Both the position numbers and the translations under genes were made by a program. A model generated the notes under the pieces. That model was not told the DNA's origin. It saw nothing but the letters and a program-made list of their open reading frames with translations, and ran no database searches. This document shows, piece after piece, positions 1 through 64,000 of a stretch of 64,000 nucleotides of DNA. How positions within the stretch are numbered: position 1 is the first letter of the stretch; every line of letters begins with the position of its first letter. The DNA is from Streptomyces armeniacus. Lineage in GTDB: Bacteria > Actinomycetota > Actinomycetes > Streptomycetales > Streptomycetaceae. The stretch covers positions 7,867,919 through 7,931,918 of the forward strand of contig NZ_CP031320.1 of assembly GCF_003355155.1 (NCBI RefSeq), written 5' to 3'.

Positions 1-34
1 AAAAAAAATAACGCCTACCAGGCGGGTAGTAGGC
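1..34. other. Non-homologous end sequence at window start
   Basis: These bases begin with a run of eight A and a small inverted repeat (GCCTAC/GTAGTAGGC). They do not continue the CvnD reading frame in the way family members do. This looks like a contig-end artefact rather than gene sequence. Confidence 0.5.
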
Positions 35-205
35 ATCGATCCCCGCCGAAGCCGACGTCATCACAGCCTCGGTACGCAGCGGATTGATCTCCGAAACCGC
101 GCCGACGAAGGTCGTCTTACCCACGCCGAACCCACCAGCCACCACGATCTTGGCCGAGGTCGTGGAGCGGGCAGCCGCACCGCCGCTAGAGCTTGCGAAG
201 TCCAC
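35..205 (-). CDS. cvnD: CvnD-type Ras-like GTPase, N-terminal fragment
   Basis: Small GTP-binding protein that forms the output part of an actinobacterial conservon, a membrane-associated complex that resembles a eukaryotic G-protein-coupled system. The first 57 codons are present, from a GTG start that overlaps the end of cvnC by 20 bases, the normal arrangement. The P-loop GGFGVGKTT and the family motif SEINPLRTEAVMTSASAGID are both visible. Homology stops right after that motif, where CvnD proteins normally run on for about 130 residues (switch regions and the nucleotide-base motif), so the gene is cut at the edge of the assembled piece, not naturally short. Confidence 0.9.
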
Positions 206-893
206 TGAGCACCCTTTCGAGCAGTGTCACGTCTGGCTGGCCGTCTGCGGTGGAGTCGTCACCACCAGGCTGGTGGATGGCAACGAGTCCGGCCTCGGCC
301 AGGTCGGCGACGAGGATCCGGGCGACGCCGAGCGGAATGGAGAGGAGCGCCGAGATTTCGGCGACCGACTTGATCTCGTAGCACAGCCGGCAGATCCGCT
401 GGTGCTCGGGCAACTGGCCCTGGAGCTGGGCGAATTCGGCGGTCGTGCTCACCAGTGCCTCGATGGCGAGCTGGTACCGAGGACGGGTCCGGCCACCCGT
501 CATGGCGTACGGCCGCACCAGCTGCTGCGGCTCGCCACGCCCGTCCGCGCCGCTCTGTTCGGAGCGGGGCCGGGGCGGCTGCACCGGCTGGATGCGGGAG
601 GGGGACGGCGGCGGCTGGTGGGGCCGGGACTGTGGGGCCGACTCCGGTGCGGAGTACGGCTGTTGACCGTGCTGGGGCTGCTGGGGCTGCCCCGGCTGGT
701 AGTGCTGCTGCGACGCATGCTGCCCACGCTGCCCCTGTGACTGCTGGGGCGGCTGTGGTTCCTGCTGCTGCCGCTGGCCGCGCACGTGATCGCTGGGCGC
801 GGAGGGGAAGTTGTAGCGCTTCAGGGGCGCGCCCTGAGACTGCTGCTGGTCACGGCCACTTCCGTACGACGGACCGCCTGGGGGCGTTGTCAC
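186..893 (-). CDS. cvnC: CvnC, DUF742 protein of the conservon
   Basis: Third conservon component (235 aa). The first half (about residues 1-120) is disordered and rich in Gln, Pro and Gly. The second half is a DUF742 domain with the usual opening LVRPYAMTGGRTRP and the conserved segment LCYEIKSVAEISALL, a winged-helix-like fold. In studied conservons CvnC binds the other members at the membrane. The stop overlaps the start of cvnD, which implies translational coupling. The N-terminal tail is longer and more Gln-rich than in many homologues. Confidence 0.93.
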   Translation of the reverse strand: MTTPPGGPSYGSGRDQQQSQGAPLKRYNFPSAPSDHVRGQRQQQEPQPPQQSQGQRGQHASQQHYQPGQPQQPQHGQQPYSAPESAPQSRPHQPPPSPSRIQPVQPPRPRSEQSGADGRGEPQQLVRPYAMTGGRTRPRYQLAIEALVSTTAEFAQLQGQLPEHQRICRLCYEIKSVAEISALLSIPLGVARILVADLAEAGLVAIHQPGGDDSTADGQPDVTLLERVLSGLRKL

Positions 894-1024
894 GTTTCCT
901 CCTCCGGCTCACGGACTAGCGGGCCACACTTGCCAGTTACTGCCTCAGCATCCGAGCGGACACCGCGTCCCCGCACCTTATGGGGCGGAGACGCAATGCG
1001 CACGGCCTGTCTCATGTTTGCGCA

Positions 1025-1438
1025 CTAGTTGAGAAGGCTTCCTTGAAGCTCGGCACGGAGGTCGGGGGTGAGGACGGTGCCCGCACGGTCGACGAGCAGC
1101 GCCATCTCGTACCCGACAAGACCGATATCGGCCTCCGGATGCGCGAGCACCGCCAGCGACGAACCGTCCGAGATGGACATGATGAAGAGGAACCCCCGCT
1201 CCATCTCCACCACCGTCTGGTTCACGAGGCCGCCCTCGAAGATCCGGGACGCGCCCGCGGTGAGCGAGGTCAGACCCGACGCGACAGCCGCCAGCTGGTC
1301 GGCCCGGTCGCGCGGGAAGCCCTCGGACAACGCGAGAAGCAGTCCGTCGGCGGAGACCACCACCGTGTGCGACACACCCGGGGTGTTGTCCACGAAGTTG
1401 GTGATCAACCAGTTCAGGTTCTGCGCCGCCTGGCTCAT
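1025..1438 (-). CDS. cvnB: CvnB, roadblock/LC7 domain protein
   Basis: Roadblock/LC7-fold protein of 137 aa, the conservon member likened to a GTPase regulator (MglB-like). The start used is the ATG before SQAAQNLNWLITNFV, because homologues begin there; a longer frame upstream runs into cvnA. Typical motifs seen are GVSHTVVVSADGLLLALSEG and FPRDRADQLAAVASGLTSL. It lies 10 bases after cvnA and 131 bases before cvnC in the same operon. Confidence 0.95.
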   Translation of the reverse strand: MSQAAQNLNWLITNFVDNTPGVSHTVVVSADGLLLALSEGFPRDRADQLAAVASGLTSLTAGASRIFEGGLVNQTVVEMERGFLFIMSISDGSSLAVLAHPEADIGLVGYEMALLVDRAGTVLTPDLRAELQGSLLN

Positions 1439-1448
1439 CGGGCTCACA

Positions 1449-4400
1449 CTAACGCTCCTGATCGTAGGTGCTGCCGGGGCCGTAGCCCTGTCGGTCATTC
1501 TGGGTGTTCTCGCCTGCGGTGCGTCCTCTGCGGATGCCGCGGTGCAGGTTACTCAGCCTGCCGCGGACGTCCTCCGGCGCCCTGGACACCTGCGGGCCGC
1601 CCTGCGCGTTCTGCTCCGCGGTGCCCTCGACCAGGTTGGCCTTGGGCACCCGCAGGGGGAGGCCGGACTCGGTGACGCCTCCGGCTTCCGGTTTGCGGAG
1701 CTTGCCGGCCCGGCTCCAGCGCTCGTCGTTGGCCGACTGCCAGCCGGGATCCGCGCCTTCCTGCGGGTCCTGCTGTGGCGCTGGGGACGCCTGGGACGAC
1801 CGTGACGGCAGCGCCAGTGGAGATTCCGCTTGCGGCTGCTGCGGTGCATCCGGACCCCCTTCGGGCTGCGGCCGTCCACGGTCCCGCTGCGGCAGACCCG
1901 CGCCGGTCGTAGAGCGGACACTGCTCGGAGAAGGGCCCAGACGGTCGAAGCCTACGCGGTCGCGGGCTGCGTCGGGAACGCTCTCGGCGGATTCCGCTTG
2001 TGGCTGTACGGGCTGCTGCGCACCGTACGAGGAGGGTTCCGGGGCGTAGTCGGACGGCGGGTAGCCGGGCTGCTGGTAGCCGTCCACGGGGGCGTACTGG
2101 CCCGTGTGCTCCGGGGAGTAGCCGCCGGGGTCGTAGCCGGGCTGGGGGGCGTAGCCCTGCCCGCCGTCGTAGCCGGGCTGGTTCTCGTAGCCGCTCTGGC
2201 CGTCGTGCCCCTGCCGGCCGTCGTACCCTGGCTGACCCTCGTAGCCCGGCTGGTAGCCGCCCTGGCCCGGGTCGTAGCCGTACGGCACCGGCTGCTGCCC
2301 CTGGCCGCCCGGCTGCGCCTGGCCCTGGCCGTAGTCCTGCTGCTGCGCCTCCAGCGCGGCACGGCGCTCGTCGCGCTGCAGGGAGCGGCCGACCGGGTCG
2401 AGCGCCGACGGGTCCGCCGAGGGGCCGTCAGGGCCGTAGCGGGAGTCGTCGAAGCCGAGGTCGGCCGCGGACGGCAGATGCCTGTCGAACACCGGCTGCG
2501 GGGCGCTCGGCTGGTCCGGGACGATCCGGGAGACGGTGAAGTCCTCCTCGGCCGGCTGCTCGTCGCCACCGCCGCCGCGCGTGATCGCCTGGGGCAGCAT
2601 GACCAGCGAGGTGGTGCCCGCCTGCTCGCCCGAGGGCCGGAGCTGGACGCGGATGCCGTGCCGGTTGGCCAGCCGGCCGACCACGAAGAGGCCCATGCGC
2701 TGCGAGATGGCGGCGTCCACGGTGGGCGGGTTCGCCAGCTTGTGGTTGATGTCCGCGAAGTCCTCCGCGGTCAGACCGATGCCCTTGTCGTGGATCTCGA
2801 TCATCACGCGGCCGTCCGGCAGCCGGGTCGCGGTGACCCGGACCTTGGTCTGCGGGGAGGAGAACGACGTGGCGTTCTCCAGCAGCTCGGCCAGCAGGTG
2901 GACGAGGTCGCTGACGGCCGCGCCGTGGATCTCGGTCTCCGGCACCCCGGACAGTTCGATGCGCTCGTAGTGCTCCACCTCGGAGGACGCGGCGCGGAGC
3001 GTGTCGACGAGCGGCACGGGCTGGTTCCAGCGGCGGCCCGGCTCCTCGCCCGCGAGGACCAGCAGGTTCTCGCCGTTGCGGCGCATACGCGTCGCGAGGT
3101 GGTCCATCCGGAAGAGGTGCTCCAGCTGCTCCGGGTCGGCCTCGTTGTTCTCGAGCTCCGAGACGAGGGCGAGCTGCCGCTCGATGAGGCCCTGGTTGCG
3201 GCTGGAGAGGTTGGTGAAGATCGCGCTGACGTTGCCGCGCAGCAGCGCCTGCTCGGCGGCGAGCCGTACGGCCTCGCGGTGCACCTGGTCGAAGGCGCGC
3301 GCGATCTCGCCTATCTCGTCCCGGCTGTCGATGGGGATCGGCTGCACGCGGGTGTCCACGCGGCCCGGCTCGGTCCGCGAGAGCTGGTCGACGAGCGACG
3401 GCAGCCGCGTCTGCGCCACGTCGAACGCCGCGCCGCGCAGCGTACGCATGCTGCGGCCCATCGAGCGGGCCATCATGCCGGCGATGAGGAACGCCACCAG
3501 CAGCGCGGTCAGTACGATGCCTGCGTTGATGAACGTGTCCCGGCGGGCGTCCGACGCGATCTGCTCCGTCTCCCGTACGGCGTCGCCCGCGAGCTTCTTC
3601 TCGACCACGCGGTACGCGTCGGCCTTCGCCGTCGACGTGCTGAACCACGTGCTGGGCGTGATGCCCTTCTCCTTCAGGGCGCTCTCGCCGGCGCCGCTGC
3701 TGATGGCCGTGACCATGTCCTTCAGCGGCGGCGGGGCGACGAACGGCTGGTCCTTGGACTCGGCCTCCGCCTTGGCCGCGGCGGCCTTCTCCTTGCCCTC
3801 CTGCTCGACCTTGCGCAGCTCGCTCTCCAGAAGCTCGACGTCCTGTGGGCGGCCGCCGGAGACGTACTCCGCGAGAGCGACGTTCTCCAGATACGCGTAC
3901 GAGGCGAAGGCCGTGAGCTGCTTCTTCTTCGCCGCCGCGGACGGGCCGGGCTCGAGGATGAGATGCATGCCGATGGCGCGCTGCAGCGACTCGGCCGACT
4001 TGGTGAGGGAGATGGCGTAGACGGTACGGCCGTAAGAGGTGACGTTGCCGGTGCCCAGCCCGAGTTCGTTGGCGAGCTCCATCAGCGGGTGCTGTACCTG
4101 GGTGTACGCCTCCTCCGTCTGCACGCCGCTCAGCCGGTCGCTGTACGCGGCCTGGCGGAGCGGTCCGAGTTTCGGCTCGGCCTTGCGGAGGGCGGCGAGG
4201 CGGCGCTTGAGGCCTTGCTTGTCCGGGATCTCTTCGGCGCGGGCGTCGAACCGCTTCTTGGCTTGGTCGGTGGCCGCGCGCAGCTCCTGCACCTGGGGGT
4301 TGTCGCGGTCGCCCGCGAGGAGCGGCTCGGCGCTCCGGTCCCGCTCGTTGAGCAGGGCCTGGCCGTAGTCGGCGGCGGACTCGACGAGTTCGGCGATGTG

Positions 4401-4676
4401 CCGGGCGTCCTCGGCGTCGTTCCAGGTGTCGATCGTGTGCTGGACGCGGAAGCCGCCGAAGACGAGGGCCACCAGAACGGGGATGAGCAGGATCGCGTTC
4501 AACCGGGTGGGTACGCGCCAGTTCCGCATCGCGAAGCGGCTGCCGCTGGTGGCGGGCGCCTCGGGCACGTCCACGCTTCCCGCAGCGGACCGGGCCGGCG
4601 GGGTGAAGTTCCCCCGCGACTCGTCGCGCGCCTGCGGGGCAGAGCCCGTCTTGCTACGCCTCACTCGACTACTCAC
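1449..4676 (-). CDS. cvnA: CvnA, nitrate/nitrite-sensor-type histidine kinase-like protein
   Basis: Membrane sensor that heads the conservon (1075 aa). A short cytoplasmic N-terminus is followed by a membrane helix (about 60-78), an extracytoplasmic NIT (nitrate/nitrite-sensing) domain (about 85-330), a second membrane helix (about 380-402), a HAMP-like linker and a HATPase_c domain. The HATPase carries an N-box (LAELLENATSFSSP, about 595) and a G1 box (DKGIGL, about 630). No clear phospho-accepting histidine box is visible, as is usual for CvnA. The last ~370 residues are disordered, with many PGY and QPGY repeats between about 790 and 880. It is the first gene of the operon. Confidence 0.94.
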   Translation of the reverse strand: MSSRVRRSKTGSAPQARDESRGNFTPPARSAAGSVDVPEAPATSGSRFAMRNWRVPTRLNAILLIPVLVALVFGGFRVQHTIDTWNDAEDARHIAELVESAADYGQALLNERDRSAEPLLAGDRDNPQVQELRAATDQAKKRFDARAEEIPDKQGLKRRLAALRKAEPKLGPLRQAAYSDRLSGVQTEEAYTQVQHPLMELANELGLGTGNVTSYGRTVYAISLTKSAESLQRAIGMHLILEPGPSAAAKKKQLTAFASYAYLENVALAEYVSGGRPQDVELLESELRKVEQEGKEKAAAAKAEAESKDQPFVAPPPLKDMVTAISSGAGESALKEKGITPSTWFSTSTAKADAYRVVEKKLAGDAVRETEQIASDARRDTFINAGIVLTALLVAFLIAGMMARSMGRSMRTLRGAAFDVAQTRLPSLVDQLSRTEPGRVDTRVQPIPIDSRDEIGEIARAFDQVHREAVRLAAEQALLRGNVSAIFTNLSSRNQGLIERQLALVSELENNEADPEQLEHLFRMDHLATRMRRNGENLLVLAGEEPGRRWNQPVPLVDTLRAASSEVEHYERIELSGVPETEIHGAAVSDLVHLLAELLENATSFSSPQTKVRVTATRLPDGRVMIEIHDKGIGLTAEDFADINHKLANPPTVDAAISQRMGLFVVGRLANRHGIRVQLRPSGEQAGTTSLVMLPQAITRGGGGDEQPAEEDFTVSRIVPDQPSAPQPVFDRHLPSAADLGFDDSRYGPDGPSADPSALDPVGRSLQRDERRAALEAQQQDYGQGQAQPGGQGQQPVPYGYDPGQGGYQPGYEGQPGYDGRQGHDGQSGYENQPGYDGGQGYAPQPGYDPGGYSPEHTGQYAPVDGYQQPGYPPSDYAPEPSSYGAQQPVQPQAESAESVPDAARDRVGFDRLGPSPSSVRSTTGAGLPQRDRGRPQPEGGPDAPQQPQAESPLALPSRSSQASPAPQQDPQEGADPGWQSANDERWSRAGKLRKPEAGGVTESGLPLRVPKANLVEGTAEQNAQGGPQVSRAPEDVRGRLSNLHRGIRRGRTAGENTQNDRQGYGPGSTYDQER

Positions 4677-5011
4677 CTCTCGGGCGCTCGGCTCCCGACT
4701 CAGGTCGGGTCGTGGCTACTGCTGAGTTCAGCGAATTTCAGCACGTCACTGCACCTCTTTCCAAACTCTTGACGGGACGGGGAATTTATGGCAGGCAAGA
4801 TTGAATAATTCGTGCATCACAGACGTAATCCGACAAAGCCCCATAGAATCGTGCGCAGAGTGAAGTGTTCCGCTCGCCGCCTGTGTTGGCCGTGTGTCAA
4901 TCACGTATCGAAATGTTATGAAGCCCTCATCATGGCATGACAAAGAAACCGGTGGCCCGCGGCAACTACCTTGCGGGCCCGGCTAGTTGTCAGACTGGTG
5001 GATCGACGGGG
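4677..5011. promoter_or_regulatory. Intergenic region upstream of cvnA, with a terminator
   Basis: No gene is seen here. The part nearest cvnA (about 4740-4930) is clearly less GC-rich than its surroundings, as expected of a promoter for the leftward conservon operon, but no -10/-35 pair can be assigned with certainty. A hairpin at 4954-4979 (stem GGCCCGC/GCGGGCC, 12-base loop) sits just after the upstream CvnD fragment and could end its transcript. Confidence 0.5.
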
Positions 5012-5183
5012 TCACTTGAGGCGGGCGAGCAGGGCGTGCTCGACCAACGTGATGAGTCCGCTCTTGGCGTCGGCGCGGTGCCTGGCGTCGGTGGTGATGA
5101 TCGGCGCGTCCGGCCCGATCTGCAACGCCTCCCGCACCTCCTCCGGCGTATACGGCTGATGCCCGTCAAAACCGTTCAACGCG
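5012..5183 (-). CDS. CvnD-type GTPase, C-terminal fragment of a second conservon
   Basis: The minus strand encodes the last 56 residues of a CvnD, including QPYTPEEVREALQIGP and DAPIITTDARHRADAKSGL, then a stop. The N-terminal ~140 residues are missing because the sequence turns into adapter-like DNA at about 5184. It lies directly upstream of cvnA in the same direction, so if the join-free part is real, two conservons were in tandem. It cannot be shown from here whether this is the missing end of the GTPase at 35-205 or a different gene. Confidence 0.85.
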
Positions 5184-5272
5184 ATCTGTTGTGTTTGCTA
5201 TCACGCTACCCCCTGCCCCCGCATACTCCCCCTATGCCCTCCCGGGCAGCTTCAGATGTGTATCAGAGCCAG
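5184..5272. other. Assembly join with Nextera adapter remnant
   Basis: The right part matches the Nextera read-1 adapter: CCCGGGCAGC followed by a mosaic end differing at two positions from AGATGTGTATAAGAGACAG. The left part is a weaker match to the reverse adapter. The CvnD fragment is cut on the left and the importer lipoprotein begins abruptly on the right. Translation through the mosaic end gives the known artefact peptide MCIRAS. Confidence 0.85.
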
Positions 5273-5294
5273 CCCCGCCCCCGGGGCGGCCGTC

Positions 5295-6611
5295 ATGGCT
5301 AGCCGCCCGCCGAGCAGACGCCGCGTCCTGGCCGCCGGCCTCGGGGCCGCGCTGGCGGGCGCCGGCACGGCGTCCTGCGCCAACGCCTCGGCCGGCCAGG
5401 GCGATCCCGACGGCCCCGTGACCCTCTGGTCGGCGCTGCGCGGCACCGACACCCTGGTCGCCAAGTGGAACGCGCTCCACCCCGACGACCCCGTCGACTT
5501 CTCCCCGATGACCTCCGGCCTCGCGGGCGGCAACGCCAAGCTCTCGAATGCCGCCCGCGCCGGGAACGCCCCCGACATCGTCACCATCGTCGACGCCGAC
5601 CTGCCGTCCTTCGCCATCGACGGCGTATGCGCCGACGTCACCGGCCTCGTCACCCCGCGGCTGCGCACCCAACTCGGCCCGCAGGCCTGGACGAACGGCA
5701 AGCTGGACGGCCGGGTCTACGGCATCCCGCTGGACCTGGGCCCGATGCTGCTCGCGTACCGCAAGGACCTCCTCGAAGCGCACCGCGTCGGAATCCCCGT
5801 CACCTGGGAGGAGTTCCACGACGCGGCGCGCACCCTCAGGCGGCGCTCCGGCACCCACCTGACGTCCTTCCACCCCAACGCGTACAACGTGCTCGCCGGT
5901 CACGCCATGCAGAGCGGCGGCCAGTGGTTCGCCACCGAGGGCGACACCTGGGTGGTCGACTTCCTCGACGAGCCCACCCGCCGCGTCGCGGACTACTGGC
6001 AGCGGCTGATCGACGAGGACCTGCTGTTCGTCGCCCCCGGCAGCAGCCAGGAGTGGATGTCCGCGCTCGCCCGCGGCCGGGTGGCCGCCCACCTCGTGGG
6101 GCCGTGGGGGCTGGCGGCCCTGGCCTCCTCGGTGCCCGGCACCTCCGGCCGCTGGCGCGTGGCCCCGCTGCCGCAGTGGGGTACGGGCAGGCCCGTCGTG
6201 GGCACCGACGGCGTCTCCCTGCACGCCATCACCGCCGACAGCCCGCGCAAGAAGCGCGCGATGCGGTTCCTGGAGTGGATGTCGACGACACCCGAGGCGA
6301 TCACCGCCCGGCTCTCCGGCGGCCGTTCGAGCCTCTTCCCCGCCGCGCCGGCCCAGGTCGAGGCCGCCTCGCGCCAGTTCGAGACCGACTTCTACGGCGG
6401 CCAGGACCTGTACGCCCTCGTGACCGAGCAGGCCCGCCTGCTGCGTACGGGCTGGACGTGGGGGCCGCGCATGCAGGCCACCGCGACGTCCCTGCACAAC
6501 GGCCTGGCCCGGCTCTCGTACGGCACGAAGGTCACCGAGGCGCTGCGCTCGGCGCAGGCCGAGACCCTGCCCGACATGCGCAGTCTGGGCCTGAAGGTGA
6601 GGCAGGCATGA
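5295..6611 (+). CDS. ABC sugar transporter substrate-binding lipoprotein
   Basis: Extracellular solute-binding protein of family 1 (438 aa), probably delivering a sugar to the two permeases that follow. The N-terminus has a twin-arginine-like SRRRVLAAG stretch and a lipobox ending TASC, so it should be membrane-anchored. The mature protein has the family layout, with VTLWSALRGTDTLVAKWNA at the start and a conserved region around GPWGLAAL. The ATG used is the first after the adapter join and is only 22 bases from it; a slightly longer natural N-terminus cannot be excluded. Its stop overlaps the next start (ATGA). The substrate cannot be told from sequence. Confidence 0.9.
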   Translation: MASRPPSRRRVLAAGLGAALAGAGTASCANASAGQGDPDGPVTLWSALRGTDTLVAKWNALHPDDPVDFSPMTSGLAGGNAKLSNAARAGNAPDIVTIVDADLPSFAIDGVCADVTGLVTPRLRTQLGPQAWTNGKLDGRVYGIPLDLGPMLLAYRKDLLEAHRVGIPVTWEEFHDAARTLRRRSGTHLTSFHPNAYNVLAGHAMQSGGQWFATEGDTWVVDFLDEPTRRVADYWQRLIDEDLLFVAPGSSQEWMSALARGRVAAHLVGPWGLAALASSVPGTSGRWRVAPLPQWGTGRPVVGTDGVSLHAITADSPRKKRAMRFLEWMSTTPEAITARLSGGRSSLFPAAPAQVEAASRQFETDFYGGQDLYALVTEQARLLRTGWTWGPRMQATATSLHNGLARLSYGTKVTEALRSAQAETLPDMRSLGLKVRQA

Positions 6612-7600
6612 GTACGTCCACCGTCCCCGGCACCTCCCGTACGGTGCACACGCCGCCGAGTGCCCGCGCGTCCACCCCCGCGACCCGTCCGCGCCGTCCG
6701 CAGCGGCAGGCGGTGGGCGTCCTCCTCGGGCCGTTCGTCCTGCTGCTGGTCGCCGTGTTCCTGGTGCCGGTGCTGTACGCGGTCCGGCTGAGCTTCTTCT
6801 CCGAGACCCACACCGGCCTCGGCTTCGGCAAGGCCCGTACCGCCTTCGTGGGCCTGCGCAACTACGCGGCCGTGCTGTCCGATCCGAGCTTCGTGAGCGG
6901 TGTCGGCGTCACGCTCCTGTACGCGCTCGTGTTCCTGCCCCTTGTCCTGACCGGCGGGCTCGCCCTGGCCCTGCTGTTCGACTCGGGGCTGGTGCGCGCG
7001 CGACAGCTCAGCCAGACCGTGCTGTTCGTGCCGCACGCCGTGCCCGGCATCATCGCCACCGTCATCTGGCTGTACCTCTACACGCCCGGTCTCTCGCCCG
7101 TACTCGACGTGCTGGGCAGCGCCGATGTCACCGTGAACTTCCTCGGCCTGCGCATGCTGATCCCGTCCCTGGTGAACATCGCGCTGTGGAGCGGGCTCGG
7201 CTACACCGCCGTCATCTTCTTCGCCGCCCTGCGCGCGATTCCCCGCGAGCTCGTCGAGGCCGCCGAGGTCGACGGCGCGGGCCCGGTGCGCACGGCGCTG
7301 ACGATCAAGGTGCCGATGATCCGCGGCACCCTGTCCACCGTGGCCATCTTCACCACGATCGCCGCGCTCCAGCTGTTCACCGAACCGATGCTGCTGAGCC
7401 GGGCCACGCCGCTGGTCGGCCCCCGCTTCACGCCGAACATGTACATCTTCGACGCGGCCTTCACCCGTAACAACTACGGCCTGGCGTCCGCCGCCTCCGT
7501 CCTGCTGCTGCTCGTGTGCTGCGCCCTGTCCTACGTGGTGACGCGGGGCACGGCCCGCACCGGCCGGCGCGTCCCCGACTCCAGGAAGGCCCGCCCGTGA
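6608..7600 (+). CDS. ABC sugar transporter permease, MalF type
   Basis: Inner-membrane permease (330 aa) of a carbohydrate importer (CUT1 class). About six membrane helices follow a disordered Thr/Pro-rich N-terminus of ~35 residues. The cytoplasmic EAA loop that contacts the ATPase reads EAAEVDGAGPVRTALTIKVP. The start overlaps the binding-protein stop and its own stop overlaps the next GTG, so the three genes are co-translated. No ATPase gene is present, as is common in Streptomyces, where a shared MsiK-type ATPase serves many importers. Confidence 0.93.
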   Translation: MSTSTVPGTSRTVHTPPSARASTPATRPRRPQRQAVGVLLGPFVLLLVAVFLVPVLYAVRLSFFSETHTGLGFGKARTAFVGLRNYAAVLSDPSFVSGVGVTLLYALVFLPLVLTGGLALALLFDSGLVRARQLSQTVLFVPHAVPGIIATVIWLYLYTPGLSPVLDVLGSADVTVNFLGLRMLIPSLVNIALWSGLGYTAVIFFAALRAIPRELVEAAEVDGAGPVRTALTIKVPMIRGTLSTVAIFTTIAALQLFTEPMLLSRATPLVGPRFTPNMYIFDAAFTRNNYGLASAASVLLLLVCCALSYVVTRGTARTGRRVPDSRKARP

Positions 7601-8490
7601 CCACCTCCACCGCTCCGGTCCCCACCGCCTCCGTGCCCGCCCGCTCCGTGCCCGCGGGCCGCCCGTACGGCCGCGTCGTCGCGAACGTCGTGGTCGGCGT
7701 CAGCGTGCTGTACGCGCTGCTGCCCCTGCTGTGGCTGCTGCTCGCCTCCACGGTGGACGCGGAGGCGCTGTTCGCCTCGGACTTCTTCGGCCCGTCGAAC
7801 TTCGCCCTCGTGGACAACATCCGCACTCTGCTCGCCCAGGACGACGGCGCGTACCTCACCTGGTACGGCAACAGCCTGCTGTACGCGGTGGGCGGCGCCG
7901 CCGTCGGCGCCCTGGTCAGCACCGCCGCCGGGTACGTCTTCGACAAGTTCGAATTCGCGGGCAAGGGCGCCCTGTTCGCCCTCATCCTGATCTCGGTGAT
8001 GGTGCCGGCCACGGTGCTCGCCCTGCCGCTGTACCTGCTCGCCTCCGACCTGGGACTGGCGAACACGGTCTGGTCGGTGCTGATCCCGGTGCTGTTCAAC
8101 CCCTTCGGCGTGTATCTGGCGCGGATGTTCTCCGCCTCCTATGTCCCCGACGAGGTGCTGGAGGCCGCCCGCGTCGACGGCGCGAACGAGCTGCGCAGCT
8201 TCCTGTCCGTGGGGCTGCGGATGCTCGCCCCCGGCTACGTGACCATCTTCCTGTTCCAGCTGACGGCGATCTGGAACAACTTCTTCCTCCCCCTGGTGAT
8301 GCTCAACGACGCCTCCCTCTACCCGCTCAGCCTCGGCCTCTACAGCTGGAACTCCACCGCGCCCATCAACCCCGACTACTACCCGCTGATGGTCATCGGC
8401 TCCCTGCTGGCACTGCTGCCGCTGGTCATCGCGTTCCTGCTGCTCCAGCGCCACTGGCGCTCCGGCCTCACCGCGGGCAGCGTGAAGTGA
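7597..8490 (+). CDS. ABC sugar transporter permease, MalG type
   Basis: Second permease (297 aa) of the importer. The GTG start overlaps the previous stop (GTGA). It has the expected membrane helices and an EAA loop beginning EAARVDGANELRSFLSVGLR. The C-terminal LLLQRHWRSGLTAGSVK is typical of MalG-like subunits. Just after the stop, the bases GTGAAGTGACGCCGTACGG occur twice (overlapping the last codons, then again to about 8521), a small tandem duplication of the gene end. Confidence 0.93.
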   Translation: MTTSTAPVPTASVPARSVPAGRPYGRVVANVVVGVSVLYALLPLLWLLLASTVDAEALFASDFFGPSNFALVDNIRTLLAQDDGAYLTWYGNSLLYAVGGAAVGALVSTAAGYVFDKFEFAGKGALFALILISVMVPATVLALPLYLLASDLGLANTVWSVLIPVLFNPFGVYLARMFSASYVPDEVLEAARVDGANELRSFLSVGLRMLAPGYVTIFLFQLTAIWNNFFLPLVMLNDASLYPLSLGLYSWNSTAPINPDYYPLMVIGSLLALLPLVIAFLLLQRHWRSGLTAGSVK

Positions 8491-8606
8491 CGCCGTACGG
8501 TGCGTGAAGTGACGCCGTACGGAGGCGGATTCGGCTGCTCATGCGGTTCGCGCCCGAGGACTCGTCCGAGCCAACGAGCCGACCGCGGGGGAGCGTCGCA
8601 CTGGCA

Positions 8607-9995
8607 TCACCCCGCGGTGCCGCCGCCCGCCGGTGACGCGCTCGTGGCCGGGCCGGGCGCCTTCCCCGTGGCCGCGTCGAGGGCCAGCACGCCGCTCTCG
8701 TTGGTGACGTACACGAAGCCGTACGCCGTGACCGGGCCCGTGTCCCGGTTGCCGGGGGACATCTTGGCGCCGGTCGCGGTGGACCAGCGCTCGGAGCCGT
8801 CATCGGCGTCGAGGGCGCGAACGCTGCCGACGGCACTCAGGGTTTCGCTGAAGTAGACCAGGCCCCCCGCCACCGCGAGCTGCGTGGGATTCACTGTCGA
8901 CATGCCCTCGTGGGTCCATTTCTTGGCACCCGTCGACGCGTCGAGCGCGTGGACGCGTCCGTCGGCACCGGCGACACAGAGCGTGTCGCCCGCGAGGCAG
9001 ACGGTCGGGTCCGCTCCGGTGGTCCCCGGCACCGACCACTTCCTGGTGCCCTTCTCGGAGTTGATCGCGTAGAGGCTCCCGTCGCCGGCGCCGGCGTACA
9101 CCAGACCGCCGGACACGACGGGCTTCTGGGCGAAACCCCCGTCCGCGGGGAAGTCCCACTTCTTGGCACCGCTGGACGCGTCCAGCGCGTAGAGGGTGCT
9201 GTCCTTCCCGTCGCAGCCGATGTACACGGTGCCGTCGGCCACCGTGGGAGAGCCCTGAATCTCGTCCCCGAGCGGACGGCTCCACACCTTCCGCCCTCCG
9301 TCCGCGCGCACGGCGTACACGTGCTTGTCCTGGCTGGCGAAGTACACGATCCCGCCGGCCAAGGTCGGCCTGCTGTGAATCTGGCCCTCGGTGGGAAACG
9401 TCCACTTCTTCCTGCCGTCCGCGTCCAGCGCCCACAACTCGTCCCCGCCACCCACGTACACCGACCCGTCGGCGACCGCGGGCTGGTTCGGGAGGAAGAG
9501 GAGCCTGGGCCCGTCCCAGCGCTTGTGTCCGGTGCGCGCGTCCAGGGCGGTGATCCTGAAATCGGCGGCCACGTACAGGACACCGTCGGCCGCCGTGCAC
9601 AGGGTCGGCAGATCGAGTTTGACGTCGTGGCGCCACGGGCGCACCTTGGGCCGGCGGGCGGCTTCCGCTCCCGACTCGGTGTCTCCGGCGCCGTCCCCGT
9701 CGGTGCCTTTGCCCAGGGTGAGCGCGAGCCCGGTGCCGCCGGCCACCAGGGCGGCCGCCCCGCCCAGGCCGAGCAGCAGAGCGCGGCGACGCTCTGGAGC
9801 CGTGGGAATCACGGGAGTCGTGGGGCCTTCGGGAACCGCGGTGGCGGGAGGCGCGAAGGCCACGGGCCCGTCCGCCGCACCCGGCGTGTTCCCGGGCAGG
9901 GACGGGGCGGCCGTCTGTGTCGGCAACTGGTGGGCCGCGGGCGGGTGTTCCGGTGAGCCCGGCACATACGGGGGCGGGTCGGCCGGGGCCGGGGG
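8607..9995 (-). CDS. PQQ-like beta-propeller protein, N-terminus missing (probable Ser/Thr kinase C-terminal part)
   Basis: The preserved part has a Pro-rich stretch, one membrane helix (ALLLGLGGAAALVAGGTG), then an outer domain with about eight PQQ/tryptophan-docking repeats of the form ALDAxxGxKxW: ALDARTGHKRW, ALDASSGAKKWDF, ALDASTGAKKWTH, ALDADDGSERW. It ends in a Ser/Pro/Gly-rich tail. In Streptomyces this layout is normally the C-terminal half of a transmembrane Hanks-type kinase. The kinase domain should lie upstream (higher coordinates), but the sequence switches there to a metal-ATPase fragment. The kinase assignment is inference; the propeller is seen. Confidence 0.82.
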   Translation of the reverse strand, partial: PPAPADPPPYVPGSPEHPPAAHQLPTQTAAPSLPGNTPGAADGPVAFAPPATAVPEGPTTPVIPTAPERRRALLLGLGGAAALVAGGTGLALTLGKGTDGDGAGDTESGAEAARRPKVRPWRHDVKLDLPTLCTAADGVLYVAADFRITALDARTGHKRWDGPRLLFLPNQPAVADGSVYVGGGDELWALDADGRKKWTFPTEGQIHSRPTLAGGIVYFASQDKHVYAVRADGGRKVWSRPLGDEIQGSPTVADGTVYIGCDGKDSTLYALDASSGAKKWDFPADGGFAQKPVVSGGLVYAGAGDGSLYAINSEKGTRKWSVPGTTGADPTVCLAGDTLCVAGADGRVHALDASTGAKKWTHEGMSTVNPTQLAVAGGLVYFSETLSAVGSVRALDADDGSERWSTATGAKMSPGNRDTGPVTAYGFVYVTNESGVLALDAATGKAPGPATSASPAGGGTAG

Positions 9996-10281
9996 GACGC
10001 CGTGATCGCCCGCATCGTACGGAGGGGCGAGGAGGCGTCCCGTACGAGGGCGCGCCCGCAGTTGTTCAGCGGGAAGGTCGAGGAGGGGTACTCGCTGGGC
10101 ATGGTCGTCGCGACCCTCGCGGTCGTCCTGGTCCCCCTCGCCTTCGGGGACGGGCCGAGGTCCGCGCTGCTGCGCGCGATGACCTTCATGATCGTGGCCT
10201 CGCCCTGCGCGGTCGTGCTGGCGACGATGCCGCCGCTGCTGTCGGCCATCGCGAACGCCGGCCGGCACGGCGTCCTCGCCC
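9996..10281 (+). pseudogene. P1B-type heavy-metal ATPase, internal fragment
   Basis: About 95 codons of a metal-transporting P-type ATPase, open at both ends. Seen are DAVIARIVRRGEEASRTRA, a segment like the M3 region (YSLGMVVATLAVVLVP), and the signature TFMIVASPCAVVLATMPPLL, whose SPC is the metal-binding CPx-type motif of helix M4, followed by AIANAGRHGVL. The phosphorylation motif DKTGT that should follow is absent because the frame runs into an IS fragment. This is most likely a misplaced assembly scrap, not a gene remnant in place. Confidence 0.8.
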
Positions 10282-10341
10282 CACGTGGTCGTCGATGAAC
10301 ACGTACAGTGCCGCCAGAAGGGCGTCCAGGTTTGTCTTCAC
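10282..10341 (-). mobile_element. IS982-like transposase, first ~20 codons
   Basis: Read on the minus strand from a GTG at 10341, the sequence gives KTNLDALLAALYVFIDDHV, which resembles the N-terminus of actinobacterial IS982-family transposases. The frame is lost where the P-type ATPase fragment begins. The bases to about 10400 may hold the end of the element, but no terminal repeat is recognised. Confidence 0.5.
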
Positions 10342-10448
10342 ACACTGACCAACGGGCGCCCTTCGCCATGGTCGCGACCAGCACCGACATCGGACTCATT
10401 CATCTAGCGTGTGGGCGGCAGCACCGCACAGCAACCTGGAGCGCACGC

Positions 10449-10853
10449 ATGAACTTCGTCTCTGTCCGCATCATCACCGACGACGTCGCCCGCCTCGTCG
10501 CCTTCTACGAGCGGGCCACCGGCACGACCGCCAGCTGGGCCAACGAGGACTTCGCCGAGCTCAGGCACGCCTCGGCCACCCTCGCGATCGGCAGCACCCG
10601 TACGGTCCCGCTGTTCGCGCCCGGCTCCGCCCGCCCGGCCGCCAACCGGAGCGCCATCCTGGAGTTCCTGGTCGACGACGTGGACAGCGTGTACGAGAAC
10701 CTGACCGACTGGGTCGGGGAGTTCGTCACCGAGCCCACCACCCTGCCCTGGGGCAACCGCTCGCTCCTGTTCCGCGACCCCGACGGCAACCTCGTGAACT
10801 TCTTCACCCCCGTCACGCCGGACGCCGTCGCGAAGTTCGCCCGCCAGGGATAG
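10449..10853 (+). CDS. VOC (glyoxalase/bleomycin resistance) family protein
   Basis: Single-domain VOC protein of 134 aa. The start MNFVSVRIITDDVARLVAFYE and the end FRDPDGNLVNFFTPV are the two halves of the beta-alpha-beta-beta-beta fold typical of the family; the closing FRDPDGN is diagnostic. Such proteins usually bind a metal and act on small toxic or signalling compounds, but the substrate cannot be inferred. The frame is open upstream to 10308, but the ATG at 10449 fits homologues. It converges with the ATPase gene downstream. Confidence 0.85.
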   Translation: MNFVSVRIITDDVARLVAFYERATGTTASWANEDFAELRHASATLAIGSTRTVPLFAPGSARPAANRSAILEFLVDDVDSVYENLTDWVGEFVTEPTTLPWGNRSLLFRDPDGNLVNFFTPVTPDAVAKFARQG

Positions 10854-10869
10854 CCGCTGGGGATGCCCG

Positions 10870-11301
10870 CTAGGGATAGCGGAGGTCCGCCCAGACCGTC
10901 TTGCCGATCGGGTCGCGGGCGGACGCGCCCCAGCGCAGGGCGAGCGCGGCGACGAGGTACAGGCCGTAGCCCGACTCGGCGCCCTCGTCCGGCGCTTGCG
11001 CCGTCGGCGGCGGATAACGCTCGTCGCGCGCGTCGGACACCTCGATACGCAGGGCGTCCTCCAGGACGGTGACCCGCAGCTCGAAGTCCCGGCCGGAGAC
11101 GCAGCCGTGGCGTACGGCGTTCGCACACAGCTCGCCGACGACCAGTTCCGCGTCACGCGTCAGCGCGCAGTCGTACGGGAGCCCCCACGCGTCGAGCCGC
11201 TCGGCGGCAAGGTGGCGGGCGAGGCGGACACCCCGGCGGGTGGAGGTGAACCGCATGCAGAACAGCCGGGTGGACCCTGGGGAGGGAATCTGTGACTTCA
11301 C
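10870..11301 (-). CDS. RsbW-like ATP-binding protein (HATPase_c_2)
   Basis: Stand-alone GHKL ATPase of 143 aa, of the anti-sigma-factor-kinase type that is very numerous in Streptomyces. The N-box reads ELVVGELCANAVRHG and the G-box ESGYGLYLVAALALRWG. It lies divergent from an XRE regulator/DUF397 pair, a recurrent three-gene arrangement. The GTG at 11301 is the longest start; an ATG at 11256 (MRFTSTRRG) is an alternative that many relatives would favour. Its protein partner is unknown. Confidence 0.88.
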   Translation of the reverse strand: MKSQIPSPGSTRLFCMRFTSTRRGVRLARHLAAERLDAWGLPYDCALTRDAELVVGELCANAVRHGCVSGRDFELRVTVLEDALRIEVSDARDERYPPPTAQAPDEGAESGYGLYLVAALALRWGASARDPIGKTVWADLRYP

Positions 11302-11415
11302 AGGGTAACCGTGTCGTCACCCGGTCTAGAGTGGCCAGATCAGCTCGCTGTACGAACGCAGCGCGTACGAGCTGGTACGGGACATGTACGGGCCGGGGAC
11401 CGGGAGGTGGCGGGC

Positions 11416-12252
11416 ATGGGCCGCCAGCCGAAGCAGAGGCAGAAGCAGCAGAACGACGACCGGCCCGAGGCGTGGCGCTGCTACGGCCGCCTGGTCAAAC
11501 TCTTCCGCGAACAGGCCGGGTTGACACAACCCGACCTCGCGAAGGCCGTCGGCTACTCGTACGAGCAGACGTCCTCCATCGAGCAGGGCCGCCGCCCCGC
11601 CAAGGCGGTCTTCACGGAGACGGCGGACCGGGTGCTCAGCGCACGCGGGGCGCTGCTGGCACTCCAGGAGGAAGTGGAACTGGCCAAACTGCCGCGCTTC
11701 TTCCAGGACTTCGCGAAGATCGAGATCGAAGCGGTCAGCCGTTTCGCCTACGAACCCCAACTCGTACCAGGGCTCCTCCAGACCGAGGAGTACGCGCGGG
11801 CCGTCTTCAACGGGCACGTGCCACAGCTGGAACCCGAGGTCTTCGAGCAGCACCTTGAGGCGCGGATGGAACGGCAGAAGCTGCTGACGCGGACGCCGAA
11901 GGTGCAGTTCTCGTTCGTGCTGTGGGAACCGGTGCTGCGTAATCCGGTGGGTGGAGTGGCGGTGCTCAAGCAGCAGTTGAGGCACTTGCTGAAGCTCACG
12001 GAGTTGCCGAACGTCGAGGTCCAGGTCGTGTCGGAGAGCAGCGGCATGCATCCGGGGAACAGCGGTCCCATGGTGCTCCTGGAGACCGCTGAACACCGTC
12101 AAGTCGGGTACCTGGAGTCGCAGGGCATTGGCTCAGTGATCACCGATCCAGCCACGGTCAGCGCCTTCGGATTGCGGTATGGCAAGCTGCGCTCGCGTGC
12201 CCTCAATATTGAGGAGTCCGCACGTCTGATCGAGCATGCAGCGGGAGCGTAA
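11416..12252 (+). CDS. XRE/Scr1-type helix-turn-helix regulator (DUF5753)
   Basis: Regulator of 278 aa. A Lys/Gln-rich start leads into a Cro/C1-type HTH (about 30-85; LTQPDLAKAVGYSYEQTSSIEQGRR) and then the DUF5753 ligand/effector domain with its hallmark EPQLVPGLLQTEEYAR. The ATG follows a GGAGG Shine-Dalgarno at 11403-11407. The stop overlaps the DUF397 start (TAATG). Such pairs (WhiJ/BldB-like, AbaA-type loci) modulate development or antibiotic production in the strains studied; the function of this copy is not known. Confidence 0.92.
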   Translation: MGRQPKQRQKQQNDDRPEAWRCYGRLVKLFREQAGLTQPDLAKAVGYSYEQTSSIEQGRRPAKAVFTETADRVLSARGALLALQEEVELAKLPRFFQDFAKIEIEAVSRFAYEPQLVPGLLQTEEYARAVFNGHVPQLEPEVFEQHLEARMERQKLLTRTPKVQFSFVLWEPVLRNPVGGVAVLKQQLRHLLKLTELPNVEVQVVSESSGMHPGNSGPMVLLETAEHRQVGYLESQGIGSVITDPATVSAFGLRYGKLRSRALNIEESARLIEHAAGA

Positions 12253-12554
12253 TGAGCAGCGACCTGACCTGGTTCAAGAGCAGCTACAGCGGCCCCGAGG
12301 GCGGCGACTGCCTCGAAGTCGCCGTCTCCTGGCGCAAGTCGAGCCACAGCGGCTCGGACGGCGGAGACTGCGTCGAGGTCGGATGGCACAAAGCAACCCA
12401 CAGCGGCCCGGACGGCGGGAACTGCGTCGAGGTCGACGCCTGCCCCGGCACCGTCCACGTACGGGACTCGAAGAACGCCACCGGCCCCCAACTCGCCGTC
12501 ACCCCCCACGCCTGGGCCTCCTTCGTCGGCTACGCCTCACACCGCCGCCCCTGA
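12252..12554 (+). CDS. DUF397 protein with triplicated N-terminal motif
   Basis: Small acidic DUF397 protein (100 aa), the usual partner of the upstream XRE regulator. Normal DUF397 proteins have one W-[KR]-S-S-x-S-x-x-x-G-G-x-C-V-E-V segment followed by VRDSK and a final WxxF. Here the first segment occurs three times in a row: WFKSSYSGPEGGDCLEV, WRKSSHSGSDGGDCVEV and WHKATHSGPDGGNCVEV, then VHVRDSKNATGP and AWASFVGY. The frame is open and coupled to the regulator, so it looks like a real internal triplication. Confidence 0.93.
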   Translation: MSSDLTWFKSSYSGPEGGDCLEVAVSWRKSSHSGSDGGDCVEVGWHKATHSGPDGGNCVEVDACPGTVHVRDSKNATGPQLAVTPHAWASFVGYASHRRP

Positions 12555-12566
12555 GGCATGTTCCGG

Positions 12567-12596
12567 AAGCGCTGGTGCCGTGTGACACCGGCGCTT
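12567..12596 (+). terminator. Hairpin after DUF397 gene
   Basis: Inverted repeat AAGCGCTGGTG/CACCGGCGCTT (11-bp stem, one G-U pair, 8-base loop) starting 12 bases after the DUF397 stop. No T-run follows, as is usual in Streptomyces. Confidence 0.6.
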
Positions 12597-12625
12597 GAAC
12601 GGTGTGCCGGTGCTGGGGCAGGCTC

Positions 12626-13015
12626 ATGTTCATGGTCTCGGTGTTGCAGAACGTGGCGATCGACTGTGCGGATGCCTATGAGCTGGCACGGTTCTGGGCC
12701 GAGGTGACCGGTTGTCCGCTGCATCCAGAGGACGGACCTGGCGACCCGGAGATTGACGTGATGCTGCCGGAGGGCCCGCTGCTGCACTTCAACCAGGTGC
12801 CGGAACCGAAGACAGCCAAGAACCGGATCCACCTGTGCCTGCGCCCGAAGACCTCGCGCGAGGAGGAGGTCAAGCGACTGCTGGGCCTCGGTGCCGTCTT
12901 CGTCAGCGATCGCCGGGAACCCGATGGCGCAGGCTGGGCCGTCCTCGCAGACCCTGAAGGCAACGAGTTCTGTGTTCTTCGCAGTGAGTCCGACCGCGCT
13001 GCGATGTCTTCTTGA
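12626..13015 (+). CDS. VOC-like (glyoxalase_6) protein
   Basis: Protein of about 129 aa with the layout of the glyoxalase-like VOC subfamily: NVAIDCADAYELARFWAEVTG near the start, PEGPLLHFNQVPEPK in the middle and VLADPEGNEFCVL at the end. Closely spaced ATGs at 12626 and 12632 are both possible. The substrate is not inferable. It ends 46 bases before a convergent gene. Confidence 0.83.
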   Translation: MFMVSVLQNVAIDCADAYELARFWAEVTGCPLHPEDGPGDPEIDVMLPEGPLLHFNQVPEPKTAKNRIHLCLRPKTSREEEVKRLLGLGAVFVSDRREPDGAGWAVLADPEGNEFCVLRSESDRAAMSS

Positions 13016-13061
13016 GGCTCAGACCGACCTGGCCGGGAGCAAGGCTCCGGCTCCGCCCAGG

Positions 13062-13640
13062 TCAGTCGGGGCGGCGGATGTCCCAGAACTCCGCCTTGTT
13101 CGCGCGCCAGCGCTCCCAGAGCCGGTCCTGCCTGTCGTGGCCCTTGTCGTCCTCGGTCAGGAACTGCAGATCGGAGCCCGTCAGCGGCAGCAACGCGAGG
13201 TACTGCACCGCCGGTTCGCCGTCCGGGCCGAGGAAGACCGACACGTCGGGGAACACGGGGCTCACCGCGAACAGCAGCCCGCGTACGTTCGTCTCCGGCA
13301 CCAGCGGGTCGTCACCGGCCACCAGGTGGCCGTGGACGGCGAGCGGCGACGGGTCCTGGCGGAGCAGGTACTGGGCCGCTCCGTCCACCAGGTGCAGCGC
13401 TTCCTGTTCCTGGCCGGTCTGCAGCGTGCAGAGGAGTTCGGAGGGCTTCGGCGCGCGGATCGGCTGGAACCGCAGGCCGTTGGTGACCGCGGACACCACG
13501 GGCAGCGGGCGCTTCTCCGGGTAGTGCAGCGTCACCCCGTACCCGGGATCGTCGCCGGGCGGGTCCCACCGCTTGGTCGCGGGCCCCAGATGCCGTACGA
13601 CATGCTCCGCCAGGCCCTCGAACCGATCGTCGTCACTCAT
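13062..13640 (-). CDS. Suppressor-of-fused-like (SUFU) domain protein
   Basis: Protein of 192 aa resembling the bacterial SUFU family: an N-terminal helix (RFEGLAEHVVRHLGP), a strand-rich middle and a C-terminal region with LLFAVSPVFPDVSVFLG and VQYLALLPLTGSDLQFL, where SUFU proteins typically carry a (V/L)xLxPIT-like motif. In bacteria SUFU-like proteins are often immunity proteins of polymorphic toxins or are of unknown role. No toxin gene is adjacent here. Start chosen at the ATG before SDDDRFEG. Confidence 0.62.
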   Translation of the reverse strand: MSDDDRFEGLAEHVVRHLGPATKRWDPPGDDPGYGVTLHYPEKRPLPVVSAVTNGLRFQPIRAPKPSELLCTLQTGQEQEALHLVDGAAQYLLRQDPSPLAVHGHLVAGDDPLVPETNVRGLLFAVSPVFPDVSVFLGPDGEPAVQYLALLPLTGSDLQFLTEDDKGHDRQDRLWERWRANKAEFWDIRRPD

Positions 13641-13698
13641 GCCGACCCACACTAGGCGTACGGGCCGCCGCCAGGCAGCTCGCGGCCCGGCGCCGCCG

Positions 13699-14271
13699 TC
13701 AGCGCAGGTCGAGCCGCATCAGGACGCGGGGGTGACCGGCGAGCACCGAGGTGGTGTCGGCGGCGTGGACGAATCCGGCGCGCTCGAAGTTCTTCCGCAG
13801 CCCGGCGTACGCCATCGTGAGGTCGATCTTGGCGCCACCGTTGTCGATCGGGTACGCCTCGACCGCCGGGGCTCCGTGGGTGCGGGCGAAGTCGACCGCG
13901 CCGGCGATCAGGGCGTGCGAGATCCCCTTCTTGCGGTGACCGGGGCGTACGCGGATGCACCACAGCGACCAGACCGGCAGGTCGTCGACGTGCGGGATCT
14001 TCCGGCTGTGCGCGAAGGAGGTGTCCGAGCGGGGCGCCACGGCGGCCCAGCCGACCGGCTCGTCGCCGTCGTAGGCGAGCACTCCCGGCGGGGGCTCGGC
14101 ACGGCACAGCTCGGCGACGTACTCGCCGCGGGCGGGTCCGCGGAGCTCGTTGTTGAGCTTGGACGGGATGCGGTAGCTCAGGCACCAGCAGACGTTGGCC
14201 CCAGGCGACTTGGGACCGACCAGGGTCCGGACGTCCTCGAAGATCGATGCCGGGCGGACTGCGATGGTCAT
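13699..14271 (-). CDS. GNAT family N-acetyltransferase
   Basis: Acetyltransferase of 190 aa. The acetyl-CoA binding motif A is visible as IRVRPGHRKKGISHALI, preceded by the strand PVWSLWC. The N-terminus (VCWCLSYRIPSKLNNELRG) is like a common actinobacterial subgroup. Start taken at the ATG before TIAVRPASIFED. Substrate unknown. Confidence 0.88.
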   Translation of the reverse strand: MTIAVRPASIFEDVRTLVGPKSPGANVCWCLSYRIPSKLNNELRGPARGEYVAELCRAEPPPGVLAYDGDEPVGWAAVAPRSDTSFAHSRKIPHVDDLPVWSLWCIRVRPGHRKKGISHALIAGAVDFARTHGAPAVEAYPIDNGGAKIDLTMAYAGLRKNFERAGFVHAADTTSVLAGHPRVLMRLDLR

Positions 14272-14317
14272 GACGCCACGATGGCACGACGCCGCACGAT
14301 GCACCCGGCGGCACCGC

Positions 14318-15262
14318 TCACTCCCCGAGGGGCGGCGCGGGTACGGCGTCCGCCGGGGCCGGAGCGGGAGCCGGGGCCGGAGCGGGAGCCGGGGCCGGAG
14401 CGGGAGCCGGGGCCGGGGCCGGGACCGGGTTCTCGGCCGCGCGGCTGACCTCCTCCCAGGACGCCCATACGTCCATCCGCTGCCGGGACACGTCGAAGGC
14501 CAGGTCGTAGACCATGCTGCCGAGCAGCAGCCGCAGCGGCGGGTCGTCGCTGTCGACCAGCTTCAGCAGGGCCTCGGCTGCGAGCCGGGGCGGGCTGTCG
14601 ACGGAGCCGTCCGCCCACTGCTTCTCCAACTCGGCGCGGAGGGGCCCGTACGCGTCGAGCGGGGCGGCCGTGCGCATGCTCGCGTAGAGGTCGGTCCAGT
14701 ACCCGCCGGGTTCGACGATGGTGACCTGCACGCCGAACGCGGCCGCCTCCATGGCCAGCGACTCGCTCATGCCCTCCAGGGCGAACTTGCTCGCGCTGTA
14801 CAGCGACGTGCTCGGGAAGCCGCCGAGCGCGCCGATGCTGGATATCTGCACGATGTGGCCGCTGCCCTGGGCGCGCAGGTGCGGGAGGGCGGCCTGGCTG
14901 ACCCAGAGGGCGCCGAAGAAGTTCGTGTCGAGCACTTCGCGGGCCTCGGCCTCGGTGAACTCCTCGACCATGCCGAGGGACATGATCCCCGCGTTGTTGA
15001 CGACGATGTCCAGGCCGCCGAAGTGCGCCGTGGCCTCCCCTACGGCGGTCCGGACGGTTGCGCGGTCCGTGACGTCGAGGGGCAGGAGGAGCAGGCTGCC
15101 GGTGGCGGCGTACTCCTCGGCGAGGGCATCGAGCGTGTGTGTGGTGCGGGCGGCGGCGGCCACGCGGTCGCCGCGTTCCAGGGCGGCCCTGGTGAACTCG
15201 CGGCCGAGGCCGCGGCTGGCACCGGTGACGAACCAGGTGCGGGGGCTCGTACGGTCCGGGGC
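14318..15262 (-). CDS. Short-chain dehydrogenase/reductase with (Pro-Ala)n tail, 5' end cut
   Basis: Classical SDR of about 310 aa. The cofactor motif TGASRGLG, NNAG and the catalytic YSASK (Tyr and Lys) with the Ser of SSIGALGG are all present. Only a few N-terminal residues are missing: just before APDRTSPRTWFVTGAS the sequence becomes Nextera mosaic end (giving the artefact peptide YKRQ). The C-terminus carries about 14 Pro-Ala repeats before ADAVPAPPLGE, unusual for an SDR. Enzymatic substrate unknown. Confidence 0.87.
   Translation of the reverse strand, partial: APDRTSPRTWFVTGASRGLGREFTRAALERGDRVAAAARTTHTLDALAEEYAATGSLLLLPLDVTDRATVRTAVGEATAHFGGLDIVVNNAGIMSLGMVEEFTEAEAREVLDTNFFGALWVSQAALPHLRAQGSGHIVQISSIGALGGFPSTSLYSASKFALEGMSESLAMEAAAFGVQVTIVEPGGYWTDLYASMRTAAPLDAYGPLRAELEKQWADGSVDSPPRLAAEALLKLVDSDDPPLRLLLGSMVYDLAFDVSRQRMDVWASWEEVSRAAENPVPAPAPAPAPAPAPAPAPAPAPAPADAVPAPPLGE
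14357..14430. repeat. Pro-Ala-coding minisatellite in SDR tail
   Basis: Tandem units of 18 bases, roughly GCCGGGGCCGGAGCGGGA, about four copies. They encode the alternating Pro-Ala tail of the SDR on the minus strand. Such repeats change length easily. Confidence 0.85.
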
Positions 15263-15393
15263 CTGTCTCTTATACACACATGACGCTGCCGAGGAAGGCT
15301 GTGGTGGCGATCCAGGTGGGCGCCAGGACGTGAAATAGGAAGAGTCAGCAGCGGACGACGCGTGGTGGGCCCGGAGATGTGTATACGCGACAG
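15263..15393. other. Assembly join: P5-side and P7-side Nextera adapters back to back
   Basis: Reading rightwards: CTGTCTCTTATACACA, then TGACGCTGCCGA, then a stretch resembling the P5 tail (GATCCAGGTGGGCGCC against GATCTCGGTGGTCGCC), then unplaced bases, then CGTGGTGGGCCCGGAGATGT and a mosaic end with errors ending at 15393, which matches the P7-side adapter. It cuts the SDR on the left. This is library sequence, not genome. Confidence 0.95.
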
Positions 15394-15527
15394 CACCCCA
15401 CCTCGGCCCTGCCCCGCCCGCTCAATGCGAACACTTCCGCACACTGTTGGTGACGCCCCGAACAACTGTCGTACGGTTCCAGGGGCCGTCGTGGGACACG
15501 GCCGTGGTGACCGAGGGGGCGGCACGC
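15394..15527. promoter_or_regulatory. Region upstream of the RHS gene pair
   Basis: 134 bases between the adapter and the RHS partner gene. No gene is recognised. A GA-rich ribosome-binding stretch (GAGGGGG at about 15513-15519) precedes the GTG at 15528. The natural promoter may be missing because of the join. Confidence 0.4.
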
Positions 15528-16061
15528 GTGGGTGGCGAGGGTGCTGATCTGAGCATCAGCAAGGAGTCGTTGAAGCAGCTCACGGACGGGCTGAACGCGG
15601 CGATCGGCGAGCTGAAGTCGGCGGGCGCGTCGGCGACGGAGTCGGTGATGGGCTCCGGCTTCGAGGGGATGTCGCTGACGAACAAGGAGGCCGGGCACGG
15701 CGGCCTCGCCGACGACTTCGAGGGCTTCTGCGAGAACTGGGAGTGGGGCGTACGCGGCCTCGTCTTCGACGCGAACGCCATCGCGGCCGGTCTGGGGCTG
15801 TCCGCCGGGATGCTGTACGCGGAGGACCAGTACTGGCAGGGCACGTTCAAGTACGCGGCCAACGCGGCCAATCCGGGCGCCGACCCGGGCCTGTCCCAGC
15901 AGGAGGTCGCCGAGCAGGACTGGGGCGAGATTCTGACCCCGGACGGCCCGGACTGGAGCGCGGAGTCGCAGGTCAAGGCGGGCCAGGAGATCCGCGACTC
16001 GTGGGCGAACCCGGAGGGCACCACCAAGTCGATGCAGCCCCCGGCCGGCGGTGACGGCTGA
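15528..16061 (+). CDS. Small partner protein of T7SS-type RHS toxin
   Basis: Protein of 177 aa directly upstream of and overlapping (TGATG) the RHS gene. Its N-terminal part, LSISKESLKQLTDGLNAAIGELKSAG, is a helix of the kind found in WXG100/ESX-like export partners, and the rest is acidic with several Trp. The position suggests that it helps export or fold the RHS toxin; this is inference from context, as no known enzymatic domain is seen. GTG at 15528 is chosen for its RBS; GTGs further upstream in frame are possible. Confidence 0.75.
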   Translation: MGGEGADLSISKESLKQLTDGLNAAIGELKSAGASATESVMGSGFEGMSLTNKEAGHGGLADDFEGFCENWEWGVRGLVFDANAIAAGLGLSAGMLYAEDQYWQGTFKYAANAANPGADPGLSQQEVAEQDWGEILTPDGPDWSAESQVKAGQEIRDSWANPEGTTKSMQPPAGGDG

Positions 16062-19000
16062 TGGGCTGGGGGCCGGTCGACGACTGGGTGGAGAAGGGCA
16101 CCGAGTTCGCCGGTGAGGTCGTGGACGAGGGCGGCGAGCTGGTCGCCGACGGCCTGGACAAGGTGGGCTGGGAGGACGGCGCGAACGCGGTCCGGCACGC
16201 CAAGAACGCGGTCGCCAACCGGATGGGCGCCGACGTCGACGAGATGAATCTCGGCCAGACCGACGACCCAAAGGAACTGATCTTCGGCAGCGCGGGCAAG
16301 CTGCGCTCCACGAGCAGGCATCTGACGGACTTCAAAACGGCGTTCAACAAGGTCGGCAACGGACTGAAGGGCCTCGACCCCGGCCAGTGGAAGGGAGCGG
16401 CGGCGGAGTCGTTCCGGAACCGGGTTGACCTGGAGCCGAAGAAGTGGTTCAAGGCGGCTGACGCGTGCGAGAAGGCCGCGAAGGCGCTGGAGGACTTCGC
16501 CGGGACGGTGGAGTGGGCGCAGGCACGCGCCAAGGAGGCCATCGCGAAGTGGAAGGCGGCCGACAAGGCGACCCAGGACGCGGAGAAGGCGCACAACGCG
16601 AAGGTCGACACGTACAACGCGGCGGCGGACTCGTACAACGCGGCCGTACGGGCGGGGGAGGAGCCGGGCGCCCGGCCGGCGCCGCCGGGGGAGTTCAAGG
16701 ACCCGGGGCCCGGGATGCGCGAGGAGGCCGAGGAGATCCTCGCGGGCGCCCGCAAGCAGCGTAACGAGGCGGCCGAACGGGCGCGGGCGGCCGTGCAGTC
16801 GGCGCGGGACGCGGCGCCGCCGAAGCCGTCGACGGGGGAGCAGCTCGCGAGCGACGCGGCGATCAAGGGCCTGGGCCTGACGCACTTCGGCGGCGGGGTG
16901 ATCAAGGGCGCGGCGGGGGTGCTGTCGTTCGCGCGCAGCGTGAACATGTTCGACCCGCACAACATGATGAACCCGGGCGACTTCGCGACCAACGTCAACG
17001 CCGCCGCCAACGGCATGTACCAGATGGCCCGTGACCCGCAGGGCGCCGCCGAGAACCTGGCCAAGGCGTTCCAGGGCGACCCGGAGGACTTCCTGGGGCA
17101 GCTGGCACCGGAGATGCTGGGCACGAAGGGCGCGGGCCTGCTCAAGACGGGCGCACGCGCGGGCCGTACGGGCCTGCGGGCCCACCCGGACGGGCCGGAC
17201 GGCAGCGGTCGCGGCCCGGAGTCCACCTCGAACGGCCCGACCGACCCCGTCGACATGGCGACGGGCCGGATGTATCTGCCGCAGACGGACGTGTCGCTGC
17301 CGGGCGCGCTGCCGCTGCAGTTCGTACGGCGGGTGGAGTCCGGGTACGGGGCGGGGCGCTGGTTCGGGCCGTCCTGGTCCAGTACGGCGGACCAGCGCCT
17401 GGAGGTGGACCCGGAGGGCGTCGTCTTCGTCACCGAGGACGGCCGCCTGCTGGCGTACCCGCACCCGGCGCCGGGCGTGCCGACGCTGCCGGAGACGGGC
17501 GCGCGGTGGCCGCTGGAGCGTACGCGCGAGGGCGGGTACACGGTCGCCGACCCGGACACCGGCGTCGTACGGCACTTCGGGCCGCCGGGCGACGGGCGCG
17601 ACGGCATCGCGCTGCTGGAGCAGCTCACCGACCGCAACGGGCACGCGGTCACCTTCGAGTACGACGAGGACGGCACCCCGCTGGCGCTGGCGCACAGCGG
17701 CGGCCACCGCCTGGAGATCACCTGTACGGACGGCCGCATCACGGGCCTGTCGCTGGCCGGCCGGCAGCTGATCCGCTACGGCTACACCGACGGCAACCTC
17801 ACCGAGGTCGTCAACTCCTCAGGACTGCCGCTGCGTTTCGCGTACGACGACGAGCGCCGCGTCGTCTCCTGGACGGACACCAACGACCGCCGCTACGACT
17901 ACGTCTACGACAACCGCGACCGCTGCATCGCCGAGGGCGGCACGGACGGCCACGTCCAGCTGCGCATCGACTACGGCGCCACCGACCCCGCCACCGGCCA
18001 CCGCGTCACGACGGTCACCACGTCACAGGGCCACGTCAGCCGCTACGTCATCAACAACCGCTGCCAGGTGGTCGCCGAGCACGACCCCAACGGCGCGGTC
18101 ATCCGTACGGAATGGGACCCCTACCACCGCCTCCTGTCCCGTACGGACCCGCTGGGGCACACGGTCCGCCTCACGTACGACGGCCCCGGCTCCCGCCCGG
18201 CCACGGTCACCCGCCCGGACGGGCGCACCTCGCACGCCGACTTCAACGGCCTGCGCCTGCCGACCACCACCACGGCCGCGGACGGCACCGTGTGGCGCCA
18301 CGACTACGACGAACGCGGCAACCGCACCTCCACCACCGACCCGCTCGGCCACGAGACGCGGTACGCGTACGACGCCAGCGGCCACCTCGCCGCCGTCACC
18401 AACGCGCTGGGCGAGACCACGCACGTACGGTGCGACGCGGCCGGCCTCCCCGTCGAGATCACCGACCCGGCCGGCGGGACCACCTCGTACGAGCGGGACG
18501 CGTTCGGCCGCCCCGTCGCCCTCGTGGACCAGCTGGGCGCGGTCACGCGCCTGGACTGGTCGGTCGAGGGCCGCCTGCTGCGGCGGACCGACCCGGACGG
18601 CGCCGAGCAGAGCTGGACGTACGACGGTGAGGGCAACTGCACGCGCCACGTGGCCGCGAACGGCGGCGTCACCACGTACGAGTACACGCACTTCGACCTG
18701 CTCGCCGCCCAGACCGGGCCCGACGGCGTCCGCTACACCTTCACGCACGACCATGAACTGCGGCTCACCCAGGTCACCAACCCGCAGGGGCTGACCTGGC
18801 AGTACGTCTACGACCCGGCGGGCCGCCTCGTCTCCGAGACGGACTTCGACGCGCGCACGCTGACGTACGCCTACGACGCGGCCGGCCAGCTGACCGCCCG
18901 CACCAACCCGTTGGGCGAGACGGTCTCCTTCACGCGCGACGCGCTCGGCCGGATCGTACGGAAGGACGCCGGCGGGCAGGTCACCACATTCGCGTACGAC

Positions 19001-20233
19001 CCGGCGGGCCGCCTCACCGAAGCCGCCGGGCCGGACTCCCGACTCGTCTGGCAGCGCGACAGGCTGGGCCGCGTCAAGACGGAACTGGCCGACGGCCGCG
19101 TCCTCACGCACACGTACGACGCGCTGGGCCGCCGTACGCGCAGGGTGACGCCGTCGGGCGCGGTCTCCACCTTCGCGTACGACGAGGCGGGCAACCGTAC
19201 GGCGCTCACCGCCTCCGGCCGCACCCTGGACTTCACGCACGACGCGGCGGGGCGGGAGACGGGGCGCCGGGTCGGCGGGCAGCTGTCGCTGACCCAACTC
19301 TGGGACCCGGCAGGCCGGTTGACGGAGCAGACCGTGCTCGGTCCCTCGTCCGAGCGGGTCCAGCACCGCACGTACACCTACCGGCCCGACGGCCACCTTG
19401 TCGCCATGGCGGACCGGCTCGCCGGCTCCCGCACGTACGACCTGGACGCGGCCGGGCGCGTCACGGCGGTGCACGCGGCGGGCTGGAGCGAGACGTACGC
19501 GTACGACGAGGCGGGCAACCAGACCCGGGCCCACTGGCCCGACGACCACCCCGCCCCGGAGGCCCGCGGCCCGCGCACGTACACCGGCACACGCATCAAC
19601 GGCGCGGGCCGCGTCCACTACGACCACGACGCCGCGGGCCGCGTCACCCTCCGCCGCAAGACCCGCCTCTCCCGCAAACCCGACACGTGGCACTACACCT
19701 GGAACACCGAGGACCAGCTCACCGCCGTCACCACCCCGGACGGCACGACCTGGCGCTACGCGTACGACCCACTGGGCCGCCGCACCTCCAAACAGCGCCT
19801 CACCGCCACCGGCGAGGTCGCCGAACGGGTGGACTTCACCTGGGACGGCCCCACCCTGATCGAACAGACCACGGCCTCGGCCACCGGGGACCTGCCCCAC
19901 CCGGTCACCCTCACCTGGGACCACGACGGCCTGACCCCGCTCACCCAGACGGAACGCCTCACGGACGCCGCCACCCAGACCGAGATCGACTCGCGCTTCT
20001 TCGCCATCGTCACCGACCTGGTCGGCACCCCCACCGAACTGGTCGACGAGCACGGCGACATCGCCTGGCACACCCGTACCACCCTGTGGGGCTCCACGAC
20101 CTGGAACCGCGACGCCAACACCTACACCCCACTCCGCTTCCCGGGCCAGTACCACGACCCGGAAACGGGCCTGCACTACAACTTCCACCGCTACTACGAC
20201 CCCACCACGGCCCGCTACACCACCCCCGACCCC
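16061..20233 (+). CDS. RHS repeat protein (polymorphic toxin body), toxin tip missing
   Basis: 1391 codons of a large surface or secreted toxin carrier. The first ~270 residues are helical with a WXG-like export domain (about 75-175; LDPGQWKGAAAESF is the W-x-G turn). Residues ~393-480 are DUF6531 (DPVDMATGRMYLPQTDVSLPG). From ~500 to ~1330 there are more than 20 YD/RHS repeats (e.g. YDERGNRTSTTDPLG). The RHS core ends at RFPGQYHDPETGLHYNFHRY and ARYTTPDP. A variable toxin should follow after the conserved PDPLGL, but the gene hits an adapter at exactly that point. The segment at 56464 continues the sequence in frame. Confidence 0.95.
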
Positions 20234-20381
20234 CTCTCTCTTATCCACCTCTCCCCCCGACCACGAAGCCTCAGGTTTCCATCGCCACCGTTGTCGTTCG
20301 CTTAACACAACACCGAACCAGCGGGGACCGGCTACGCCCCCTGGGGCGTCGTCGGCGTGGTCAGGTGTGTATAAGAGCCAG
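20234..20381. other. Assembly join: P7-side and P5-side Nextera adapters
   Basis: The left part resembles the mosaic end followed by CCGAGCCCACGAGAC (here TCTCTTATCCACCT, then CCCCCCGACCACGAAGCC). The right part, GTCGTCGGCGTGGTCAGG then TGTGTATAAGAGCCAG, matches the P5-side adapter and mosaic end. The RHS gene is interrupted on its left. Translation gives the artefact peptide LSLIHL. Confidence 0.93.
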
Positions 20382-20442
20382 CCCTACGGCCCGCCTGACC
20401 GCCCAGGGCCGCCCCGCCGCCGGCCGTTCAACTCCCGCGGAC

Positions 20443-21186
20443 TCAGATCTGGTTCAGGCCGCCGTCGACGTACACGCTCGAACCGGTGATGAAGCTGCTC
20501 TGCCCGGAGGCGAGGAACGCCACGGCGGCGGCGACCTCCTCCGGGCGCCCGAGCCGGCCCAGCGGGACGCTCGTCGCCAGTTGCTGCTTGAACCGCTCCG
20601 GTTCGGGAGTGAGCCCCGACAGCGCGGGGGTGTCGGTCGGGCCGGGTGTGACGGTGTTGACCCTGATGCCGCGCCCCTTGAGCTCGTTGGCCCAGGTCCG
20701 GGCGAACGACCGGGTGGCGGCCTTGGTCGCCGCGTACACGCCGAACGCCTCCTCGCCGCTGTCCACGGTGGTGGAGCCGTTCAGGATCACCGAGGCGCCG
20801 TCGTTGAGCAGAGGCAGCGCCTTCTGGACGGTGAACAGCGTGCCACGGGCGTTGATGCCGAAGATCGCGTCGAAGTGCTCCTCGGTGATCTGCTCCAGCG
20901 TCGCGAACTCGCCGACGGAGGCGTTCGCGAACAGTACGTCCAGACCCTCTCCCCTGCCGCCGATCGCCTCGTAGAGCCGGTCCAGGTCGGCCGGCTCCGA
21001 GATGTCACTGACGACCGCGGTGGCCGACACCGGTCCGATCGCCTCGACGGCCGCGTCGAGTTCCGCCTTGCGCCGGCCGGTGATGAACACGTGCGCACCC
21101 TCTTCCGCCAGCCGTACCGCACTGGCCAGGCCGATGCCGCTGCTGCCGCCGGTGACGAGCGCGGTCTTGCCCTCAAGCAGTCCCAT
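20443..21186 (-). CDS. SDR family oxidoreductase
   Basis: Classical SDR of 247 aa: TGGSSGIG (NAD(P) binding), ANAS at the NNAG position, catalytic YAATK, and PGPTDTPALSG after the active site, closing with FITGSSVYVDGG. Members of this group are often inducible quinone or aldehyde reductases in a pair with a TetR regulator, and here the TetR gene is divergent with 95 bases between. The two palindromes in that gap make regulation by it very likely. Confidence 0.92.
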   Translation of the reverse strand: MGLLEGKTALVTGGSSGIGLASAVRLAEEGAHVFITGRRKAELDAAVEAIGPVSATAVVSDISEPADLDRLYEAIGGRGEGLDVLFANASVGEFATLEQITEEHFDAIFGINARGTLFTVQKALPLLNDGASVILNGSTTVDSGEEAFGVYAATKAATRSFARTWANELKGRGIRVNTVTPGPTDTPALSGLTPEPERFKQQLATSVPLGRLGRPEEVAAAVAFLASGQSSFITGSSVYVDGGLNQI

Positions 21187-21202
21187 GTGGACGACCCTCC
21201 CT

Positions 21203-21232
21203 CTAATTCCGCATCGATCGATGCGGAATTAG
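21203..21232. promoter_or_regulatory. Perfect 30-bp palindrome, probable TetR operator
   Basis: CTAATTCCGCATCGA followed by its exact reverse complement, 17 bases upstream of the SDR start. It shares the inner core GCATCGAYCGATGC with a second palindrome nearer the regulator. Confidence 0.88.
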
Positions 21233-21242
21233 AACCGTAGCA

Positions 21243-21266
21243 CTTCTGCATCGACCGATGCAGAAG
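21243..21266. promoter_or_regulatory. Second near-palindromic TetR operator
   Basis: CTTCTGCATCGACC paired with GATGCAGAAG: 24 bases, symmetrical except at the two central base pairs, 15 bases before the tetR GTG. Likely used for autoregulation. Confidence 0.85.
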
Positions 21267-21281
21267 AGGTAGGCTGCGGGG

Positions 21282-21890
21282 GTGGGAACGAAACAGAGCG
21301 GCCCCGTCGGCCGGCCGCGGGGATTCGACGCCGACGAGGCTCTCGAGCGCGCCATGCTCGTCTTCTGGGAGCACGGCTACGAGGGAGCGAGCCTGGCCCG
21401 CCTCACCGAGGCGATGGGCATCTCCACCACCAGCATGTACGCGGCCTTCGGCAGCAAGGAGGAGCTGTTCCGCAAGGCCCTGGAGCGCTACACCGAAGGG
21501 CCGGGCGGCTATCTGGCGCGGGCCCTGGACGAGCCGACCGCCCTGGGCGTCGCCACCGCGATCCTGGCCGGCGCCATCCGCACCACCACCCGCCCGGCCC
21601 GCCCCCACGGGTGCCTGGGCGTCCAGGGCGCCCTGGCCACCGGCGACCCCGGACACGGCGTCCGCGACCTTCTCGCCGCATGGCGCAACGACGGCTGCTG
21701 CCGCGTGCGCGACCGGTTCCAACGGGCTGTCGACGAAGGCGAACTCCCGGCCGGGACCGACCCAGGGGTACTGGCCCGCTACGTCACCTCCCTGGCGTTC
21801 GGCATCGCGGTGCAGGCCGCGAGCGGTGTCCCCCAGGACGAACTCCGGAAGATGGCCGACGCGGCCTTGCGCAACTGGCCCCTCGGCTGA
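21282..21890 (+). CDS. TetR family regulator of the SDR gene
   Basis: Regulator of 202 aa with an N-terminal TetR HTH (about 15-60; FWEHGYEGASLARLTEAMGIS, TSMYAAFGSKEELF) and a C-terminal ligand domain of the YxaF/TetR_C_16-like kind (HGCLGVQGALATGD). Starts at GTG 21282. Divergent from the SDR gene, with two palindromic operators between, so it probably represses both and responds to the SDR's substrate. Confidence 0.93.
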   Translation: MGTKQSGPVGRPRGFDADEALERAMLVFWEHGYEGASLARLTEAMGISTTSMYAAFGSKEELFRKALERYTEGPGGYLARALDEPTALGVATAILAGAIRTTTRPARPHGCLGVQGALATGDPGHGVRDLLAAWRNDGCCRVRDRFQRAVDEGELPAGTDPGVLARYVTSLAFGIAVQAASGVPQDELRKMADAALRNWPLG

Positions 21891-21943
21891 GCCGGCCACC
21901 ACCGCTGTGACGCGATGGCCGCTGCACCAGCCACACTTGATCC

Positions 21944-22195
21944 ATGAACGAAGCAATGGGCCTCGCGCAGGCACGCGCGAACCTCGGAGACCTGTGCCGC
22001 AAGGTCGCCACCAGCGGCGAGCGGACGGTCATCACCGACCGCGGCGCGCCCGTCGCCATCCTGATCAGCCCCCAGGAACTCGCCGACCTGGAAGACGACT
22101 TGGCGATCGCGCGCAACCGTCTCAACGAAGCCCAGGGCTCCCCGGAACCGGTTGTGTCACACGGGGAGCTTCTCGCAGAGCTCGCCGCGATGTGA
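21944..22195 (+). CDS. Phd/YefM-type antitoxin
   Basis: Antitoxin of 83 aa of the prevent-host-death family: GLAQARANLGDLCRKVATSGERTVITDRGAPVAILIS is the complete DNA-binding fold. Normally the next gene is a RelE/YoeB or Doc/VapC toxin. Here the next gene (22209) has none of their features, so the antitoxin looks solitary or has a non-standard partner. Confidence 0.88.
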   Translation: MNEAMGLAQARANLGDLCRKVATSGERTVITDRGAPVAILISPQELADLEDDLAIARNRLNEAQGSPEPVVSHGELLAELAAM

Positions 22196-22208
22196 TCGGG
22201 AGCCTTCC

Positions 22209-22607
22209 GTGGACGGCATCGAGCTCGCCGGAGCCCTGGAGACAGTCCTGCGGGACCTCCGGGCGCAGTGCGCGGTGCAGCCGCGCGTGCAGGCGGACGA
22301 CGGGTCCGGAGTCATGCTCTGGGCCCCGGACGGTTCGGGTCAGGGCCTGACTCCGCCACCGGGCGGCACCGCCGCGGAGCGGCTGGCGGGCCTGGCGGAT
22401 CAGGTCCAGGAATGGGCGGTGGAGGCACTGTGGTCCGAGGGCGCGTCGGCGGTCTGGCCCCGGTGCCCGGCACACCCGGACACGCACCCGCTGACGGCGA
22501 CGGTCCGCACAGACACGGCCGTGTGGGTGTGCCCGAAGCGCGGAACGGCGGTCGCGCGGATCGGGGAGCTGGAGAACCGCTGGTGCGGGCGGGTCCTGCA
22601 CCGGTGA
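22209..22607 (+). CDS. Hypothetical protein next to Phd antitoxin
   Basis: Protein of 132 aa, GTG start 13 bases after the antitoxin stop, so probably co-transcribed. It has a helical first half (VDGIELAGALETVLRDLRAQ) and a second half with PRCPAHPDTHPLTATV and WVCPKRGTAVARIGEL, where two Cys and two His could bind a metal. No RelE-like or PIN-domain residues are seen. Not recognised; a role as partner of the antitoxin is only suggested by position. Confidence 0.65.
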   Translation: MDGIELAGALETVLRDLRAQCAVQPRVQADDGSGVMLWAPDGSGQGLTPPPGGTAAERLAGLADQVQEWAVEALWSEGASAVWPRCPAHPDTHPLTATVRTDTAVWVCPKRGTAVARIGELENRWCGRVLHR

Positions 22608-22631
22608 CGGCACGGGCACCCGCCCGCCCCA

Positions 22632-24959
22632 TCACCGCGGCAGGCTGCCCGGGTCCGTCGCCCACTCCTTGTTCGGCCGGTCCGAGAGCCTGTAGTCCAG
22701 CCGCCCGCCCCGCAGTACCAGGCCGCCGCCGTCCCACGAACGGTCCGTCTCCGCGCCGTTGACGCGGACCGCGTCGATGTACGGGCGCGTGTCGCCCGCG
22801 TCCGGGGCGCTGACCGTGATGTCGCGGTTTCCCGGGCGTTCGAGGTGCACCCGGGGGAACGAGGGCGCGCCCAGGAGCATCGCCGCGGTGCCGGGCTCCT
22901 GCGGGTACATGCCGAGGGAGGCGAAGACGTACCAGGCGGACATCGTGCCCAGGTCGTCGTTGCCGGGCAGGCCGCGCGGCCCCGTGCCGTACGCCGTGTC
23001 CGCGATCTGCCGTACGGTCTCCTGCGCCTTCCACGGCTGCCCCAGCGCGTTGTAGAGCCAAGGGGTGTGGATGCCGGGCTCGTTGGTGGGGTCGTAGCGG
23101 AGCGGGTCGCCGCCGCCGATGGCCCACGAGCCGTCCGGGTTGTGGAAGAAGCCGTCCAGGCGCGTCGCCGCCTTCCCGCGGCCGCCCATGGCCGCGGCCA
23201 GGCCCTGCACGTCCTGCGGCACCATCCACGTGTACGTGGCGCTGGTGCCCTGCGCGAACCCGCGGTCGCTGCCCGGGTCGAACGGGCTCACCCACGAGCC
23301 GTCCAGGTTGCGCGCCCGTACGTAGCCCGCGCCGTCCGTGGCCTCGGGGTCGTATACGTTGCGCCAGTACCCGGCGCGGGCCGCGAACCGGTCCGCGTCC
23401 GCGTCACGCCCCAGCAGCCGCGCCCAGTGCGCCAGCGCCGAGTCCGCGACCGCGTCCTCCAGGGTCTCCGCCGCGCCGCCCCAACAGTGGCAGGCGTCCT
23501 GCGGCGCGTAACGGCTCTCCAGGTACTGCTCCAGGTTCGGCCGCTGCCCCTCGCACTGGCCGGGGCAGCCCGCGTCGGACAGGCCGTCCGGATGCGGAAC
23601 GGTGGCCTGGCGCGCGAGCGATTCGAAGGCGCCGCGGGCGTCGAAGTTCCGTACGCCCATCGCGTAGAACGTGGCCAGGGTCGCGGCCGAGGGGTCGCCC
23701 GTCATGACGTGGGTGGGCCCGTTGATGTGCACCCAGCGGTCCCAGACGCCGCCGTTCTGGCGGGCGAAGTTGTAGAGGGACTGCGCGAAGTCGCCCGCCA
23801 CGTCCGGCTTGAGGAGCGCGAGGAGCTGCACGTGGGCGCGGTACTGGTCCCAGCCGGAAAAGTTGCTGTACTGCGCCCGCTGCCCGCGTACGACGCGGTG
23901 CACGCGGCCGTCCATACCGGGGTAGCGGCCGTCGGTGTCGCTGACGAGGTTGGGCTGGAGGAGGGAGTGGTAGAGCGCGGTGTAGAAGGCCGTACGGCGG
24001 GCGGGCGTGCCGCCGGACGCGGTGACGCTGCCCAGCTCCCGGTTCCAGGCGCGCTGTCCGGCCGCCGCCACCTCGTCGACGCTCGCGCGGGGCGCGATCT
24101 CGCCGCGCAGGTTCGCCTCGGCACCGGCCTGGCTCACGTACGAGATGCCCATCCGCATGTGGACGCTGCGGTCACGGCCGGTGTCGAAGCCGACCCAGCC
24201 GCCGGAGCCGCGGCCCGCGCGGTCGGCGCCGGTCGCGTAGCCCTCGCCTCCGCCGCCGGACGTCGAGCCCGGGGAGAGGGTGCCGTCGCGCCAGGTGCCG
24301 GTGGTGGCGAAGTCGCGGTCGAAGGAGGCGCTGAAGTGGAGCTTGTAGTAGCTCTTGCGGTTGTTCTCGCCGCCGTTGGCGCGGCGGCCGCAGAAGGCGC
24401 CGGTGTGGACCCAGCCGGTGACCTTGCGGGCGGCGCGGTCGATCTCGACGTGGGCGTCCTCGCTGCCGTTGAGTGAGTTCGACACGCGGAAGAGGAGGCT
24501 GGCGGGCTTGCCCGCGGGGAAGGTGAAGTCGGCGACGCCGGCGCGGCGGGAGACCGCCAGGTCGCTCTGTACGCCGGAGTCCAGGCCGAGGGTGTAACGG
24601 CCGGGCACGGCACGCTCGTTGGCGTGGCTGAAGTCCGACGCGTACACCTCGTCCTTGGTGTCGGCGGACGGGGACGAGGTGACGTCGCCCGCGAAGGGCA
24701 TGATCGGGATGTCCCCGGCGGCGCCGGGGTGGCAGCCGGCGCCGTTGACGTGGGTGAGGCTGAGGCCGCGGATGCGGGTGGCGTCGTACGAGTAGCCGTT
24801 GGCGGCACCGGTGTTGGTCTGGTCGCCGGTGGTGCTGGTCGGGGACCAGGAGATCATGCCGTACGGGAGGACCGCGCCGGGGTAGGTGTTGCCGCCGTTC
24901 GCGGAGCCGATCAGGGGGTCGACGAGCGCGGCTGGGTTCGCGGGGGCGGTGGGTGCACC
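22632..24959 (-). CDS. GH92 alpha-mannosidase, N-terminus unresolved
   Basis: Glycoside hydrolase family 92 (Ca-dependent exo-alpha-mannosidase), about 775 residues. The family opening VDPLIGSANGGNTYPGAVLPYGM, the central SGWDQYR and VMTGDPSAATLATF, and the hallmark GNDDLGTMSAWYVFASLGMYP are present. Other members are secreted, but upstream of PTAPANPAALVDP the frame has no signal peptide and runs antisense to the next gene, with no good start codon. Either the 5' end was lost at a join near 24959-24985 or it contains a frame error. Likely role: trimming mannose from glycoproteins or yeast-type mannan outside the cell. Confidence 0.88.
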   Translation of the reverse strand, partial: GAPTAPANPAALVDPLIGSANGGNTYPGAVLPYGMISWSPTSTTGDQTNTGAANGYSYDATRIRGLSLTHVNGAGCHPGAAGDIPIMPFAGDVTSSPSADTKDEVYASDFSHANERAVPGRYTLGLDSGVQSDLAVSRRAGVADFTFPAGKPASLLFRVSNSLNGSEDAHVEIDRAARKVTGWVHTGAFCGRRANGGENNRKSYYKLHFSASFDRDFATTGTWRDGTLSPGSTSGGGGEGYATGADRAGRGSGGWVGFDTGRDRSVHMRMGISYVSQAGAEANLRGEIAPRASVDEVAAAGQRAWNRELGSVTASGGTPARRTAFYTALYHSLLQPNLVSDTDGRYPGMDGRVHRVVRGQRAQYSNFSGWDQYRAHVQLLALLKPDVAGDFAQSLYNFARQNGGVWDRWVHINGPTHVMTGDPSAATLATFYAMGVRNFDARGAFESLARQATVPHPDGLSDAGCPGQCEGQRPNLEQYLESRYAPQDACHCWGGAAETLEDAVADSALAHWARLLGRDADADRFAARAGYWRNVYDPEATDGAGYVRARNLDGSWVSPFDPGSDRGFAQGTSATYTWMVPQDVQGLAAAMGGRGKAATRLDGFFHNPDGSWAIGGGDPLRYDPTNEPGIHTPWLYNALGQPWKAQETVRQIADTAYGTGPRGLPGNDDLGTMSAWYVFASLGMYPQEPGTAAMLLGAPSFPRVHLERPGNRDITVSAPDAGDTRPYIDAVRVNGAETDRSWDGGGLVLRGGRLDYRLSDRPNKEWATDPGSLPR

Positions 24960-25173
24960 TCGTGCGGGTGGGCGTGACGCTAGCCCGCCGCGCGGGCGCT
25001 TCGTGTGTCGTGCGTTATAGGCGGGGCCCCGGGCGGGCGGTACCGGCCTTGCCGGGGAGCCGGAAGCGAAGCCGTCGGAAACCGTGGGCGGATGAGGGTG
25101 CCGGGGTGCTCCAGGCCGGTACGCCGCCGGTAATCGGTTTGCCGCCGCCCGCGGGGTCGGATAGGAAGCCCAC
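24960..25173. other. Region with no assigned gene, possible join
   Basis: Should hold the GH92 signal peptide and promoter, but no signal sequence is visible in any minus-strand frame. No clear adapter is recognised. A start-proximal promoter for the GNAT gene could lie in the right half. Confidence 0.35.
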
Positions 25174-25716
25174 ATGCTCAGAGGCAGCAAGGTCGGGCTC
25201 AGGGCCCGGCACGAGGACGACATCCCGGTCCTGCGGACCGAGCTCTACGACGACGTGGTCAACGCCGCGCGGTCCGAGGGCCGACCGTGGCGGCCGGTCA
25301 CACCAGGCTCGAAGGACTCGCGGCTCGTGGTGGACGACACCGCGCAGTCCTATGTCCCGTTCTCCGTCGTGGAGTTGGACGGTGGCACGCTGATCGGCAC
25401 CGCCTCGCTCTGGGACATCGACACCCACCACCGCTCCGCGCACATCGGTCTCGGCCTGCTCCCGTCCTCGCGCGGCCACGGCTACGGCACCGACGTGGTC
25501 GCCGTACTGTGCCACTACGGCTTCGTCGTACGCGGCCTCCAACGCCTCCAGATCGAGACCCTGTCGGACAACGACGCGATGCTGCGCTCCGCCGAACGCA
25601 ACGGCTTCGTACGCGAGGGCGTCATGCGCTCCGCGGCCTGGGTGCTGGGCGAGTTCATGGACGAGGTACTGCTGGGGCTCCTCGCGGAGGAGTGGAAGTC
25701 CGGCTCGGAGGGCTAG
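25174..25716 (+). CDS. GNAT acetyltransferase, RimJ/RimL type
   Basis: Acetyltransferase of 180 aa. Seen are LRARHEDDIPVLRTELYDD at the start, the motif A region IGLGLLPSSRGHGYGTDVVAVL and, further on, LSDNDAMLRSAERNGFVREG, the RimJ/RimL pattern of N-acetylation near an N-terminus or on small molecules. Not linked functionally to its neighbours. Confidence 0.92.
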   Translation: MLRGSKVGLRARHEDDIPVLRTELYDDVVNAARSEGRPWRPVTPGSKDSRLVVDDTAQSYVPFSVVELDGGTLIGTASLWDIDTHHRSAHIGLGLLPSSRGHGYGTDVVAVLCHYGFVVRGLQRLQIETLSDNDAMLRSAERNGFVREGVMRSAAWVLGEFMDEVLLGLLAEEWKSGSEG

Positions 25717-25795
25717 CGGGCCGCTTCATCTGTCACGGGTGCGGATCGGGTCTCGCGCCGCTCGGCTTGTCAGAGGCCGTTGCTACGTTTCACGG

Positions 25796-26737
25796 GTGAT
25801 CGACGACCTGGAACAACTCATCGCGCGGGCCGTCGCCGAAGGGTATGGCGACATCTACGAGCTCACGGAAGTGGCGGACGACGCGCCGGAAGACCTGGCG
25901 CCGTATCTCCCGCGGCTGCTCGCCGCGGACGTGGTGTATCCGGGCAAGCTGTACCGCGCGGCCGACAGCGAGGTTCAGCGTGGCCTCGTCGCGAAGGCCG
26001 ACACCTGCTGCCAGGACGACGCGGACGACGAACTACGCCTGAACCACCTGCTGGTCGCCTTGGCGCAGACGCGCGGCCCGGTCGCCGAGGCGGCCTTCCG
26101 ACGCTGGCGCGACCAGCCTCCGCCCGGCGCGGACCAGCTCCACATCGGTCCGGCCGACTACATGCGGGAAGGCGGCTGGATGCTGGAGGGCGACGACGTA
26201 CGGGAGTTGGGCGGGCCCGTCTCGTACGGCCTGGAGGCCGAGGACGGCCCTGAGCACTCGGAGCGCGAGCGCTGCCGGGGATGCGGCGGCCCGGTGTGGA
26301 CCGCGCTGGACCTGGACACCGCCGACGAACGGGTCGCCGAGGCGCTGGCGCATGTCGGCTGGTCCGGTCGGCTCCGGCCGGCGTTCTGCTACGGATGCGC
26401 TGCCGCTGCCGACACGCTGTTCATCGAGGTGCGCCCGGACGGGACCTCTCGACTGACGGATCCGCCTGAGCCCTCCACCGACGCCCCGATGCTCGAGGCT
26501 CCTACGGTGCGAATGGTTCTCGGCGACCGGTCGGGCCGCCGCCCCGTCGGCTCGGCAGTCGGCGGCCAGGCTGTCTGGATGGACGACGCCGCTTACCCTG
26601 ACTGCCCGAAGTGCCGGAAGCCCATGGCCTCCATCGCCCAGATCGACATGCAGGATCTCACGCACCATGTCGGGTACCACACGTTCTTCCTGCACACGGA
26701 GTGCCACCTGGCGGCCATGGTCACGCAGTGGGAATGA
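25796..26737 (+). CDS. Hypothetical protein with Cys-rich zinc-like motifs
   Basis: Protein of 313 aa from GTG 25796. The N-terminal half is helical (DDLEQLIARAVAEGYGDIYEL). The second half has CRGCGGPVW, CYGCAA and CPKCRKPM, three Cys-x-x-Cys pairs that would suit a zinc-ribbon pair, then a C-terminal HVGYHTFFLHTECHL. The C-terminal layout recalls the DUF1963/YwqG-like group, but the match is weak and the function is not known. Confidence 0.75.
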   Translation: MIDDLEQLIARAVAEGYGDIYELTEVADDAPEDLAPYLPRLLAADVVYPGKLYRAADSEVQRGLVAKADTCCQDDADDELRLNHLLVALAQTRGPVAEAAFRRWRDQPPPGADQLHIGPADYMREGGWMLEGDDVRELGGPVSYGLEAEDGPEHSERERCRGCGGPVWTALDLDTADERVAEALAHVGWSGRLRPAFCYGCAAAADTLFIEVRPDGTSRLTDPPEPSTDAPMLEAPTVRMVLGDRSGRRPVGSAVGGQAVWMDDAAYPDCPKCRKPMASIAQIDMQDLTHHVGYHTFFLHTECHLAAMVTQWE

Positions 26738-26780
26738 GACGGCGTGGAATGCTCACGTACACACGGCAGTTGAGCAGGCC

Positions 26781-27239
26781 ATGACCGAAAAGCCCGCACC
26801 CCGCACCCTGTCCGACGACGCGCTCTCCGAACTGCTGAGCACCCAGCAGTTCGGCACCCTCGCCACGAACAAGCGCAGCGGCCACCCCCATCTCACCACC
26901 ATGGTCTACAGCTGGGACGCCGAGGAACGCGTCGTGCGGTTCTCCACCACGGCCGACCGCGTCAAGGTCGCCCAGCTCCGGCGCGACCCGCGCGCGGCCG
27001 TGCATGTCCCGGGCGGCGACGTGTGGTCGTTCGCCGTAGCCGAGGGCGAGGCGGAGGTCTCCGAGGTCACGACCACGCCGGGTGACGCGACCGGGCGTGA
27101 ACTGCTCGCGATGGTGCCCGAGGCGGCGAAGCCGGAGGACGAGCGTGCGTTCCTGGAGGAGCTGGTCGCCGAGCGCCGCGTGGTCATCCGGCTGAAGGTG
27201 TCCAGGCTGTACGGGACGGCACTCGACATCAGTGGCTGA
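26781..27239 (+). CDS. PPOX-class F420-dependent oxidoreductase
   Basis: Split-barrel flavin/deazaflavin-binding protein of 152 aa. The motif FGTLATNKRSGHPHLTTMVYSWD, then STTADRVKVAQLRRDPRAAVHV and DVWSFAVAEGEAEV, are typical of actinobacterial F420-binding FDORs. They usually reduce or bind hydrophobic cofactor-like compounds with F420H2. The specific substrate is unknown. Confidence 0.9.
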   Translation: MTEKPAPRTLSDDALSELLSTQQFGTLATNKRSGHPHLTTMVYSWDAEERVVRFSTTADRVKVAQLRRDPRAAVHVPGGDVWSFAVAEGEAEVSEVTTTPGDATGRELLAMVPEAAKPEDERAFLEELVAERRVVIRLKVSRLYGTALDISG

Positions 27240-27275
27240 ACGGGCATCGGCCGGCCAATTGCCGCGGTCCGGCGG

Positions 27276-27713
27276 TCAGTTCTTCTTCAGCTCCTGGGCG
27301 AGCATGACGAGGATGCCGCTGGGGCCGCGGACGTACGTGAGCTTGTACACGCCCTCGTAGGTCGCCACGCCGCGGAGCGGACGGCATCCGTGCTTTGCGG
27401 CAGTCTCGAGGGCTTCGTCGATGTCGTCGACGGAGAAGGCGACGCGATGCATGCCGATCTCGTTCGGAAGAGTGGGCTCCGTCTCGATCGCTTCGGGGTG
27501 GATGTACTCGAAAAGCTCAAGATGTCCCTGGCCCTCCGGCGTCTGGAGCATCGCGATTTTGGCGTGATTGCCATCAAGTCCGACGGCGGTGTCGGTCCAT
27601 TCACCACTGACCGTGTCCCGGCCGAGGACCGTGAGGCCGAGGTCGGTGAAAAAGGAGATCGCTGCTTCGAGGTCCCGGACTGCGATGGCGACGTTCTCAA
27701 GTTTGATGGCCAT
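27276..27713 (-). CDS. VOC family protein, methylmalonyl-CoA-epimerase-like
   Basis: VOC protein of 145 aa, from ATG 27713: LENVAIAVRDLEAAISFFTDLGLTVLGR, GMHRVAFSVDDIDEALETAAKHG and GPSGILVMLAQEL. The conserved His and Glu positions for a metal are kept (HLELFEY, GMHRVAF). Divergent from the aldo/keto reductase, 84 bases apart, so the two may share control. Confidence 0.85.
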   Translation of the reverse strand: MAIKLENVAIAVRDLEAAISFFTDLGLTVLGRDTVSGEWTDTAVGLDGNHAKIAMLQTPEGQGHLELFEYIHPEAIETEPTLPNEIGMHRVAFSVDDIDEALETAAKHGCRPLRGVATYEGVYKLTYVRGPSGILVMLAQELKKN

Positions 27714-27797
27714 GGGCGGCATGCTACCGAGCCGGGCCGCTCGGACCCTTCCTCCGAATTTGCGTTGGAGCGCACTCCAATTCCTAGGTTCGGAGGC

Positions 27798-28808
27798 ATG
27801 CGATACATCAAACTCGGAACGACCGGGCTGGAAGTCTCCGCCATCGCCCTCGGCTGCATGAGTTTCGGCGAGCCGGACCGGGGCGGCGAGCCCTGGTCGC
27901 TGGGCGCGGACGCCAGCCGGGACATCATCAAGCAGGCCCTCGAGGGCGGCGTCAACTTCCTCGACACGGCCAACGGGTACAGCGCGGGAAGCAGTGAGGA
28001 GATCGTCGGCCAGGCGGTCAAGGACTTCACCCGGCGCGAGGAGGTCGTTCTCGCCACCAAGGTCTGGATGCGGATGCGCCCCGGCCCGAACGGCGCCGGG
28101 CTGTCCCGCAAGGCGATCTTCGCCGAGCTCGACGCCTCCCTGAAGCGGCTGGGGACCGACTACATCGACCTGTACCAGATCCACCGCTGGGACTACGGCA
28201 CCCCGATCGAGGAAACCCTCGAGGCGCTGCACGACGCGGTCAAGTCCGGGAAGGTCCGCTACATCGGGGCCTCTTCCACGTACGCCTGGCAGTTCGCCAA
28301 GGCCCTGTATCTGGCCGACCTGAACGGCTGGACCCGGTTCGTGTCGATGCAGGACCACTACAACCTCATCCACCGCGAAGCAGAACGGGAGATGCTCCCG
28401 CTCTGCGCCGACCAGGGCATCGGCGTGATCCCGTGGAGCCCGCTGGCGCGGGGCAGGCTGACGCGGACCCGGGACACCGCCACGGCGCGTGCCGAGACCG
28501 ACGAGGGCGGCAGGATCCTCTACCGCGACGAGGACCAGGCAGTGGCCGAGCGCGTCCACGAGATCGCGGGCAAGCGGGGTCTGTCCCCGGCCCAGGTCGC
28601 CCTGGCCTGGGTCATGCGCAACCCGGTGGTGACCTCGCCCATCGTCGGGGTCACCAAGCCGGCCCAGCTGGCCGACGCGGTCGCCGCGGTGGACGTCGAA
28701 CTCGACGAAGACGAGGCCGCCTACCTGGAGGAGCCCTACCAGCCGCACGAGGCCGCCTACCTGGAGGAGTCCTTCTACAAGCAGCGCCCTGCGGCGGGCT
28801 CCCGGTAG
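27798..28808 (+). CDS. Aldo/keto reductase
   Basis: NADP-dependent AKR of 336 aa of the YajO/AKR12-like group: MRYIKLGTTGLEVSAIALGCMSFG, catalytic Asp-Tyr in FLDTANGYSAGSSEEIVG, Lys in VLATKVWM and His in IDLYQIHRWD. GVIPWSPLARGRLTR binds the cofactor. The C-terminus has a small duplication in which EAAYLEE occurs twice (EAAYLEEPYQPHEAAYLEESF), unlike the usual single LEEPYxPH. Open frame, likely functional. Confidence 0.93.
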   Translation: MRYIKLGTTGLEVSAIALGCMSFGEPDRGGEPWSLGADASRDIIKQALEGGVNFLDTANGYSAGSSEEIVGQAVKDFTRREEVVLATKVWMRMRPGPNGAGLSRKAIFAELDASLKRLGTDYIDLYQIHRWDYGTPIEETLEALHDAVKSGKVRYIGASSTYAWQFAKALYLADLNGWTRFVSMQDHYNLIHREAEREMLPLCADQGIGVIPWSPLARGRLTRTRDTATARAETDEGGRILYRDEDQAVAERVHEIAGKRGLSPAQVALAWVMRNPVVTSPIVGVTKPAQLADAVAAVDVELDEDEAAYLEEPYQPHEAAYLEESFYKQRPAAGSR

Positions 28809-28844
28809 TCCGGGCTACCGGCAGTCCGGGCTACCGCCGGGCCG

Positions 28845-29423
28845 TCAACGAGTGGTCGCGGCGTACTGGTCCGACTCCAGCTCGAACACCCGCACTCGCC
28901 GACCGCAGGTGGGATTGACGGTCTCGCGGACCGGACGCATCCCCAGCTTGGTCATGATCCGTTCGGAGGCGCCGTTGCCCACTTGGGCGATGCTGACGAT
29001 CCGCTCCAGCCCTCGGTCCTCGAACCCGAACCGTACGGCTGCCGCGGCGGCCTCGGTGGCCAGGCCCTGCCCCCAGTGGGAACGTCCCAGCCGCCAGCCG
29101 ACCTCAACCGCCGGCAGTACCTCCGGCAGGAACTCGGGCACCGAGAGGCCGGTGAACCCGGCCAGTTCGCCGGTGGCCCGGATCTCCACGGCGAACAGGC
29201 CGAAGCCCCGTGACTCCCACTCGCTCTCCCACGCCTGGACCGCGCCGCGGGTCTGCTGCTCATCCCGGACACTGCCGTCCCGGATCCACCGCATGACCTC
29301 GGGGTCGCCATTGACGGCGGCCATGGGCGCGACGTCTTCCTCGCGCCAGCGGCGCAGGATCAGACGGGGCGTCTCCAGCGTGACCACCGGCCCATTCTGG
29401 ATCACGAACGGGGTCCCCGCCAT
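28845..29423 (-). CDS. GNAT acetyltransferase
   Basis: Acetyltransferase of about 192 aa of the RimJ/RimL branch: LETPRLILRRWREEDVAPMAAVNGDPEVMRWI, then VGWRLGRSHWGQGLATEAA (acetyl-CoA motif) and ERIMTKLGM. Start set at the ATG before AGTPFVIQ; a GTG closer to TLETPRLIL is equally possible. It converges with the aldo/keto reductase. Confidence 0.9.
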   Translation of the reverse strand: MAGTPFVIQNGPVVTLETPRLILRRWREEDVAPMAAVNGDPEVMRWIRDGSVRDEQQTRGAVQAWESEWESRGFGLFAVEIRATGELAGFTGLSVPEFLPEVLPAVEVGWRLGRSHWGQGLATEAAAAAVRFGFEDRGLERIVSIAQVGNGASERIMTKLGMRPVRETVNPTCGRRVRVFELESDQYAATTR

Positions 29424-29558
29424 CCTCGGGGTCGCCGGTCCGGTTCTGCGGGGCTCGCTGTCAGAGCCGCCGCGTAGAGTCCTGACCATGGGGCCGGTAC
29501 CGGGGCCCCAGCACCGGAGAACGGCAGCCTCCCCGGTCTGCACGGGGGTGGTTACGGC

Positions 29559-29690
29559 CTAACTGTATTGACCCGCAGGGTTGTTGACGCGGGTGATGGG
29601 CGGGTGTCCGTCGAGTGCGGTGTGGCAGCGGTGGTGGTTGTAGGTGTGGAGGAAGTTTGCCAGGGCTGCGGTTCGCTCGGTGTTCGAGGT
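29559..29690 (-). mobile_element. IS481-family transposase, last 43 codons
   Basis: Minus strand gives TSNTERTAALANFLHTYNHH, then RCHTALDGHPPITRVNNPAGQYS and stop, the C-terminal end of the DDE integrase domain of IS481 elements. The catalytic Asp/Asp/Glu region is absent because the sequence turns into PKS coding at about 29690. A repeated IS end at a contig edge is a common place for a misjoin. Confidence 0.88.
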
Positions 29691-32600
29691 ACCCTCATCA
29701 CCCACACCCCCACCCAACTCACCACCGCCCTCACCCACCTCACCAACAAACAGCCTGACGAGGTGTCACCCCGCCCGGCGCGCATCCGTCCGGGCCGCGT
29801 GGCCTTCGTGTTCCCGGGGCAGGGTTCGCAGTGGCCCGGCATGGCCCGCGCGCTGCTGACCTCCTCCCCGGTCTTCGCGGAGGAGATGGAGCGGTGCGCC
29901 GAAGCCCTCACCCCGCACACCGGCTGGAACCTCCTCGACACACTCCACGGCACCCCCGACGCACCCTCCCTCGACCGCGTCGACGTGGTGCAGCCCGCGC
30001 TGTTCGCGGTCATGGTGTCGCTGGCCGCGCTCTGGCGCTCGTACGGCGTCGAGCCCGACGGGGTCGTGGGCCATTCCCAGGGGGAGATCGCCGCGGCCTT
30101 CGTGGCGGGCGCCCTGAGCCTCGAGGACGCCGCCCGTATCGTCGCGCTGCGCAGCCGGGAGATCGCCACACTCGGCGGTACGGGCGGCATGCTGTCCGTC
30201 GCACGCCCGGCGGCGGAGGTACGTACCATGCTCGCGACGGCGCCGGGGCTGTCCGTCGCGGCGGTCAACGGCCCCTCCTCGGTGCTGGTTTCGGGCGACC
30301 GCGAGGCGCTGGAAGCCTTCCACGAGGATTGCGTCGCGGAGGATGTCTGGGTCCGGCGGATCCCGGTCGACTACGCCTCGCACTCCCCGCACATCGGGGC
30401 GCTGCGGGAACGGCTCACCGCCGTGCTGGCACCCGTACGTCCCCGCTCCGCGTCCGTGGCCTTCCACTCCACGGTCACCGGCGAGGAGACGGACACCACC
30501 AGGCTCGACGCCGGCTACTGGTACACGAACCTGCGCAGCCCGGTGCTGTTCGAGGAGACCGTCCGGGCGATGGCGGACCAGGGGTACGGGTGTTTCGTCG
30601 AGGTCAGTCCGCACGCCGTCCTCACGGCCCCGCTCGCGCAGTCGCTGGAGCCGCTCGGCGGCGACCCGGTGATCGTCGGTTCCCTCACCCGTGACCACGG
30701 CGAGCTCGGCGACTTTCTGGCCTCCGTGGCCGAGGCGTGGGAGGCGGGGGTTCCCGTCGACTGGTCGGCCGCGTCGCCCGTACGGAACGCTCCCCGTGTC
30801 GAGGTGCCCGGCTACGCCTTCGTACGGCAGCGGTTCTGGGTCGGTGGCGGCGACGCCGAGGGCGCGCCCGGTGCGGGGATGAAGCCGGCCCGCCATCCGT
30901 TGCTGGCCGGTCACATGCGACTGGCAGGCGGCATGGGCCACTTGTTCACGGGCCGGGTCTCAACGGAGGCGCTGCCCTGGCTGGCAGACCACACCGTCTT
31001 CGCGGAGGTCGTCGTTCCGGGGACGGCGGTGGTGGAACTCGCGGCGAGCGCCGGTGCCTGCCTGGAGCGTCCCTCCGTGGCCGAACTCACCCTGGAGGCC
31101 CCGCTTCTCGTGCGCGACGAGGCGGTCGGCCTCCAGCTGCACGTGCAGGAGCCCGACGACACGGGGGAGGCGGCCTTCACCCTGCACGCGGAGGACGGCG
31201 CGGGAGGCTGGACCCGGCACGCCTCCGGGACGCTGGGCCCGCGGTCCGCCCGTACGCCGAACGGGCCGCCGGAGGAGGCGGGTTCCGAGGTGCCGGAAGG
31301 CGCGGCACCGCTCTCCCTGAGCGGGCTCTACGACCGGCTGGCCGACCGGGGCATGGGGTACGGCCGCACCTTCCGCGGACTCCGCGCGGCGTGGCGGCTC
31401 GGTGACGGCATCCACGCGGAGATCGCGCTGGACGACGGTGGTCCGGAGCCTGACCCCCGCCACCTGGTCCACCCCGCGCTGCTCGACGCGGCGTTCCACG
31501 CCTCGTTCGCCGAGCGGGACGACGGGGACTCGGACGAGGCGCTGCTGCCGTTCGCATGGTCGGGCGTACGCCTCCACGGAAGCGAACGGGCGCCGCGCTC
31601 CCTGCGGGTGCGGCTCACCCCGCTCGGCCAGGACACGGTGCGGATGACGGGTTGGGACGAGGCGGGCAGGGTCGTGGTCACCGTTGACTCGGTGACGGCT
31701 CGCCCGGTGTCCCTCGCGACGCTGGCCGGTACGCGGCCCGCCGCGGCCGACTGCCTGTTCGCGGTGGACTGGACGCCCGCGGGCCCGACGCCCGCCGCTG
31801 TGCCGGCGGACCGCATGGCGGTGATCGGCGGTCCGGAGCCGGAGTTCGGCGACCCGGCCGTCCGCTCCTGCCCCGGCCTCGCCTCGCTGGCGGCGCCGGA
31901 GGAAGGGGCGGCGGAGCCACCGGCGTGGGTCCTCGTACCCGTCCGCACGCCGGAGGGCGGCACGCCGGCGGAGGCCGCCCGTACCGTCACGCACCAGGTC
32001 CTCTCGCTGCTACGGGACTGGCTGGCCGCCGACCGCCCGCCCGCGTGCCGGCTCGCCCTGGTCACCCGCGGCGCGGTGGCCGCGCGGCCCGGCGAGGGAG
32101 CCGACCCCGCGCTCGCGGCGGTCTGGGGGCTGGTCCGCAGCGCGCAGGCCGAGCATCCGGACAGCTTCGCCCTGGTCGACCTCGGCACCGAGTCCGACGC
32201 GTCGCTGCTGGGCGGCGCCCTGGCACTGGACGAGCCCCAAGTCGCGCTGCGCGACGGTACGTTCCTGGTGCCGCGGGCCGCGCGACGACCGGCCCGTACC
32301 GACGGGAGGCTGTGCGACCCGGAGTCCACGGTCCTGGTCACCGGCGGCACGGGCGGCCTGGGCAGCGTGGTCGCCCGGCACCTGGCGCGCGAACACGGCG
32401 TACGGCACCTGCTGCTGGCCAGCCGGCGCGGGATGTCCGCCGACGGAGCCCCCGCCCTCGTCGAGGAGCTGACGGATCTGGGCGTACGGGTCCGGGTCGC
32501 GGAGTGCGACGTCTCCGATCGCGACGCGGTCGCCGCCCTGCTCGCCTCGGTACCCGAGGAGCATCCGCTGGGCGCCGTCGTGCACTCCGCGGGTGTCCTC

Positions 32601-33557
32601 GAGGACAGCCTGATCACCTCGCTGACCGGCGCGGCACTCGACCGGGTGCTCCGGGCCAAGGCCGACTCCGCCTGGCATCTGCACGAGCTGACGGCGGGAA
32701 CGGCGGGAACGGCGAACACGGCGGAGAGCAGCCTGGAGGCCTTCGTGCTGTTCTCGTCCCTGGCGGGAGTGCTCGGCGGGCCGGGGCAGGGCAACTACGC
32801 CGCGGCAAACGCCTTCCTCGACGCGCTCGCCGCGGCACGGCGGGCGGCCGGACTGCCCGCGACATCCCTCGCGTGGGGGCTGTGGGAGCAGCCCGGCGAC
32901 ATGACGGGTCACCTCAGCGAGAGCGACACGTCGCGGCTGGCCGGCAGCGGCGTGGTCGCCCTGTCCGCCGAGGAGGGGCTCCAGCTGCTGGACGCGACCC
33001 TCGGCACCCCCGAGGCCGTACTGCTGGCCGCCCGCCTCGACCTGGCGGCCGTACGCACGCAAACGGAGGCCGGCATGGCGCCACCGCCGCTGCGGGGGCT
33101 GCTCCGTGACGCCCCGTCCGGCGGGGCGCCGAACGCGGGCGCGACCGTCGAGGCGCTTGCCGGGATGTCCGCCGGCGACCGTGAGAACGAGGTGCTGCGC
33201 CTGGTACGGGGCGAGACCGCGGCCGTCCTGCGGTACCCGGACGCGGACGCGGTGCCACCGGACCGCCCCCTCAAGGACGTCGGGCTGGACTCGCTCGGCG
33301 CGGTGCAGCTGCGCAACCGTCTCAACACCGCCACGGGACTGCAGCTGCCGGCGACCGTGATCTTCGATCACCCCACGCCGCGCACCGTCGCGTCGCTCGT
33401 CCTGCGGGAACTGTTCCCGTCCGACGACCCGCCGGCCCACGCCGGGACCGGCCCGGAAGACCACGGCGGCGCCTTCGACCCCGCCGCCGGCATCGACGAC
33501 CTCGACGCCGAAGAACTCGTCCGCCTGTCACTCCGCGGCGACCGCGACGACCTTTGA
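29691..33557 (+). CDS. Modular type I polyketide synthase piece: AT-DH-KR-ACP
   Basis: C-terminal part (1289 codons) of a PKS protein, lacking the KS that must precede it. AT (about 29.80-30.85 kb): [12 protein letters not shown], active-site GHSQGE, and YASHSP, the signature for methylmalonyl-CoA. DH (about 30.88-31.72 kb): [18 protein letters not shown] (His kept, usual Gly replaced by Ala) and [12 protein letters not shown] (about 32.32-32.90 kb): [11 protein letters not shown] at the B-type LDD site, [15 protein letters not shown] (about 33.17-33.40 kb): [10 protein letters not shown]. It ends in a short docking tail. No ER, so the unit would leave an alpha-methyl double bond. Confidence 0.93.
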
Positions 33558-33570
33558 GATAGGACCCTCG

Positions 33571-34247
33571 ATGGCTGTTGACAACGACGAAGTCCTGGCG
33601 GCTCTCCGCTCGACGATGAAGGAGAACGCCCGGCTACGGCACAAGGACGAGATGTCCCGCGAGCCGATCGCGGTGGTCGGCATGGCGTGCCGCTTCCCCG
33701 GCGGGGCGGACTCACCCGAGGAGCTGTGGCAGTTGCTGGCCGAGGGCCGGGACGCGATCTCCGCCTTCCCCACCGACCGCGGCTGGGACCTCGACGAGAT
33801 CTACCATCCGGACCCGAGCCACCCGGGGACGAGCTACGTGCGGTCGGGCGGATTCCTCCCGACCGCGACACAGTTCGATCCGCGCTTCTTCGGCATCAGC
33901 CGGCGCGACGCGCTGGCGATGGATCCGCAGCAGCGGCTGCTGCTGGAGGGCGTGTGGGAGGCGTTCGAGGACGCGGGCATCGACCCCGAGTCCAGGCGCG
34001 GCACCGACACCGGCGTCTACGCCGGCGCCATGTTCCAGGACTACTCGTACCTCGCCCGCGCCAACGCCGGGCAGGTGGCCGGCCGTTGGGGGGTGGGCAC
34101 CCTCGGCAGCTTCGTCTCGGGCCGGGTGGCGTATACGTACGGGTTCCAGGGCCCCGCCTTGACCATCGACACCGCCTGCTCCTCCTCCCTGGTCGCCACC
34201 CACCTCGCCATCCAATCCCTCCGCAACGGCGAAACCACCCTCGCCAC
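33571..34247 (+). CDS. Type I PKS, N-terminal fragment (docking region and half of KS)
   Basis: 226 codons of the next PKS protein. A short coiled N-terminal docking helix ([20 protein letters not shown]) is followed by the KS opening [19 protein letters not shown] and the active site [18 protein letters not shown]. Thirteen bases separate it from the previous PKS stop, the usual spacing for consecutive subunits. After NGETTLA the KS stops matching; the remaining KS His residues and all later domains are missing. The break is in one of the most conserved KS stretches, where modules are nearly identical, so a repeat-driven misjoin is likely. Confidence 0.93.
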
Positions 34248-34509
34248 GTGCGGTGGGCGGCACCGGGGCGACGAACGCCGGCAGCAGCCCGAGCAGCACC
34301 GCCGCCGCGGGCCACAGCGGGAGTTCGGGCGCGGCCAGCGGCACGGCGGGCGGCTGGAGCGCCGCGGGCCACCCCCCGTCGGCCCCGACCAGCACCCCCC
34401 CCCCGGCCGCCCCCGCACCGGCCGGCAGCCAGGCGCCCGGGCCCCAGCGGCCCGGGCGCGGCCAGGCACCCCAATTCCCCCACCCGCCAACGAAAGGCAC
34501 CCGCACGCC
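34248..34509. other. Unresolved low-complexity segment after the PKS join
   Basis: Very GC-rich, no reliable gene. One plus frame (34253-34558) is rich in Ser, Ala, Gly and Pro and could be the disordered end of a protein encoded before the DUF2201-like gene. One minus frame has a hydrophobic stretch ([20 protein letters not shown]). Neither can be confirmed. Confidence 0.3.
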
Positions 34510-36333
34510 ATGTCCGCACACATCCACAGCCACATCCAGCACGCCCCGCCACCACTGACCGAGGACGAGAAGGCCGCCGCCCGTTGGGAAGACGACGGCG
34601 GGCCCGCCCCGCAGTTCCCTTCCGCGCGGCACGAGGACCAGTGGCTGCGCATCTCAGCCGCACTGACCGGCCGCCTTCCCCAACTTGCCGACCATCACGA
34701 CGTCTTGGTCACCTGCAAGCCCGGCACCCGCTCCGGCGCCCCCGCCGCGTTCTTCCAGGTCACCGCCGAGCTGGAGCTCGACGCGAACCTGTTCGCCCCT
34801 CTGGATCCCGCCACCATCGACCCCGCCCGCCCCGGCGACGAGGAACGCTATCCCGCCGTGTGGGGAGCCGTCGTCCACGAGGCGGCGCACGCGGCACACA
34901 GCGCTTGGACAACCCCGCCCGAGCTGCGTGGCACGGCCGTGGACACCGCCGCAGAGATCCTGGAGGAATCCCGCGCCGAACGCGCCCACCTCCAGCGCCG
35001 TCCCGCCGACCGCAGCTACCTCCGCTCAGCTGTGGGCGCGTTGGTGATGCCCGGCTTCACCACCCAGACGCCTTGCGACCCCTGGCAGGCCGCCACGGCA
35101 GCAGGTCTCCTCCTGGCCCGCCGCGACACCGGCGTACTCGACCCGGACGAAGTCGAACCGCTGGAGCACGTCCTCACCGGCGTCCTCGGCATCGACACCC
35201 TGAGCACCCTCGCCAAGATCTGGCAGGCCGTGCACACCACTGCCGACACCGACCAGCCCGGGATGATCGAGCACGCCCGAGCCTGGTGCCAAGCACTCGG
35301 CACCGACCCGTACGAGCCCGCCCCCTCTTCGGGCGAGACCGCAGCAGCCAACGGCCGTTCAGGGGCACTGTCCGAAGCAGTCGGCGAAGTCATCGTCAGC
35401 GTGACCGCACACGAGACGCAGGCCGCCAGGGCCGAGCAGCAGGCTCGGGCCGCAGCGGCCGAACGCGCCCGCGTCAAGGCGGAACAGGCCGCACAGCAAC
35501 GACAGTCCGCCCGGACCGCCGAGAAGGTCTTCACGCCCGGCGCACGCCCGCATGATCCCCGGGGCGGCACCGTCGGCCGCTCGCCGGTGATCGGCACACG
35601 CCCGCCCGGAGCCGGAGAGAAGTCGGCTGCCGGGCGGCTGGCCCGGGCGCTGCGGGCCGCCGCCCACCGCGAACGTACCGCCACCGTCACCGCCTCGGCC
35701 GCCCCACCCGGACGCCTCAACATGCGCGCCGCACTGGCACGGGAGGCACAGAAAGCCGCAGGCGCCACCCCCACCGCCCGCCCCTGGCGCCACACCCGCC
35801 ATCACCACAACCCCGACCCGCCGCTGCGCGTCGGCATCGCGGTCGACGTCTCCGCATCGATGAAGGAGGCCGAGGGCCCCATCGCCTCCGCAGCCTGGAT
35901 CCTCGCCAAGGCAGCCGCACTCACCGACCCCGACTCCCGCGCCGCCACCGTGGCGTACGACCACGCGCTGACCGCGATCACAGCGCCGGGGCGCACACCC
36001 GGCCATGTCACCCAGTTCCGGGCCAACGGCAGGGGCCACAGCCTTGCCGAAGCCACCGACGCCCTGACCTCCGGACTCGAACTGACCCGGCCCGGCACGG
36101 CACGCCTGCTGGTGGTTGCCTCCGACGGAATCTACGGCCGCACCGACAGGGCACGAGCCGCCGCCCGCATCGCGGCGCTACGCAAAGCCGGGTGCGCCGT
36201 CCTGTGGCTCGCCTTCCGGCCCGGCGCCTGCCCCATCTCCGGCGCCACGTTCCTCGAACTCACCGACCCCGCCCAGGCCGCAGCAGTCATCGGCAACGCC
36301 GCCACCGCAGCACTCACCGACACCCGCACCTGA
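34510..36333 (+). CDS. DUF2201-like putative metallopeptidase with VWA domain
   Basis: Protein of 607 aa. The N-terminal region has HEAAHAAH (HExxH, residues 123-127) with a candidate third ligand ~25 residues later in [11 protein letters not shown], a gluzincin-like pattern. A Gln/Ala/Arg-rich helical middle (about 280-330) follows. The C-terminal domain (about 440-607) is a von Willebrand A-like fold with a MIDAS-type DVSASM at 446-451 and VASDGIYG. Proteins of this layout (DUF2201_N plus VWA-like) usually sit after a MoxR-type AAA+ ATPase and are thought to act in protein remodelling. The upstream gene here has been cut off. Confidence 0.8.
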
Positions 36334-36438
36334 ACGACTCCGGACAGGTGCCGGTGCCACCTGCGGCACCGGCACCCCCGGGCCACGCGAACCCGCGCAC
36401 CCCGTAACACTCACCCCCGTACGGAAGGACAACCAGCC

Positions 36439-37290
36439 ATGACGTCACGTCGCGACGGCATCCCCCACCCCCGCGACCCCGAAGACCGAGACCACAACCC
36501 GGCACCGGACCCGCGAACCCAACGCCCCACCCACACCGCCCCATACGCCAGGTTCCTGGACGAGCACACACCCGGCGACCCCCTGCACACGCTCGCCCGG
36601 GCGCTGTTCGACACGGCCACGGAGCTCGACACCCTGGACGCCGAATGCGCGCACCGGTGCCCGTCGACCCCGTCCTGCACGACCCGGCCGGCGCCCGGGC
36701 CCGGGAGCGGCTCGAGCAGCGGCCGAGGGTGGGTTGGGCCGACGTGCGGTCAGGAACACCTGCCCTGCGCCCGGATCGCCGGAATGTACGCGGTAGCGCA
36801 CACCGCGCTCGCGCGGTTGCTGCGCGTCTACGAAGCCGCCACCGAAACTCAGCCGATCGGGACGTGCGACGGCGGGCTCGCGAACGGCGCACCGGACGGC
36901 GAGTTGGCGCCGCTACCTGACCACAGCCTGGTAAACGACGCCGAATGGCAAGCCCACTGGAAGCGGTTCACCCACCTCACGACACCGCTTCGCGCGCGCG
37001 GCCTGATGTGTGACGTGGACTTCGGCCTCCACTCGCACACGGTCTACGCGTTCCTGTCCGACGGCACGTACCTCACGATCAGCCACGACCTTCACGCCGA
37101 GGGCCCGGAGACGGCAAACGGCTGGTTGGTCACCCGCGAACGCGAGGATCCCAACCACGTCGAAGTGCTCTACGACTCCATCCCCGAACAGAACGGCATC
37201 CAGTCCGGACGCGACGCCCGGCACGGGTCCGATCTGACAGCGCTGTTCTCCGCACTCGACGCCTACCTCGACGGCACAAACCGCGGGTGA
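36439..37290 (+). CDS. Hypothetical protein downstream of the VWA gene
   Basis: Protein of 283 aa, ATG after GGAAGGACAACCAGCC. The N-terminal 40 residues are Pro/Asp/Arg-rich; then LHTLARALFDTATELDTLDAECAHRC and, after an odd Gly/Ser-rich stretch, CARIAGMYAVAHTALARLLRVYE. The C-terminal part has SHTVYAFLSDGTYLTISHDLHAEG. Not recognised. The middle (about 36645-36745) reads as PSTPSCTTRPAPGPGSGSSS in frame but as a more protein-like sequence in the neighbouring frame, so two compensating indels are possible. Confidence 0.6.
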   Translation: MTSRRDGIPHPRDPEDRDHNPAPDPRTQRPTHTAPYARFLDEHTPGDPLHTLARALFDTATELDTLDAECAHRCPSTPSCTTRPAPGPGSGSSSGRGWVGPTCGQEHLPCARIAGMYAVAHTALARLLRVYEAATETQPIGTCDGGLANGAPDGELAPLPDHSLVNDAEWQAHWKRFTHLTTPLRARGLMCDVDFGLHSHTVYAFLSDGTYLTISHDLHAEGPETANGWLVTREREDPNHVEVLYDSIPEQNGIQSGRDARHGSDLTALFSALDAYLDGTNRG

Positions 37291-37302
37291 GGCCTCCTCC
37301 CG

Positions 37303-37330
37303 AGGGGTCCGAGACGTGTCTCGGGCCCCT
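37303..37330 (+). terminator. Strong hairpin after hypothetical gene
   Basis: AGGGGTCCGAGAC paired with GTCTCGGGCCCCT, a 13-bp stem with one G-U pair, 13 bases after the stop at 37290. Confidence 0.8.
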
Positions 37331-37354
37331 GGAGTTGTGACGGGGCATGAATGA

Positions 37355-37389
37355 GGGGCGTCAGCTTGACCTGGACAAGTTGACGCCCC
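37355..37389. terminator. Second hairpin, 14-bp stem
   Basis: GGGGCGTCAGCTTG paired with CAAGTTGACGCCCC, loop of 7. It could end leftward transcription from the immunity-like gene or be part of a mobile-element end. From here to 37583 there is no gene and base composition drops, marking entry into a low-GC stretch. Confidence 0.6.
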
Positions 37390-37583
37390 GGTTCAGTTCG
37401 CTCGCCTTGTGATCGGCAGATTGTGTCGGCGCAAGTCAATGGGTTGAGTCGGTTCTTTCCATGTCACACGACTCGGTTCGAGCGGGCTGCTTCGGTCTCT
37501 GTGGCCATGCGCTCCGTCGTTCCGAATGGCATCATCCCCGCTCGTGAGCGAATTCATGCCACATTCATAGCTCTCAGCACGGA
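37390..37583. other. Low-GC region without a gene
   Basis: No open frame of note on either strand. GC content is visibly lower than in neighbouring genes, and this continues through the next two leftward genes. It holds no recognisable tRNA or attachment site. Confidence 0.4.
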
Positions 37584-38381
37584 TTAAGGATCCAGTTGAT
37601 TGAGTGCTTCTGCCACCTCGGTGAGCAGGTCTTCATCCGTCAGGTCCCCTGGCTCTTGCAACTCAGGAGAAAATGAGTAGTCCTCAATGGCGTAGAATAC
37701 GCGGTCCAAGGCATCTTCGAGAGGGGTTGTGACTCGCTCTCCCTGTTCCATGGCTCGGCGCCTGGCACCTTGCCATTCCTGTGCGAATTCCGGTGCGGTG
37801 ATTTCACCACTCGCCATGGATTGCATGAGGCGAAGCTGCTCGTGGGTGGAACTTCCAGGTTCAACTGCCGACTTGGACGACCAAGCAAATGACCGTGGTG
37901 TATAGAGGTCTGCGACATGGCGAATCTCTGGCAGAGGTGACCCTACTCTGCTTGCATATCGCCGAAATCGGGCACGAGCTTCGTCGACGCCCTCGGCGAG
38001 CGCACCGCTCAAGTAGTCAGCGGAGCCAGCGATAAGTGCATAACCTTGTTGAGTTACGAGAATAGCGCCTTCAAGATTTGAGGCCGCCATGATGCACGGA
38101 TCATTAATCCCGTTCGTCGCATCCGCCATCACGTCGCGTGAGACCGAAGTGAGGACGATCTCCTCATCGGCCTTTCCGGGGGCGAGGTCCGCGAGGTAGA
38201 TTCCGTGCGCGGCTGCTTCTTTGCTGCCCGAGACCGCCCGGTCAATCAATTCACGACCGACTCCAGTATTTGCTGGCACCGGGGCTACCTGCTTACTCGC
38301 AGCGTCAATCCACGAATCCCTGTACTTCCCCGGCCCGGCGAGAATCTCGTCGCGGAGTTCGCCGTTGGTTCGAAAACGCAC
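37584..38381 (-). CDS. Hypothetical protein, candidate immunity to the colicin D-like toxin
   Basis: Protein of 265 aa, GTG start with a GGGGGAA Shine-Dalgarno, 9 bases after the toxin-tip stop, in the same direction and with the same low GC. The middle section (IVLTSVSRDVMADATNGINDPCIMAASNLEGAILVTQQGYALI) is mixed alpha/beta; the C-terminus is acidic and helical (LTDEDLLTEVAEALNQLDP). It matches no immunity family known to me and is much larger than the ~90-residue immunity protein of colicin D. The role is inferred only from position and composition. Confidence 0.7.
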   Translation of the reverse strand: MRFRTNGELRDEILAGPGKYRDSWIDAASKQVAPVPANTGVGRELIDRAVSGSKEAAAHGIYLADLAPGKADEEIVLTSVSRDVMADATNGINDPCIMAASNLEGAILVTQQGYALIAGSADYLSGALAEGVDEARARFRRYASRVGSPLPEIRHVADLYTPRSFAWSSKSAVEPGSSTHEQLRLMQSMASGEITAPEFAQEWQGARRRAMEQGERVTTPLEDALDRVFYAIEDYSFSPELQEPGDLTDEDLLTEVAEALNQLDP

Positions 38382-38390
38382 AGATTCCCC

Positions 38391-38798
38391 CTAAAAGAGA
38401 AAGCCCTCGTCGATGATTCGGGTGAACTGTCGATCCCTCAGCTTCCATGCTGACCAGAATCTTCCGTCCGCGTGCAGCATGACCATCTTCTGTGAACTCG
38501 GATCAATGAATCCAATAGCTTGCCCCTGGTTTCTGTAGTCAAATCTATAGATCTTCGTTCCTTCCTTGGTCATGTGATCTCGCATGGCTTGCTCAAATTG
38601 CTTCATGTTTGGACCGTTGAGGTTGCCGGGGGACTTCAGGAAGTCTCGCGCATGGGCATGGTACTTCTTGCTCATGACTTTCTGACTGGAAAAGTCCGCC
38701 TTCCTTTCCCAGCCGCCCCGGGGGCACGGCGCCAATCCGAGCTGGTCGGTCTCCTCGTGGGGGTTGGTGACGTAGGTGTGGGGGTTGGGGGGGGAGGC
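38391..38798 (-). CDS. RHS protein C-terminal tip with colicin D-like tRNase domain (5' cut)
   Basis: The preserved 135 codons begin with the RHS pre-toxin linker NPHTYVTNPHEETDQLGLAPC, which marks the end of RHS carriers. The last ~95 residues then resemble the colicin D catalytic domain: KKYHAHARDF, LNGPNMKQFEQAMRDHM, YRFDYRNQGQAIGFID and DGRFWSAWKLRDRQFTRI. Colicin D cuts tRNA-Arg in the anticodon loop; His and Lys/Arg residues suitable for an RNase are present. The RHS body is missing upstream of 38798. Low GC of the tip against the linker suggests horizontal acquisition of the toxin part. Confidence 0.82.
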   Translation of the reverse strand, partial: ASPPNPHTYVTNPHEETDQLGLAPCPRGGWERKADFSSQKVMSKKYHAHARDFLKSPGNLNGPNMKQFEQAMRDHMTKEGTKIYRFDYRNQGQAIGFIDPSSQKMVMLHADGRFWSAWKLRDRQFTRIIDEGFLF

Positions 38799-39044
38799 GG
38801 CTGACGCACGTTCCTCTGCCGGGTGCGACCGCCGCTGACCGGGCGCGGCTGTTTCGCGGCCCCGCCCGGCGGCCTCGTCGCCTCGATCCCGTCCCCCAAC
38901 CTCCCACCAACCTCCAGCGCCTTGTCACGGACGCCCCTTTGGCACCTGTGGCCTACGGATGGCCTACGGAGCGACCCGTGACCCGTGACCCGTGCCCCGT
39001 GATCCGCGGTCAGCAGCCGGTGACGGGGCGGGTCCTGCGTACGG
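38799..39044. other. Unexplained segment between the RHS tip and the antiporter
   Basis: No gene recognised. The RHS frame ends in nonsense at 38798, so a join is required. The bases CTGACGCACG just after the join faintly recall the Nextera P5-side adapter, but the match is too weak to call. CTGTGGCCTACGGATGGCCTACGG and the triple GTGACCC/GTGCCCC repeats near 38980-39000 are short direct repeats. Confidence 0.4.
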
Positions 39045-40403
39045 TCAGCCGTGCGCCTCGGCGGTCGTGCCGCTGGACGAGGCGCCGGACCCCGCACCGT
39101 CCGCGGTGCCCGCAGCGCTCGTGCCGTCCCCGCTGCCCGGTCCACCGGCACCGTCCGCACCACCAGTACCGCCCGTACCGCCCGTGCCGCCCGAACCGTC
39201 CCTGCCCGTACCGCCCTTCGGAGCGGCACCGCCCTTCGGTCCCGTCGTACCCTTCGACCAGCCGAAGCGCCGCGCCAGCGGCTCCGTCCAGCGGGCCGTC
39301 AGCGGCCCGAGGATGACCAGGATCAGCACGTACGCCGTGGCCAGCGGCCCGATCCGGGGCTCCACGCCGACCGCCAGCCCGGCGATGACGATGGAGAACT
39401 CGCCGCGCGCCACGAGGGTTCCGCCCGCCCGCCAGCGCCCCTTCGTACCGATGCCCGCGCGCCTCGCCGCGTACCAGCCCGTGGCGACCTTCGTGCCCAC
39501 CGAGACGACCGCCAGGATCAGCGCGGGCAGCAGGACGGGCGGGATGTCGCCGGGGACGGTGCTCAGCCCGAAGAAGACGAAGAAGACCGCCGCGAACAGG
39601 TCGCGCAGCGGCGTCAGCAGGTTGAACGCGCCCTCCGCGACCTCGCCCGACAGCGCGATGCCGACGAGGAACGCCCCGACCGCCGCCGAGACCTGCAGGT
39701 CCTGAGCGACGCCCGCGACCAGCAGCGTGAGCCCCAGGACGACGAGCAGCAGCATCTCCGGGTTGTCCGACGAGACGGCCTTGCTGATGATCCGCCCGTG
39801 CCGCAGCGCGACGTAGAGCACGACGCAGACGGTGCCCAGCGAGATCAGTACGGTGAGGCTGCCGCCCGCCAGGCTCACTCCGGCCAGCAGCGCCGTGAGG
39901 ATCGGCAGGTAGACGGCCATGGCCAGGTCCTCGAGGACGAGGACGCCGAGTATGACGGGGGTTTCGCGGTTGCCGAGCCGTCCCAGGTCGCCCAGCACCT
40001 TCGCGATCACGCCGGAGGACGAGATCCAGGTGACGCCGGCGAGCGCGACCGCGGCCACCGGCCCCCAGCCCAGCATGAGCGCGGCGACGGCGCCGGGCAC
40101 GGCGTTCAGGGCGAAGTCGACTGCGCCTGAGGGGTATTGCGTCTTGAGCGTCGTCACCAGTTCGGAAGCGCTGTACTCCAGCCCGAGGAGAAGCAGCAGC
40201 AGGATGACGCCGATCTCCGCGCCGGTCGCGATGAACTCCTCGCTCGCCCCCATCGGAAGCAGGCCGCCGTGGCCGAACGCGAGCCCTGCCAGCAGATAGA
40301 GCGGAATCGGCGAGAACCCGAAGCGCACGGCGAACCGGCCGAGGATGCCCAGGCCGAGGATGACTGCACCGAGTTCGATGAGCAGGGCGGTGGTGTCGTG
40401 CAC
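39045..40403 (-). CDS. CPA2-family monovalent cation/H+ antiporter (KefB-like)
   Basis: Membrane transporter of 452 aa with about 12 helices (PLYLLAGLAFGHGGLLP at the start, LGLEYSASELV, TWISSSGVIAKVL, VGAFLVGIALSGEV). The C-terminal 60 residues are a Gly/Thr/Ser-rich disordered tail with GGT repeats. Exchanges K+ or Na+ for protons. It overlaps no gene but follows its TrkA-C partner by 6 bases, which marks the pair as a two-subunit KhtTU-like transporter. Confidence 0.93.
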   Translation of the reverse strand: MHDTTALLIELGAVILGLGILGRFAVRFGFSPIPLYLLAGLAFGHGGLLPMGASEEFIATGAEIGVILLLLLLGLEYSASELVTTLKTQYPSGAVDFALNAVPGAVAALMLGWGPVAAVALAGVTWISSSGVIAKVLGDLGRLGNRETPVILGVLVLEDLAMAVYLPILTALLAGVSLAGGSLTVLISLGTVCVVLYVALRHGRIISKAVSSDNPEMLLLVVLGLTLLVAGVAQDLQVSAAVGAFLVGIALSGEVAEGAFNLLTPLRDLFAAVFFVFFGLSTVPGDIPPVLLPALILAVVSVGTKVATGWYAARRAGIGTKGRWRAGGTLVARGEFSIVIAGLAVGVEPRIGPLATAYVLILVILGPLTARWTEPLARRFGWSKGTTGPKGGAAPKGGTGRDGSGGTGGTGGTGGADGAGGPGSGDGTSAAGTADGAGSGASSSGTTAEAHG

Positions 40404-40409
40404 GGGCTT

Positions 40410-40895
40410 CTATCCTCCGGCGATCAGTTCGGCGACGGCGTCCACGCCCTCGCGGGTCCCGACGACGACGAGGACGTCGCCGGTGGCGAAACGGAAGTCG
40501 GGGGTGGGTGACGGTTCCGCGGACGTACGGCGCAGGACGGCGACGATCGACGCACCGGTGCGGGACCGTACCTGTGTGTCACCGAGTGTGCGTCCGCTGT
40601 ACGGCGACTTGGACGTCACCGGGATGTGCTCGGTGACGAGGTCGATCTCGACGTGCTGGGAGAGGTGGGCCACCGGGTCGGGCGTGAGGAGCTGGGCCAG
40701 CGCGGTCGCCTCGTGCGGCGCGAGCGGCGCGGCGTCCTTGCAGGCGTCGTCGTCTTCGGGGTCGTGGAAGGCGATGATCCGGCGGCCGTCCTGGTGCGCG
40801 ACCACGGAGAGATGGTGCCCCGCGTCGGTGGTGAGGTCGTAGCGGGCGCCGACCCCGGGCAGGCTGGTTTTACGGGGGTGGGCGGTGCGCTCCAT
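40410..40895 (-). CDS. TrkA-C domain regulatory subunit of the antiporter (KhtT-like)
   Basis: Cytoplasmic protein of 161 aa. The C-terminal part is a RCK_C/TrkA-C domain (LGDTQVRSRTGASIVAVLRR and FATGDVLVVVGTREGVDAVAEL), as in KhtT. It probably gates the antiporter in response to a ligand such as a nucleotide. The N-terminal region (LPGVGARYDLTTDAGHHLSVVAH) is the conserved KhtT-type N-domain. Start at ATG 40895. Confidence 0.93.
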   Translation of the reverse strand: MERTAHPRKTSLPGVGARYDLTTDAGHHLSVVAHQDGRRIIAFHDPEDDDACKDAAPLAPHEATALAQLLTPDPVAHLSQHVEIDLVTEHIPVTSKSPYSGRTLGDTQVRSRTGASIVAVLRRTSAEPSPTPDFRFATGDVLVVVGTREGVDAVAELIAGG

Positions 40896-41387
40896 ACGGG
40901 GCTCCAAGTGGACGTGGCTGTTCGCTGTTCCGTTGAACGTTCCTGCACCGGGCTCCCGGCCCGTACGGCGGGGTCGGCACAGGGGCCCGTACGCACAGGT
41001 CCGTACGGTTCCGCGGACCGCGCCGCTGCGACCGGCCACGACCGGCCGCGACCGCAGTGACCAGCCGTTACGAGGCCGCGAGGACGGCGCGAAGCCGCCG
41101 CAACGGTGCCGCGTCACACCTGCCCCGGAACGGCCCCCGACCCCCCGCCGCGCGCACCGCACAGCGCGTGCGGAACCCGTTGCTTGACCAGTACATTACC
41201 TGGCGGCAGACGGGACAATTACGGCCAGAGCCCGCCATCGAGGACGAAAATCCCCGTGAATTCCCCGCATCCTTTCGCGGTCCGGGCGCGTCTTCCCGTA
41301 GGTGAGCAGCCTTCGCGGCCCCCTGTCGGCGGTCATAGGTGTGACGCCTGGTTTGGCGGTTGTATCGACAAGTGTCAACATAGATTC
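40896..41387. other. Long intergenic region between antiporter and arsR
   Basis: 492 bases with no supported gene. It must hold the promoters of both divergent units. Near 41190-41260 the base composition falls (TTGCTTGACCAGTACATTACC), a plausible promoter area. The bases before arsR, TATCGACAAGTGTCAACATA, form an imperfect inverted repeat with GACA/TGTC halves, of the kind ArsR proteins bind. Confidence 0.45.
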
Positions 41388-41909
41388 ATGCCGAACGTGA
41401 CGGAACCGCCGACCGCCGAGACCGCCGTCCCCTGCTGCCCGCCCCTGACCACGCCGGGCCTGTCGCCCGCGGACGCGGCGACGATGGCGGCGATGTTCAA
41501 GGCGCTGTCCGACCCCGCCCGCGTGCTCCTGTTCTCGCGAGTGGCGTCGCACCCGGGCGGCGAGGCGTGCGTGTGCGATCTGGGCGATGTCGGCGTCTCC
41601 CAGCCGACGGTCTCGCACCACCTCAAGAAGCTGCGCCAGGCCGGACTGCTGACCTCCGAGCGGCGCGGTACGTGGGTGTACTACCGGGTGGCGCCCGGCG
41701 TGCTGGCGGCGATGGGCGCGATGCTCGCGGAACGTGCCGGTCCGGCACGTGAGCCGTCGACGTGCAACCAGATGTCCGCGGAGACGGCACCCGAACTGCC
41801 GGCCGTAGACCAGGACGTGGGCGCGGGCAAGCCTGCGCGCGCGCCCGGGCACAGATCCGCGCCCGCGCCCGGCCGCACGCCGGGGCAGGTGCCCGAGCCC
41901 ACGCCGTAG
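41388..41909 (+). CDS. ArsR-family metal-responsive regulator
   Basis: Winged-helix repressor of 173 aa. The metal-binding motif CVCDL lies at the start of the recognition helix region (GGEACVCDLGDVGVSQPTVS HHL), the classical As(III)/Sb(III) or Cd/Pb site. Two further Cys (VPCCPP) sit near the N-terminus. The C-terminal 55 residues are Ala/Pro-rich and disordered. No arsenic or metal efflux gene is beside it in the window, so the target is unknown or lost through a join. Confidence 0.92.
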   Translation: MPNVTEPPTAETAVPCCPPLTTPGLSPADAATMAAMFKALSDPARVLLFSRVASHPGGEACVCDLGDVGVSQPTVSHHLKKLRQAGLLTSERRGTWVYYRVAPGVLAAMGAMLAERAGPAREPSTCNQMSAETAPELPAVDQDVGAGKPARAPGHRSAPAPGRTPGQVPEPTP

Positions 41910-42067
41910 CCCGGCGCTCACGCGCGGCGCGTCCGCGGTTCACCCGGCCCGCGCCCCTCGCCCGGTCACTCCGGTGCATCAGCACCGCTCGCCTACCCGC
42001 CCGTACGGGACTTCGCTGGAGGAACCGCGTTCGCACCCCGGCGACCGGCGAGTCAAGGAGTCCCGGC

Positions 42068-42424
42068 ATGACCGCAGCGGGCGGACTCGCGCTGACGCTC
42101 ATCGGCGCGATCCTCAAGTACGCCGTCACCTGGCAGAGTCCGTGGATCGACGTTCAGGTCCTCGGCACGATACTCATATGCGGCGGCCTCCTCGGCCTCG
42201 CTCTCGCGGCCCTGCGCGCCGGAGCCCGGCGCCGCGCCGCGGCGTATCCGTACGGGCGCGCCTCTCCCCCGTACGAGGATCCGCGCCTGTACGACGGGCG
42301 CGTGTGCGACGAGCGCTATTACGACGATGCCGACGCCGACGCCGGCGAACCGTTCGCACCCCGCGACCCGTTCACCCCGTTCGACCCGCACGACGTGCGC
42401 GACACCCGCGACGCCCACTGGTGA
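42068..42424 (+). CDS. Small membrane protein (DUF6458-like)
   Basis: Protein of 118 aa. The first 45 residues hold two membrane helices (GLALTLIGAILKYAVTW, VLGTILICGGLLGLALAAL); the rest is a Tyr/Asp-rich cytoplasmic tail (DERYYDDADADAG). Small proteins of this form are common in actinobacteria; function unknown. Confidence 0.82.
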   Translation: MTAAGGLALTLIGAILKYAVTWQSPWIDVQVLGTILICGGLLGLALAALRAGARRRAAAYPYGRASPPYEDPRLYDGRVCDERYYDDADADAGEPFAPRDPFTPFDPHDVRDTRDAHW

Positions 42425-42498
42425 GCGGCGACCGCCCGCGCGCCCCCGAGACCCGCCCCGCCGGCGCGCGTAACCGCTCCGCCGGAGCCCGGAACGGC

Positions 42499-43038
42499 TC
42501 AGGCCTCGTGCGTGTGCAGGTGGTAGAAGACCACCGGTGTCACTCCCGCCGCGATGCCGAGCCCGAGCACCGACGACCAGAGAATGCTGGGCCCGGTCAG
42601 GCTGGAGAGGTAGCCGATGGCGCAGCCGAACGCCGCGCCGTACGCGGCCGCCCGCACCTCCGCCACCAGGGGCCGCCGCAGCCTGCCGAGCGCGAAGGCG
42701 ACCACGGCTGCCGCCGCGCCCGCCACCAGCCCGGTCACCGTCGCCTCGGTGGTGAACCGTTCGTCGCGCGCCAGGAACCAGGCGTACGCGCCGTACGCGA
42801 TCCCGATCAGCAGCGGGACCGTCCAGCGCGCCGTACGGTGCTGCGCCCGCGTACGCGCCGGAGCGGCGCCCGTACGCTCGCCTGCCCGTACGCCCCGCTC
42901 GTCCCGCCCGCCCGCGGCGACGTCCGTACGGGCGTCCGTACGCCTCCGTGCGGGGACCTCCGTACGCGCCGCCACGCGGGCGGCCGTACGTGCGCTGAAG
43001 CGCGGGCGGTGGCCGGGCCTGTGTGCGTGCGCGTGCAT
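42499..43038 (-). CDS. Hypothetical membrane protein with basic N-terminus
   Basis: Protein of 179 aa. The first ~70 residues are Arg/Ala-rich and disordered, with HAHAHRPGHRP at the start. Then about four membrane helices (VPLLIGIAYGAYAWFLA, TVTGLVAGAAAAVVAFALG, AAYGAAFGCAIGYLSSL, LGLGIAAGVTPVVFYHL) and a C-terminal HTHEA. His-rich ends might bind metal. Not recognised. Confidence 0.7.
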   Translation of the reverse strand: MHAHAHRPGHRPRFSARTAARVAARTEVPARRRTDARTDVAAGGRDERGVRAGERTGAAPARTRAQHRTARWTVPLLIGIAYGAYAWFLARDERFTTEATVTGLVAGAAAAVVAFALGRLRRPLVAEVRAAAYGAAFGCAIGYLSSLTGPSILWSSVLGLGIAAGVTPVVFYHLHTHEA

Positions 43039-43114
43039 GACGGGCTCCTCTCGTCGTCCCCGCCTCTACCAGGGCACACCCGCGCCCGCCCCCCGGCAAC
43101 TCGCACACCGCCCC

Positions 43115-43296
43115 CTCTCACCTATACACACCTCACGCCGCCGCCGCACTATCCCGTGTATTCTTCGGTGTTCACCGTTTCCCTCTCCAACCTCACTAGC
43201 TCACGCATATCACTCTCTGAAGTCCTACCATATCGGCGCACGCCGTCGACGAACCACAGGACTTCGTCGGAAGCGTAAGATGTGGATAAGAGACAA
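43115..43296. other. Assembly join: two P5-side Nextera adapters back to back
   Basis: Left: CTCTCACCTATACACACCT (mosaic end with errors), CACGCCGCCGCCG, then GTGTATTCTTCGGTGTTCAC, close to the P5 tail GTGTAGATCTCGGTGGTCGC. Right: ACTTCGTCGGAAGCGTAAG then ATGTGGATAAGAGACAA, the P5-side adapter and mosaic end. Between them TATCGGCGCACGCCGTCGA resembles the inverted P5 tail. It cuts the RibD-like gene. Confidence 0.93.
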
Positions 43297-43297
43297 C

Positions 43298-43744
43298 CCC
43301 ACCACCGAGCCCAGCCCGCACGATCAAGCCCGTCCGGCGTTTGCGGACGGCCGCGCGGTGTCACCGGCCTGGGTGGCAGGTGACCCCTGGGTCACCCGGA
43401 TGAGGGCGCTCCCGGCAACCGTCGTGTCGACCACGCTGCAAGAACCTCTCGAATGGCCGGACGCGACCTTGGCCAAGGGCGACGCCGTGGAAGTCGTCGC
43501 CCGGCTCAAGGAGGAGTCCGAGGTCCCGTTGCGCTCGCACGGCAGCGTGTCGATGAACCGGGCGCTGATGGCCGCCGGTCTGGTCGACCGCCTCCAGCTG
43601 ACGATCTTCCCTGTGATCACCGGTCAGACCGGAGCGCACCCGATCTTCCAGGACGCGGCCGACTTCGACCTCGAGCTGATCGGGAGCCGGACGTTCGACG
43701 GCGGCATCCAGGAGCTCGTCTACCAGCCCGCGCTGCATGTCTGA
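43298..43744 (+). CDS. RibD_C/dihydrofolate reductase-like protein, 5' end cut
   Basis: C-terminal part (about 135 real residues) of a DHFR-superfamily reductase: RALPATVVSTTLQEPLEWPDATLAKGD, VVARLKEESEVPLRSHGSVSMNRALM, LVDRLQLTIFPVITGQTG. Such proteins are often F420- or NADPH-dependent, or of unknown role. The N-terminal cofactor part (usually MRKLxxxMxxSLDG) is missing at the adapter join. The stop is intact. Confidence 0.85.
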   Translation, partial: PTTEPSPHDQARPAFADGRAVSPAWVAGDPWVTRMRALPATVVSTTLQEPLEWPDATLAKGDAVEVVARLKEESEVPLRSHGSVSMNRALMAAGLVDRLQLTIFPVITGQTGAHPIFQDAADFDLELIGSRTFDGGIQELVYQPALHV

Positions 43745-43752
43745 GCAGCCCT

Positions 43753-44640
43753 TCAGCCGAACTGAACCGACCGTTTCGCCAGGCCGCCCCAGAACCCGTC
43801 GATCACCGACCGCTGCGTGTCCAGTTCGGACTCCGCCGCGCCCAGCGCGACGAACAGGGGGGCGAAGTGCTCCGAGCGCGGGTGGGCGATGAGGCCGCCC
43901 GGCGCCTTGTGCGTGAAGTCGAGCAGCGCGTCGACGTCGCCGCGCTCCAGCGCCTCGCGCCCCCACGCGTCGAACTCCCGCGACCAGCCCGGTGCTTCGT
44001 CCGGGCCGGAGCCCCAGGTCAGCCCGCGCAGGTTGTGGGTGAAGAAGCCGCTGCCCACGACCAGTACGCCCGCGTCCCGCAGCGGCGCGAGCCGCCGCCC
44101 GAGGCGCATGAGGCCCGCGGGCTCCAGCGTCGGCATGGACAGTTGCAGCACGGGCACGTCCGCGTCCGGGTACATCTCGACCAGCGGGACGTACGCCCCG
44201 TGGTCCAGGCCGCGTTGGGGCGCGTCGCGTACGGGGGTCACGGGCGCGCCGAGCAGGCCCCGTACCTGCTCGGCCAGTTGAGGGGCGCCGGGTGCCGGGT
44301 AGGTCACCTGGTAGTAGTGCTCGGGGAAGCCCCAGAAGTCGTACACCAGCGGCACCGTACGGGTGGCGGACAGGGTGACCGGCGCCGACTCCCAGTGTGC
44401 GGAGACCATCAGGATCGCCCGGGGGCGGGGCAGCGCGGCTGCCCACTCGGCCAGCTGGCCTGTCCACAGCGCGTCGTCCGCGAGGGGCGGCGCGCCGTGG
44501 CTCAGATACAGCACCGGCATGCGGGCGGGGGCAGGCGTGCCACTGCCCACGCCGCCGCTCGCAGCCGTGCTCGTGTTCGCGGTCGTGCTCGTGCTCGTGC
44601 TCGTGCTCGTACGGTTCGTGCTCGTGCCGTCGGTGCTCAA
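43753..44640 (-). CDS. Class III extradiol dioxygenase, DODA (LigB-like) family
   Basis: Fe/Zn-dependent ring-cleaving dioxygenase of the DODA type. Metal and active-site His are in LYLSHGAPPLADD, ILMVSAHWES, GLDHGAYVPL and GSGFFTHNLRGL. In plants DODA makes betalamic acid; bacterial forms act on catechol-like compounds. A TTG at 44640 with a GAGG ribosome-binding site gives a Ser/Thr-repeat N-terminus encoded by a GAGCAC repeat; the ATG at 44520 (MPVLYLSH) is the conservative start. A DoxX gene lies just upstream in the same direction, a common pairing. Confidence 0.9.
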   Translation of the reverse strand: MSTDGTSTNRTSTSTSTSTTANTSTAASGGVGSGTPAPARMPVLYLSHGAPPLADDALWTGQLAEWAAALPRPRAILMVSAHWESAPVTLSATRTVPLVYDFWGFPEHYYQVTYPAPGAPQLAEQVRGLLGAPVTPVRDAPQRGLDHGAYVPLVEMYPDADVPVLQLSMPTLEPAGLMRLGRRLAPLRDAGVLVVGSGFFTHNLRGLTWGSGPDEAPGWSREFDAWGREALERGDVDALLDFTHKAPGGLIAHPRSEHFAPLFVALGAAESELDTQRSVIDGFWGGLAKRSVQFG

Positions 44641-44687
44641 GGCCCGTACCTCGGTGATCGGTTGGGACGTACGCGGGCGGGTGCCGG

Positions 44688-45239
44688 TCAGTCGCGCAGG
44701 AGCAGTACGACGCCGGCGGTGACCAGGGCGAGGATCACTGCCCCGATGCCGTGGGTGATGCGGTGCCGGCGGAGGCCGGGCACGAAGTAGTCGGCGGCGT
44801 ACCGGCCGGACCCGGTGAGGGTCACCGCGGCGGCGCCGGCGATGAGCAGCAGCTCGTACTCGACACCGGCCGGGGCGAAGAAGCCGTCGCCCCACTTCAC
44901 GGCGAGCGCGTTGAGCATCGTGCCGAGCACGGCGGCGCCCGCGAGCGGGGTGAGCAGCCCGACGGCCAGCGCGAGCCCGCCGAAGGTCTCGGTCACTCCG
45001 GCGACGAAGGCCATCGTCTCGCCGGCCGGGTAGCCGACGGAGGTGAAGAACTGGCCGGTGCCCTCGAGCCCGGGTCCGTCGAACCAGCCGAACAGCTTCT
45101 GCGACCCGTGCGCGGCCATGATCAGCCCGAGTGCGATACGGAGCAGCAGCAGCCCGAGGTCGGTCGCGTGCGGCGGCTGGGGGCCGGAGTCGGGGGAGTA
45201 CGGCTGGGGAGCGGTGGTGGTGGCGTGGGGGGACGTCAT
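44688..45239 (-). CDS. DoxX family membrane protein
   Basis: Four-helix membrane protein of 183 aa: DLGLLLLRIALGLIMAAHGSQKLFGWFDG is the DoxX signature, followed by MAFVAGVTETFGGLALAVGLLTPLAGAAVLGTML. Often coupled to redox or thiol stress enzymes. It probably shares an operon with the dioxygenase gene that follows (47 bases apart). A MarR regulator is divergent, with two symmetrical operators in between. Confidence 0.93.
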   Translation of the reverse strand: MTSPHATTTAPQPYSPDSGPQPPHATDLGLLLLRIALGLIMAAHGSQKLFGWFDGPGLEGTGQFFTSVGYPAGETMAFVAGVTETFGGLALAVGLLTPLAGAAVLGTMLNALAVKWGDGFFAPAGVEYELLLIAGAAAVTLTGSGRYAADYFVPGLRRHRITHGIGAVILALVTAGVVLLLRD

Positions 45240-45399
45240 GTGGCGGTGCCTCCTACGTCGTTGCGGCTGTGGAAGGTGTGAAAGGTGAGAGGGGTATGGA
45301 AGGTGCGAAAGGCGGGTGATGCGGGGCGGTGCGGACCGTGCGCGAGGTGCGCGTGGCGGCACGCGGATCGAACGCAGATCGTTGGCCCGCACACGCATC

Positions 45400-45451
45400 G
45401 TTCAAATTCGAACTATCTCGGCCGAGCGTAGCGGCTGGTTCGAATTTGAAC
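45400..45451. promoter_or_regulatory. Two inverted MarR-type operators
   Basis: GTTCAAATTCGAAC at 45400-45413 and its exact reverse complement GTTCGAATTTGAAC at 45438-45451. Each is itself nearly palindromic, and both lie between doxX and marR. This spacing suits two MarR dimers on the same face of the DNA. Confidence 0.88.
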
Positions 45452-45470
45452 AACCGCGTAGGATGGCCGT

Positions 45471-45926
45471 ATGACGGAGACCAGGTGGCTGGACGAACGT
45501 GAGATGGCGGCCTGGACGGGCTTTCTGCAGGCGAGCAACCGGGTCGCCCGCCATCTGGAACACCAGCTCAAGGAGGACGCGGGGCTGTCGCACCCGCAGT
45601 ACGAGATCCTCGTGTGGCTCTCCGCCGCGCCCGACGGCGAGATCCGTATGACGGAGCTGGCGGAGCGGCTGATCACCTCGAAGAGCGGGCTGACGTACCA
45701 GGTGGGCCAGTTGGAGAAGCGCGGCCTCGTACGCCGCCGCTCGTGCCCGACCGACGTACGCGGCGTGCTGGCGGTCCTCACCCCCGAGGGACGGCAAGTG
45801 CTGGAGGAGGCGGCGCCCGGCCACGTGGCGGCCGTACGGGAGTCGCTCATCGACGTCCTCGACCGCGACGAGCTGGCCGTGATCGCCGAGGCCCTGGGCC
45901 GGGTCGGCAGCCGTCTGGGCGGCTAG
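45471..45926 (+). CDS. MarR family regulator of the DoxX/DODA genes
   Basis: Winged-helix MarR protein of 151 aa. The HTH reads EIRMTELAERLITSKSGLTYQVGQLEKRGLVRR with the wing RRSCPTDVRGVLAVLTPEG. A single Cys sits in the wing region (RRSCPTD), as in oxidant-sensing MarR proteins. Divergent to doxX and overlooking the paired operators 20-70 bases upstream, so it most likely represses both units. Confidence 0.93.
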   Translation: MTETRWLDEREMAAWTGFLQASNRVARHLEHQLKEDAGLSHPQYEILVWLSAAPDGEIRMTELAERLITSKSGLTYQVGQLEKRGLVRRRSCPTDVRGVLAVLTPEGRQVLEEAAPGHVAAVRESLIDVLDRDELAVIAEALGRVGSRLGG

Positions 45927-45977
45927 CCCGGCCAGGGCGGCCACGGGGTCGGGGTCGGCCGACCGGCCCGGGTGAAG

Positions 45978-46553
45978 CTAACGCGGCACGAAGCGGTCGA
46001 CCAGCAGCGTGAGGCGGTCGGCGGCGTGAGCGGCGGGGAGGCGGCCGCCGCGGGTGAGGGTGACCAGCCCGTGCAGCGTGGCCCAGAACACTTCGGTGAC
46101 CAGCCCCGATGCGCCGCCTTGCGCGTGGCCGGCGAGCGGGCGGTCGATGGCATCGAAGGCGGCGCGCATCGGTGCGGGTGTGTCCTCGTCGGCGAAGAGG
46201 AGGCCGTTGTCGAGGCTGAACATCGCGTCGTACAGGGCCGGGTTGCGCGCGGCGAAGTCGGTGTAGGCGCGGGCGACCGCCGTCACCGCCTGCCGCCCGG
46301 TGGCTCCGTCCGGCGCGGCGGCGCGCAGTGCTTCGGCCAGTTCGGCGAATCCCTCCAGTGCTACCGCCCCGACGATCTCCTTCTTGCCGCGGAAGTGGCT
46401 GTAGAGCACGGGCTGGCTGTACTCGATCTGTTCGGCGAGCCGGCGCGTGGTCACGGCGTCCCAGCCGCGGGCCTCCGCGAGCTCGCGGGCCGTGGCGACG
46501 ATCAGCCTGTGGCGGCTGGCCCGCTCGCGTTCCTTGCGTTCACGTACCGACAT
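45978..46553 (-). CDS. TetR family regulator (WHG-type C-terminal domain)
   Basis: Regulator of 191 aa from ATG 46553: HTH TARELAEARGWDAVTTRRLAEQI and YSQPVLYSHFRGKKEIV. C-terminal ligand domain with VTEVFWATLHGLVTLTRGGRLP, the WHG-like signature. Divergent from a DUF1772 membrane gene; repeated CTAG-containing palindromes lie in the gap. Confidence 0.93.
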   Translation of the reverse strand: MSVRERKERERASRHRLIVATARELAEARGWDAVTTRRLAEQIEYSQPVLYSHFRGKKEIVGAVALEGFAELAEALRAAAPDGATGRQAVTAVARAYTDFAARNPALYDAMFSLDNGLLFADEDTPAPMRAAFDAIDRPLAGHAQGGASGLVTEVFWATLHGLVTLTRGGRLPAAHAADRLTLLVDRFVPR

Positions 46554-46562
46554 GACCCCGAT

Positions 46563-46629
46563 GCTAGCAGTGCTAGACATTATGGCAGTGACACGCCTAG
46601 CATCGAATCAGAATCTAGCGCTGCTAGAT
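46563..46629. promoter_or_regulatory. TetR operator region with CTAGC palindromes
   Basis: GCTAGCAGTGCTAG at 46563-46576, CTAGCATCG near 46597, and a symmetrical ATCTAGC-GCT-GCTAGAT at 46613-46629. These lie between the divergent tetR and DUF1772 genes. CTAG is rare in such GC-rich genomes, so three clustered copies stand out. Confidence 0.85.
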
Positions 46630-46648
46630 CTGACTCTCTGGAGGGGAC

Positions 46649-47095
46649 ATGCAGGACTCACTGGGCGTTGTCACCGTCGTCGTGGTCGGGCTGATGGTGG
46701 GCGTGGAGTTCGCGGTGGCGGTCTTCGTCAATCCGATCCTGGACCGCCTCCCGGACGACGCCACACTCGCGGCGCGCAGCGACGGCGGCCGCGTTCTCGG
46801 CCGGGTCATGCCGGTCTGGTACATCTGTTCGGTCGTCCTGGGCGGGGCGTGGACCGCGATGGCATGGGGCGGCGCGGGCGCGTCACCGGCGGCCGCGGGC
46901 ACGGCGCTGCTCCTGGTGAGCGTGGCGATGTCGCTCGCACTGCTGGTGCCGATCAACTCCCGGGCCATCACATGGACCCCTGACAGCGCCCCCGCCGACT
47001 GGAAGGAGCAGGCGCACCGCTGGGACCGGTACCACTACGTCCGGGTGGCCGTCATCGTCCTGGCCTTCGCCCTCTACGCCGTGGCCCTCGCCTAG
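46649..47095 (+). CDS. DUF1772 membrane protein
   Basis: Membrane protein of 148 aa with four helices: VVTVVVVGLMVGVEFAVAVFVNPIL, VMPVWYICSVVLGGAWTAM, ALLLVSVAMSLALLVPINSR and YVRVAVIVLAFALYAVALA. The loop PINSRAITW is characteristic of DUF1772. Function unknown; regulation by the neighbouring TetR is likely. Confidence 0.9.
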   Translation: MQDSLGVVTVVVVGLMVGVEFAVAVFVNPILDRLPDDATLAARSDGGRVLGRVMPVWYICSVVLGGAWTAMAWGGAGASPAAAGTALLLVSVAMSLALLVPINSRAITWTPDSAPADWKEQAHRWDRYHYVRVAVIVLAFALYAVALA

Positions 47096-47159
47096 TGCGC
47101 GGCGGCCAGCGCTGTCCGCCGGGGCCGCGAGGCCTGGTGTCCGCCGTCATGGTGCGCCC

Positions 47160-47596
47160 ATGAGCAATCAACTCCTGGCTGAAGCACACCGGTTCCTGGA
47201 CTGGGCGCGGGAGCAGGGCGCTCAACTCGACGGCACCGACGAGAGCGTCTGGTACATCCAGGGCGTTCTCGAATCGATGGCGGAGGATCCCGACGAGGAG
47301 CCGTCGCTGCGGGCGGTCAAGTGCCTGGCGTACTCGGTCTGCCTGGCCGAGCTGCTGGCCGATACCTGCCAGGGCGTCCGATGCGTCATCGACGGGGAGG
47401 GCATGAACCTGCGCGATGTGCTCGCCGCGAGGGAGGCGGGGCCGTGCAGTTCACGCTGTCGTGGGTGCAGAACTGCGTCGACGATCCACGGGCTGACAAC
47501 ATCGGCTTCAAGTTCGCCGGGACGCTCAAGGACTTCGGTGAGGAAGCGCGTGCGGCGGACCTGTACCGCGCACTGGACGAAGCACGACGCGTGTAG
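47160..47596 (+). pseudogene. Hypothetical gene with a single-base frameshift
   Basis: The first 95 codons read MSNQLLAEAHRFLDWAREQG to NLRDVLAAREAG in one frame; the rest, AVQFTLSWVQNCVDDPRADN to DLYRALDEARRV and stop, is in another. The break is at about 47438-47445 in GGCGGGGCCG. Adding one G to the run gives REAGAVQFTLSW and a continuous ~145-residue protein. This looks like a missing base in a G-run, either a sequencing error or a fresh mutation. Protein family not recognised. Confidence 0.8.
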
Positions 47597-47756
47597 TGAT
47601 CTCTGCCGGTGAGGGGGAACGGCCGGGCGGCTGAACAGCGTCGTCCGGCTGCGGTGGCGGGGCGGGGGTCCACCGCGTCCGGCGACGCCACCAGGCCGCG
47701 CCCGCACCGCCCCGTACGCCCGCACCCGCCCGTACGACGCCCGCAGAGAGGCCCCG

Positions 47757-48560
47757 ATGACACCCGCAGAGTTCACCGCCGCGCTCCGTGCCCGCCAGCG
47801 GCTGATCGGCTACTGGTCGCTGCTCGACTCGCCGGTCGCCGCCGAGCGTCTGGCCGGTGTCGGCTACGACTACCTCGCCTTCGACGCCCAGCACGGCCTG
47901 TTCGGCTACCAGGGCATGCTGGGCAATCTGCTGGCCACCGACACCAAGGGCAGCACGGCCGTCGGCGTGGTCCGCGTCGAGGCCAACGACCTGACGTACA
48001 TCGGCCGCGCCCTCGACGCGGGCGCCACCGCCGTCATCGTGCCCCTCGTCGACACCGCGCGGGACGCCGCCGACGCCGTCGCCGCCGTGCGCTACCCGCC
48101 GCACGGCCGCCGCTCGTACGGCCCGATGCGGGCCCAGCTCCGCATCGGGCCCGACCCCGCCGACACGCACGAGCAGACCGCCGTCCTCGCGATGATCGAG
48201 ACCGCCGACGGGCTCGCGAACGTCGAGGAGATCTGCGCGGCCCCCGGCCTGGACGGCATCTACGTCGGCCCCTCCGACCTGCGGCTGGCCATCGGCGGCG
48301 GCACGTCCACCGACCCGGCCGTGGCGGAGGCGTTCGAGGCGGCGCTCACCCGTATCCGTACGGCCGCCGCGGACGCCGGCATCGCGGCGGGGATCCACAC
48401 CCCCGACGGCGCGAGCGCCGCACGGCGGCTCGCCGAGGGCTTCACGTTCGCCAGCGTCGCGTGCGACGTGGTCCACCTCCAGCAGGCCGCCGCCGGGCAC
48501 CTGCGGGCAGCGCGGGAACAGGCGGCGCGGGAGCAGCCAGCGCGGGAAGCGGACGCCTGA
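47757..48560 (+). CDS. HpcH/HpaI-type aldolase
   Basis: Class II (metal-dependent) aldolase of the HpcH/HpaI family (267 aa): IGYWSLLDSPVAAERLAGVGYDYLAFDAQHG, then VGVVRVEANDLTYIGRALDAGATAVIVPLV, AMIETADGLANVEEICAAPGLDGIYVGPSDL. The Arg, Gln-His, Glu and Asp of the active site are in these stretches. It splits 2-oxo-acids with a hydroxyl group into pyruvate and an aldehyde. Its stop overlaps the next start (TGATG). The C-terminus has AAREQ repeats. Confidence 0.93.
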   Translation: MTPAEFTAALRARQRLIGYWSLLDSPVAAERLAGVGYDYLAFDAQHGLFGYQGMLGNLLATDTKGSTAVGVVRVEANDLTYIGRALDAGATAVIVPLVDTARDAADAVAAVRYPPHGRRSYGPMRAQLRIGPDPADTHEQTAVLAMIETADGLANVEEICAAPGLDGIYVGPSDLRLAIGGGTSTDPAVAEAFEAALTRIRTAAADAGIAAGIHTPDGASAARRLAEGFTFASVACDVVHLQQAAAGHLRAAREQAAREQPAREADA

Positions 48561-49513
48561 TGGCGACGACGCTGATCACCAGCCCCACGTTCGCCCGCCA
48601 CTCGCGCGACCCGTGGGACGTACTCGTACGGGCGGGCGCCGGGCCGGAGCGCGCCCGCGAGGACGGCGCCCTCCCGTACGGCGAACTCCTCCGCCGCGTC
48701 GGCGGCGCGGACGCGCTGATCGTCGGCATGGAGCAGATCACCGCCGAAATCGTCGAGGCCGCACCGCGGTTGAGGGTCATCGCGAAGCACGGCGTCGGCG
48801 TCGACACGATCGACACGGCCGCCGCCCGCGCACGCGGCATCCCCGTCGTGTACGCGCCGGGGAGCAACTCGCGGGCGGTGGCCGAGTTCACGTTCGGCCT
48901 GATCCTGGACGCCGCGCGGCAGCTGACCGGCTCCCACACGGCGGTCGCGGAGGGCGGCTGGCCGAAGCCGTTCGGGCCCGAACTGCACGGCAGGACGCTG
49001 GGAGTCGTCGGCTTCGGCCGCATCGGCCGCCTGGTGACCGGGTACGGACTGGCCTTCGGCATGCGGCCGCTCGTACACGACCCGCACGTACCGGACCACG
49101 ACATCACCGCCGCCGGCGCCGAACCGCTCACCCTGGACGGGCTGCTCACCCGCTCCGACGTGGTGACGCTGCACCTGCCGGCCGACCCGTACGGGCGCCC
49201 GCTGCTGGACCGCGCCCGGCTGGCGTCGATGCGCCCGTACGCAATGCTCGTCAACGCGGCCCGCGGCGGCCTCGTCGACGAGACGGCGCTGGCCGAACTC
49301 CTGCACGCGGGCCACCTGGGCGCCGCCGCCCTGGACGCCTTCTCCACCGAACCGCTGCCCGCCGCACACCCCCTGCGCACCGCTCCCCGCGCGCTCCTCA
49401 CGTCGCACATCGCCGCCTGCACCCCGGAGGCGAACCGCGCGATGGGCCTCATGGTCGCCGAGGACGTCACCCGCGTCCTCGCCGGCCGCGAGCCGCTCCA
49501 CCAGACCGGCTGA
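48560..49513 (+). CDS. D-2-hydroxyacid dehydrogenase
   Basis: NAD-dependent oxidoreductase of 317 aa, phosphoglycerate-dehydrogenase-like. Rossmann motif VVGFGRIGR, catalytic Arg in NAARGGLVDE, Glu in AALDAFSTEPLP and His in LTSHIAACT. It overlaps the aldolase by one base, so the two are made together; a plausible joint task is oxidising or reducing the hydroxyacid that the aldolase makes or uses. Confidence 0.93.
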   Translation: MATTLITSPTFARHSRDPWDVLVRAGAGPERAREDGALPYGELLRRVGGADALIVGMEQITAEIVEAAPRLRVIAKHGVGVDTIDTAAARARGIPVVYAPGSNSRAVAEFTFGLILDAARQLTGSHTAVAEGGWPKPFGPELHGRTLGVVGFGRIGRLVTGYGLAFGMRPLVHDPHVPDHDITAAGAEPLTLDGLLTRSDVVTLHLPADPYGRPLLDRARLASMRPYAMLVNAARGGLVDETALAELLHAGHLGAAALDAFSTEPLPAAHPLRTAPRALLTSHIAACTPEANRAMGLMVAEDVTRVLAGREPLHQTG

Positions 49514-49604
49514 GGCCACTCCCCACGCCCCGCCGCACCACCGTCCCCCCCGCTCCCGCTTCCCCGTTCCGGCGACGGCGCCGGACGCAACCCAAGGACC
49601 CGCC

Positions 49605-51030
49605 ATGTCCACAGCGACACCCGCCGCGGCACCCGCGCCCGCGCAGGCCGACCCGTACGCCCTGCACCCCGACGACGTACGGGAGGCCCCGGACACGCTG
49701 CCCGGGCGGCTGCGCCATCTCGGCCCCGGCTTCGTCCTCTCGGCCGCCGTCGTCGGCTCCGGCGAACTCATCGTCACCACCTCCCTCGGCGCCAAGGCGG
49801 GCTTCGCCCTGCTCTGGCTCGTGCTCGTCTCCACCGGCGTCAAGGTCTGGGTGCAGATGGAGCTCGCCCGCTGGACGGTGCTCAACGGGCGCCCCGCGCT
49901 GGAGGGCTACCGCGAGGTCGGCCCCCGCATCGGCCGCGCGAGCTGGATCAACTGGCTGTGGATCGGCATGGACTTCGCGAAGATGTTCCAGCGCGGCGGC
50001 ATCATCGGCGGTACGGCGGCCGCCTGCTCGATCCTCTGGCCGATCACCGGCGACGCGCTCAGCGCCTCGTCGCTGAACCTGTGGGCAGTCGTGGTCACGC
50101 TCCTCGCCGTCGCGCTGCTCTACTCCGGCCGGTACGGCGTGATCGAGCGCGTCTGCATGCTGTCCGTCATCGTCTTCACCCTCGCCACGGTCGGCCTGGC
50201 CTTCGGCCTCCCGTTCACGGACTTCGGCTACGGTGCGGGCGAGTTGGGCGACGGGCTGGCGTTCACCGTGCCGGCCGGGACCATGGGGGTCGCGCTCGCG
50301 ATGTTCGGCATCACGGGCATCGGGGCCGACGAGATGACCACGTACACGTACTGGTGCATCGAGAAGGGCTACGCCCGCTGGACCGGCCCCGACGACGGCA
50401 CCGAGGCCCGCGCGCGGCGGGCCGAGGGCTGGCTGAAGGTGATGCGTCTCGACATCTTCGCTGGCTGGGTCGTCTGCACCCTGTGCACGCTGTCGTTCTA
50501 CGTGATCGGCGCGGCCGTGCTGAACCCGCAGGGCCTGGTCCCCGAGGGCAACTCGATGATCACCACGCTGTCCCGCATCTACACCGACACGATGGGCCCG
50601 TGGGCCGAGTACGCGTTCCTCGTCGGCGCCATCGCCGTGCTGTTCTCCACGCTGATCGGCTCGACCGCGAGCGTGCCGCGGCTGTGGGCCAACACCCTCG
50701 GCATCCTCGGGGTGATCGACTGGCGGGACGTCACCGTCCGCCGCCGCACCATCCGCATCCTCACCTGCACGCTGCCCCTGCTGTGGGTGTGCTTCTTCCT
50801 GTTCGTGCAGTCCCCCGTGCTCATGGTGCAGATCGGCGGCGTGGGCGGCGGCGTCTTCCTCCTCGCGGTGGTCGTCGCGGTGTGGCGGCTGCGGAGTACG
50901 GGCATCCCGGAGCGGTTCCGCGCCAATCCGTGGCTGACGGCGGCGCTGGTGGGTCAGCAGCGCGGCGATCCTGTTCCTCGGCGTGTACGGGGTGCTGGAG
51001 ACGCTGGAGCTGGTGCCCTCGGCGGACTGA
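49605..51030 (+). pseudogene. Nramp-like metal/proton transporter with 3' frameshift
   Basis: Membrane protein of about 475 aa with ~11 helices. The helix 1 motif GPGFVLSAAVVGSGELIVTTSLGA replaces the DPGN of true metal Nramps by GSGE, as in the large-cation/unknown-substrate branch. GVALAMFGITGIGADEMTTY corresponds to helix 6. After PWLTAALV the frame must change to give SSAAILFLGVYGVLETLELVPSAD and a stop at 51028-51030. The extra base lies in GGTGGGTCAGC at about 50948. In the uncorrected frame the tail is nonsense. Sequencing error or mutation cannot be separated here. Confidence 0.88.
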
Positions 51031-51204
51031 CCTGCTCCGACCCCGCCGCAGCGCGCCGCCGCTCCCGCAACTGCGGGGGCGGCGGCGGCAGTTGGGGCGC
51101 TACGACGGCCGGGCGGTGTCGTTGACAGCGGGGGCGGCGCCGACAACGATGTCCGGTGCTGTTGCGCGTGCAGACCGCGACCCGCTGCCGGCAGAGGAGA
51201 TCCC

Positions 51205-51963
51205 GTGCGAACGACCCGTACCAGGACGGCCGTTCTGGCCTTTGTCATGGTCATGTTGGCGTGGTGCGGAGCCGCCAGCGCCGGTGCAGGCACCCCGCAG
51301 GCCGCCGAGGGCTACACCGTCACCCTCGTCAACCACACCGGCGAACGCCTCTGGATCGGCAGCGTCGCCGAGCCCGGCTCGGAGAACCTCACCGGGCTGC
51401 CCGTGCTCGACGACGGCCAGCAGGCGACCGTTCCGATTCCGGAGAACGCCGAGGGCAAGTGGTACGGGAAGTTCGTCCCCCGGCAGAAGTGCGGCGGCGA
51501 GGACGGCGACAGCTTCCACTGCAAGGTCGGCGACTGCGGCCCGCACTCGGACCGCTGCGACGTCTACACGCCGCAGCCCGCGAGCTACGCCGAGTTCCAC
51601 TTCGACCGGAACGACCCGCTCGGGCTCTGGTACAACACCAGCTACGTCGACGGGGTCTCCGTGCCCGTCACCGTCGACGCCGACGTCGACCCGATACCCG
51701 AGACCGGCGAGTGCTCCACCGCGGGCTGCCCCGACGACCTGCTGCCCTCCTGCCCCGCCGACAACCTGGTCACGGACCCGGACACGGGCGAGCCGCTGTA
51801 CTGCGACAACCCGGACCCGGACTCGCCCGACACCGAGTACAGCCGGACGATGTCCGAGCTCTGCCCCAAGGCGTACTCGTGGTCCCGCAACGACGAGGTG
51901 CCGGGCAACGACGTCGTACGGAACTGCACCAAGTGCTCGGGCTTCACGGTCACTTTCCACTGA
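51205..51963 (+). CDS. Secreted thaumatin-like protein
   Basis: Protein of 252 aa with a signal peptide (VLAFVMVMLAWCGAASAGAG). The mature part follows the thaumatin fold order: YTVTLVNHTGERLWIGS, WYGKFVPRQKC, VGDCG, YAEFHFD, then the conserved YNTSYVDGVSVPVTV (the YDVSLVDGFNLPV region), GCPDDLLPSCPADNLVTDPD and a closing CPKAYSW with CSGFTVTFH. Eleven Cys are left in the mature chain, fewer than the 16 of plants but like other bacterial forms. Such proteins may act on glucans; role here unknown. Confidence 0.9.
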   Translation: MRTTRTRTAVLAFVMVMLAWCGAASAGAGTPQAAEGYTVTLVNHTGERLWIGSVAEPGSENLTGLPVLDDGQQATVPIPENAEGKWYGKFVPRQKCGGEDGDSFHCKVGDCGPHSDRCDVYTPQPASYAEFHFDRNDPLGLWYNTSYVDGVSVPVTVDADVDPIPETGECSTAGCPDDLLPSCPADNLVTDPDTGEPLYCDNPDPDSPDTEYSRTMSELCPKAYSWSRNDEVPGNDVVRNCTKCSGFTVTFH

Positions 51964-52252
51964 GCCACTGACCCCGAGCCGCTGACCCACCCGAGCCGCT
52001 GACCCCGAGCCGTACGCCGTACGCGCCGCCCCACACCCGTACGTCCCCACCGTCCCCCGCCTCTTATCCACTCCGTACGCCGCACACCGAGCCATGTGGC
52101 GCGCGGCGCCGGCGCGCGCCCCCCAGCGGTCGGCCGGCGGGCGGCGGCTCGCCGCGCGGTTGCCGGGGTCGGCGCCGCGCGGCGTCGCGCGCGCCGGGCG
52201 CTCGGGGCACGCGCCGTGGGCGGTGGGTCGGGGCCGTTCGGGGGCGGCGGGG
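51964..52252. other. No gene seen
   Basis: Extremely GC-rich, with short direct repeats of GAGCCGCTGACC at 51964-52010. Nothing coding is recognised on either strand. Confidence 0.5.
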
Positions 52253-52786
52253 TCACGGGAGCATCCAGTCCAGGACGCCGGACTGCAGGTAGACCAGCAC
52301 GCACATGCATAGCAGCAGGAGCAGGCTCCACTTGATGGCGCCACGGAACAGCTCCGCCTCGCGGCCCACCATGCCGACCGCCGTGGCGGCGATCGTGAGG
52401 TTCTGCGGACTGATCATCTTGCCCACGACGCCGCCGGAGGTGTTGGCGGCGACGAGCAGCGTCGAGTCGAGGTCCGCCTTCTCGGCGGCGGCCTGCTGCA
52501 GCGTGGCGAAGAGGGCGTTGGCGGAGGTGTCGGAGCCGGTCACGGCGGTGCCCAGCCAGCCGAGTACGGGGGACAGGAACGCGAACGCCGCGCCCGTACC
52601 GGCGATCCACTGCCCGATGGTGAGCGTCTGCCCGGACAGGTTCATCACGTACGCGAGGGCGAGCACGGCGGCGACGGTCAGCAGCGCCCAGCGCAGCTTG
52701 CCGAGGGTGGCGGCGAACTCGCGGGCGGCGGCGGCCGGGGACACCCGGTAGGCGGCCGCGACGGGTGTGAGATCGGGTTCGTACAT
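52253..52786 (-). pseudogene. lctP: L-lactate permease with large internal deletion
   Basis: Only 177 codons where LctP has about 550. The first ~10 residues (MYEPDLTPVA) look like a true LctP start, lying just downstream of two LldR-type operators. From AAYRVSPAAAAREF on, the sequence is the true C-terminal third: LALAYVMNLSGQ, GAAFAFLSPVLGWLGTAVTG, SDTSANALFATLQ, NTSGGVVGKMISPQNL. About 1.1 kb of the middle is lacking at about 52755. The 10 helices it should have are absent, so the product could not transport. Either a real deletion or missing sequence. Confidence 0.85.
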
Positions 52787-52807
52787 GCAACCCTCACAAT
52801 GCGTCTT

Positions 52808-52818
52808 TGGTCAGACCA
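52808..52818. promoter_or_regulatory. FadR/LldR-type operator 1
   Basis: TGGTCAGACCA, a near-perfect palindrome of the FadR-subfamily GntR type, about 22 bases upstream of the lctP start codon. Confidence 0.88.
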
Positions 52819-52888
52819 TTCCTTGGTTGAGGGCACACGCTAAACACGGGCCGAAAGCGTGTCCAGACCAGCGAAAGTAAAATGTGCT

Positions 52889-52899
52889 TGGTCAGACCA
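52889..52899. promoter_or_regulatory. FadR/LldR-type operator 2
   Basis: A second TGGTCAGACCA, 81 bases away from the first, on the regulator side. Two identical sites permit looping by a dimeric regulator. Confidence 0.88.
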
Positions 52900-53003
52900 T
52901 TGCCTGGGTACCTCAAGCTAGGATCGTGGCAGGCGGCAACCCGGGGGAGAACACCCCCGTCCGCAGCGATGCGGCAGACAGAGGGGGAAGGGGCGAGCGA
53001 GCG

Positions 53004-53744
53004 ATGGCTGAACCGACCACCACGGCGGCCTGGGAGCCGGTCCCGCGCTCCCGCACCTTCGAACTCGTCCTGGCCAGGATCGAGGAGCAGATCCTGGCCG
53101 GAAACCTCCGCGTCGGCGACCGGCTGCCCCCGGAACGCGAGCTCGTCGAGCTGCTCGGCGTCAGCCGCGCCGCCGTACGGGAGGCGCTGCGCGTGCTGGA
53201 GGCGCAGGGCGTCCTGCGGTCCCGTGTCGGCACCGGACCGGCCTCCGGCAGCGTGATCTCCGCGATGCCCAGTGAGGGCCTCACGCAGTTCCTGCGGCTG
53301 CACATGGCGCTGGCCAACTTCCCGCTCCCCGACGTCGTCGAGGCCCGCGCCACCCTGGAGCGCTCCAGCGCCCGGCTCGCCGCCGAACGCGCCACCGACG
53401 ACGACCTGGCGCGCATGGACGAGCCACTGCGGCGCATGGACGACACCGGCCTGTCCCGCGAGGAGTTCAACGACTGCGACACCGCGTTCCACGTCGCCAT
53501 CGCGGAGGCCGGGGGCAACCGGCTGATGGCCGACATGACCGTCGCCGTCCGCAGCGCCGTACGCACCGCGCTGCTCACCGCGTTCCACAAGCTCGACGAC
53601 TGGGAGGCGGTCTCGGCCCGGCTGCGCGCCGAGCACCACGCCGTCTACGACGCGATCGCCCTGCGCGACACCGAGCGGGCGGGCGACCTCGTCGAGGCCC
53701 ACATCCGCGGCTTCCACCAGCACATCGGCCACCTCCGCGGCTGA
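53004..53744 (+). CDS. FadR-subfamily GntR regulator, probable LldR
   Basis: Regulator of 246 aa. N-terminal GntR winged helix: RLPPERELVELLGVSRAAVREALRVLEAQGVLRSR. C-terminal FCD domain with metal-site residues in FNDCDTAFHVAIAEAGGN, AVRTALL and RLRAEHHAVYDAI (Asp, His, His). Divergent from lctP with two TGGTCAGACCA sites between, the classical set-up of the lactate regulator LldR. The call of lactate is inferred from that context. Confidence 0.9.
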   Translation: MAEPTTTAAWEPVPRSRTFELVLARIEEQILAGNLRVGDRLPPERELVELLGVSRAAVREALRVLEAQGVLRSRVGTGPASGSVISAMPSEGLTQFLRLHMALANFPLPDVVEARATLERSSARLAAERATDDDLARMDEPLRRMDDTGLSREEFNDCDTAFHVAIAEAGGNRLMADMTVAVRSAVRTALLTAFHKLDDWEAVSARLRAEHHAVYDAIALRDTERAGDLVEAHIRGFHQHIGHLRG

Positions 53745-53821
53745 CCCGCTCGGCGCGAACCCCCGCCTCCCCATCAACCTGCCGACCCGCCGACCCGCCG
53801 ACCCGCACCAGGCGCGCGTAC

Positions 53822-53858
53822 GGGGGCGGGTGCGCACATCACGTACGCACCCGCCCCC
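53822..53858. terminator. Bidirectional terminator between GntR and GH92 genes
   Basis: GGGGGCGGGTGCG paired with CGCACCCGCCCCC, 13-bp perfect stem, 11-base loop, between the 3' ends of two convergent genes. Preceded by three GACCCGCC direct repeats (about 53780-53803). Confidence 0.85.
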
Positions 53859-53900
53859 GCAAGGCCGTTCAGCCGCAGAGCCGTTCGACCGCAGTCAGGC

Positions 53901-56297
53901 TCAGCGCCCCCGCAGCGGCGTCGACGGTGGTGCGGCGTCCTCTCCCGTGCCCCAGTCCGACGGCTCCGTGCCCGTCTCGAACGACAGGTCGCCGCGCCGG
54001 ATGTCGTCCGTCGTGATCCACGTCCGCGGCAGGTCGTCGCCGCCGAGCGAGGCGGAGCGGATGTACCGCTTCCCCTCACCCGCGCCGTCCGCGTCCACCG
54101 TGAACCCGCCGCGCGGGTACCACTTGCGGTCCAGCGTCAGCGTCACCTTGTCGAAGGCCGGCGTGGACAGCCCCCAGGTGTCGGTCCCGGGGAAGACCGG
54201 GAAGATGCCCATGCCGGTGAGCACCATCCACGACGACATGGTGCCGAGGTCGTCGTTGCCGGTCACGCCGTCGGGCCCGTCGGTGAAGAGGGTGAGCGCG
54301 GCGTGCACGACGTCCGTCGTCTTCCACGGCTCCCCCGTCGACAGGTACGTGTACGGGGCGATGAGGTCGGGCTCGTTCTGCGGGTTGTACTTGTCCGCGT
54401 TGTAGTAGTCATACGGCCCGTTGACCCACACCTCGCGTGCCGTCTTCTCCGGGTCGGCCAGCAGCTGCTCGTACGCGAAGAACGAGTCCAGCCGCTTGCC
54501 CGTGGCCTCGCGCCCGCCGACGAGCGACATCATCCCCGGCTGGTCCTGCGGCGTCAGCCACATGTACTGCCAGGCCGTGCCCTCGTGGAAGCCCTCGCTG
54601 CGGGCCGGGTCCTCGGGCCCGGTGAACGCGCCCTCGCCGTCCCGCGGCCGGAAGAAGCCGGTGCTCTCGTCGAATACGGTGCGGTAGTTGCGGGAGCGTT
54701 CGGCGTACCGCGCCGCGTCCTCCTCGTGCCCCAGGTCGCGCGCCATCTCGGCGAGCGCGGCGTCGGCGAGTGCGTACTCGAGGGTCGCGGAGGCGCCGTG
54801 GTGGAAATCGGAGTCGCCGGGCTTCTCCTTCTCGCGGTCCGGCAGGAACGGCACGTAACCGTCCTTCAGATACTCCGCGTTGCCCATCCGGCCGACGTAC
54901 GGGGAGTCCGCGGGCGGCACCCCGTCCGCGTTCTTCTTCAGCACCCGGTACGCGTCCTCCTCGTGGCCCTTCAGCAGGCCCTGCCGGTAGGCGTTGGTGA
55001 GGAAGGGGGTCACCGGGTCGCCGGTCATGATGTTCGTCTCGACGGTGCCGTAGCCCCACTTGGGCAGCCAGCCGCCCTCCTCGTCGACGCGGAGCAGGGA
55101 CAGCGCCATGTCACGGGACTCGTCCGGCGCGAGCAGCGCGAGAAGCTGCGCCTGGGTGCGGTACGTGTCCCACAGCGACCAGTTCTGGTAGTACGTGAAC
55201 CCCTCCGACCGGTGGATCTTCTGGTCCCAGCCGGTGTAGCGGCCGTCCACGTCCTCGCCGGTGTTGGGGTGCAGCAGGGCGCGGTAGAGGGAGGAGTAGA
55301 AGACCCGGCGGCGCTCCTCGCTGCCGCCCTCCGCCCGTACCTGCCCGAGCCGCCGCTCCCACTCGGCACGCGCCGCGTCCCGGGTGGCGTCGAACGAACG
55401 GGTGCCCTCCGCCGCCATGTTGCGTGCGGCGCCCTTCGCGTCCACGTACGACAGCGAGGTCACGGCCTCCACGTCGCGGTCGCCGTCGCGGGTGTCGAAG
55501 CGGGCGTACGCGCCGCGCCTGCCGGCCCCGGACGAGGTGTCGCCGCCGTCGGTCACCTCGTCGCCGCTCCACGTGCCGTGCCCGTCGAAGGGCCGGTCGA
55601 AGCGGGTGAGGGTGTGGACCGTGTACTCCTTCTCCGTGTCCTGGCAGAAGCCGCGTCCGGTGATGGCGGTGGCGATCGTACGGTCGTCCAGGACGCGTAC
55701 CTCGGACTCCGTCACCTTGTGCAGGGCCTGGCCGGAGTTGAGGAGGACGTTGGCCTTGCCGGTCTCCGGGAAGGTGTAGCGCTGGTGGCCGGTGCGCTGG
55801 GTGGCGGTCAACTCGGCGGTGGTGCCGCCGTAGTCGTCGAACGCGACCTTGTACGAGCCGGGGGACGCGCTCTCGTTGTCGTGGCTGAAGGTGGCGGCGT
55901 ACTTCTCGTTGTCGGTGCTGGTGATGTCGCCGGTGGTGGGCATCACCGGCAGGTCGCCGCCGAGGGCGCAGCCGACGCCGGAGAGGTGGACGGAGGAGAA
56001 GCCGCGGATGGTGTTCTGGTCCCAGTTGTAGCCGGTGTTGTGGCCGGTGTCGGGGGAGAGCTGCACCATGCCGAAGGGGACGGCGGCGCCGGGGAAGGTG
56101 TTGCCCTCGTTCTGCGTGCCGATGAACGGATTGACCAGGTCGGTGAGTTGCCCGTCCTTCGCGGGGGCCGGGGCGTCGGCGGAGGCGGCCTGGGGCGCGC
56201 CGAGCAGGCCCGCGCACAGGGCGGCCGCGGCGAGGGCGGCGAGGCGTGGGGTGTCTCTGCCGACGCCCCGGCCCCCGCGATTGGCCCCTATACCCAT
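53901..56297 (-). CDS. Secreted GH92 alpha-mannosidase
   Basis: 798 aa from ATG 56297. Signal peptide with an RG-rich n-region and the core LAALAAAALCAGLLGAPQAASADA. GH92 N-domain from VNPFIGTQNEGNTFPGAAVPFGMVQLSPDTG; catalytic domain with LWDTYRTQ, NIMTGDPVTPFLTNAY, and GNDDLGTMSSWMVLTGMGIFPV (the family signature). It probably removes terminal mannose from glycans outside the cell. Only ~44 bases of upstream sequence remain before an adapter, so the natural promoter is cut. Confidence 0.95.
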   Translation of the reverse strand: MGIGANRGGRGVGRDTPRLAALAAAALCAGLLGAPQAASADAPAPAKDGQLTDLVNPFIGTQNEGNTFPGAAVPFGMVQLSPDTGHNTGYNWDQNTIRGFSSVHLSGVGCALGGDLPVMPTTGDITSTDNEKYAATFSHDNESASPGSYKVAFDDYGGTTAELTATQRTGHQRYTFPETGKANVLLNSGQALHKVTESEVRVLDDRTIATAITGRGFCQDTEKEYTVHTLTRFDRPFDGHGTWSGDEVTDGGDTSSGAGRRGAYARFDTRDGDRDVEAVTSLSYVDAKGAARNMAAEGTRSFDATRDAARAEWERRLGQVRAEGGSEERRRVFYSSLYRALLHPNTGEDVDGRYTGWDQKIHRSEGFTYYQNWSLWDTYRTQAQLLALLAPDESRDMALSLLRVDEEGGWLPKWGYGTVETNIMTGDPVTPFLTNAYRQGLLKGHEEDAYRVLKKNADGVPPADSPYVGRMGNAEYLKDGYVPFLPDREKEKPGDSDFHHGASATLEYALADAALAEMARDLGHEEDAARYAERSRNYRTVFDESTGFFRPRDGEGAFTGPEDPARSEGFHEGTAWQYMWLTPQDQPGMMSLVGGREATGKRLDSFFAYEQLLADPEKTAREVWVNGPYDYYNADKYNPQNEPDLIAPYTYLSTGEPWKTTDVVHAALTLFTDGPDGVTGNDDLGTMSSWMVLTGMGIFPVFPGTDTWGLSTPAFDKVTLTLDRKWYPRGGFTVDADGAGEGKRYIRSASLGGDDLPRTWITTDDIRRGDLSFETGTEPSDWGTGEDAAPPSTPLRGR

Positions 56298-56340
56298 CGG
56301 ACCCCGCCGACGCCGGCCTAGGTGTACGCTCACGCGCTAG

Positions 56341-56464
56341 CTGTCCCTTGCACACAGATGCTTTTGACGTCTCACCGCTGAGATTTTCTCTGTTAATGTA
56401 GCCGCGAACGCCGAAATCTACTCGTCAGGGTTCGACGGCAGCGTCAGGTTGGTATAAGGGACAG
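56341..56464. other. Assembly join with Nextera adapters
   Basis: Left: CTGTCCCTTGCACACAGATG, a mosaic end with errors. Right: GCGAACGCCGAAATCTAC (P5 tail GCGACCACCGAGATCTAC), about 8 index-like bases, then TTCGACGGCAGCGTCAGG and TTGGTATAAGGGACAG. The RHS tip starts in frame immediately after. Confidence 0.92.
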
Positions 56465-56973
56465 GCCTGACCCCGTCCCCCAACCCGGCCACGTACGTCC
56501 GGAATCCGCACGCGTGGATCGACCCGCTGGGGCTGGCGCCGTGTTTGACATCGGGTGGAACACGTGCAGCACCCGATTTCGTAACTGATGGAAATGGCAG
56601 TGTTCAGGATGTACGTTCACTGGGCCGCCCGGACGATCAACTGGTGTTCAGCGGTCACGGCGGTATACGGGCTGGTGATGGAAATCCGGTGATCGTGCCT
56701 GAAGGTACAAGTATCTCCATGTACAGTAGGCATGGAGAGCCAATTACCGATGCACTCGGAAACCAGATCGAAACAAGAGCGCCCGTTCCTGTGGAAGTCT
56801 ACGGCCCTGGTGAAAAACTTCCCAACTACTCATTGTTCCCGCCAAGTGGGTTGAAAATTGAGGGTGTTCCAAGGAATGTGACAGTTGTTGGGGAGACACC
56901 TCTATCGCACCTTATGCAACCGAATATGGGGCCAGTGCACTGGGCGGCTTGCAGGTCCGTGATGAGAGAATAG
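56464..56973 (+). CDS. RHS C-terminal tip with Stv-like domain (5' cut)
   Basis: 169 codons. It starts GLTPSPNPATYVRNPHAWIDPLGLAPC, the RHS pre-toxin linker, which continues the ...TTPDP| end of the RHS body at 20233. The tip itself (about 130 residues) has LVFSGHGG, IVPEGTSISMYSRHGEPITDALGN and MGPVHWAACRS, resembling the putative adhesin domain called Stv found on RHS proteins. The HG and AC dyads resemble the His and Cys of caspase-like (clan CD) proteases (inference). Codon use and GC are lower in the tip than in the linker. Confidence 0.85.
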   Translation, partial: GLTPSPNPATYVRNPHAWIDPLGLAPCLTSGGTRAAPDFVTDGNGSVQDVRSLGRPDDQLVFSGHGGIRAGDGNPVIVPEGTSISMYSRHGEPITDALGNQIETRAPVPVEVYGPGEKLPNYSLFPPSGLKIEGVPRNVTVVGETPLSHLMQPNMGPVHWAACRSVMRE

Positions 56974-56985
56974 GAGTCGGTGCTG

Positions 56986-57402
56986 GTGAAGTATGAAGAG
57001 ATGGCGCCGTATGAGTACTTTTCTGAGTCAGTCCCTCAAGGTGTCAGGGCGGTTTGCGTAGGTTGGCTAGAGCAGGGGTCGCAATTTTCTCTTGGTGAGG
57101 TCGACGGCGGCTTCATCGAATCTCTCGGTCTGATTTGCAGAGATTACGCCCAAATGAGGACAAGAGGTTGGCATCGCTGCGAGCTTGCGCATCAAGGTGC
57201 GGGCGTGGAGTATCCAGTCACTATTCAGGTGGAAGACGATGTGGTTTCTCTCGGTGGGGCCGAGGTAAGGGTTGTCTCGGCCGACGGTACATGGCTGATC
57301 GCCCCGGATCTGGTGCACCATTACGTCACGGAGCATTCGTACCTGCCACCGGACGAGTTCGTCGAAGCGGTAACTGCCCGCCGTATCGCGCCCGGAGTCT
57401 GA
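56986..57402 (+). CDS. Candidate immunity protein for the Stv-like tip
   Basis: Protein of 138 aa, GTG 56986 with AGGAG 10 bases before it, 12 bases after the tip stop. Low GC like the tip. Contains VRAVCVGWLEQGSQFSLGEVDG, WHRCELAHQGAGVEYPVT and LIAPDLVHHYVTEHSYLPP. Not recognised as a known family. The function is inferred from position and composition, as is usual for polymorphic toxins. Confidence 0.72.
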   Translation: MKYEEMAPYEYFSESVPQGVRAVCVGWLEQGSQFSLGEVDGGFIESLGLICRDYAQMRTRGWHRCELAHQGAGVEYPVTIQVEDDVVSLGGAEVRVVSADGTWLIAPDLVHHYVTEHSYLPPDEFVEAVTARRIAPGV

Positions 57403-57564
57403 TGGTTGGACCGGGTGACGGTTCCGGCGCGTCGATGGTGCGGGCCGTATCCGTGTGACCACCCCGGACGGCGCTGTCTGGCGCCAGACCGACGACCTGT
57501 TGGGCCACAGGTCAACTCACGGTCGTGGCACGGCTTGTCAGTGCTCCGGTCTACGGTCGCCCGC

Positions 57565-58218
57565 ATGGCTGAGCCCTCTTTTCTGACAGCTGTCCGCGAG
57601 TCGTACGACACGGTCGCTGCCGATTACGTCGAACGCGTCCCGCCTCCCGCCGAGATGGACCCGCTGTCACGCGCAATGCTGGCGGCGTTCGCCGAACTCG
57701 TGCGGACGGCCGGCCTGGGGCCGGTCGCGGACCTGGGCTGCGGCCCCGGCCGTTTGACGGCGCACCTGGCCGCGCTGGGGGTGCCCGCCTTCGGCGTCGA
57801 CCTGTCACCGAAGATGATCGGGCTGGCCCGCCACGCCTATCCGAACCTGCGGTTCACCGCGGGCTCGATGACCGCGCCGGAGACGAGGGACGACGGACTC
57901 GGCGGCATCCTGGCCTGGTACTCCACCCATCACACGCCTCCGCGGTGGCTACCGGCGGTGTTCGCCGAGTTCCATCGCACACTCGCGCCCGGCGGCCACC
58001 TGCTCTGGGGAGACTACGTCGGCGACGAGCGGCTGAAGCCGGCCCGGGGCTATGGCCGTCCGGTGTCCTACGAGTCGTATCTCCTGCCTCTGGACCGCAT
58101 GGTCGGCCTGCTGGAGCAGGCGGGACTCGTCGTCACCGCGAGGCTGGAGCAGGAGCCGGGTGGACGGGTGAACAGACCGCACGCCTGCCTCCTTGCCCGC
58201 AAGCCCGAAGAGACTTGA
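57565..58218 (+). CDS. SAM-dependent methyltransferase
   Basis: Class I methyltransferase of 217 aa: RESYDTVAADYVERV, SAM-binding motif VADLGCGPGRLTAHLAALG, FGVDLSPKMIGLAR and WYSTHHTPPRWLP. Typical of a large actinobacterial set that methylates small molecules; substrate unknown. It returns to high GC, unlike the RHS tip region before it. Convergent with the DUF397 gene, with a hairpin between. Confidence 0.92.
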   Translation: MAEPSFLTAVRESYDTVAADYVERVPPPAEMDPLSRAMLAAFAELVRTAGLGPVADLGCGPGRLTAHLAALGVPAFGVDLSPKMIGLARHAYPNLRFTAGSMTAPETRDDGLGGILAWYSTHHTPPRWLPAVFAEFHRTLAPGGHLLWGDYVGDERLKPARGYGRPVSYESYLLPLDRMVGLLEQAGLVVTARLEQEPGGRVNRPHACLLARKPEET

Positions 58219-58229
58219 TGTACGCGGCA

Positions 58230-58257
58230 GGCGCCCGCCAAGGGATGGGCGGGCGCC
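58230..58257. terminator. Hairpin between convergent genes
   Basis: GGCGCCCGCC paired with GGCGGGCGCC, a 10-bp perfect stem with 8-base loop, 12 bases after the methyltransferase stop. Confidence 0.82.
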
Positions 58258-58284
58258 GGTTGTTCGGGGTGTGCTGTCACGTGC

Positions 58285-58494
58285 TCAGGCGCTGAACTCC
58301 CCGCCCCTGACGGCGCTGACGAACGACGACCAGGCGGCCGTCCCGAATATGAGCGCGGGGCCCGCCGGGTCCTTGCTGTCCCGTACGGGAACGACGGCGG
58401 GGAAGTCGTCCGCAACCTCGACGCAGTCGCCGCCGTCCTGGTTGCTGTACGAGGACTTGCGCCACGTGACGGTGCTCAGGTCGATGGATCGCAC
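58285..58494 (-). CDS. DUF397 protein
   Basis: Small protein of 69 aa with the normal single-copy layout: VTWRKSSYSNQDGGDCVEVADD, VPVRDSKDPAGPALIF and AWSSFVSAVRGG. GTG start at 58494 overlaps the end of the XRE gene by 19 bases. Provides the usual small partner of that regulator; compare with the triplicated form at 12252. Confidence 0.93.
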   Translation of the reverse strand: MRSIDLSTVTWRKSSYSNQDGGDCVEVADDFPAVVPVRDSKDPAGPALIFGTAAWSSFVSAVRGGEFSA

Positions 58495-59318
58495 TGCGCT
58501 TCCTCCAAAGTCCGCGAGATGAACGTCCGCGACGCCGCCGGGGTGAGTGCCAGGTCGCGGACTGAATCGTAGCTGAGCTGCAACTGCTCGACGGCGGCGG
58601 TCTCTTCGACGAGCTCCCCCGAGTAGCCGGTCTCCACCCACGCCACCGTGCGGCCGTCCGGTGTCCGCAGAAACATGATGTCGGTGTTGGTCAGAGCGTG
58701 GAGCCCGGCGGAGTTCTCGACCACATGAATCGTGACGTTCTTCCGCTCGCTGATCTCCAGCAGGTGCTCAAGCTGTATGCGCCATGCCTGCGGATCTTCC
58801 AGCTCGGTGCGTAGGACGGACTCGGACAGGATGGCGCGGAAACGAGGCGCAGCGTTGCCGTCCAGTAACTCGCTGCGGCCGATGCGCGCTTCGACCTGCC
58901 GGGTCAGTTCGTCGCCGTTGAGGCCGCCTACGGCGAGCAGGGTCCGGGCGTACTCCTCCGTCTGCAACAGGCCCGGGACGGCACTCACGGAGTACTTCCA
59001 CAGGCTGACGGCCTCCGCCGCAAGGATCATGTAGCGGCGGTACTTCTCGCGGAACTGCGTGGGGTCGCCGAGCGCGAGTTCCCACAGCGTGAGCAGAAGG
59101 TTCCCGGTCCCGTAATGCTGGTCGAGCGCTTCTACGACCTCGGGGCCGCCCAGCGTCTCGCCGCTCTCCATCTTCCCGAACAGGGACCAGTCCCAGCCGA
59201 GCACTTCGCCGAGCTTGCGCAGGCTGTCGCCGCGCGCCGCTCGGAGTATGCGCAGCTCCTCGACAAACCGCTGGCGCGGTTCCTGGCTCCGACCCGTGAC
59301 CACCCGTCTCGGCGGCAT
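58476..59318 (-). CDS. XRE/Scr1-type regulator (DUF5753)
   Basis: Regulator of 280 aa. HTH about 15-70 (ILRAARGDSLRKLGEVLGWDWSLFGKMESGE), then DUF5753 with VSAVPGLLQTEEYARTLL and FRAILSESVLRTE. Starts at ATG 59318 with GAGGAG 9 bases before. Second such regulator in the window; it forms an operon with the DUF397 gene. Confidence 0.93.
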   Translation of the reverse strand: MPPRRVVTGRSQEPRQRFVEELRILRAARGDSLRKLGEVLGWDWSLFGKMESGETLGGPEVVEALDQHYGTGNLLLTLWELALGDPTQFREKYRRYMILAAEAVSLWKYSVSAVPGLLQTEEYARTLLAVGGLNGDELTRQVEARIGRSELLDGNAAPRFRAILSESVLRTELEDPQAWRIQLEHLLEISERKNVTIHVVENSAGLHALTNTDIMFLRTPDGRTVAWVETGYSGELVEETAAVEQLQLSYDSVRDLALTPAASRTFISRTLEEAQCDPST

Positions 59319-59474
59319 GGCGCGCTCCTCCGTGGAAGGTGTGGAAGTACCGGCGAGTGGTCGGCGAAGTACCAGCTCGTGGCGGTTCTCGTGCCCTGTT
59401 CGGGGTCCATGCTTGTAGCCCCTTGGGTACACAGAGTAATCCAAGCGCCGCACCCAGCGGAGGAGTTGGCGGGA

Positions 59475-59714
59475 ATGGAGCGAACCATGACGACGCAGCG
59501 ACAAACGACAGTCGGGAAGACGCGGGAGGCGGAGGAGGCGCGGGAGGTGTTGCGTGCGGCGTTGCGGCGGGCGGGTATTCAGCTGCCGTCGATGGACGTG
59601 CGCCCTGCGACGCGTACGGACGGCGCGGGGTACGCGCTCGTGAGCCTCGGTGACTGCGCTCCGGTTGTGGCGCGTGACCTGGCGGCGGCCATCGAGAGGG
59701 GAGCGGCGCGGTGA
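59475..59714 (+). CDS. Small hypothetical protein, first of three
   Basis: Protein of 79 aa: EAREVLRAALRRAGIQLPSMDVRP, GYALVSLGDCAPVVARDLAAAI. GGAGG 11 bases before the ATG. Divergent from the XRE gene and first in a chain of three overlapping small genes, an arrangement common beside XRE/DUF397 loci in Streptomyces. Function unknown. Confidence 0.8.
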   Translation: MERTMTTQRQTTVGKTREAEEAREVLRAALRRAGIQLPSMDVRPATRTDGAGYALVSLGDCAPVVARDLAAAIERGAAR

Positions 59715-59971
59715 CCCCGGGCGCGTTCCGCCCCGTGCCGTACGCGGTCGTGGGGAACGAGGTGGTGGAGCCCACGTACGAGGCGGAGTGCGCCTCGGGC
59801 GAGATCGCGTGCTGCGAGAACTCCGGGCCGCACCGGGACGCGGGCCCGGTCGAAAGGTGGATGCGCAGGCACGCCGACGACACCGGCCACCGCCGCTATC
59901 TGCGGATCTTCTCAGACTACGTGTTGGTGCGGCGGGGTGGACCGGTACCGGCGGACGGGGGCGTGCCGTGA
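59711..59971 (+). CDS. DUF7848-like small protein
   Basis: Protein of 86 aa, GTG start overlapping the previous stop. Seen: YEAECASGEIACCENSGPHRD and WMRRHADDTGHRRYLRIFSDY with a final VLVRRG. Cys and His pairs could bind a metal. The next start overlaps its stop (GTGA). Confidence 0.8.
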   Translation: MTPGAFRPVPYAVVGNEVVEPTYEAECASGEIACCENSGPHRDAGPVERWMRRHADDTGHRRYLRIFSDYVLVRRGGPVPADGGVP

Positions 59972-60303
59972 ACCCCGCCCTGGCGGTCGAGCGCGCGTGG
60001 CACGTGACGTGGCCCCCCGTCGCGCAGACCGGCGACGGCAACGTGTGGGTGACAGGGGCGTGTTGGCTCTACTGCCGGCGCGAAGGCGTACGCGTGCTGT
60101 GGGTCGGCTCCGTACGTACGCCGGGCACAACGGGCGACGTGTACGCGTGCGGCCCGTGCATCGCGGAACTGGACCGCATAGTGCGCGTGACATCGCAGGA
60201 ACGGGCCGGGACCACCGGGGCCACGACGTGTGAACATCGGTGGCTGGAGAAGCGCAACGGCAAGACGTTCTGCGGGGACTGCACACGCCAGCTCTACCTG
60301 TGA
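59968..60303 (+). CDS. Small Cys-rich hypothetical protein
   Basis: Protein of 111 aa, GTG start. Contains CWLYCRREGVRVLWVG, YACGPCIAELDRIV and a closing CEHRWLEKRNGKTFCGDCTRQL, which gives Cys-x-x-Cys groups suited to zinc. Last gene of the three-gene chain. Not recognised. Confidence 0.8.
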   Translation: MNPALAVERAWHVTWPPVAQTGDGNVWVTGACWLYCRREGVRVLWVGSVRTPGTTGDVYACGPCIAELDRIVRVTSQERAGTTGATTCEHRWLEKRNGKTFCGDCTRQLYL

Positions 60304-60607
60304 CAGGTCAATGCACACGGTCTCGGCGAAGCCCAAGTTCGCCCTGACCGAGGAGAGTTCGCCCCCGTGATCGATGCCTCGGAGCCGAACACCGCCGCCG
60401 GATCCGCTTGCCGGTGCCAGGCCGCGGCGTCCTCGGAAGTGGCAGAGCCCCTGGCCCTGGCGAGGCTGGCGGGCCCAGGGTGACGGCGGCGTCGGCGGGG
60501 GTGGGGGTAACCACAGGTGGGACCCTTCTCCCTATACCACTCTGACGCTTCCGACGAGAGGTTCGTGTGTGATGCTCGTCGACACGTGATCACGGCAACT
60601 CACGCGG
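60304..60607. other. Unresolved segment before the malate synthase scrap
   Basis: No supported gene on either strand. A short plus frame (about 60368-60484) ends in TGA without recognisable content. A join must lie near 60608, where malate synthase homology begins abruptly. Confidence 0.4.
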
Positions 60608-60808
60608 AGCCTCGTCGCCCAGCTCGGCGCGGATCGCGGCGAGATCCTCGGCGGCGACCTTCCGTACGAGCTCGGGTGTGACCGTCTCGCCGGTGTCCAG
60701 GACGACGCCCGCGTTCACCCACTGCCAGATCTGCGCGCGCGAGATCCCCGCCGTGGCCGCGTCCCCCATCAGCCCTAAGATGGCGACGGCCCCCATGCCG
60801 CGCAAGGC
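60608..60808 (-). pseudogene. Malate synthase, internal fragment near the C-terminus
   Basis: About 67 codons: MGAVAILGLMGDAATAGISR and AQIWQWVNAGVVLDTGETVT, then RKVAAEDLAAIRAELGDEA. GLMEDAATAEISR(S/A)QIWQW is the near-invariant C-terminal signature of malate synthase (glyoxylate shunt); here two positions differ (GD for ED, AG for AE), the first of them the conserved catalytic-region acid. Homology ends on both sides, with no start and a premature stop at 60590. Most likely an assembly scrap. Confidence 0.85.
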
Positions 60809-60877
60809 CGGGGACAGTTCCGCTTCCCGTACGCCGCACACCCACCGCAGCAACCGCACCTCCGGAGGTGATCGCGG

Positions 60878-62458
60878 GTGACGACCCCTTCCCACAGCGT
60901 CGCGCCGCGCCGCACGTACATGATCGGCCGCGCGCGGCCGAACGCCATCGTCGGAAAGAACCGGGAGACCGGCGAGATCGCGTTGATCATCACCGGCGCC
61001 TTCTTCGGCATGATGAGCGGCCTGCTGATCCCTGTGCTGTCGGTACGCATCCCCGCCCTGGTCGGCTTCCCGATGCTCGCGCTGGCGGCGGTGTACGTGC
61101 CGTACCGCGGGCGGACGCTCTACAAGTGGTTCGAGATCGACCGCAGTTACCGGCGCATGGTGCGGCGCGGCGAGGCGTACCGCTCCGGTGTGCAGGAGGC
61201 GGGCACCCGGCTGGACGGCCGCGAGGTGGAGGTCGGGCCGCCGCCCGGCGTCGGCCGTATCAACTGGCTGTCGGCGCCGTTCGGCCCGGACGAGATCGCC
61301 GTCCTGCTGCACGCGGACCGCCGTACGGTCACCGCGGCCATCGAGATCGAGGGCCCCGGCGTCGGGCTGCGCGACAGCGAGGACCAGGAGGCGCTGGTCG
61401 ACCGGTTCGGCACGCTGCTCAAGCACGTCGCGAACGGCGACGGCTTCGTCACCCGGCTGCAGATCCTCGCCCGTACGCTGCCCGCCGACCCCGACGCGCA
61501 CGCGAAGGACATCGCGCAGCGCGGCGACGACCGGGCGGCGCCGTGGCTGCAGGAGTCGTACGAGCAGCTGCAGTCGATGGTCTCCACGTCCAGCGAGCAG
61601 CACCGCGCGTACCTCGTGGCCTGCATGCACTACGGCCGCGAGCTCGCCGCCGAGGGCGCGGCCGTCGCCAAGGCGGCGCGCGCTTCCGCGGGCGGCGTGC
61701 CGGGGATGCGGGGCGGCCGCGCCCGCAAGATGACCAAGGACGAGGGCCTGGCGGTCATCATGGCCCGCGAACTCACCGACATCTGCGCACGTTTGGCGGA
61801 GGCCGACATCCGGGTACGCCAGCCGCTGGGACAGGCGCGCATGGGGTCGCTCATCCACTCCATGTACGACCCGGACCACCCCATCGACCACATCCAGGCG
61901 ATGACGAAGCGGAACGCCTGGCCGGCGGAGCTGGACGCGCTGGAACCGACCTATCTGAAGGCGAAGACCAGGGAGTCGGTGACCCGCGCCCCCTGGTGCC
62001 ACTCGACGGCGTGGGTCAAGGAGTGGCCGATGACCCCGGTGGGCGTGAACTTCCTCGCCCCGCTGCTCGTCCACACCCCCGACGTGATCCGCACGGTCGC
62101 CGTGGTGATGGACCTGGAGCCGACGGAGCTGGCCATCGAGCGGATGCTGACCGAGAAGACCAACGACGAGGCGGAAGCGAGCCGTCAGGCCAAGATGAAC
62201 CGTACGGTCGACCCCCGCGACATCGCCGCGCACGGCCGCGTCGACCAGCGCGGCGAGGACCTGGCGAGCGGGGCGGCCGGGGTCAACCTGGTGGGTTACA
62301 TCACGGTGTCCTCGCGCAGCCCGGAGGCGTTGGCCAGGGACAAGCGGACGATCCGCGCGTCCGCGGGCAAGTCGTATCTGAAACTGGAGTGGTGCGACCG
62401 CGAGCACCACCGGGCGTTCGTGAACACCCTGCCGTTCGCCACCGGCATCCGGCGCTGA
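60878..62458 (+). CDS. PrgI/SCO6880-family transfer protein
   Basis: Protein of 526 aa. Near the N-terminus two membrane helices (EIALIITGAFFGMMSGLLIPVL and ALVGFPMLALAAVYVPY) give a VirB3/PrgI-like part; the large remainder is soluble and like the N-domain of VirB4 ATPases. It is 18 bases upstream of the ATPase gene. In actinobacterial integrative and conjugative elements these two form the core of a type IV secretion-like channel. Function inferred from family and context. Confidence 0.88.
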   Translation: MTTPSHSVAPRRTYMIGRARPNAIVGKNRETGEIALIITGAFFGMMSGLLIPVLSVRIPALVGFPMLALAAVYVPYRGRTLYKWFEIDRSYRRMVRRGEAYRSGVQEAGTRLDGREVEVGPPPGVGRINWLSAPFGPDEIAVLLHADRRTVTAAIEIEGPGVGLRDSEDQEALVDRFGTLLKHVANGDGFVTRLQILARTLPADPDAHAKDIAQRGDDRAAPWLQESYEQLQSMVSTSSEQHRAYLVACMHYGRELAAEGAAVAKAARASAGGVPGMRGGRARKMTKDEGLAVIMARELTDICARLAEADIRVRQPLGQARMGSLIHSMYDPDHPIDHIQAMTKRNAWPAELDALEPTYLKAKTRESVTRAPWCHSTAWVKEWPMTPVGVNFLAPLLVHTPDVIRTVAVVMDLEPTELAIERMLTEKTNDEAEASRQAKMNRTVDPRDIAAHGRVDQRGEDLASGAAGVNLVGYITVSSRSPEALARDKRTIRASAGKSYLKLEWCDREHHRAFVNTLPFATGIRR

Positions 62459-62476
62459 GAGAGGAGGAGGACGGGC

Positions 62477-63922
62477 ATGTCAGGCGCACGAGATCCACTG
62501 ACCGCGGTCACCGACGCGTTCACCAGCTTCCTCTTCGGCAAGACGGAGACGACACGCCTGCCGGTACGCACCTCCACGGGCCAGGCCCAGGCGGTGTATC
62601 TGCCGACGGCGGCCCCCGGCCTCGGCGACTCCGGCGTGATCATCGGCCGCGAGGTCTACAGCGGCAAGGGCTACATCTACGACCCCTTCCAGCTCTACGG
62701 CCAGCAACTCCCCGCCCCCCACTGGCTGGTGCTCGGCGAGTCCGGCAACGGCAAGTCGGCGCTGGAGAAGACGTACGTGCTGCGGCAGCTCCGGTTCCGC
62801 GACCGGCAGGTCGTGGTGCTGGACGCGCAGGGCGAGGACGGCGTCGGCGAATGGAACCTGATCGCCGAGGAGATGGGCATCACGCCCATCCGGCTCGACC
62901 CCACCGCCGCCCTCGACCAGGGCATACGTCTCAACCCGCTGGACCCGGCGATCACCACCACCGGCCAGCTCGCGCTGCTCCGCACGATCATCGAAGTGGC
63001 GATGGGGCACGGCCTGGACGAGCGTTCCGGTTTCGCGCTGAAGGTGGCCCACGCGTACGTCAACGCCACCATCGCCGACCGGCAGCCCGTCCTCACCGAC
63101 ATCGTCGAGCAACTCCGCCATCCGGAACCGGAGTCGGCGCAGGCCATGAACGTCGCGCTGGAGGACGTACGCGCCTGGGGCCTCGACGTCGCCCTGGTGC
63201 TGGACCGGCTGGTCGACGGTGACCTGCGCGGCATGTTCGACGGGCCGACGACCGTAGGCATCGACCTGGACGCGCCGCTGATCGTCTTCGACCTCTCGCA
63301 CATCGACCGGAACTCGATCGCGATGCCCATCCTGATGGCCATCGTGGGCGTCTGGCTGGAGCACACCTGGATCCGCCCCGACCGCCGGAAGCGCATCTTC
63401 CTGGTGGAGGAGGCGTGGCACATCATCAACAGCCCGTTCGTCGCGCAGCTGTTCCAGCGGCTGCTGAAGTTCGGGCGGCGGCTGGGCCTTTCGTTCGTGG
63501 CGGTGGTCCACCACCTGTCGGACGTGGTCGACGGCGCGGCGGCGCGCGAGGCCGCCGCGATCCTCAAGATGGCCTCGACCAGAACCATCTACGCCCAGAA
63601 AGCCGACGAGGCGAGAGCCACCGGCAAGGTGCTGGGCCTGCCGCGCTGGGCCGTCGAGATCATCCCGACTCTCTCGCCGGGCATAGCGGTGTGGGACGTG
63701 AACGGCAACGTGCAGGTCGTCAAGCACCTCATCACCGAGGCCGAACGGCCGCTCGTCTTCACCGACCGCGCGATGACCGAGGCGGCCCCCGCAAGGCAGC
63801 CGGAAGCACCCTCGCTCGACGCGGAACTGGAGGCGGAAACGGAGGCGCGCGCCATGGCCATGGAGCACGTGTCGGGACCACACGGGGAACCTGACGGCTC
63901 CTCCGCGTCCACGGTGGCCTGA
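62477..63922 (+). CDS. VirB4-like conjugation ATPase
   Basis: ATPase of 481 aa. Walker A GESGNGKS at 87-94, Walker B RIFLVEEAWHII at about 305-315, followed by LKFGRRLGLSFVAVVHHLSDV and LGLPRWAVEIIPTLSPGIAVW, the arrangement of VirB4/TraC-type motors. GAGAGGAGGAGG precedes the ATG. Powers transfer or channel assembly together with the upstream protein. The C-terminal 50 residues are Ala/Glu-rich. Confidence 0.92.
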   Translation: MSGARDPLTAVTDAFTSFLFGKTETTRLPVRTSTGQAQAVYLPTAAPGLGDSGVIIGREVYSGKGYIYDPFQLYGQQLPAPHWLVLGESGNGKSALEKTYVLRQLRFRDRQVVVLDAQGEDGVGEWNLIAEEMGITPIRLDPTAALDQGIRLNPLDPAITTTGQLALLRTIIEVAMGHGLDERSGFALKVAHAYVNATIADRQPVLTDIVEQLRHPEPESAQAMNVALEDVRAWGLDVALVLDRLVDGDLRGMFDGPTTVGIDLDAPLIVFDLSHIDRNSIAMPILMAIVGVWLEHTWIRPDRRKRIFLVEEAWHIINSPFVAQLFQRLLKFGRRLGLSFVAVVHHLSDVVDGAAAREAAAILKMASTRTIYAQKADEARATGKVLGLPRWAVEIIPTLSPGIAVWDVNGNVQVVKHLITEAERPLVFTDRAMTEAAPARQPEAPSLDAELEAETEARAMAMEHVSGPHGEPDGSSASTVA

Positions 63923-63924
63923 CC

Positions 63925-64000
63925 GTGCCGCCGTACGAGCAGCGGGGCAGGCCCGGAGGCTCCGGCGGAGGACGCGGGCGGTACGGGCGGGACGGACGGG
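63925..64000 (+). CDS. Start of next transfer-operon gene (partial)
   Basis: A GTG 2 bases after the VirB4 stop opens a frame VPPYEQRGRPGGSGGGRGRY that runs off the window. Gly/Arg-rich, as many transfer-operon N-termini are. Too short to identify. Confidence 0.4.
   Translation, partial: MPPYEQRGRPGGSGGGRGRYGRDGR

Follow-up and report, generated by a model that had tools for sequence, protein, structure and literature searches.

Read-through of a Nextera (Tn5 tagmentation) library yields the mosaic end, the read-1 or read-2 adapter, an 8-base index, P5 or P7 and a homopolymer tail, in that order. The ends of de Bruijn contigs assembled at k=127 have exactly k bases in common, and a concatenated-contig pseudomolecule presents, as one record, pieces that have no real order. 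The window, by which the whole analysed stretch of 64,000 nucleotides is meant, resembles all three systems. It is an artefact and not biology, and it looks like about 15 unrelated short-read assembly pieces concatenated by falling length rather than a true stretch of chromosome. The record around it is a single contig of 8.08 Mb, presented as an unbroken complete genome.

Results

The earlier note had described the window as a mosaic of at least a dozen misjoined pieces, and this description is supported, as 11 marked seams give at least 12 pieces and three unmarked seams, inferred from the length order, bring the number to 15. The features are as follows (seven-digit coordinates are positions in the record, G000; adapter tails are given by start, strand and score).

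1..33: end of the contig that precedes, made up of poly-A (1-8) and noise; a 59-base N run ends at the base before position 1
34..5186: contig 1, 5153 bp, ends fixed by exact 127/128-mers
5187..10280: contig 2, 5094 bp, bounded by 5186/5187 and 10280/10281, right end chimeric
5187..5272, minus strand: read-1-type adapter tail at the left end of contig 2; 5240 (-), score 36.3 at 5240-5272
9992..10280, plus strand: 289-bp P-type ATPase error branch, copy from G000:975354-975642, part of an open 688-aa ATPase frame
10281..10407: 127-mer opening contig 3, common to 8071200-8071326 (-); 96% copy at 4302957
15263..15393: adapter seam, contigs 3/4; read-1 tail on the left, 15263 (+), 43.9; read-2 tail on the right, 15361 (-), 27.1
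20234..20381: adapter seam, contigs 4/5; 20234 (+) and 20349 (-), 32.9 and 39.6
24959..25134: seam between contigs 5 and 6, probable
29564..29690: 127-mer closing contig 6, belonging to a repeat with four further places in the genome
29691..34246, plus strand: contig 7, 4556 bp, a partial modular polyketide synthase (PKS)
34247..38798: contig 8, right end without marker
43115..43296: adapter seam, contigs 9/10; both tails of the read-1 type, 43115 (+) and 43264 (-), 27.5 and 42.8
47442..47834: predicted seam, contigs 10/11, from length order alone (first 47442-47613; 47612-47834 with the 52-kb seam included)
52057..52137, plus strand: seam, contigs 11/12, degraded adapter; 52057 (+), score 17.2 at 52057-52089
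52253..52786, minus strand: lactate permease that lacks about 1.2 kb at 52758-52762
56281..56464: adapter seam, contigs 12/13; 56281 (+) and 56432 (-), 24.0 and 39.9
60525..60608, plus strand: adapter tail closing contig 13; 60525 (+), 27.5
60609..60804, minus strand: 196-bp malate-synthase error branch, a copy; domain of the source gene at G000:43873-44610 (-)
60609..64000: contig 14, left end chimeric, running on to an adapter seam at 64775-64842, just past the window

The five adapter remnants claimed for this DNA are real as to their nature and too few as to their number, since 11 degraded Nextera adapter tails were found at seven seams. These tails scored 17.2-43.9 in an error-aware model applied to both strands, whereas no score in the reversed 1.6-Mb control exceeded 15.4. 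The read-1 side of the Nextera adapters recurs as a consensus in the record. Plain 19-mer matches to the mosaic end with at most three mismatches numbered 6 in the window (0.00 expected) and 92 in the whole genome, where the pattern read backwards gave 0. A chance origin of the adapter-like sites was ruled out by the expected counts, the backwards pattern and the reversed-control scores. The same signs continue beyond the window throughout the 1.6 Mb of right arm examined, which holds 59 mosaic-end sites with at most three mismatches and 91 sites above the control maximum of the error-aware model, the latter figure including the training places. Among 74 sites in this arm, 44 were of the read-1 type, 9 of the read-2 type and 21 had neither adapter continuation. 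The read-1-type sites (n=44) carry the index consensus AGGCTTAG, then GTGTAGATCTCGGTGGTCGCCGTA, the fifth index base being T in 17 and C in 16 of them, and the index of the read-2-type sites is noisy. Changes to C in the read direction made up 113 of 197 adapter errors, and the degradation of the adapters is presumably the reason a screen missed them.

The initial reading of these sites as a Tn5-like IS/MITE family was refuted, since they contain index and P5 sequence. The 92 genomic 19-mers, none of which is exact, do occur as inverted pairs 50-200 bp apart, as would be expected of a native short inverted-repeat family with Tn5-like ends. However, their interiors spell the read-1 or read-2 adapter, the recurring index and P5 or P7, followed by poly-A/T or N, and a conserved non-adapter interior was not found. 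Moreover, 83 of 100 genomes contain no adapter-like 19-mer at all (the 17 that do include this one). Copies in relatives away from contig ends were also not found as such a family would have them, 55 of the 57 reverse matches listed for multi-contig relatives beginning no further than base 63 of a contig (the other two lie at G064:C403:112-130 and G020:C14:53076-53094). A native origin has therefore practically no probability. The N runs point to adapters too. Four of the 14 runs in the 1.6-Mb arm measure 47 bases, the length of a read-2 remainder (15+8+24), and one measures 51, that of a read-1 remainder (14+8+29); all five abut a mosaic end, with poly-A or poly-T on the other side in four. 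The N59 before position 1, at a junction that reads ...CCGCCTCTT, N59, AAAAAAAA, may likewise be the masked rest of a read-1 adapter.

The second kind of marker is an excess of exact repeats. Comparison of length bins within the record gave 118 maximal exact matches of 127-131 bp, 16 of 117-126 bp and 0 of 132-141 bp, and the excess is the overlap of one k-mer left by a de Bruijn assembler, presumably of the type of SPAdes. The 127-mers place seams at 33/34, 5186/5187, 10280/10281, 29690/29691, 34246/34247 and 60608/60609, and the match of four window ends (10154-10280, 10281-10407, 60609-60735 and 34247-34373) to another place is exactly 127 bases long. In contig 1, 34-160 is an exact 127/128-mer common to 6669232-6669358 (-) and 8080089-8080216, and 5059-5186 is common to 8079723-8079850. 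The stretch 34120-34246 is common to 6968055-6968181 (-), the first 127 bases of contig 8 match 5030088 onward exactly and no further, and one further copy of the repeat at 29564-29690 adjoins an IS481-type transposase gene.

Ten points had been named at which a conserved gene was said to stop in mid-domain and an unrelated one to begin, and seven of them are directly shown: 35 (33/34), 9995 (9991/9992, a chimera), 10282 (10280/10281), 29690 (29690/29691), 34247 (34246/34247), 60608 (60608/60609) and 60808 (60804, the end of the malate-synthase fragment). Two, 24959 and 38798, are without a direct marker, and 52755 is different in kind. Outside the ten, seams lie at 5186/5187, 15263-15393, 20234-20381, 43115-43296, near 47.4-47.8 kb (a predicted seam without marker), 52057 and 56281-56464, and several of these are probably the adapter remnants of the earlier note.

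Piece lengths fall along the record, from 5153, 5094 and about 5.05 kb through 4556 to about 4.2 kb in the window, and through 379, 371, 338, 311 and 307 at the record end. The order therefore follows size and not biology, which bears out the claim that no biological meaning attaches to synteny, operons or distances across the seams. A plain falling-length chain without missing boundaries broke off at 8028221 and was replaced by a split-count test that allows them. At the record end, 13 extra boundaries make the lengths non-increasing; two of 20,000 shuffles needed 39, and 19,998 were infeasible with at most eight pieces per gap. In the window four extra boundaries are needed, a value reached by 46 of 20,000 shuffles, which is a modest test, as the boundary list was hand-made and splitting of long gaps was allowed.

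The length order predicted two seams outside the ten points, one with an adapter (52057) and one, near 47 kb, without a marker. The adapter at 52057 falls inside the interval predicted beforehand, 51966-52137; a first alignment test of this seam gave a score of 13, reached by 7.4% of reversed-control windows, and missed the adapter, which was found by the error-aware model only. As to the two points without marker, the order allows 38690-38802, which 38798 fits, and 24971-25134, from which 24959 lies 12 bases away. No 127-mer and no adapter were found in 24959-25134, where the GH92 gene ceases to resemble its relatives. At 38798 no adapter was found, and no 127-mer stands there among the repeats listed; the 47-kb seam showed no adapter, and 47300-52400 no 127-mer. 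Three seams of the model thus have no marker (24971-25134, 38690-38802 and 47.4-47.8 kb), the 47-kb one having been predicted jointly with that at 52 kb. The synteny of the GH92 neighbourhood (19 window frames against 47 loci) was uninformative, giving, besides the two GH92 genes, only matches of 30-35% from two common families at three loci.

Two contig ends carry short fragments. The 289-bp ATPase fragment is identical to its source at 274 of 289 positions, its last 127 bases being exact and mismatches occurring only further left, and the 688-aa source frame has E1-E2 ATPase and Hydrolase domains. The 196-bp malate-synthase fragment matches at 191 of 196 positions, with the first 127 bases exact. 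Both are error-bearing copies of intact genes elsewhere in the record. The earlier claim of several fragments shorter than 300 bases holds for these two, which are ends of chimeric contigs and not separate contigs. The copies also bear on the possibility that the window is a scaffold in correct order, ugly only at its seams because bad reads fill its gaps. Gap filling could explain the N runs and adapters. However, a linkage-based order gives no reason for falling lengths, the two contig ends copy genes about 7 and 8 Mb away, and the two sides of 60804, namely the malate fragment and what lies to its right, map to different contigs in two relatives (G030 and G026), so that such a scaffold is highly improbable.

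Several breaks lie in repeats, PKS or Rhs genes, which recombine in nature too, and the arms of Streptomyces chromosomes are variable. The PKS of contig 7 begins after a KS and ends within the next KS, and the Rhs-like frame 16061-20305 runs into the adapter at the contigs 4/5 seam and stops there (Pfam). A truly rearranged, pseudogene-rich arm with IS-driven breaks, orphan Rhs tips and decayed genes is nevertheless very hard to credit, as exact 127-bp overlaps and adapters mark the breaks, the piece lengths fall and the copied fragments bear errors on one side. The joins have also produced artificial long frames, namely 33571-36333, in which a KS fragment runs into a VWA-like protein, and 29568-33557, in which repeat sequence runs into PKS.

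The discontinuity at 52755 is real and does not join unrelated genes; it is an internal loss of about 1.2 kb in a collinear locus, both sides lying in one locus in G030 and G026 with about 1.2 kb between them. At this point alone, the strain may truly have lost the segment, a genuine deletion being only slightly less likely than a collapse by the assembler. The collinearity with both relatives, the overlap of 4-5 bases and the finding of neither 127-mer nor adapter there speak for a deletion, whereas assembly errors abound in the record and all 28 lactate-permease matches with E of at most 1e-50, spread over 27 other genomes of the genus, lie in frames of 548-654 aa.

Discussion

The record is almost certainly a pseudo-chromosome. 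An untrimmed Nextera library, presumably of short inserts sequenced on a short-read platform, would have been assembled on a de Bruijn graph with k=127. Contigs would stop at repeats, where neighbours have one 127-mer in common, or at dead ends formed by low-quality read tails, by adapter read-through and by the homopolymer that follows it. They would have been output from the longest to the shortest and, as their order suggests, pasted head to tail without spacers, after which clean adapters would have been turned into N and error-rich ones left in place. In the part of the literature that was seen, no description of this record or of its fingerprint was found.

Among 61 genomes of the genus that were searched, 14 are single-contig, and adapters occur in two of these (G000 and G012); both have the 127-bp excess, and falling lengths were shown for G000 only. 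It is quite likely that public genome collections carry length-sorted, spacer-free concatenations as species representatives, taken for single contigs and 100% complete, and that they are detected by a read-free test in three parts, namely an excess of exact repeats at the assembler k, N runs as long as an adapter remainder and pieces of falling length. With one contig, a completeness of 100 and a contamination of 0.31, the record would pass filters on such values. Gene neighbourhoods, operons, biosynthetic clusters, fusions and distances taken from it are unsafe, and the fingerprint can be applied to any genome collection without reads.

Summarizing, the window departs from each of the known systems that it resembles. 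The remnants, in contrast to a clean Nextera adapter, are degraded by sequencing errors, and the contigs, unlike those of SPAdes-type output, appear joined into one sequence instead of being listed separately. Finally, whereas the concatenated-contig pseudomolecule shares the single record without real order, here the pieces are ordered by length and the seams fixed by 127-mers have no N spacer, so that nothing flags them.

Adapter remnants and probable masked adapters

The genome record that holds the window (G000) is a single contig of 8,083,249 bases with a completeness of 100 and a contamination of 0.31, in which the window occupies 7867919-7931918. The finding described here is an artefact. 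The earlier note had described the window as a mosaic of misjoined pieces; this observation holds, and the interpretation is correct in kind, as the adapters, the 127-mers and the length order indicate. The pieces are misjoined and, beyond that, their order is without biological information. The closest relatives of the GH92 gene of the window are from Streptomyces, and the gene content is compatible with this genus.

The mosaic end, the 19-base Nextera end, was found with up to three mismatches 6 times in the window, versus 0.00 expected, and 92 times in the whole genome, versus 0 for the backwards pattern; exact copies numbered 0. Native element ends, the first reading of these 19-base sites, were ruled out by the adapter sequence in their interiors, where the mosaic end is followed by the read-1 adapter, an 8-base index, P5 sequence and homopolymer noise or N. 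With up to four mismatches, 74 sites were found in the 1.6-Mb arm (0 in the reversed control, the same arm read backwards), including 44 of read-1 type, 9 of read-2 type and 21 of neither. The read-1 index consensus, AGGCTTAG (fifth base T in 17 and C in 16), is followed by GTGTAGATCTCGGTGGTCGCCGTA and presumably corresponds to Nextera index S508 in reverse complement. An error-aware adapter model of 33 positions, whose training set was 60 sites beyond the window, with the maximum of the reversed 1.6-Mb control (15.4) as the threshold, detected 11 tails in the window (scores 17.2-43.9), spread over seven seams, that is, joins between two assembly pieces. In the 1.6 Mb, 91 tails exceeded the control maximum, training places included. 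In adapter tails, 113 of 197 changes were to C.

Among the 14 N runs of at least 5 bases in the 1.6-Mb arm, four measured 47 bases and one 51 bases, which, counted on the adapter sequences, are the lengths of the read-2 and read-1 construct, respectively, past the mosaic end. All five adjoin a mosaic end, and four have poly-A or poly-T at the opposite side, the exception being 7593336, whose opposite flank looks genomic. Masking probably removed the clean adapters and spared those rich in errors, which would account for the lack of exact mosaic-end copies. A 59-base N run finishes one base before window position 1. The larger N runs are of another kind, and two of the three have an identical left flank, which resembles ribosomal RNA.

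Larger N runs of G000
7956667-7959699, 3033 bases
7990915-7995248, 4334 bases
8032086-8033413, 1328 bases

Repeats of 127 bases and probable contig ends

Maximal exact repeats were counted in the contiguous 1.6-Mb right arm and in sampled blocks. They numbered 12 at 97-106 bases, 14 at 107-116, 16 at 117-126, 118 at 127-131 and 0 at 132-141, and 71 measured exactly 127 bases. This excess has the look of contig ends left by a de Bruijn assembler run with k=127. Where a common 127-mer offered two edges for a seam, the edge chosen was the one next to an unrelated gene, adapter sequence, noise or a further 127-mer. The break points listed earlier at 35, 10282, 29690, 34247 and 60608 lie at most 2 bases from seams placed in this way.

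Seams of the window fixed by 127-mers
33/34
5186/5187
10280/10281 (127-mer on both sides)
29690/29691
34246/34247 (127-mer on both sides)
60608/60609

The match of 34247 onward to 5030088 of G000 is exactly 127 bases long and then ends. The long open frames 33571-36333, 29568-33557 and 8607-10268 cross seams, and an annotation might present them as fusion proteins.

Two short fragments are copies of sequence elsewhere in the record. The stretch 9992-10280 matches 975354-975642 at 274 of 289 bases, inside an open frame of 688 aa that carries the domains E1-E2 ATPase and Hydrolase; the final 127 bases of the fragment are identical to the source, and the mismatches are all farther left. The stretch 60609-60804 matches a malate-synthase gene (open 539-aa frame, domain at 43873-44610) at 191 of 196 bases, with the initial 127 bases identical and all mismatches farther right. 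Both fragments are shaped like a bad-tailed read branching from the true path. Moreover, their changes, judged by eye, are mostly to C in the direction of the bad end, as in the adapter tails. Therefore, given these one-sided mismatches and changes to C, each fragment is probably a spurious branch that extends a contig end into an unrelated gene.

Length order of the pieces

In the last 34 kb of the record, the spacings between doubly supported boundaries are 11142, 1260, 5767, 1085, 4929, 866, 859, 1635, 815, 755, 1690, 492, 1328, 379, 371, 338, 311 and 307. Unsplit spacings decrease throughout, and the remaining ones are tiled by at least two pieces of intermediate size, as in a record pasted from longest to shortest. 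This arrangement needed 13 extra boundaries; in 20,000 shuffles, 2 needed 39 and 19,998 were infeasible with a limit of 8 pieces per gap. A stricter chain, without missing boundaries, failed at 8028221. In the window, where ten marked seams were used and 52057 was left out, 4 extra boundaries were needed, which was equalled by 46 of 20,000 shuffles.

Two unlisted seams were forecast by the length model ahead of inspection, at about 47442-47613 and 51966-52137, and one of the two is confirmed. In 51966-52137, plain alignment was weak (score 13, equalled by 7.4% of reversed-control windows), and a degraded adapter is visible by eye at 52057-52089, with an error-aware model score of 17.2. The 127-mer and adapter search revealed no marker of the other seam in 47442-47613 or in the revised range 47612-47834.

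The points 24959 and 38798 are likely seams. By ranges worked by hand from the lengths, 38798 falls in the permitted 38690-38802 and 24959 lies 12 bases beyond the permitted 24971-25134; matches to GH92 relatives start at 24959. The second GH92 gene shares about 31-38% identity with most relatives of the first. The long Rhs-like part contains a T7SS-signal domain and RHS repeats (Pfam), and the two tips were identified by eye.

Genes and other features of the window
22632-25223, first GH92 gene, N-terminal end near a seam
53901-56336, second GH92 gene, N-terminal end near a seam
16055-20305, long Rhs-like protein part, truncated at or near a seam
38640-38798, Rhs-like tip, truncated at or near a seam
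56465-57000, Rhs-like tip, truncated at or near a seam
43314-43376, short repeat; numerous partial copies, 28-58 bp long, occur in the genome
51031-51963, thaumatin-family protein gene
60872-63922, gene without Pfam match, then AAA_10/TraG-like ATPase gene

In two relatives, G030 and G026, the DNA match to the window is unbroken between about 60826 and 63781.

Internal loss at 52755

The discontinuity listed at 52755 is real, but it is not a join of unrelated pieces: in G030 and G026, both flanks lie in one locus, in the same order, with 1.2 kb between them. The two flank matches overlap by 4-5 bases. The permease frame has 185 aa in the window versus 548-654 aa for 28 matches, with E values of at most 1e-50, in 27 other genomes of the genus. 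This point is an internal loss, either real or assembled. The lactate permease, with about 1.2 kb absent, adjoins a GntR/FCD regulator (52241-53060). Two TTGGTCAGACCATT sites, probably operators of LldR type, lie in the intervening stretch or close to it.

Comparison with relatives

It is noteworthy that an artefact record of this kind passes for a complete genome, and it can be recognised by sequence alone. In the search of relatives, the adapter-like 19-mer is present in 17 of 100 genomes, the own genome counted. Among the reverse-strand matches listed for multi-contig relatives, 55 of 57 have their start at contig positions 1-63, the other two being G064:C403:112-130 and G020:C14:53076-53094 (the latter with 3 mismatches). 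Within the 61 genomes of the genus that were searched, 14 are single-contig, and the sole other adapter bearer among these is G012, a single contig of 9,034,319 bases with 162 matches. At the single read-1 site inspected in G012 (L228), the index differs from that of G000. The excess near 127 bases recurs, on a small count, in 400 kb of G012, where exact repeats numbered 0 at 120-126 bases, 0 at 132-151 and 15 at 127-131.
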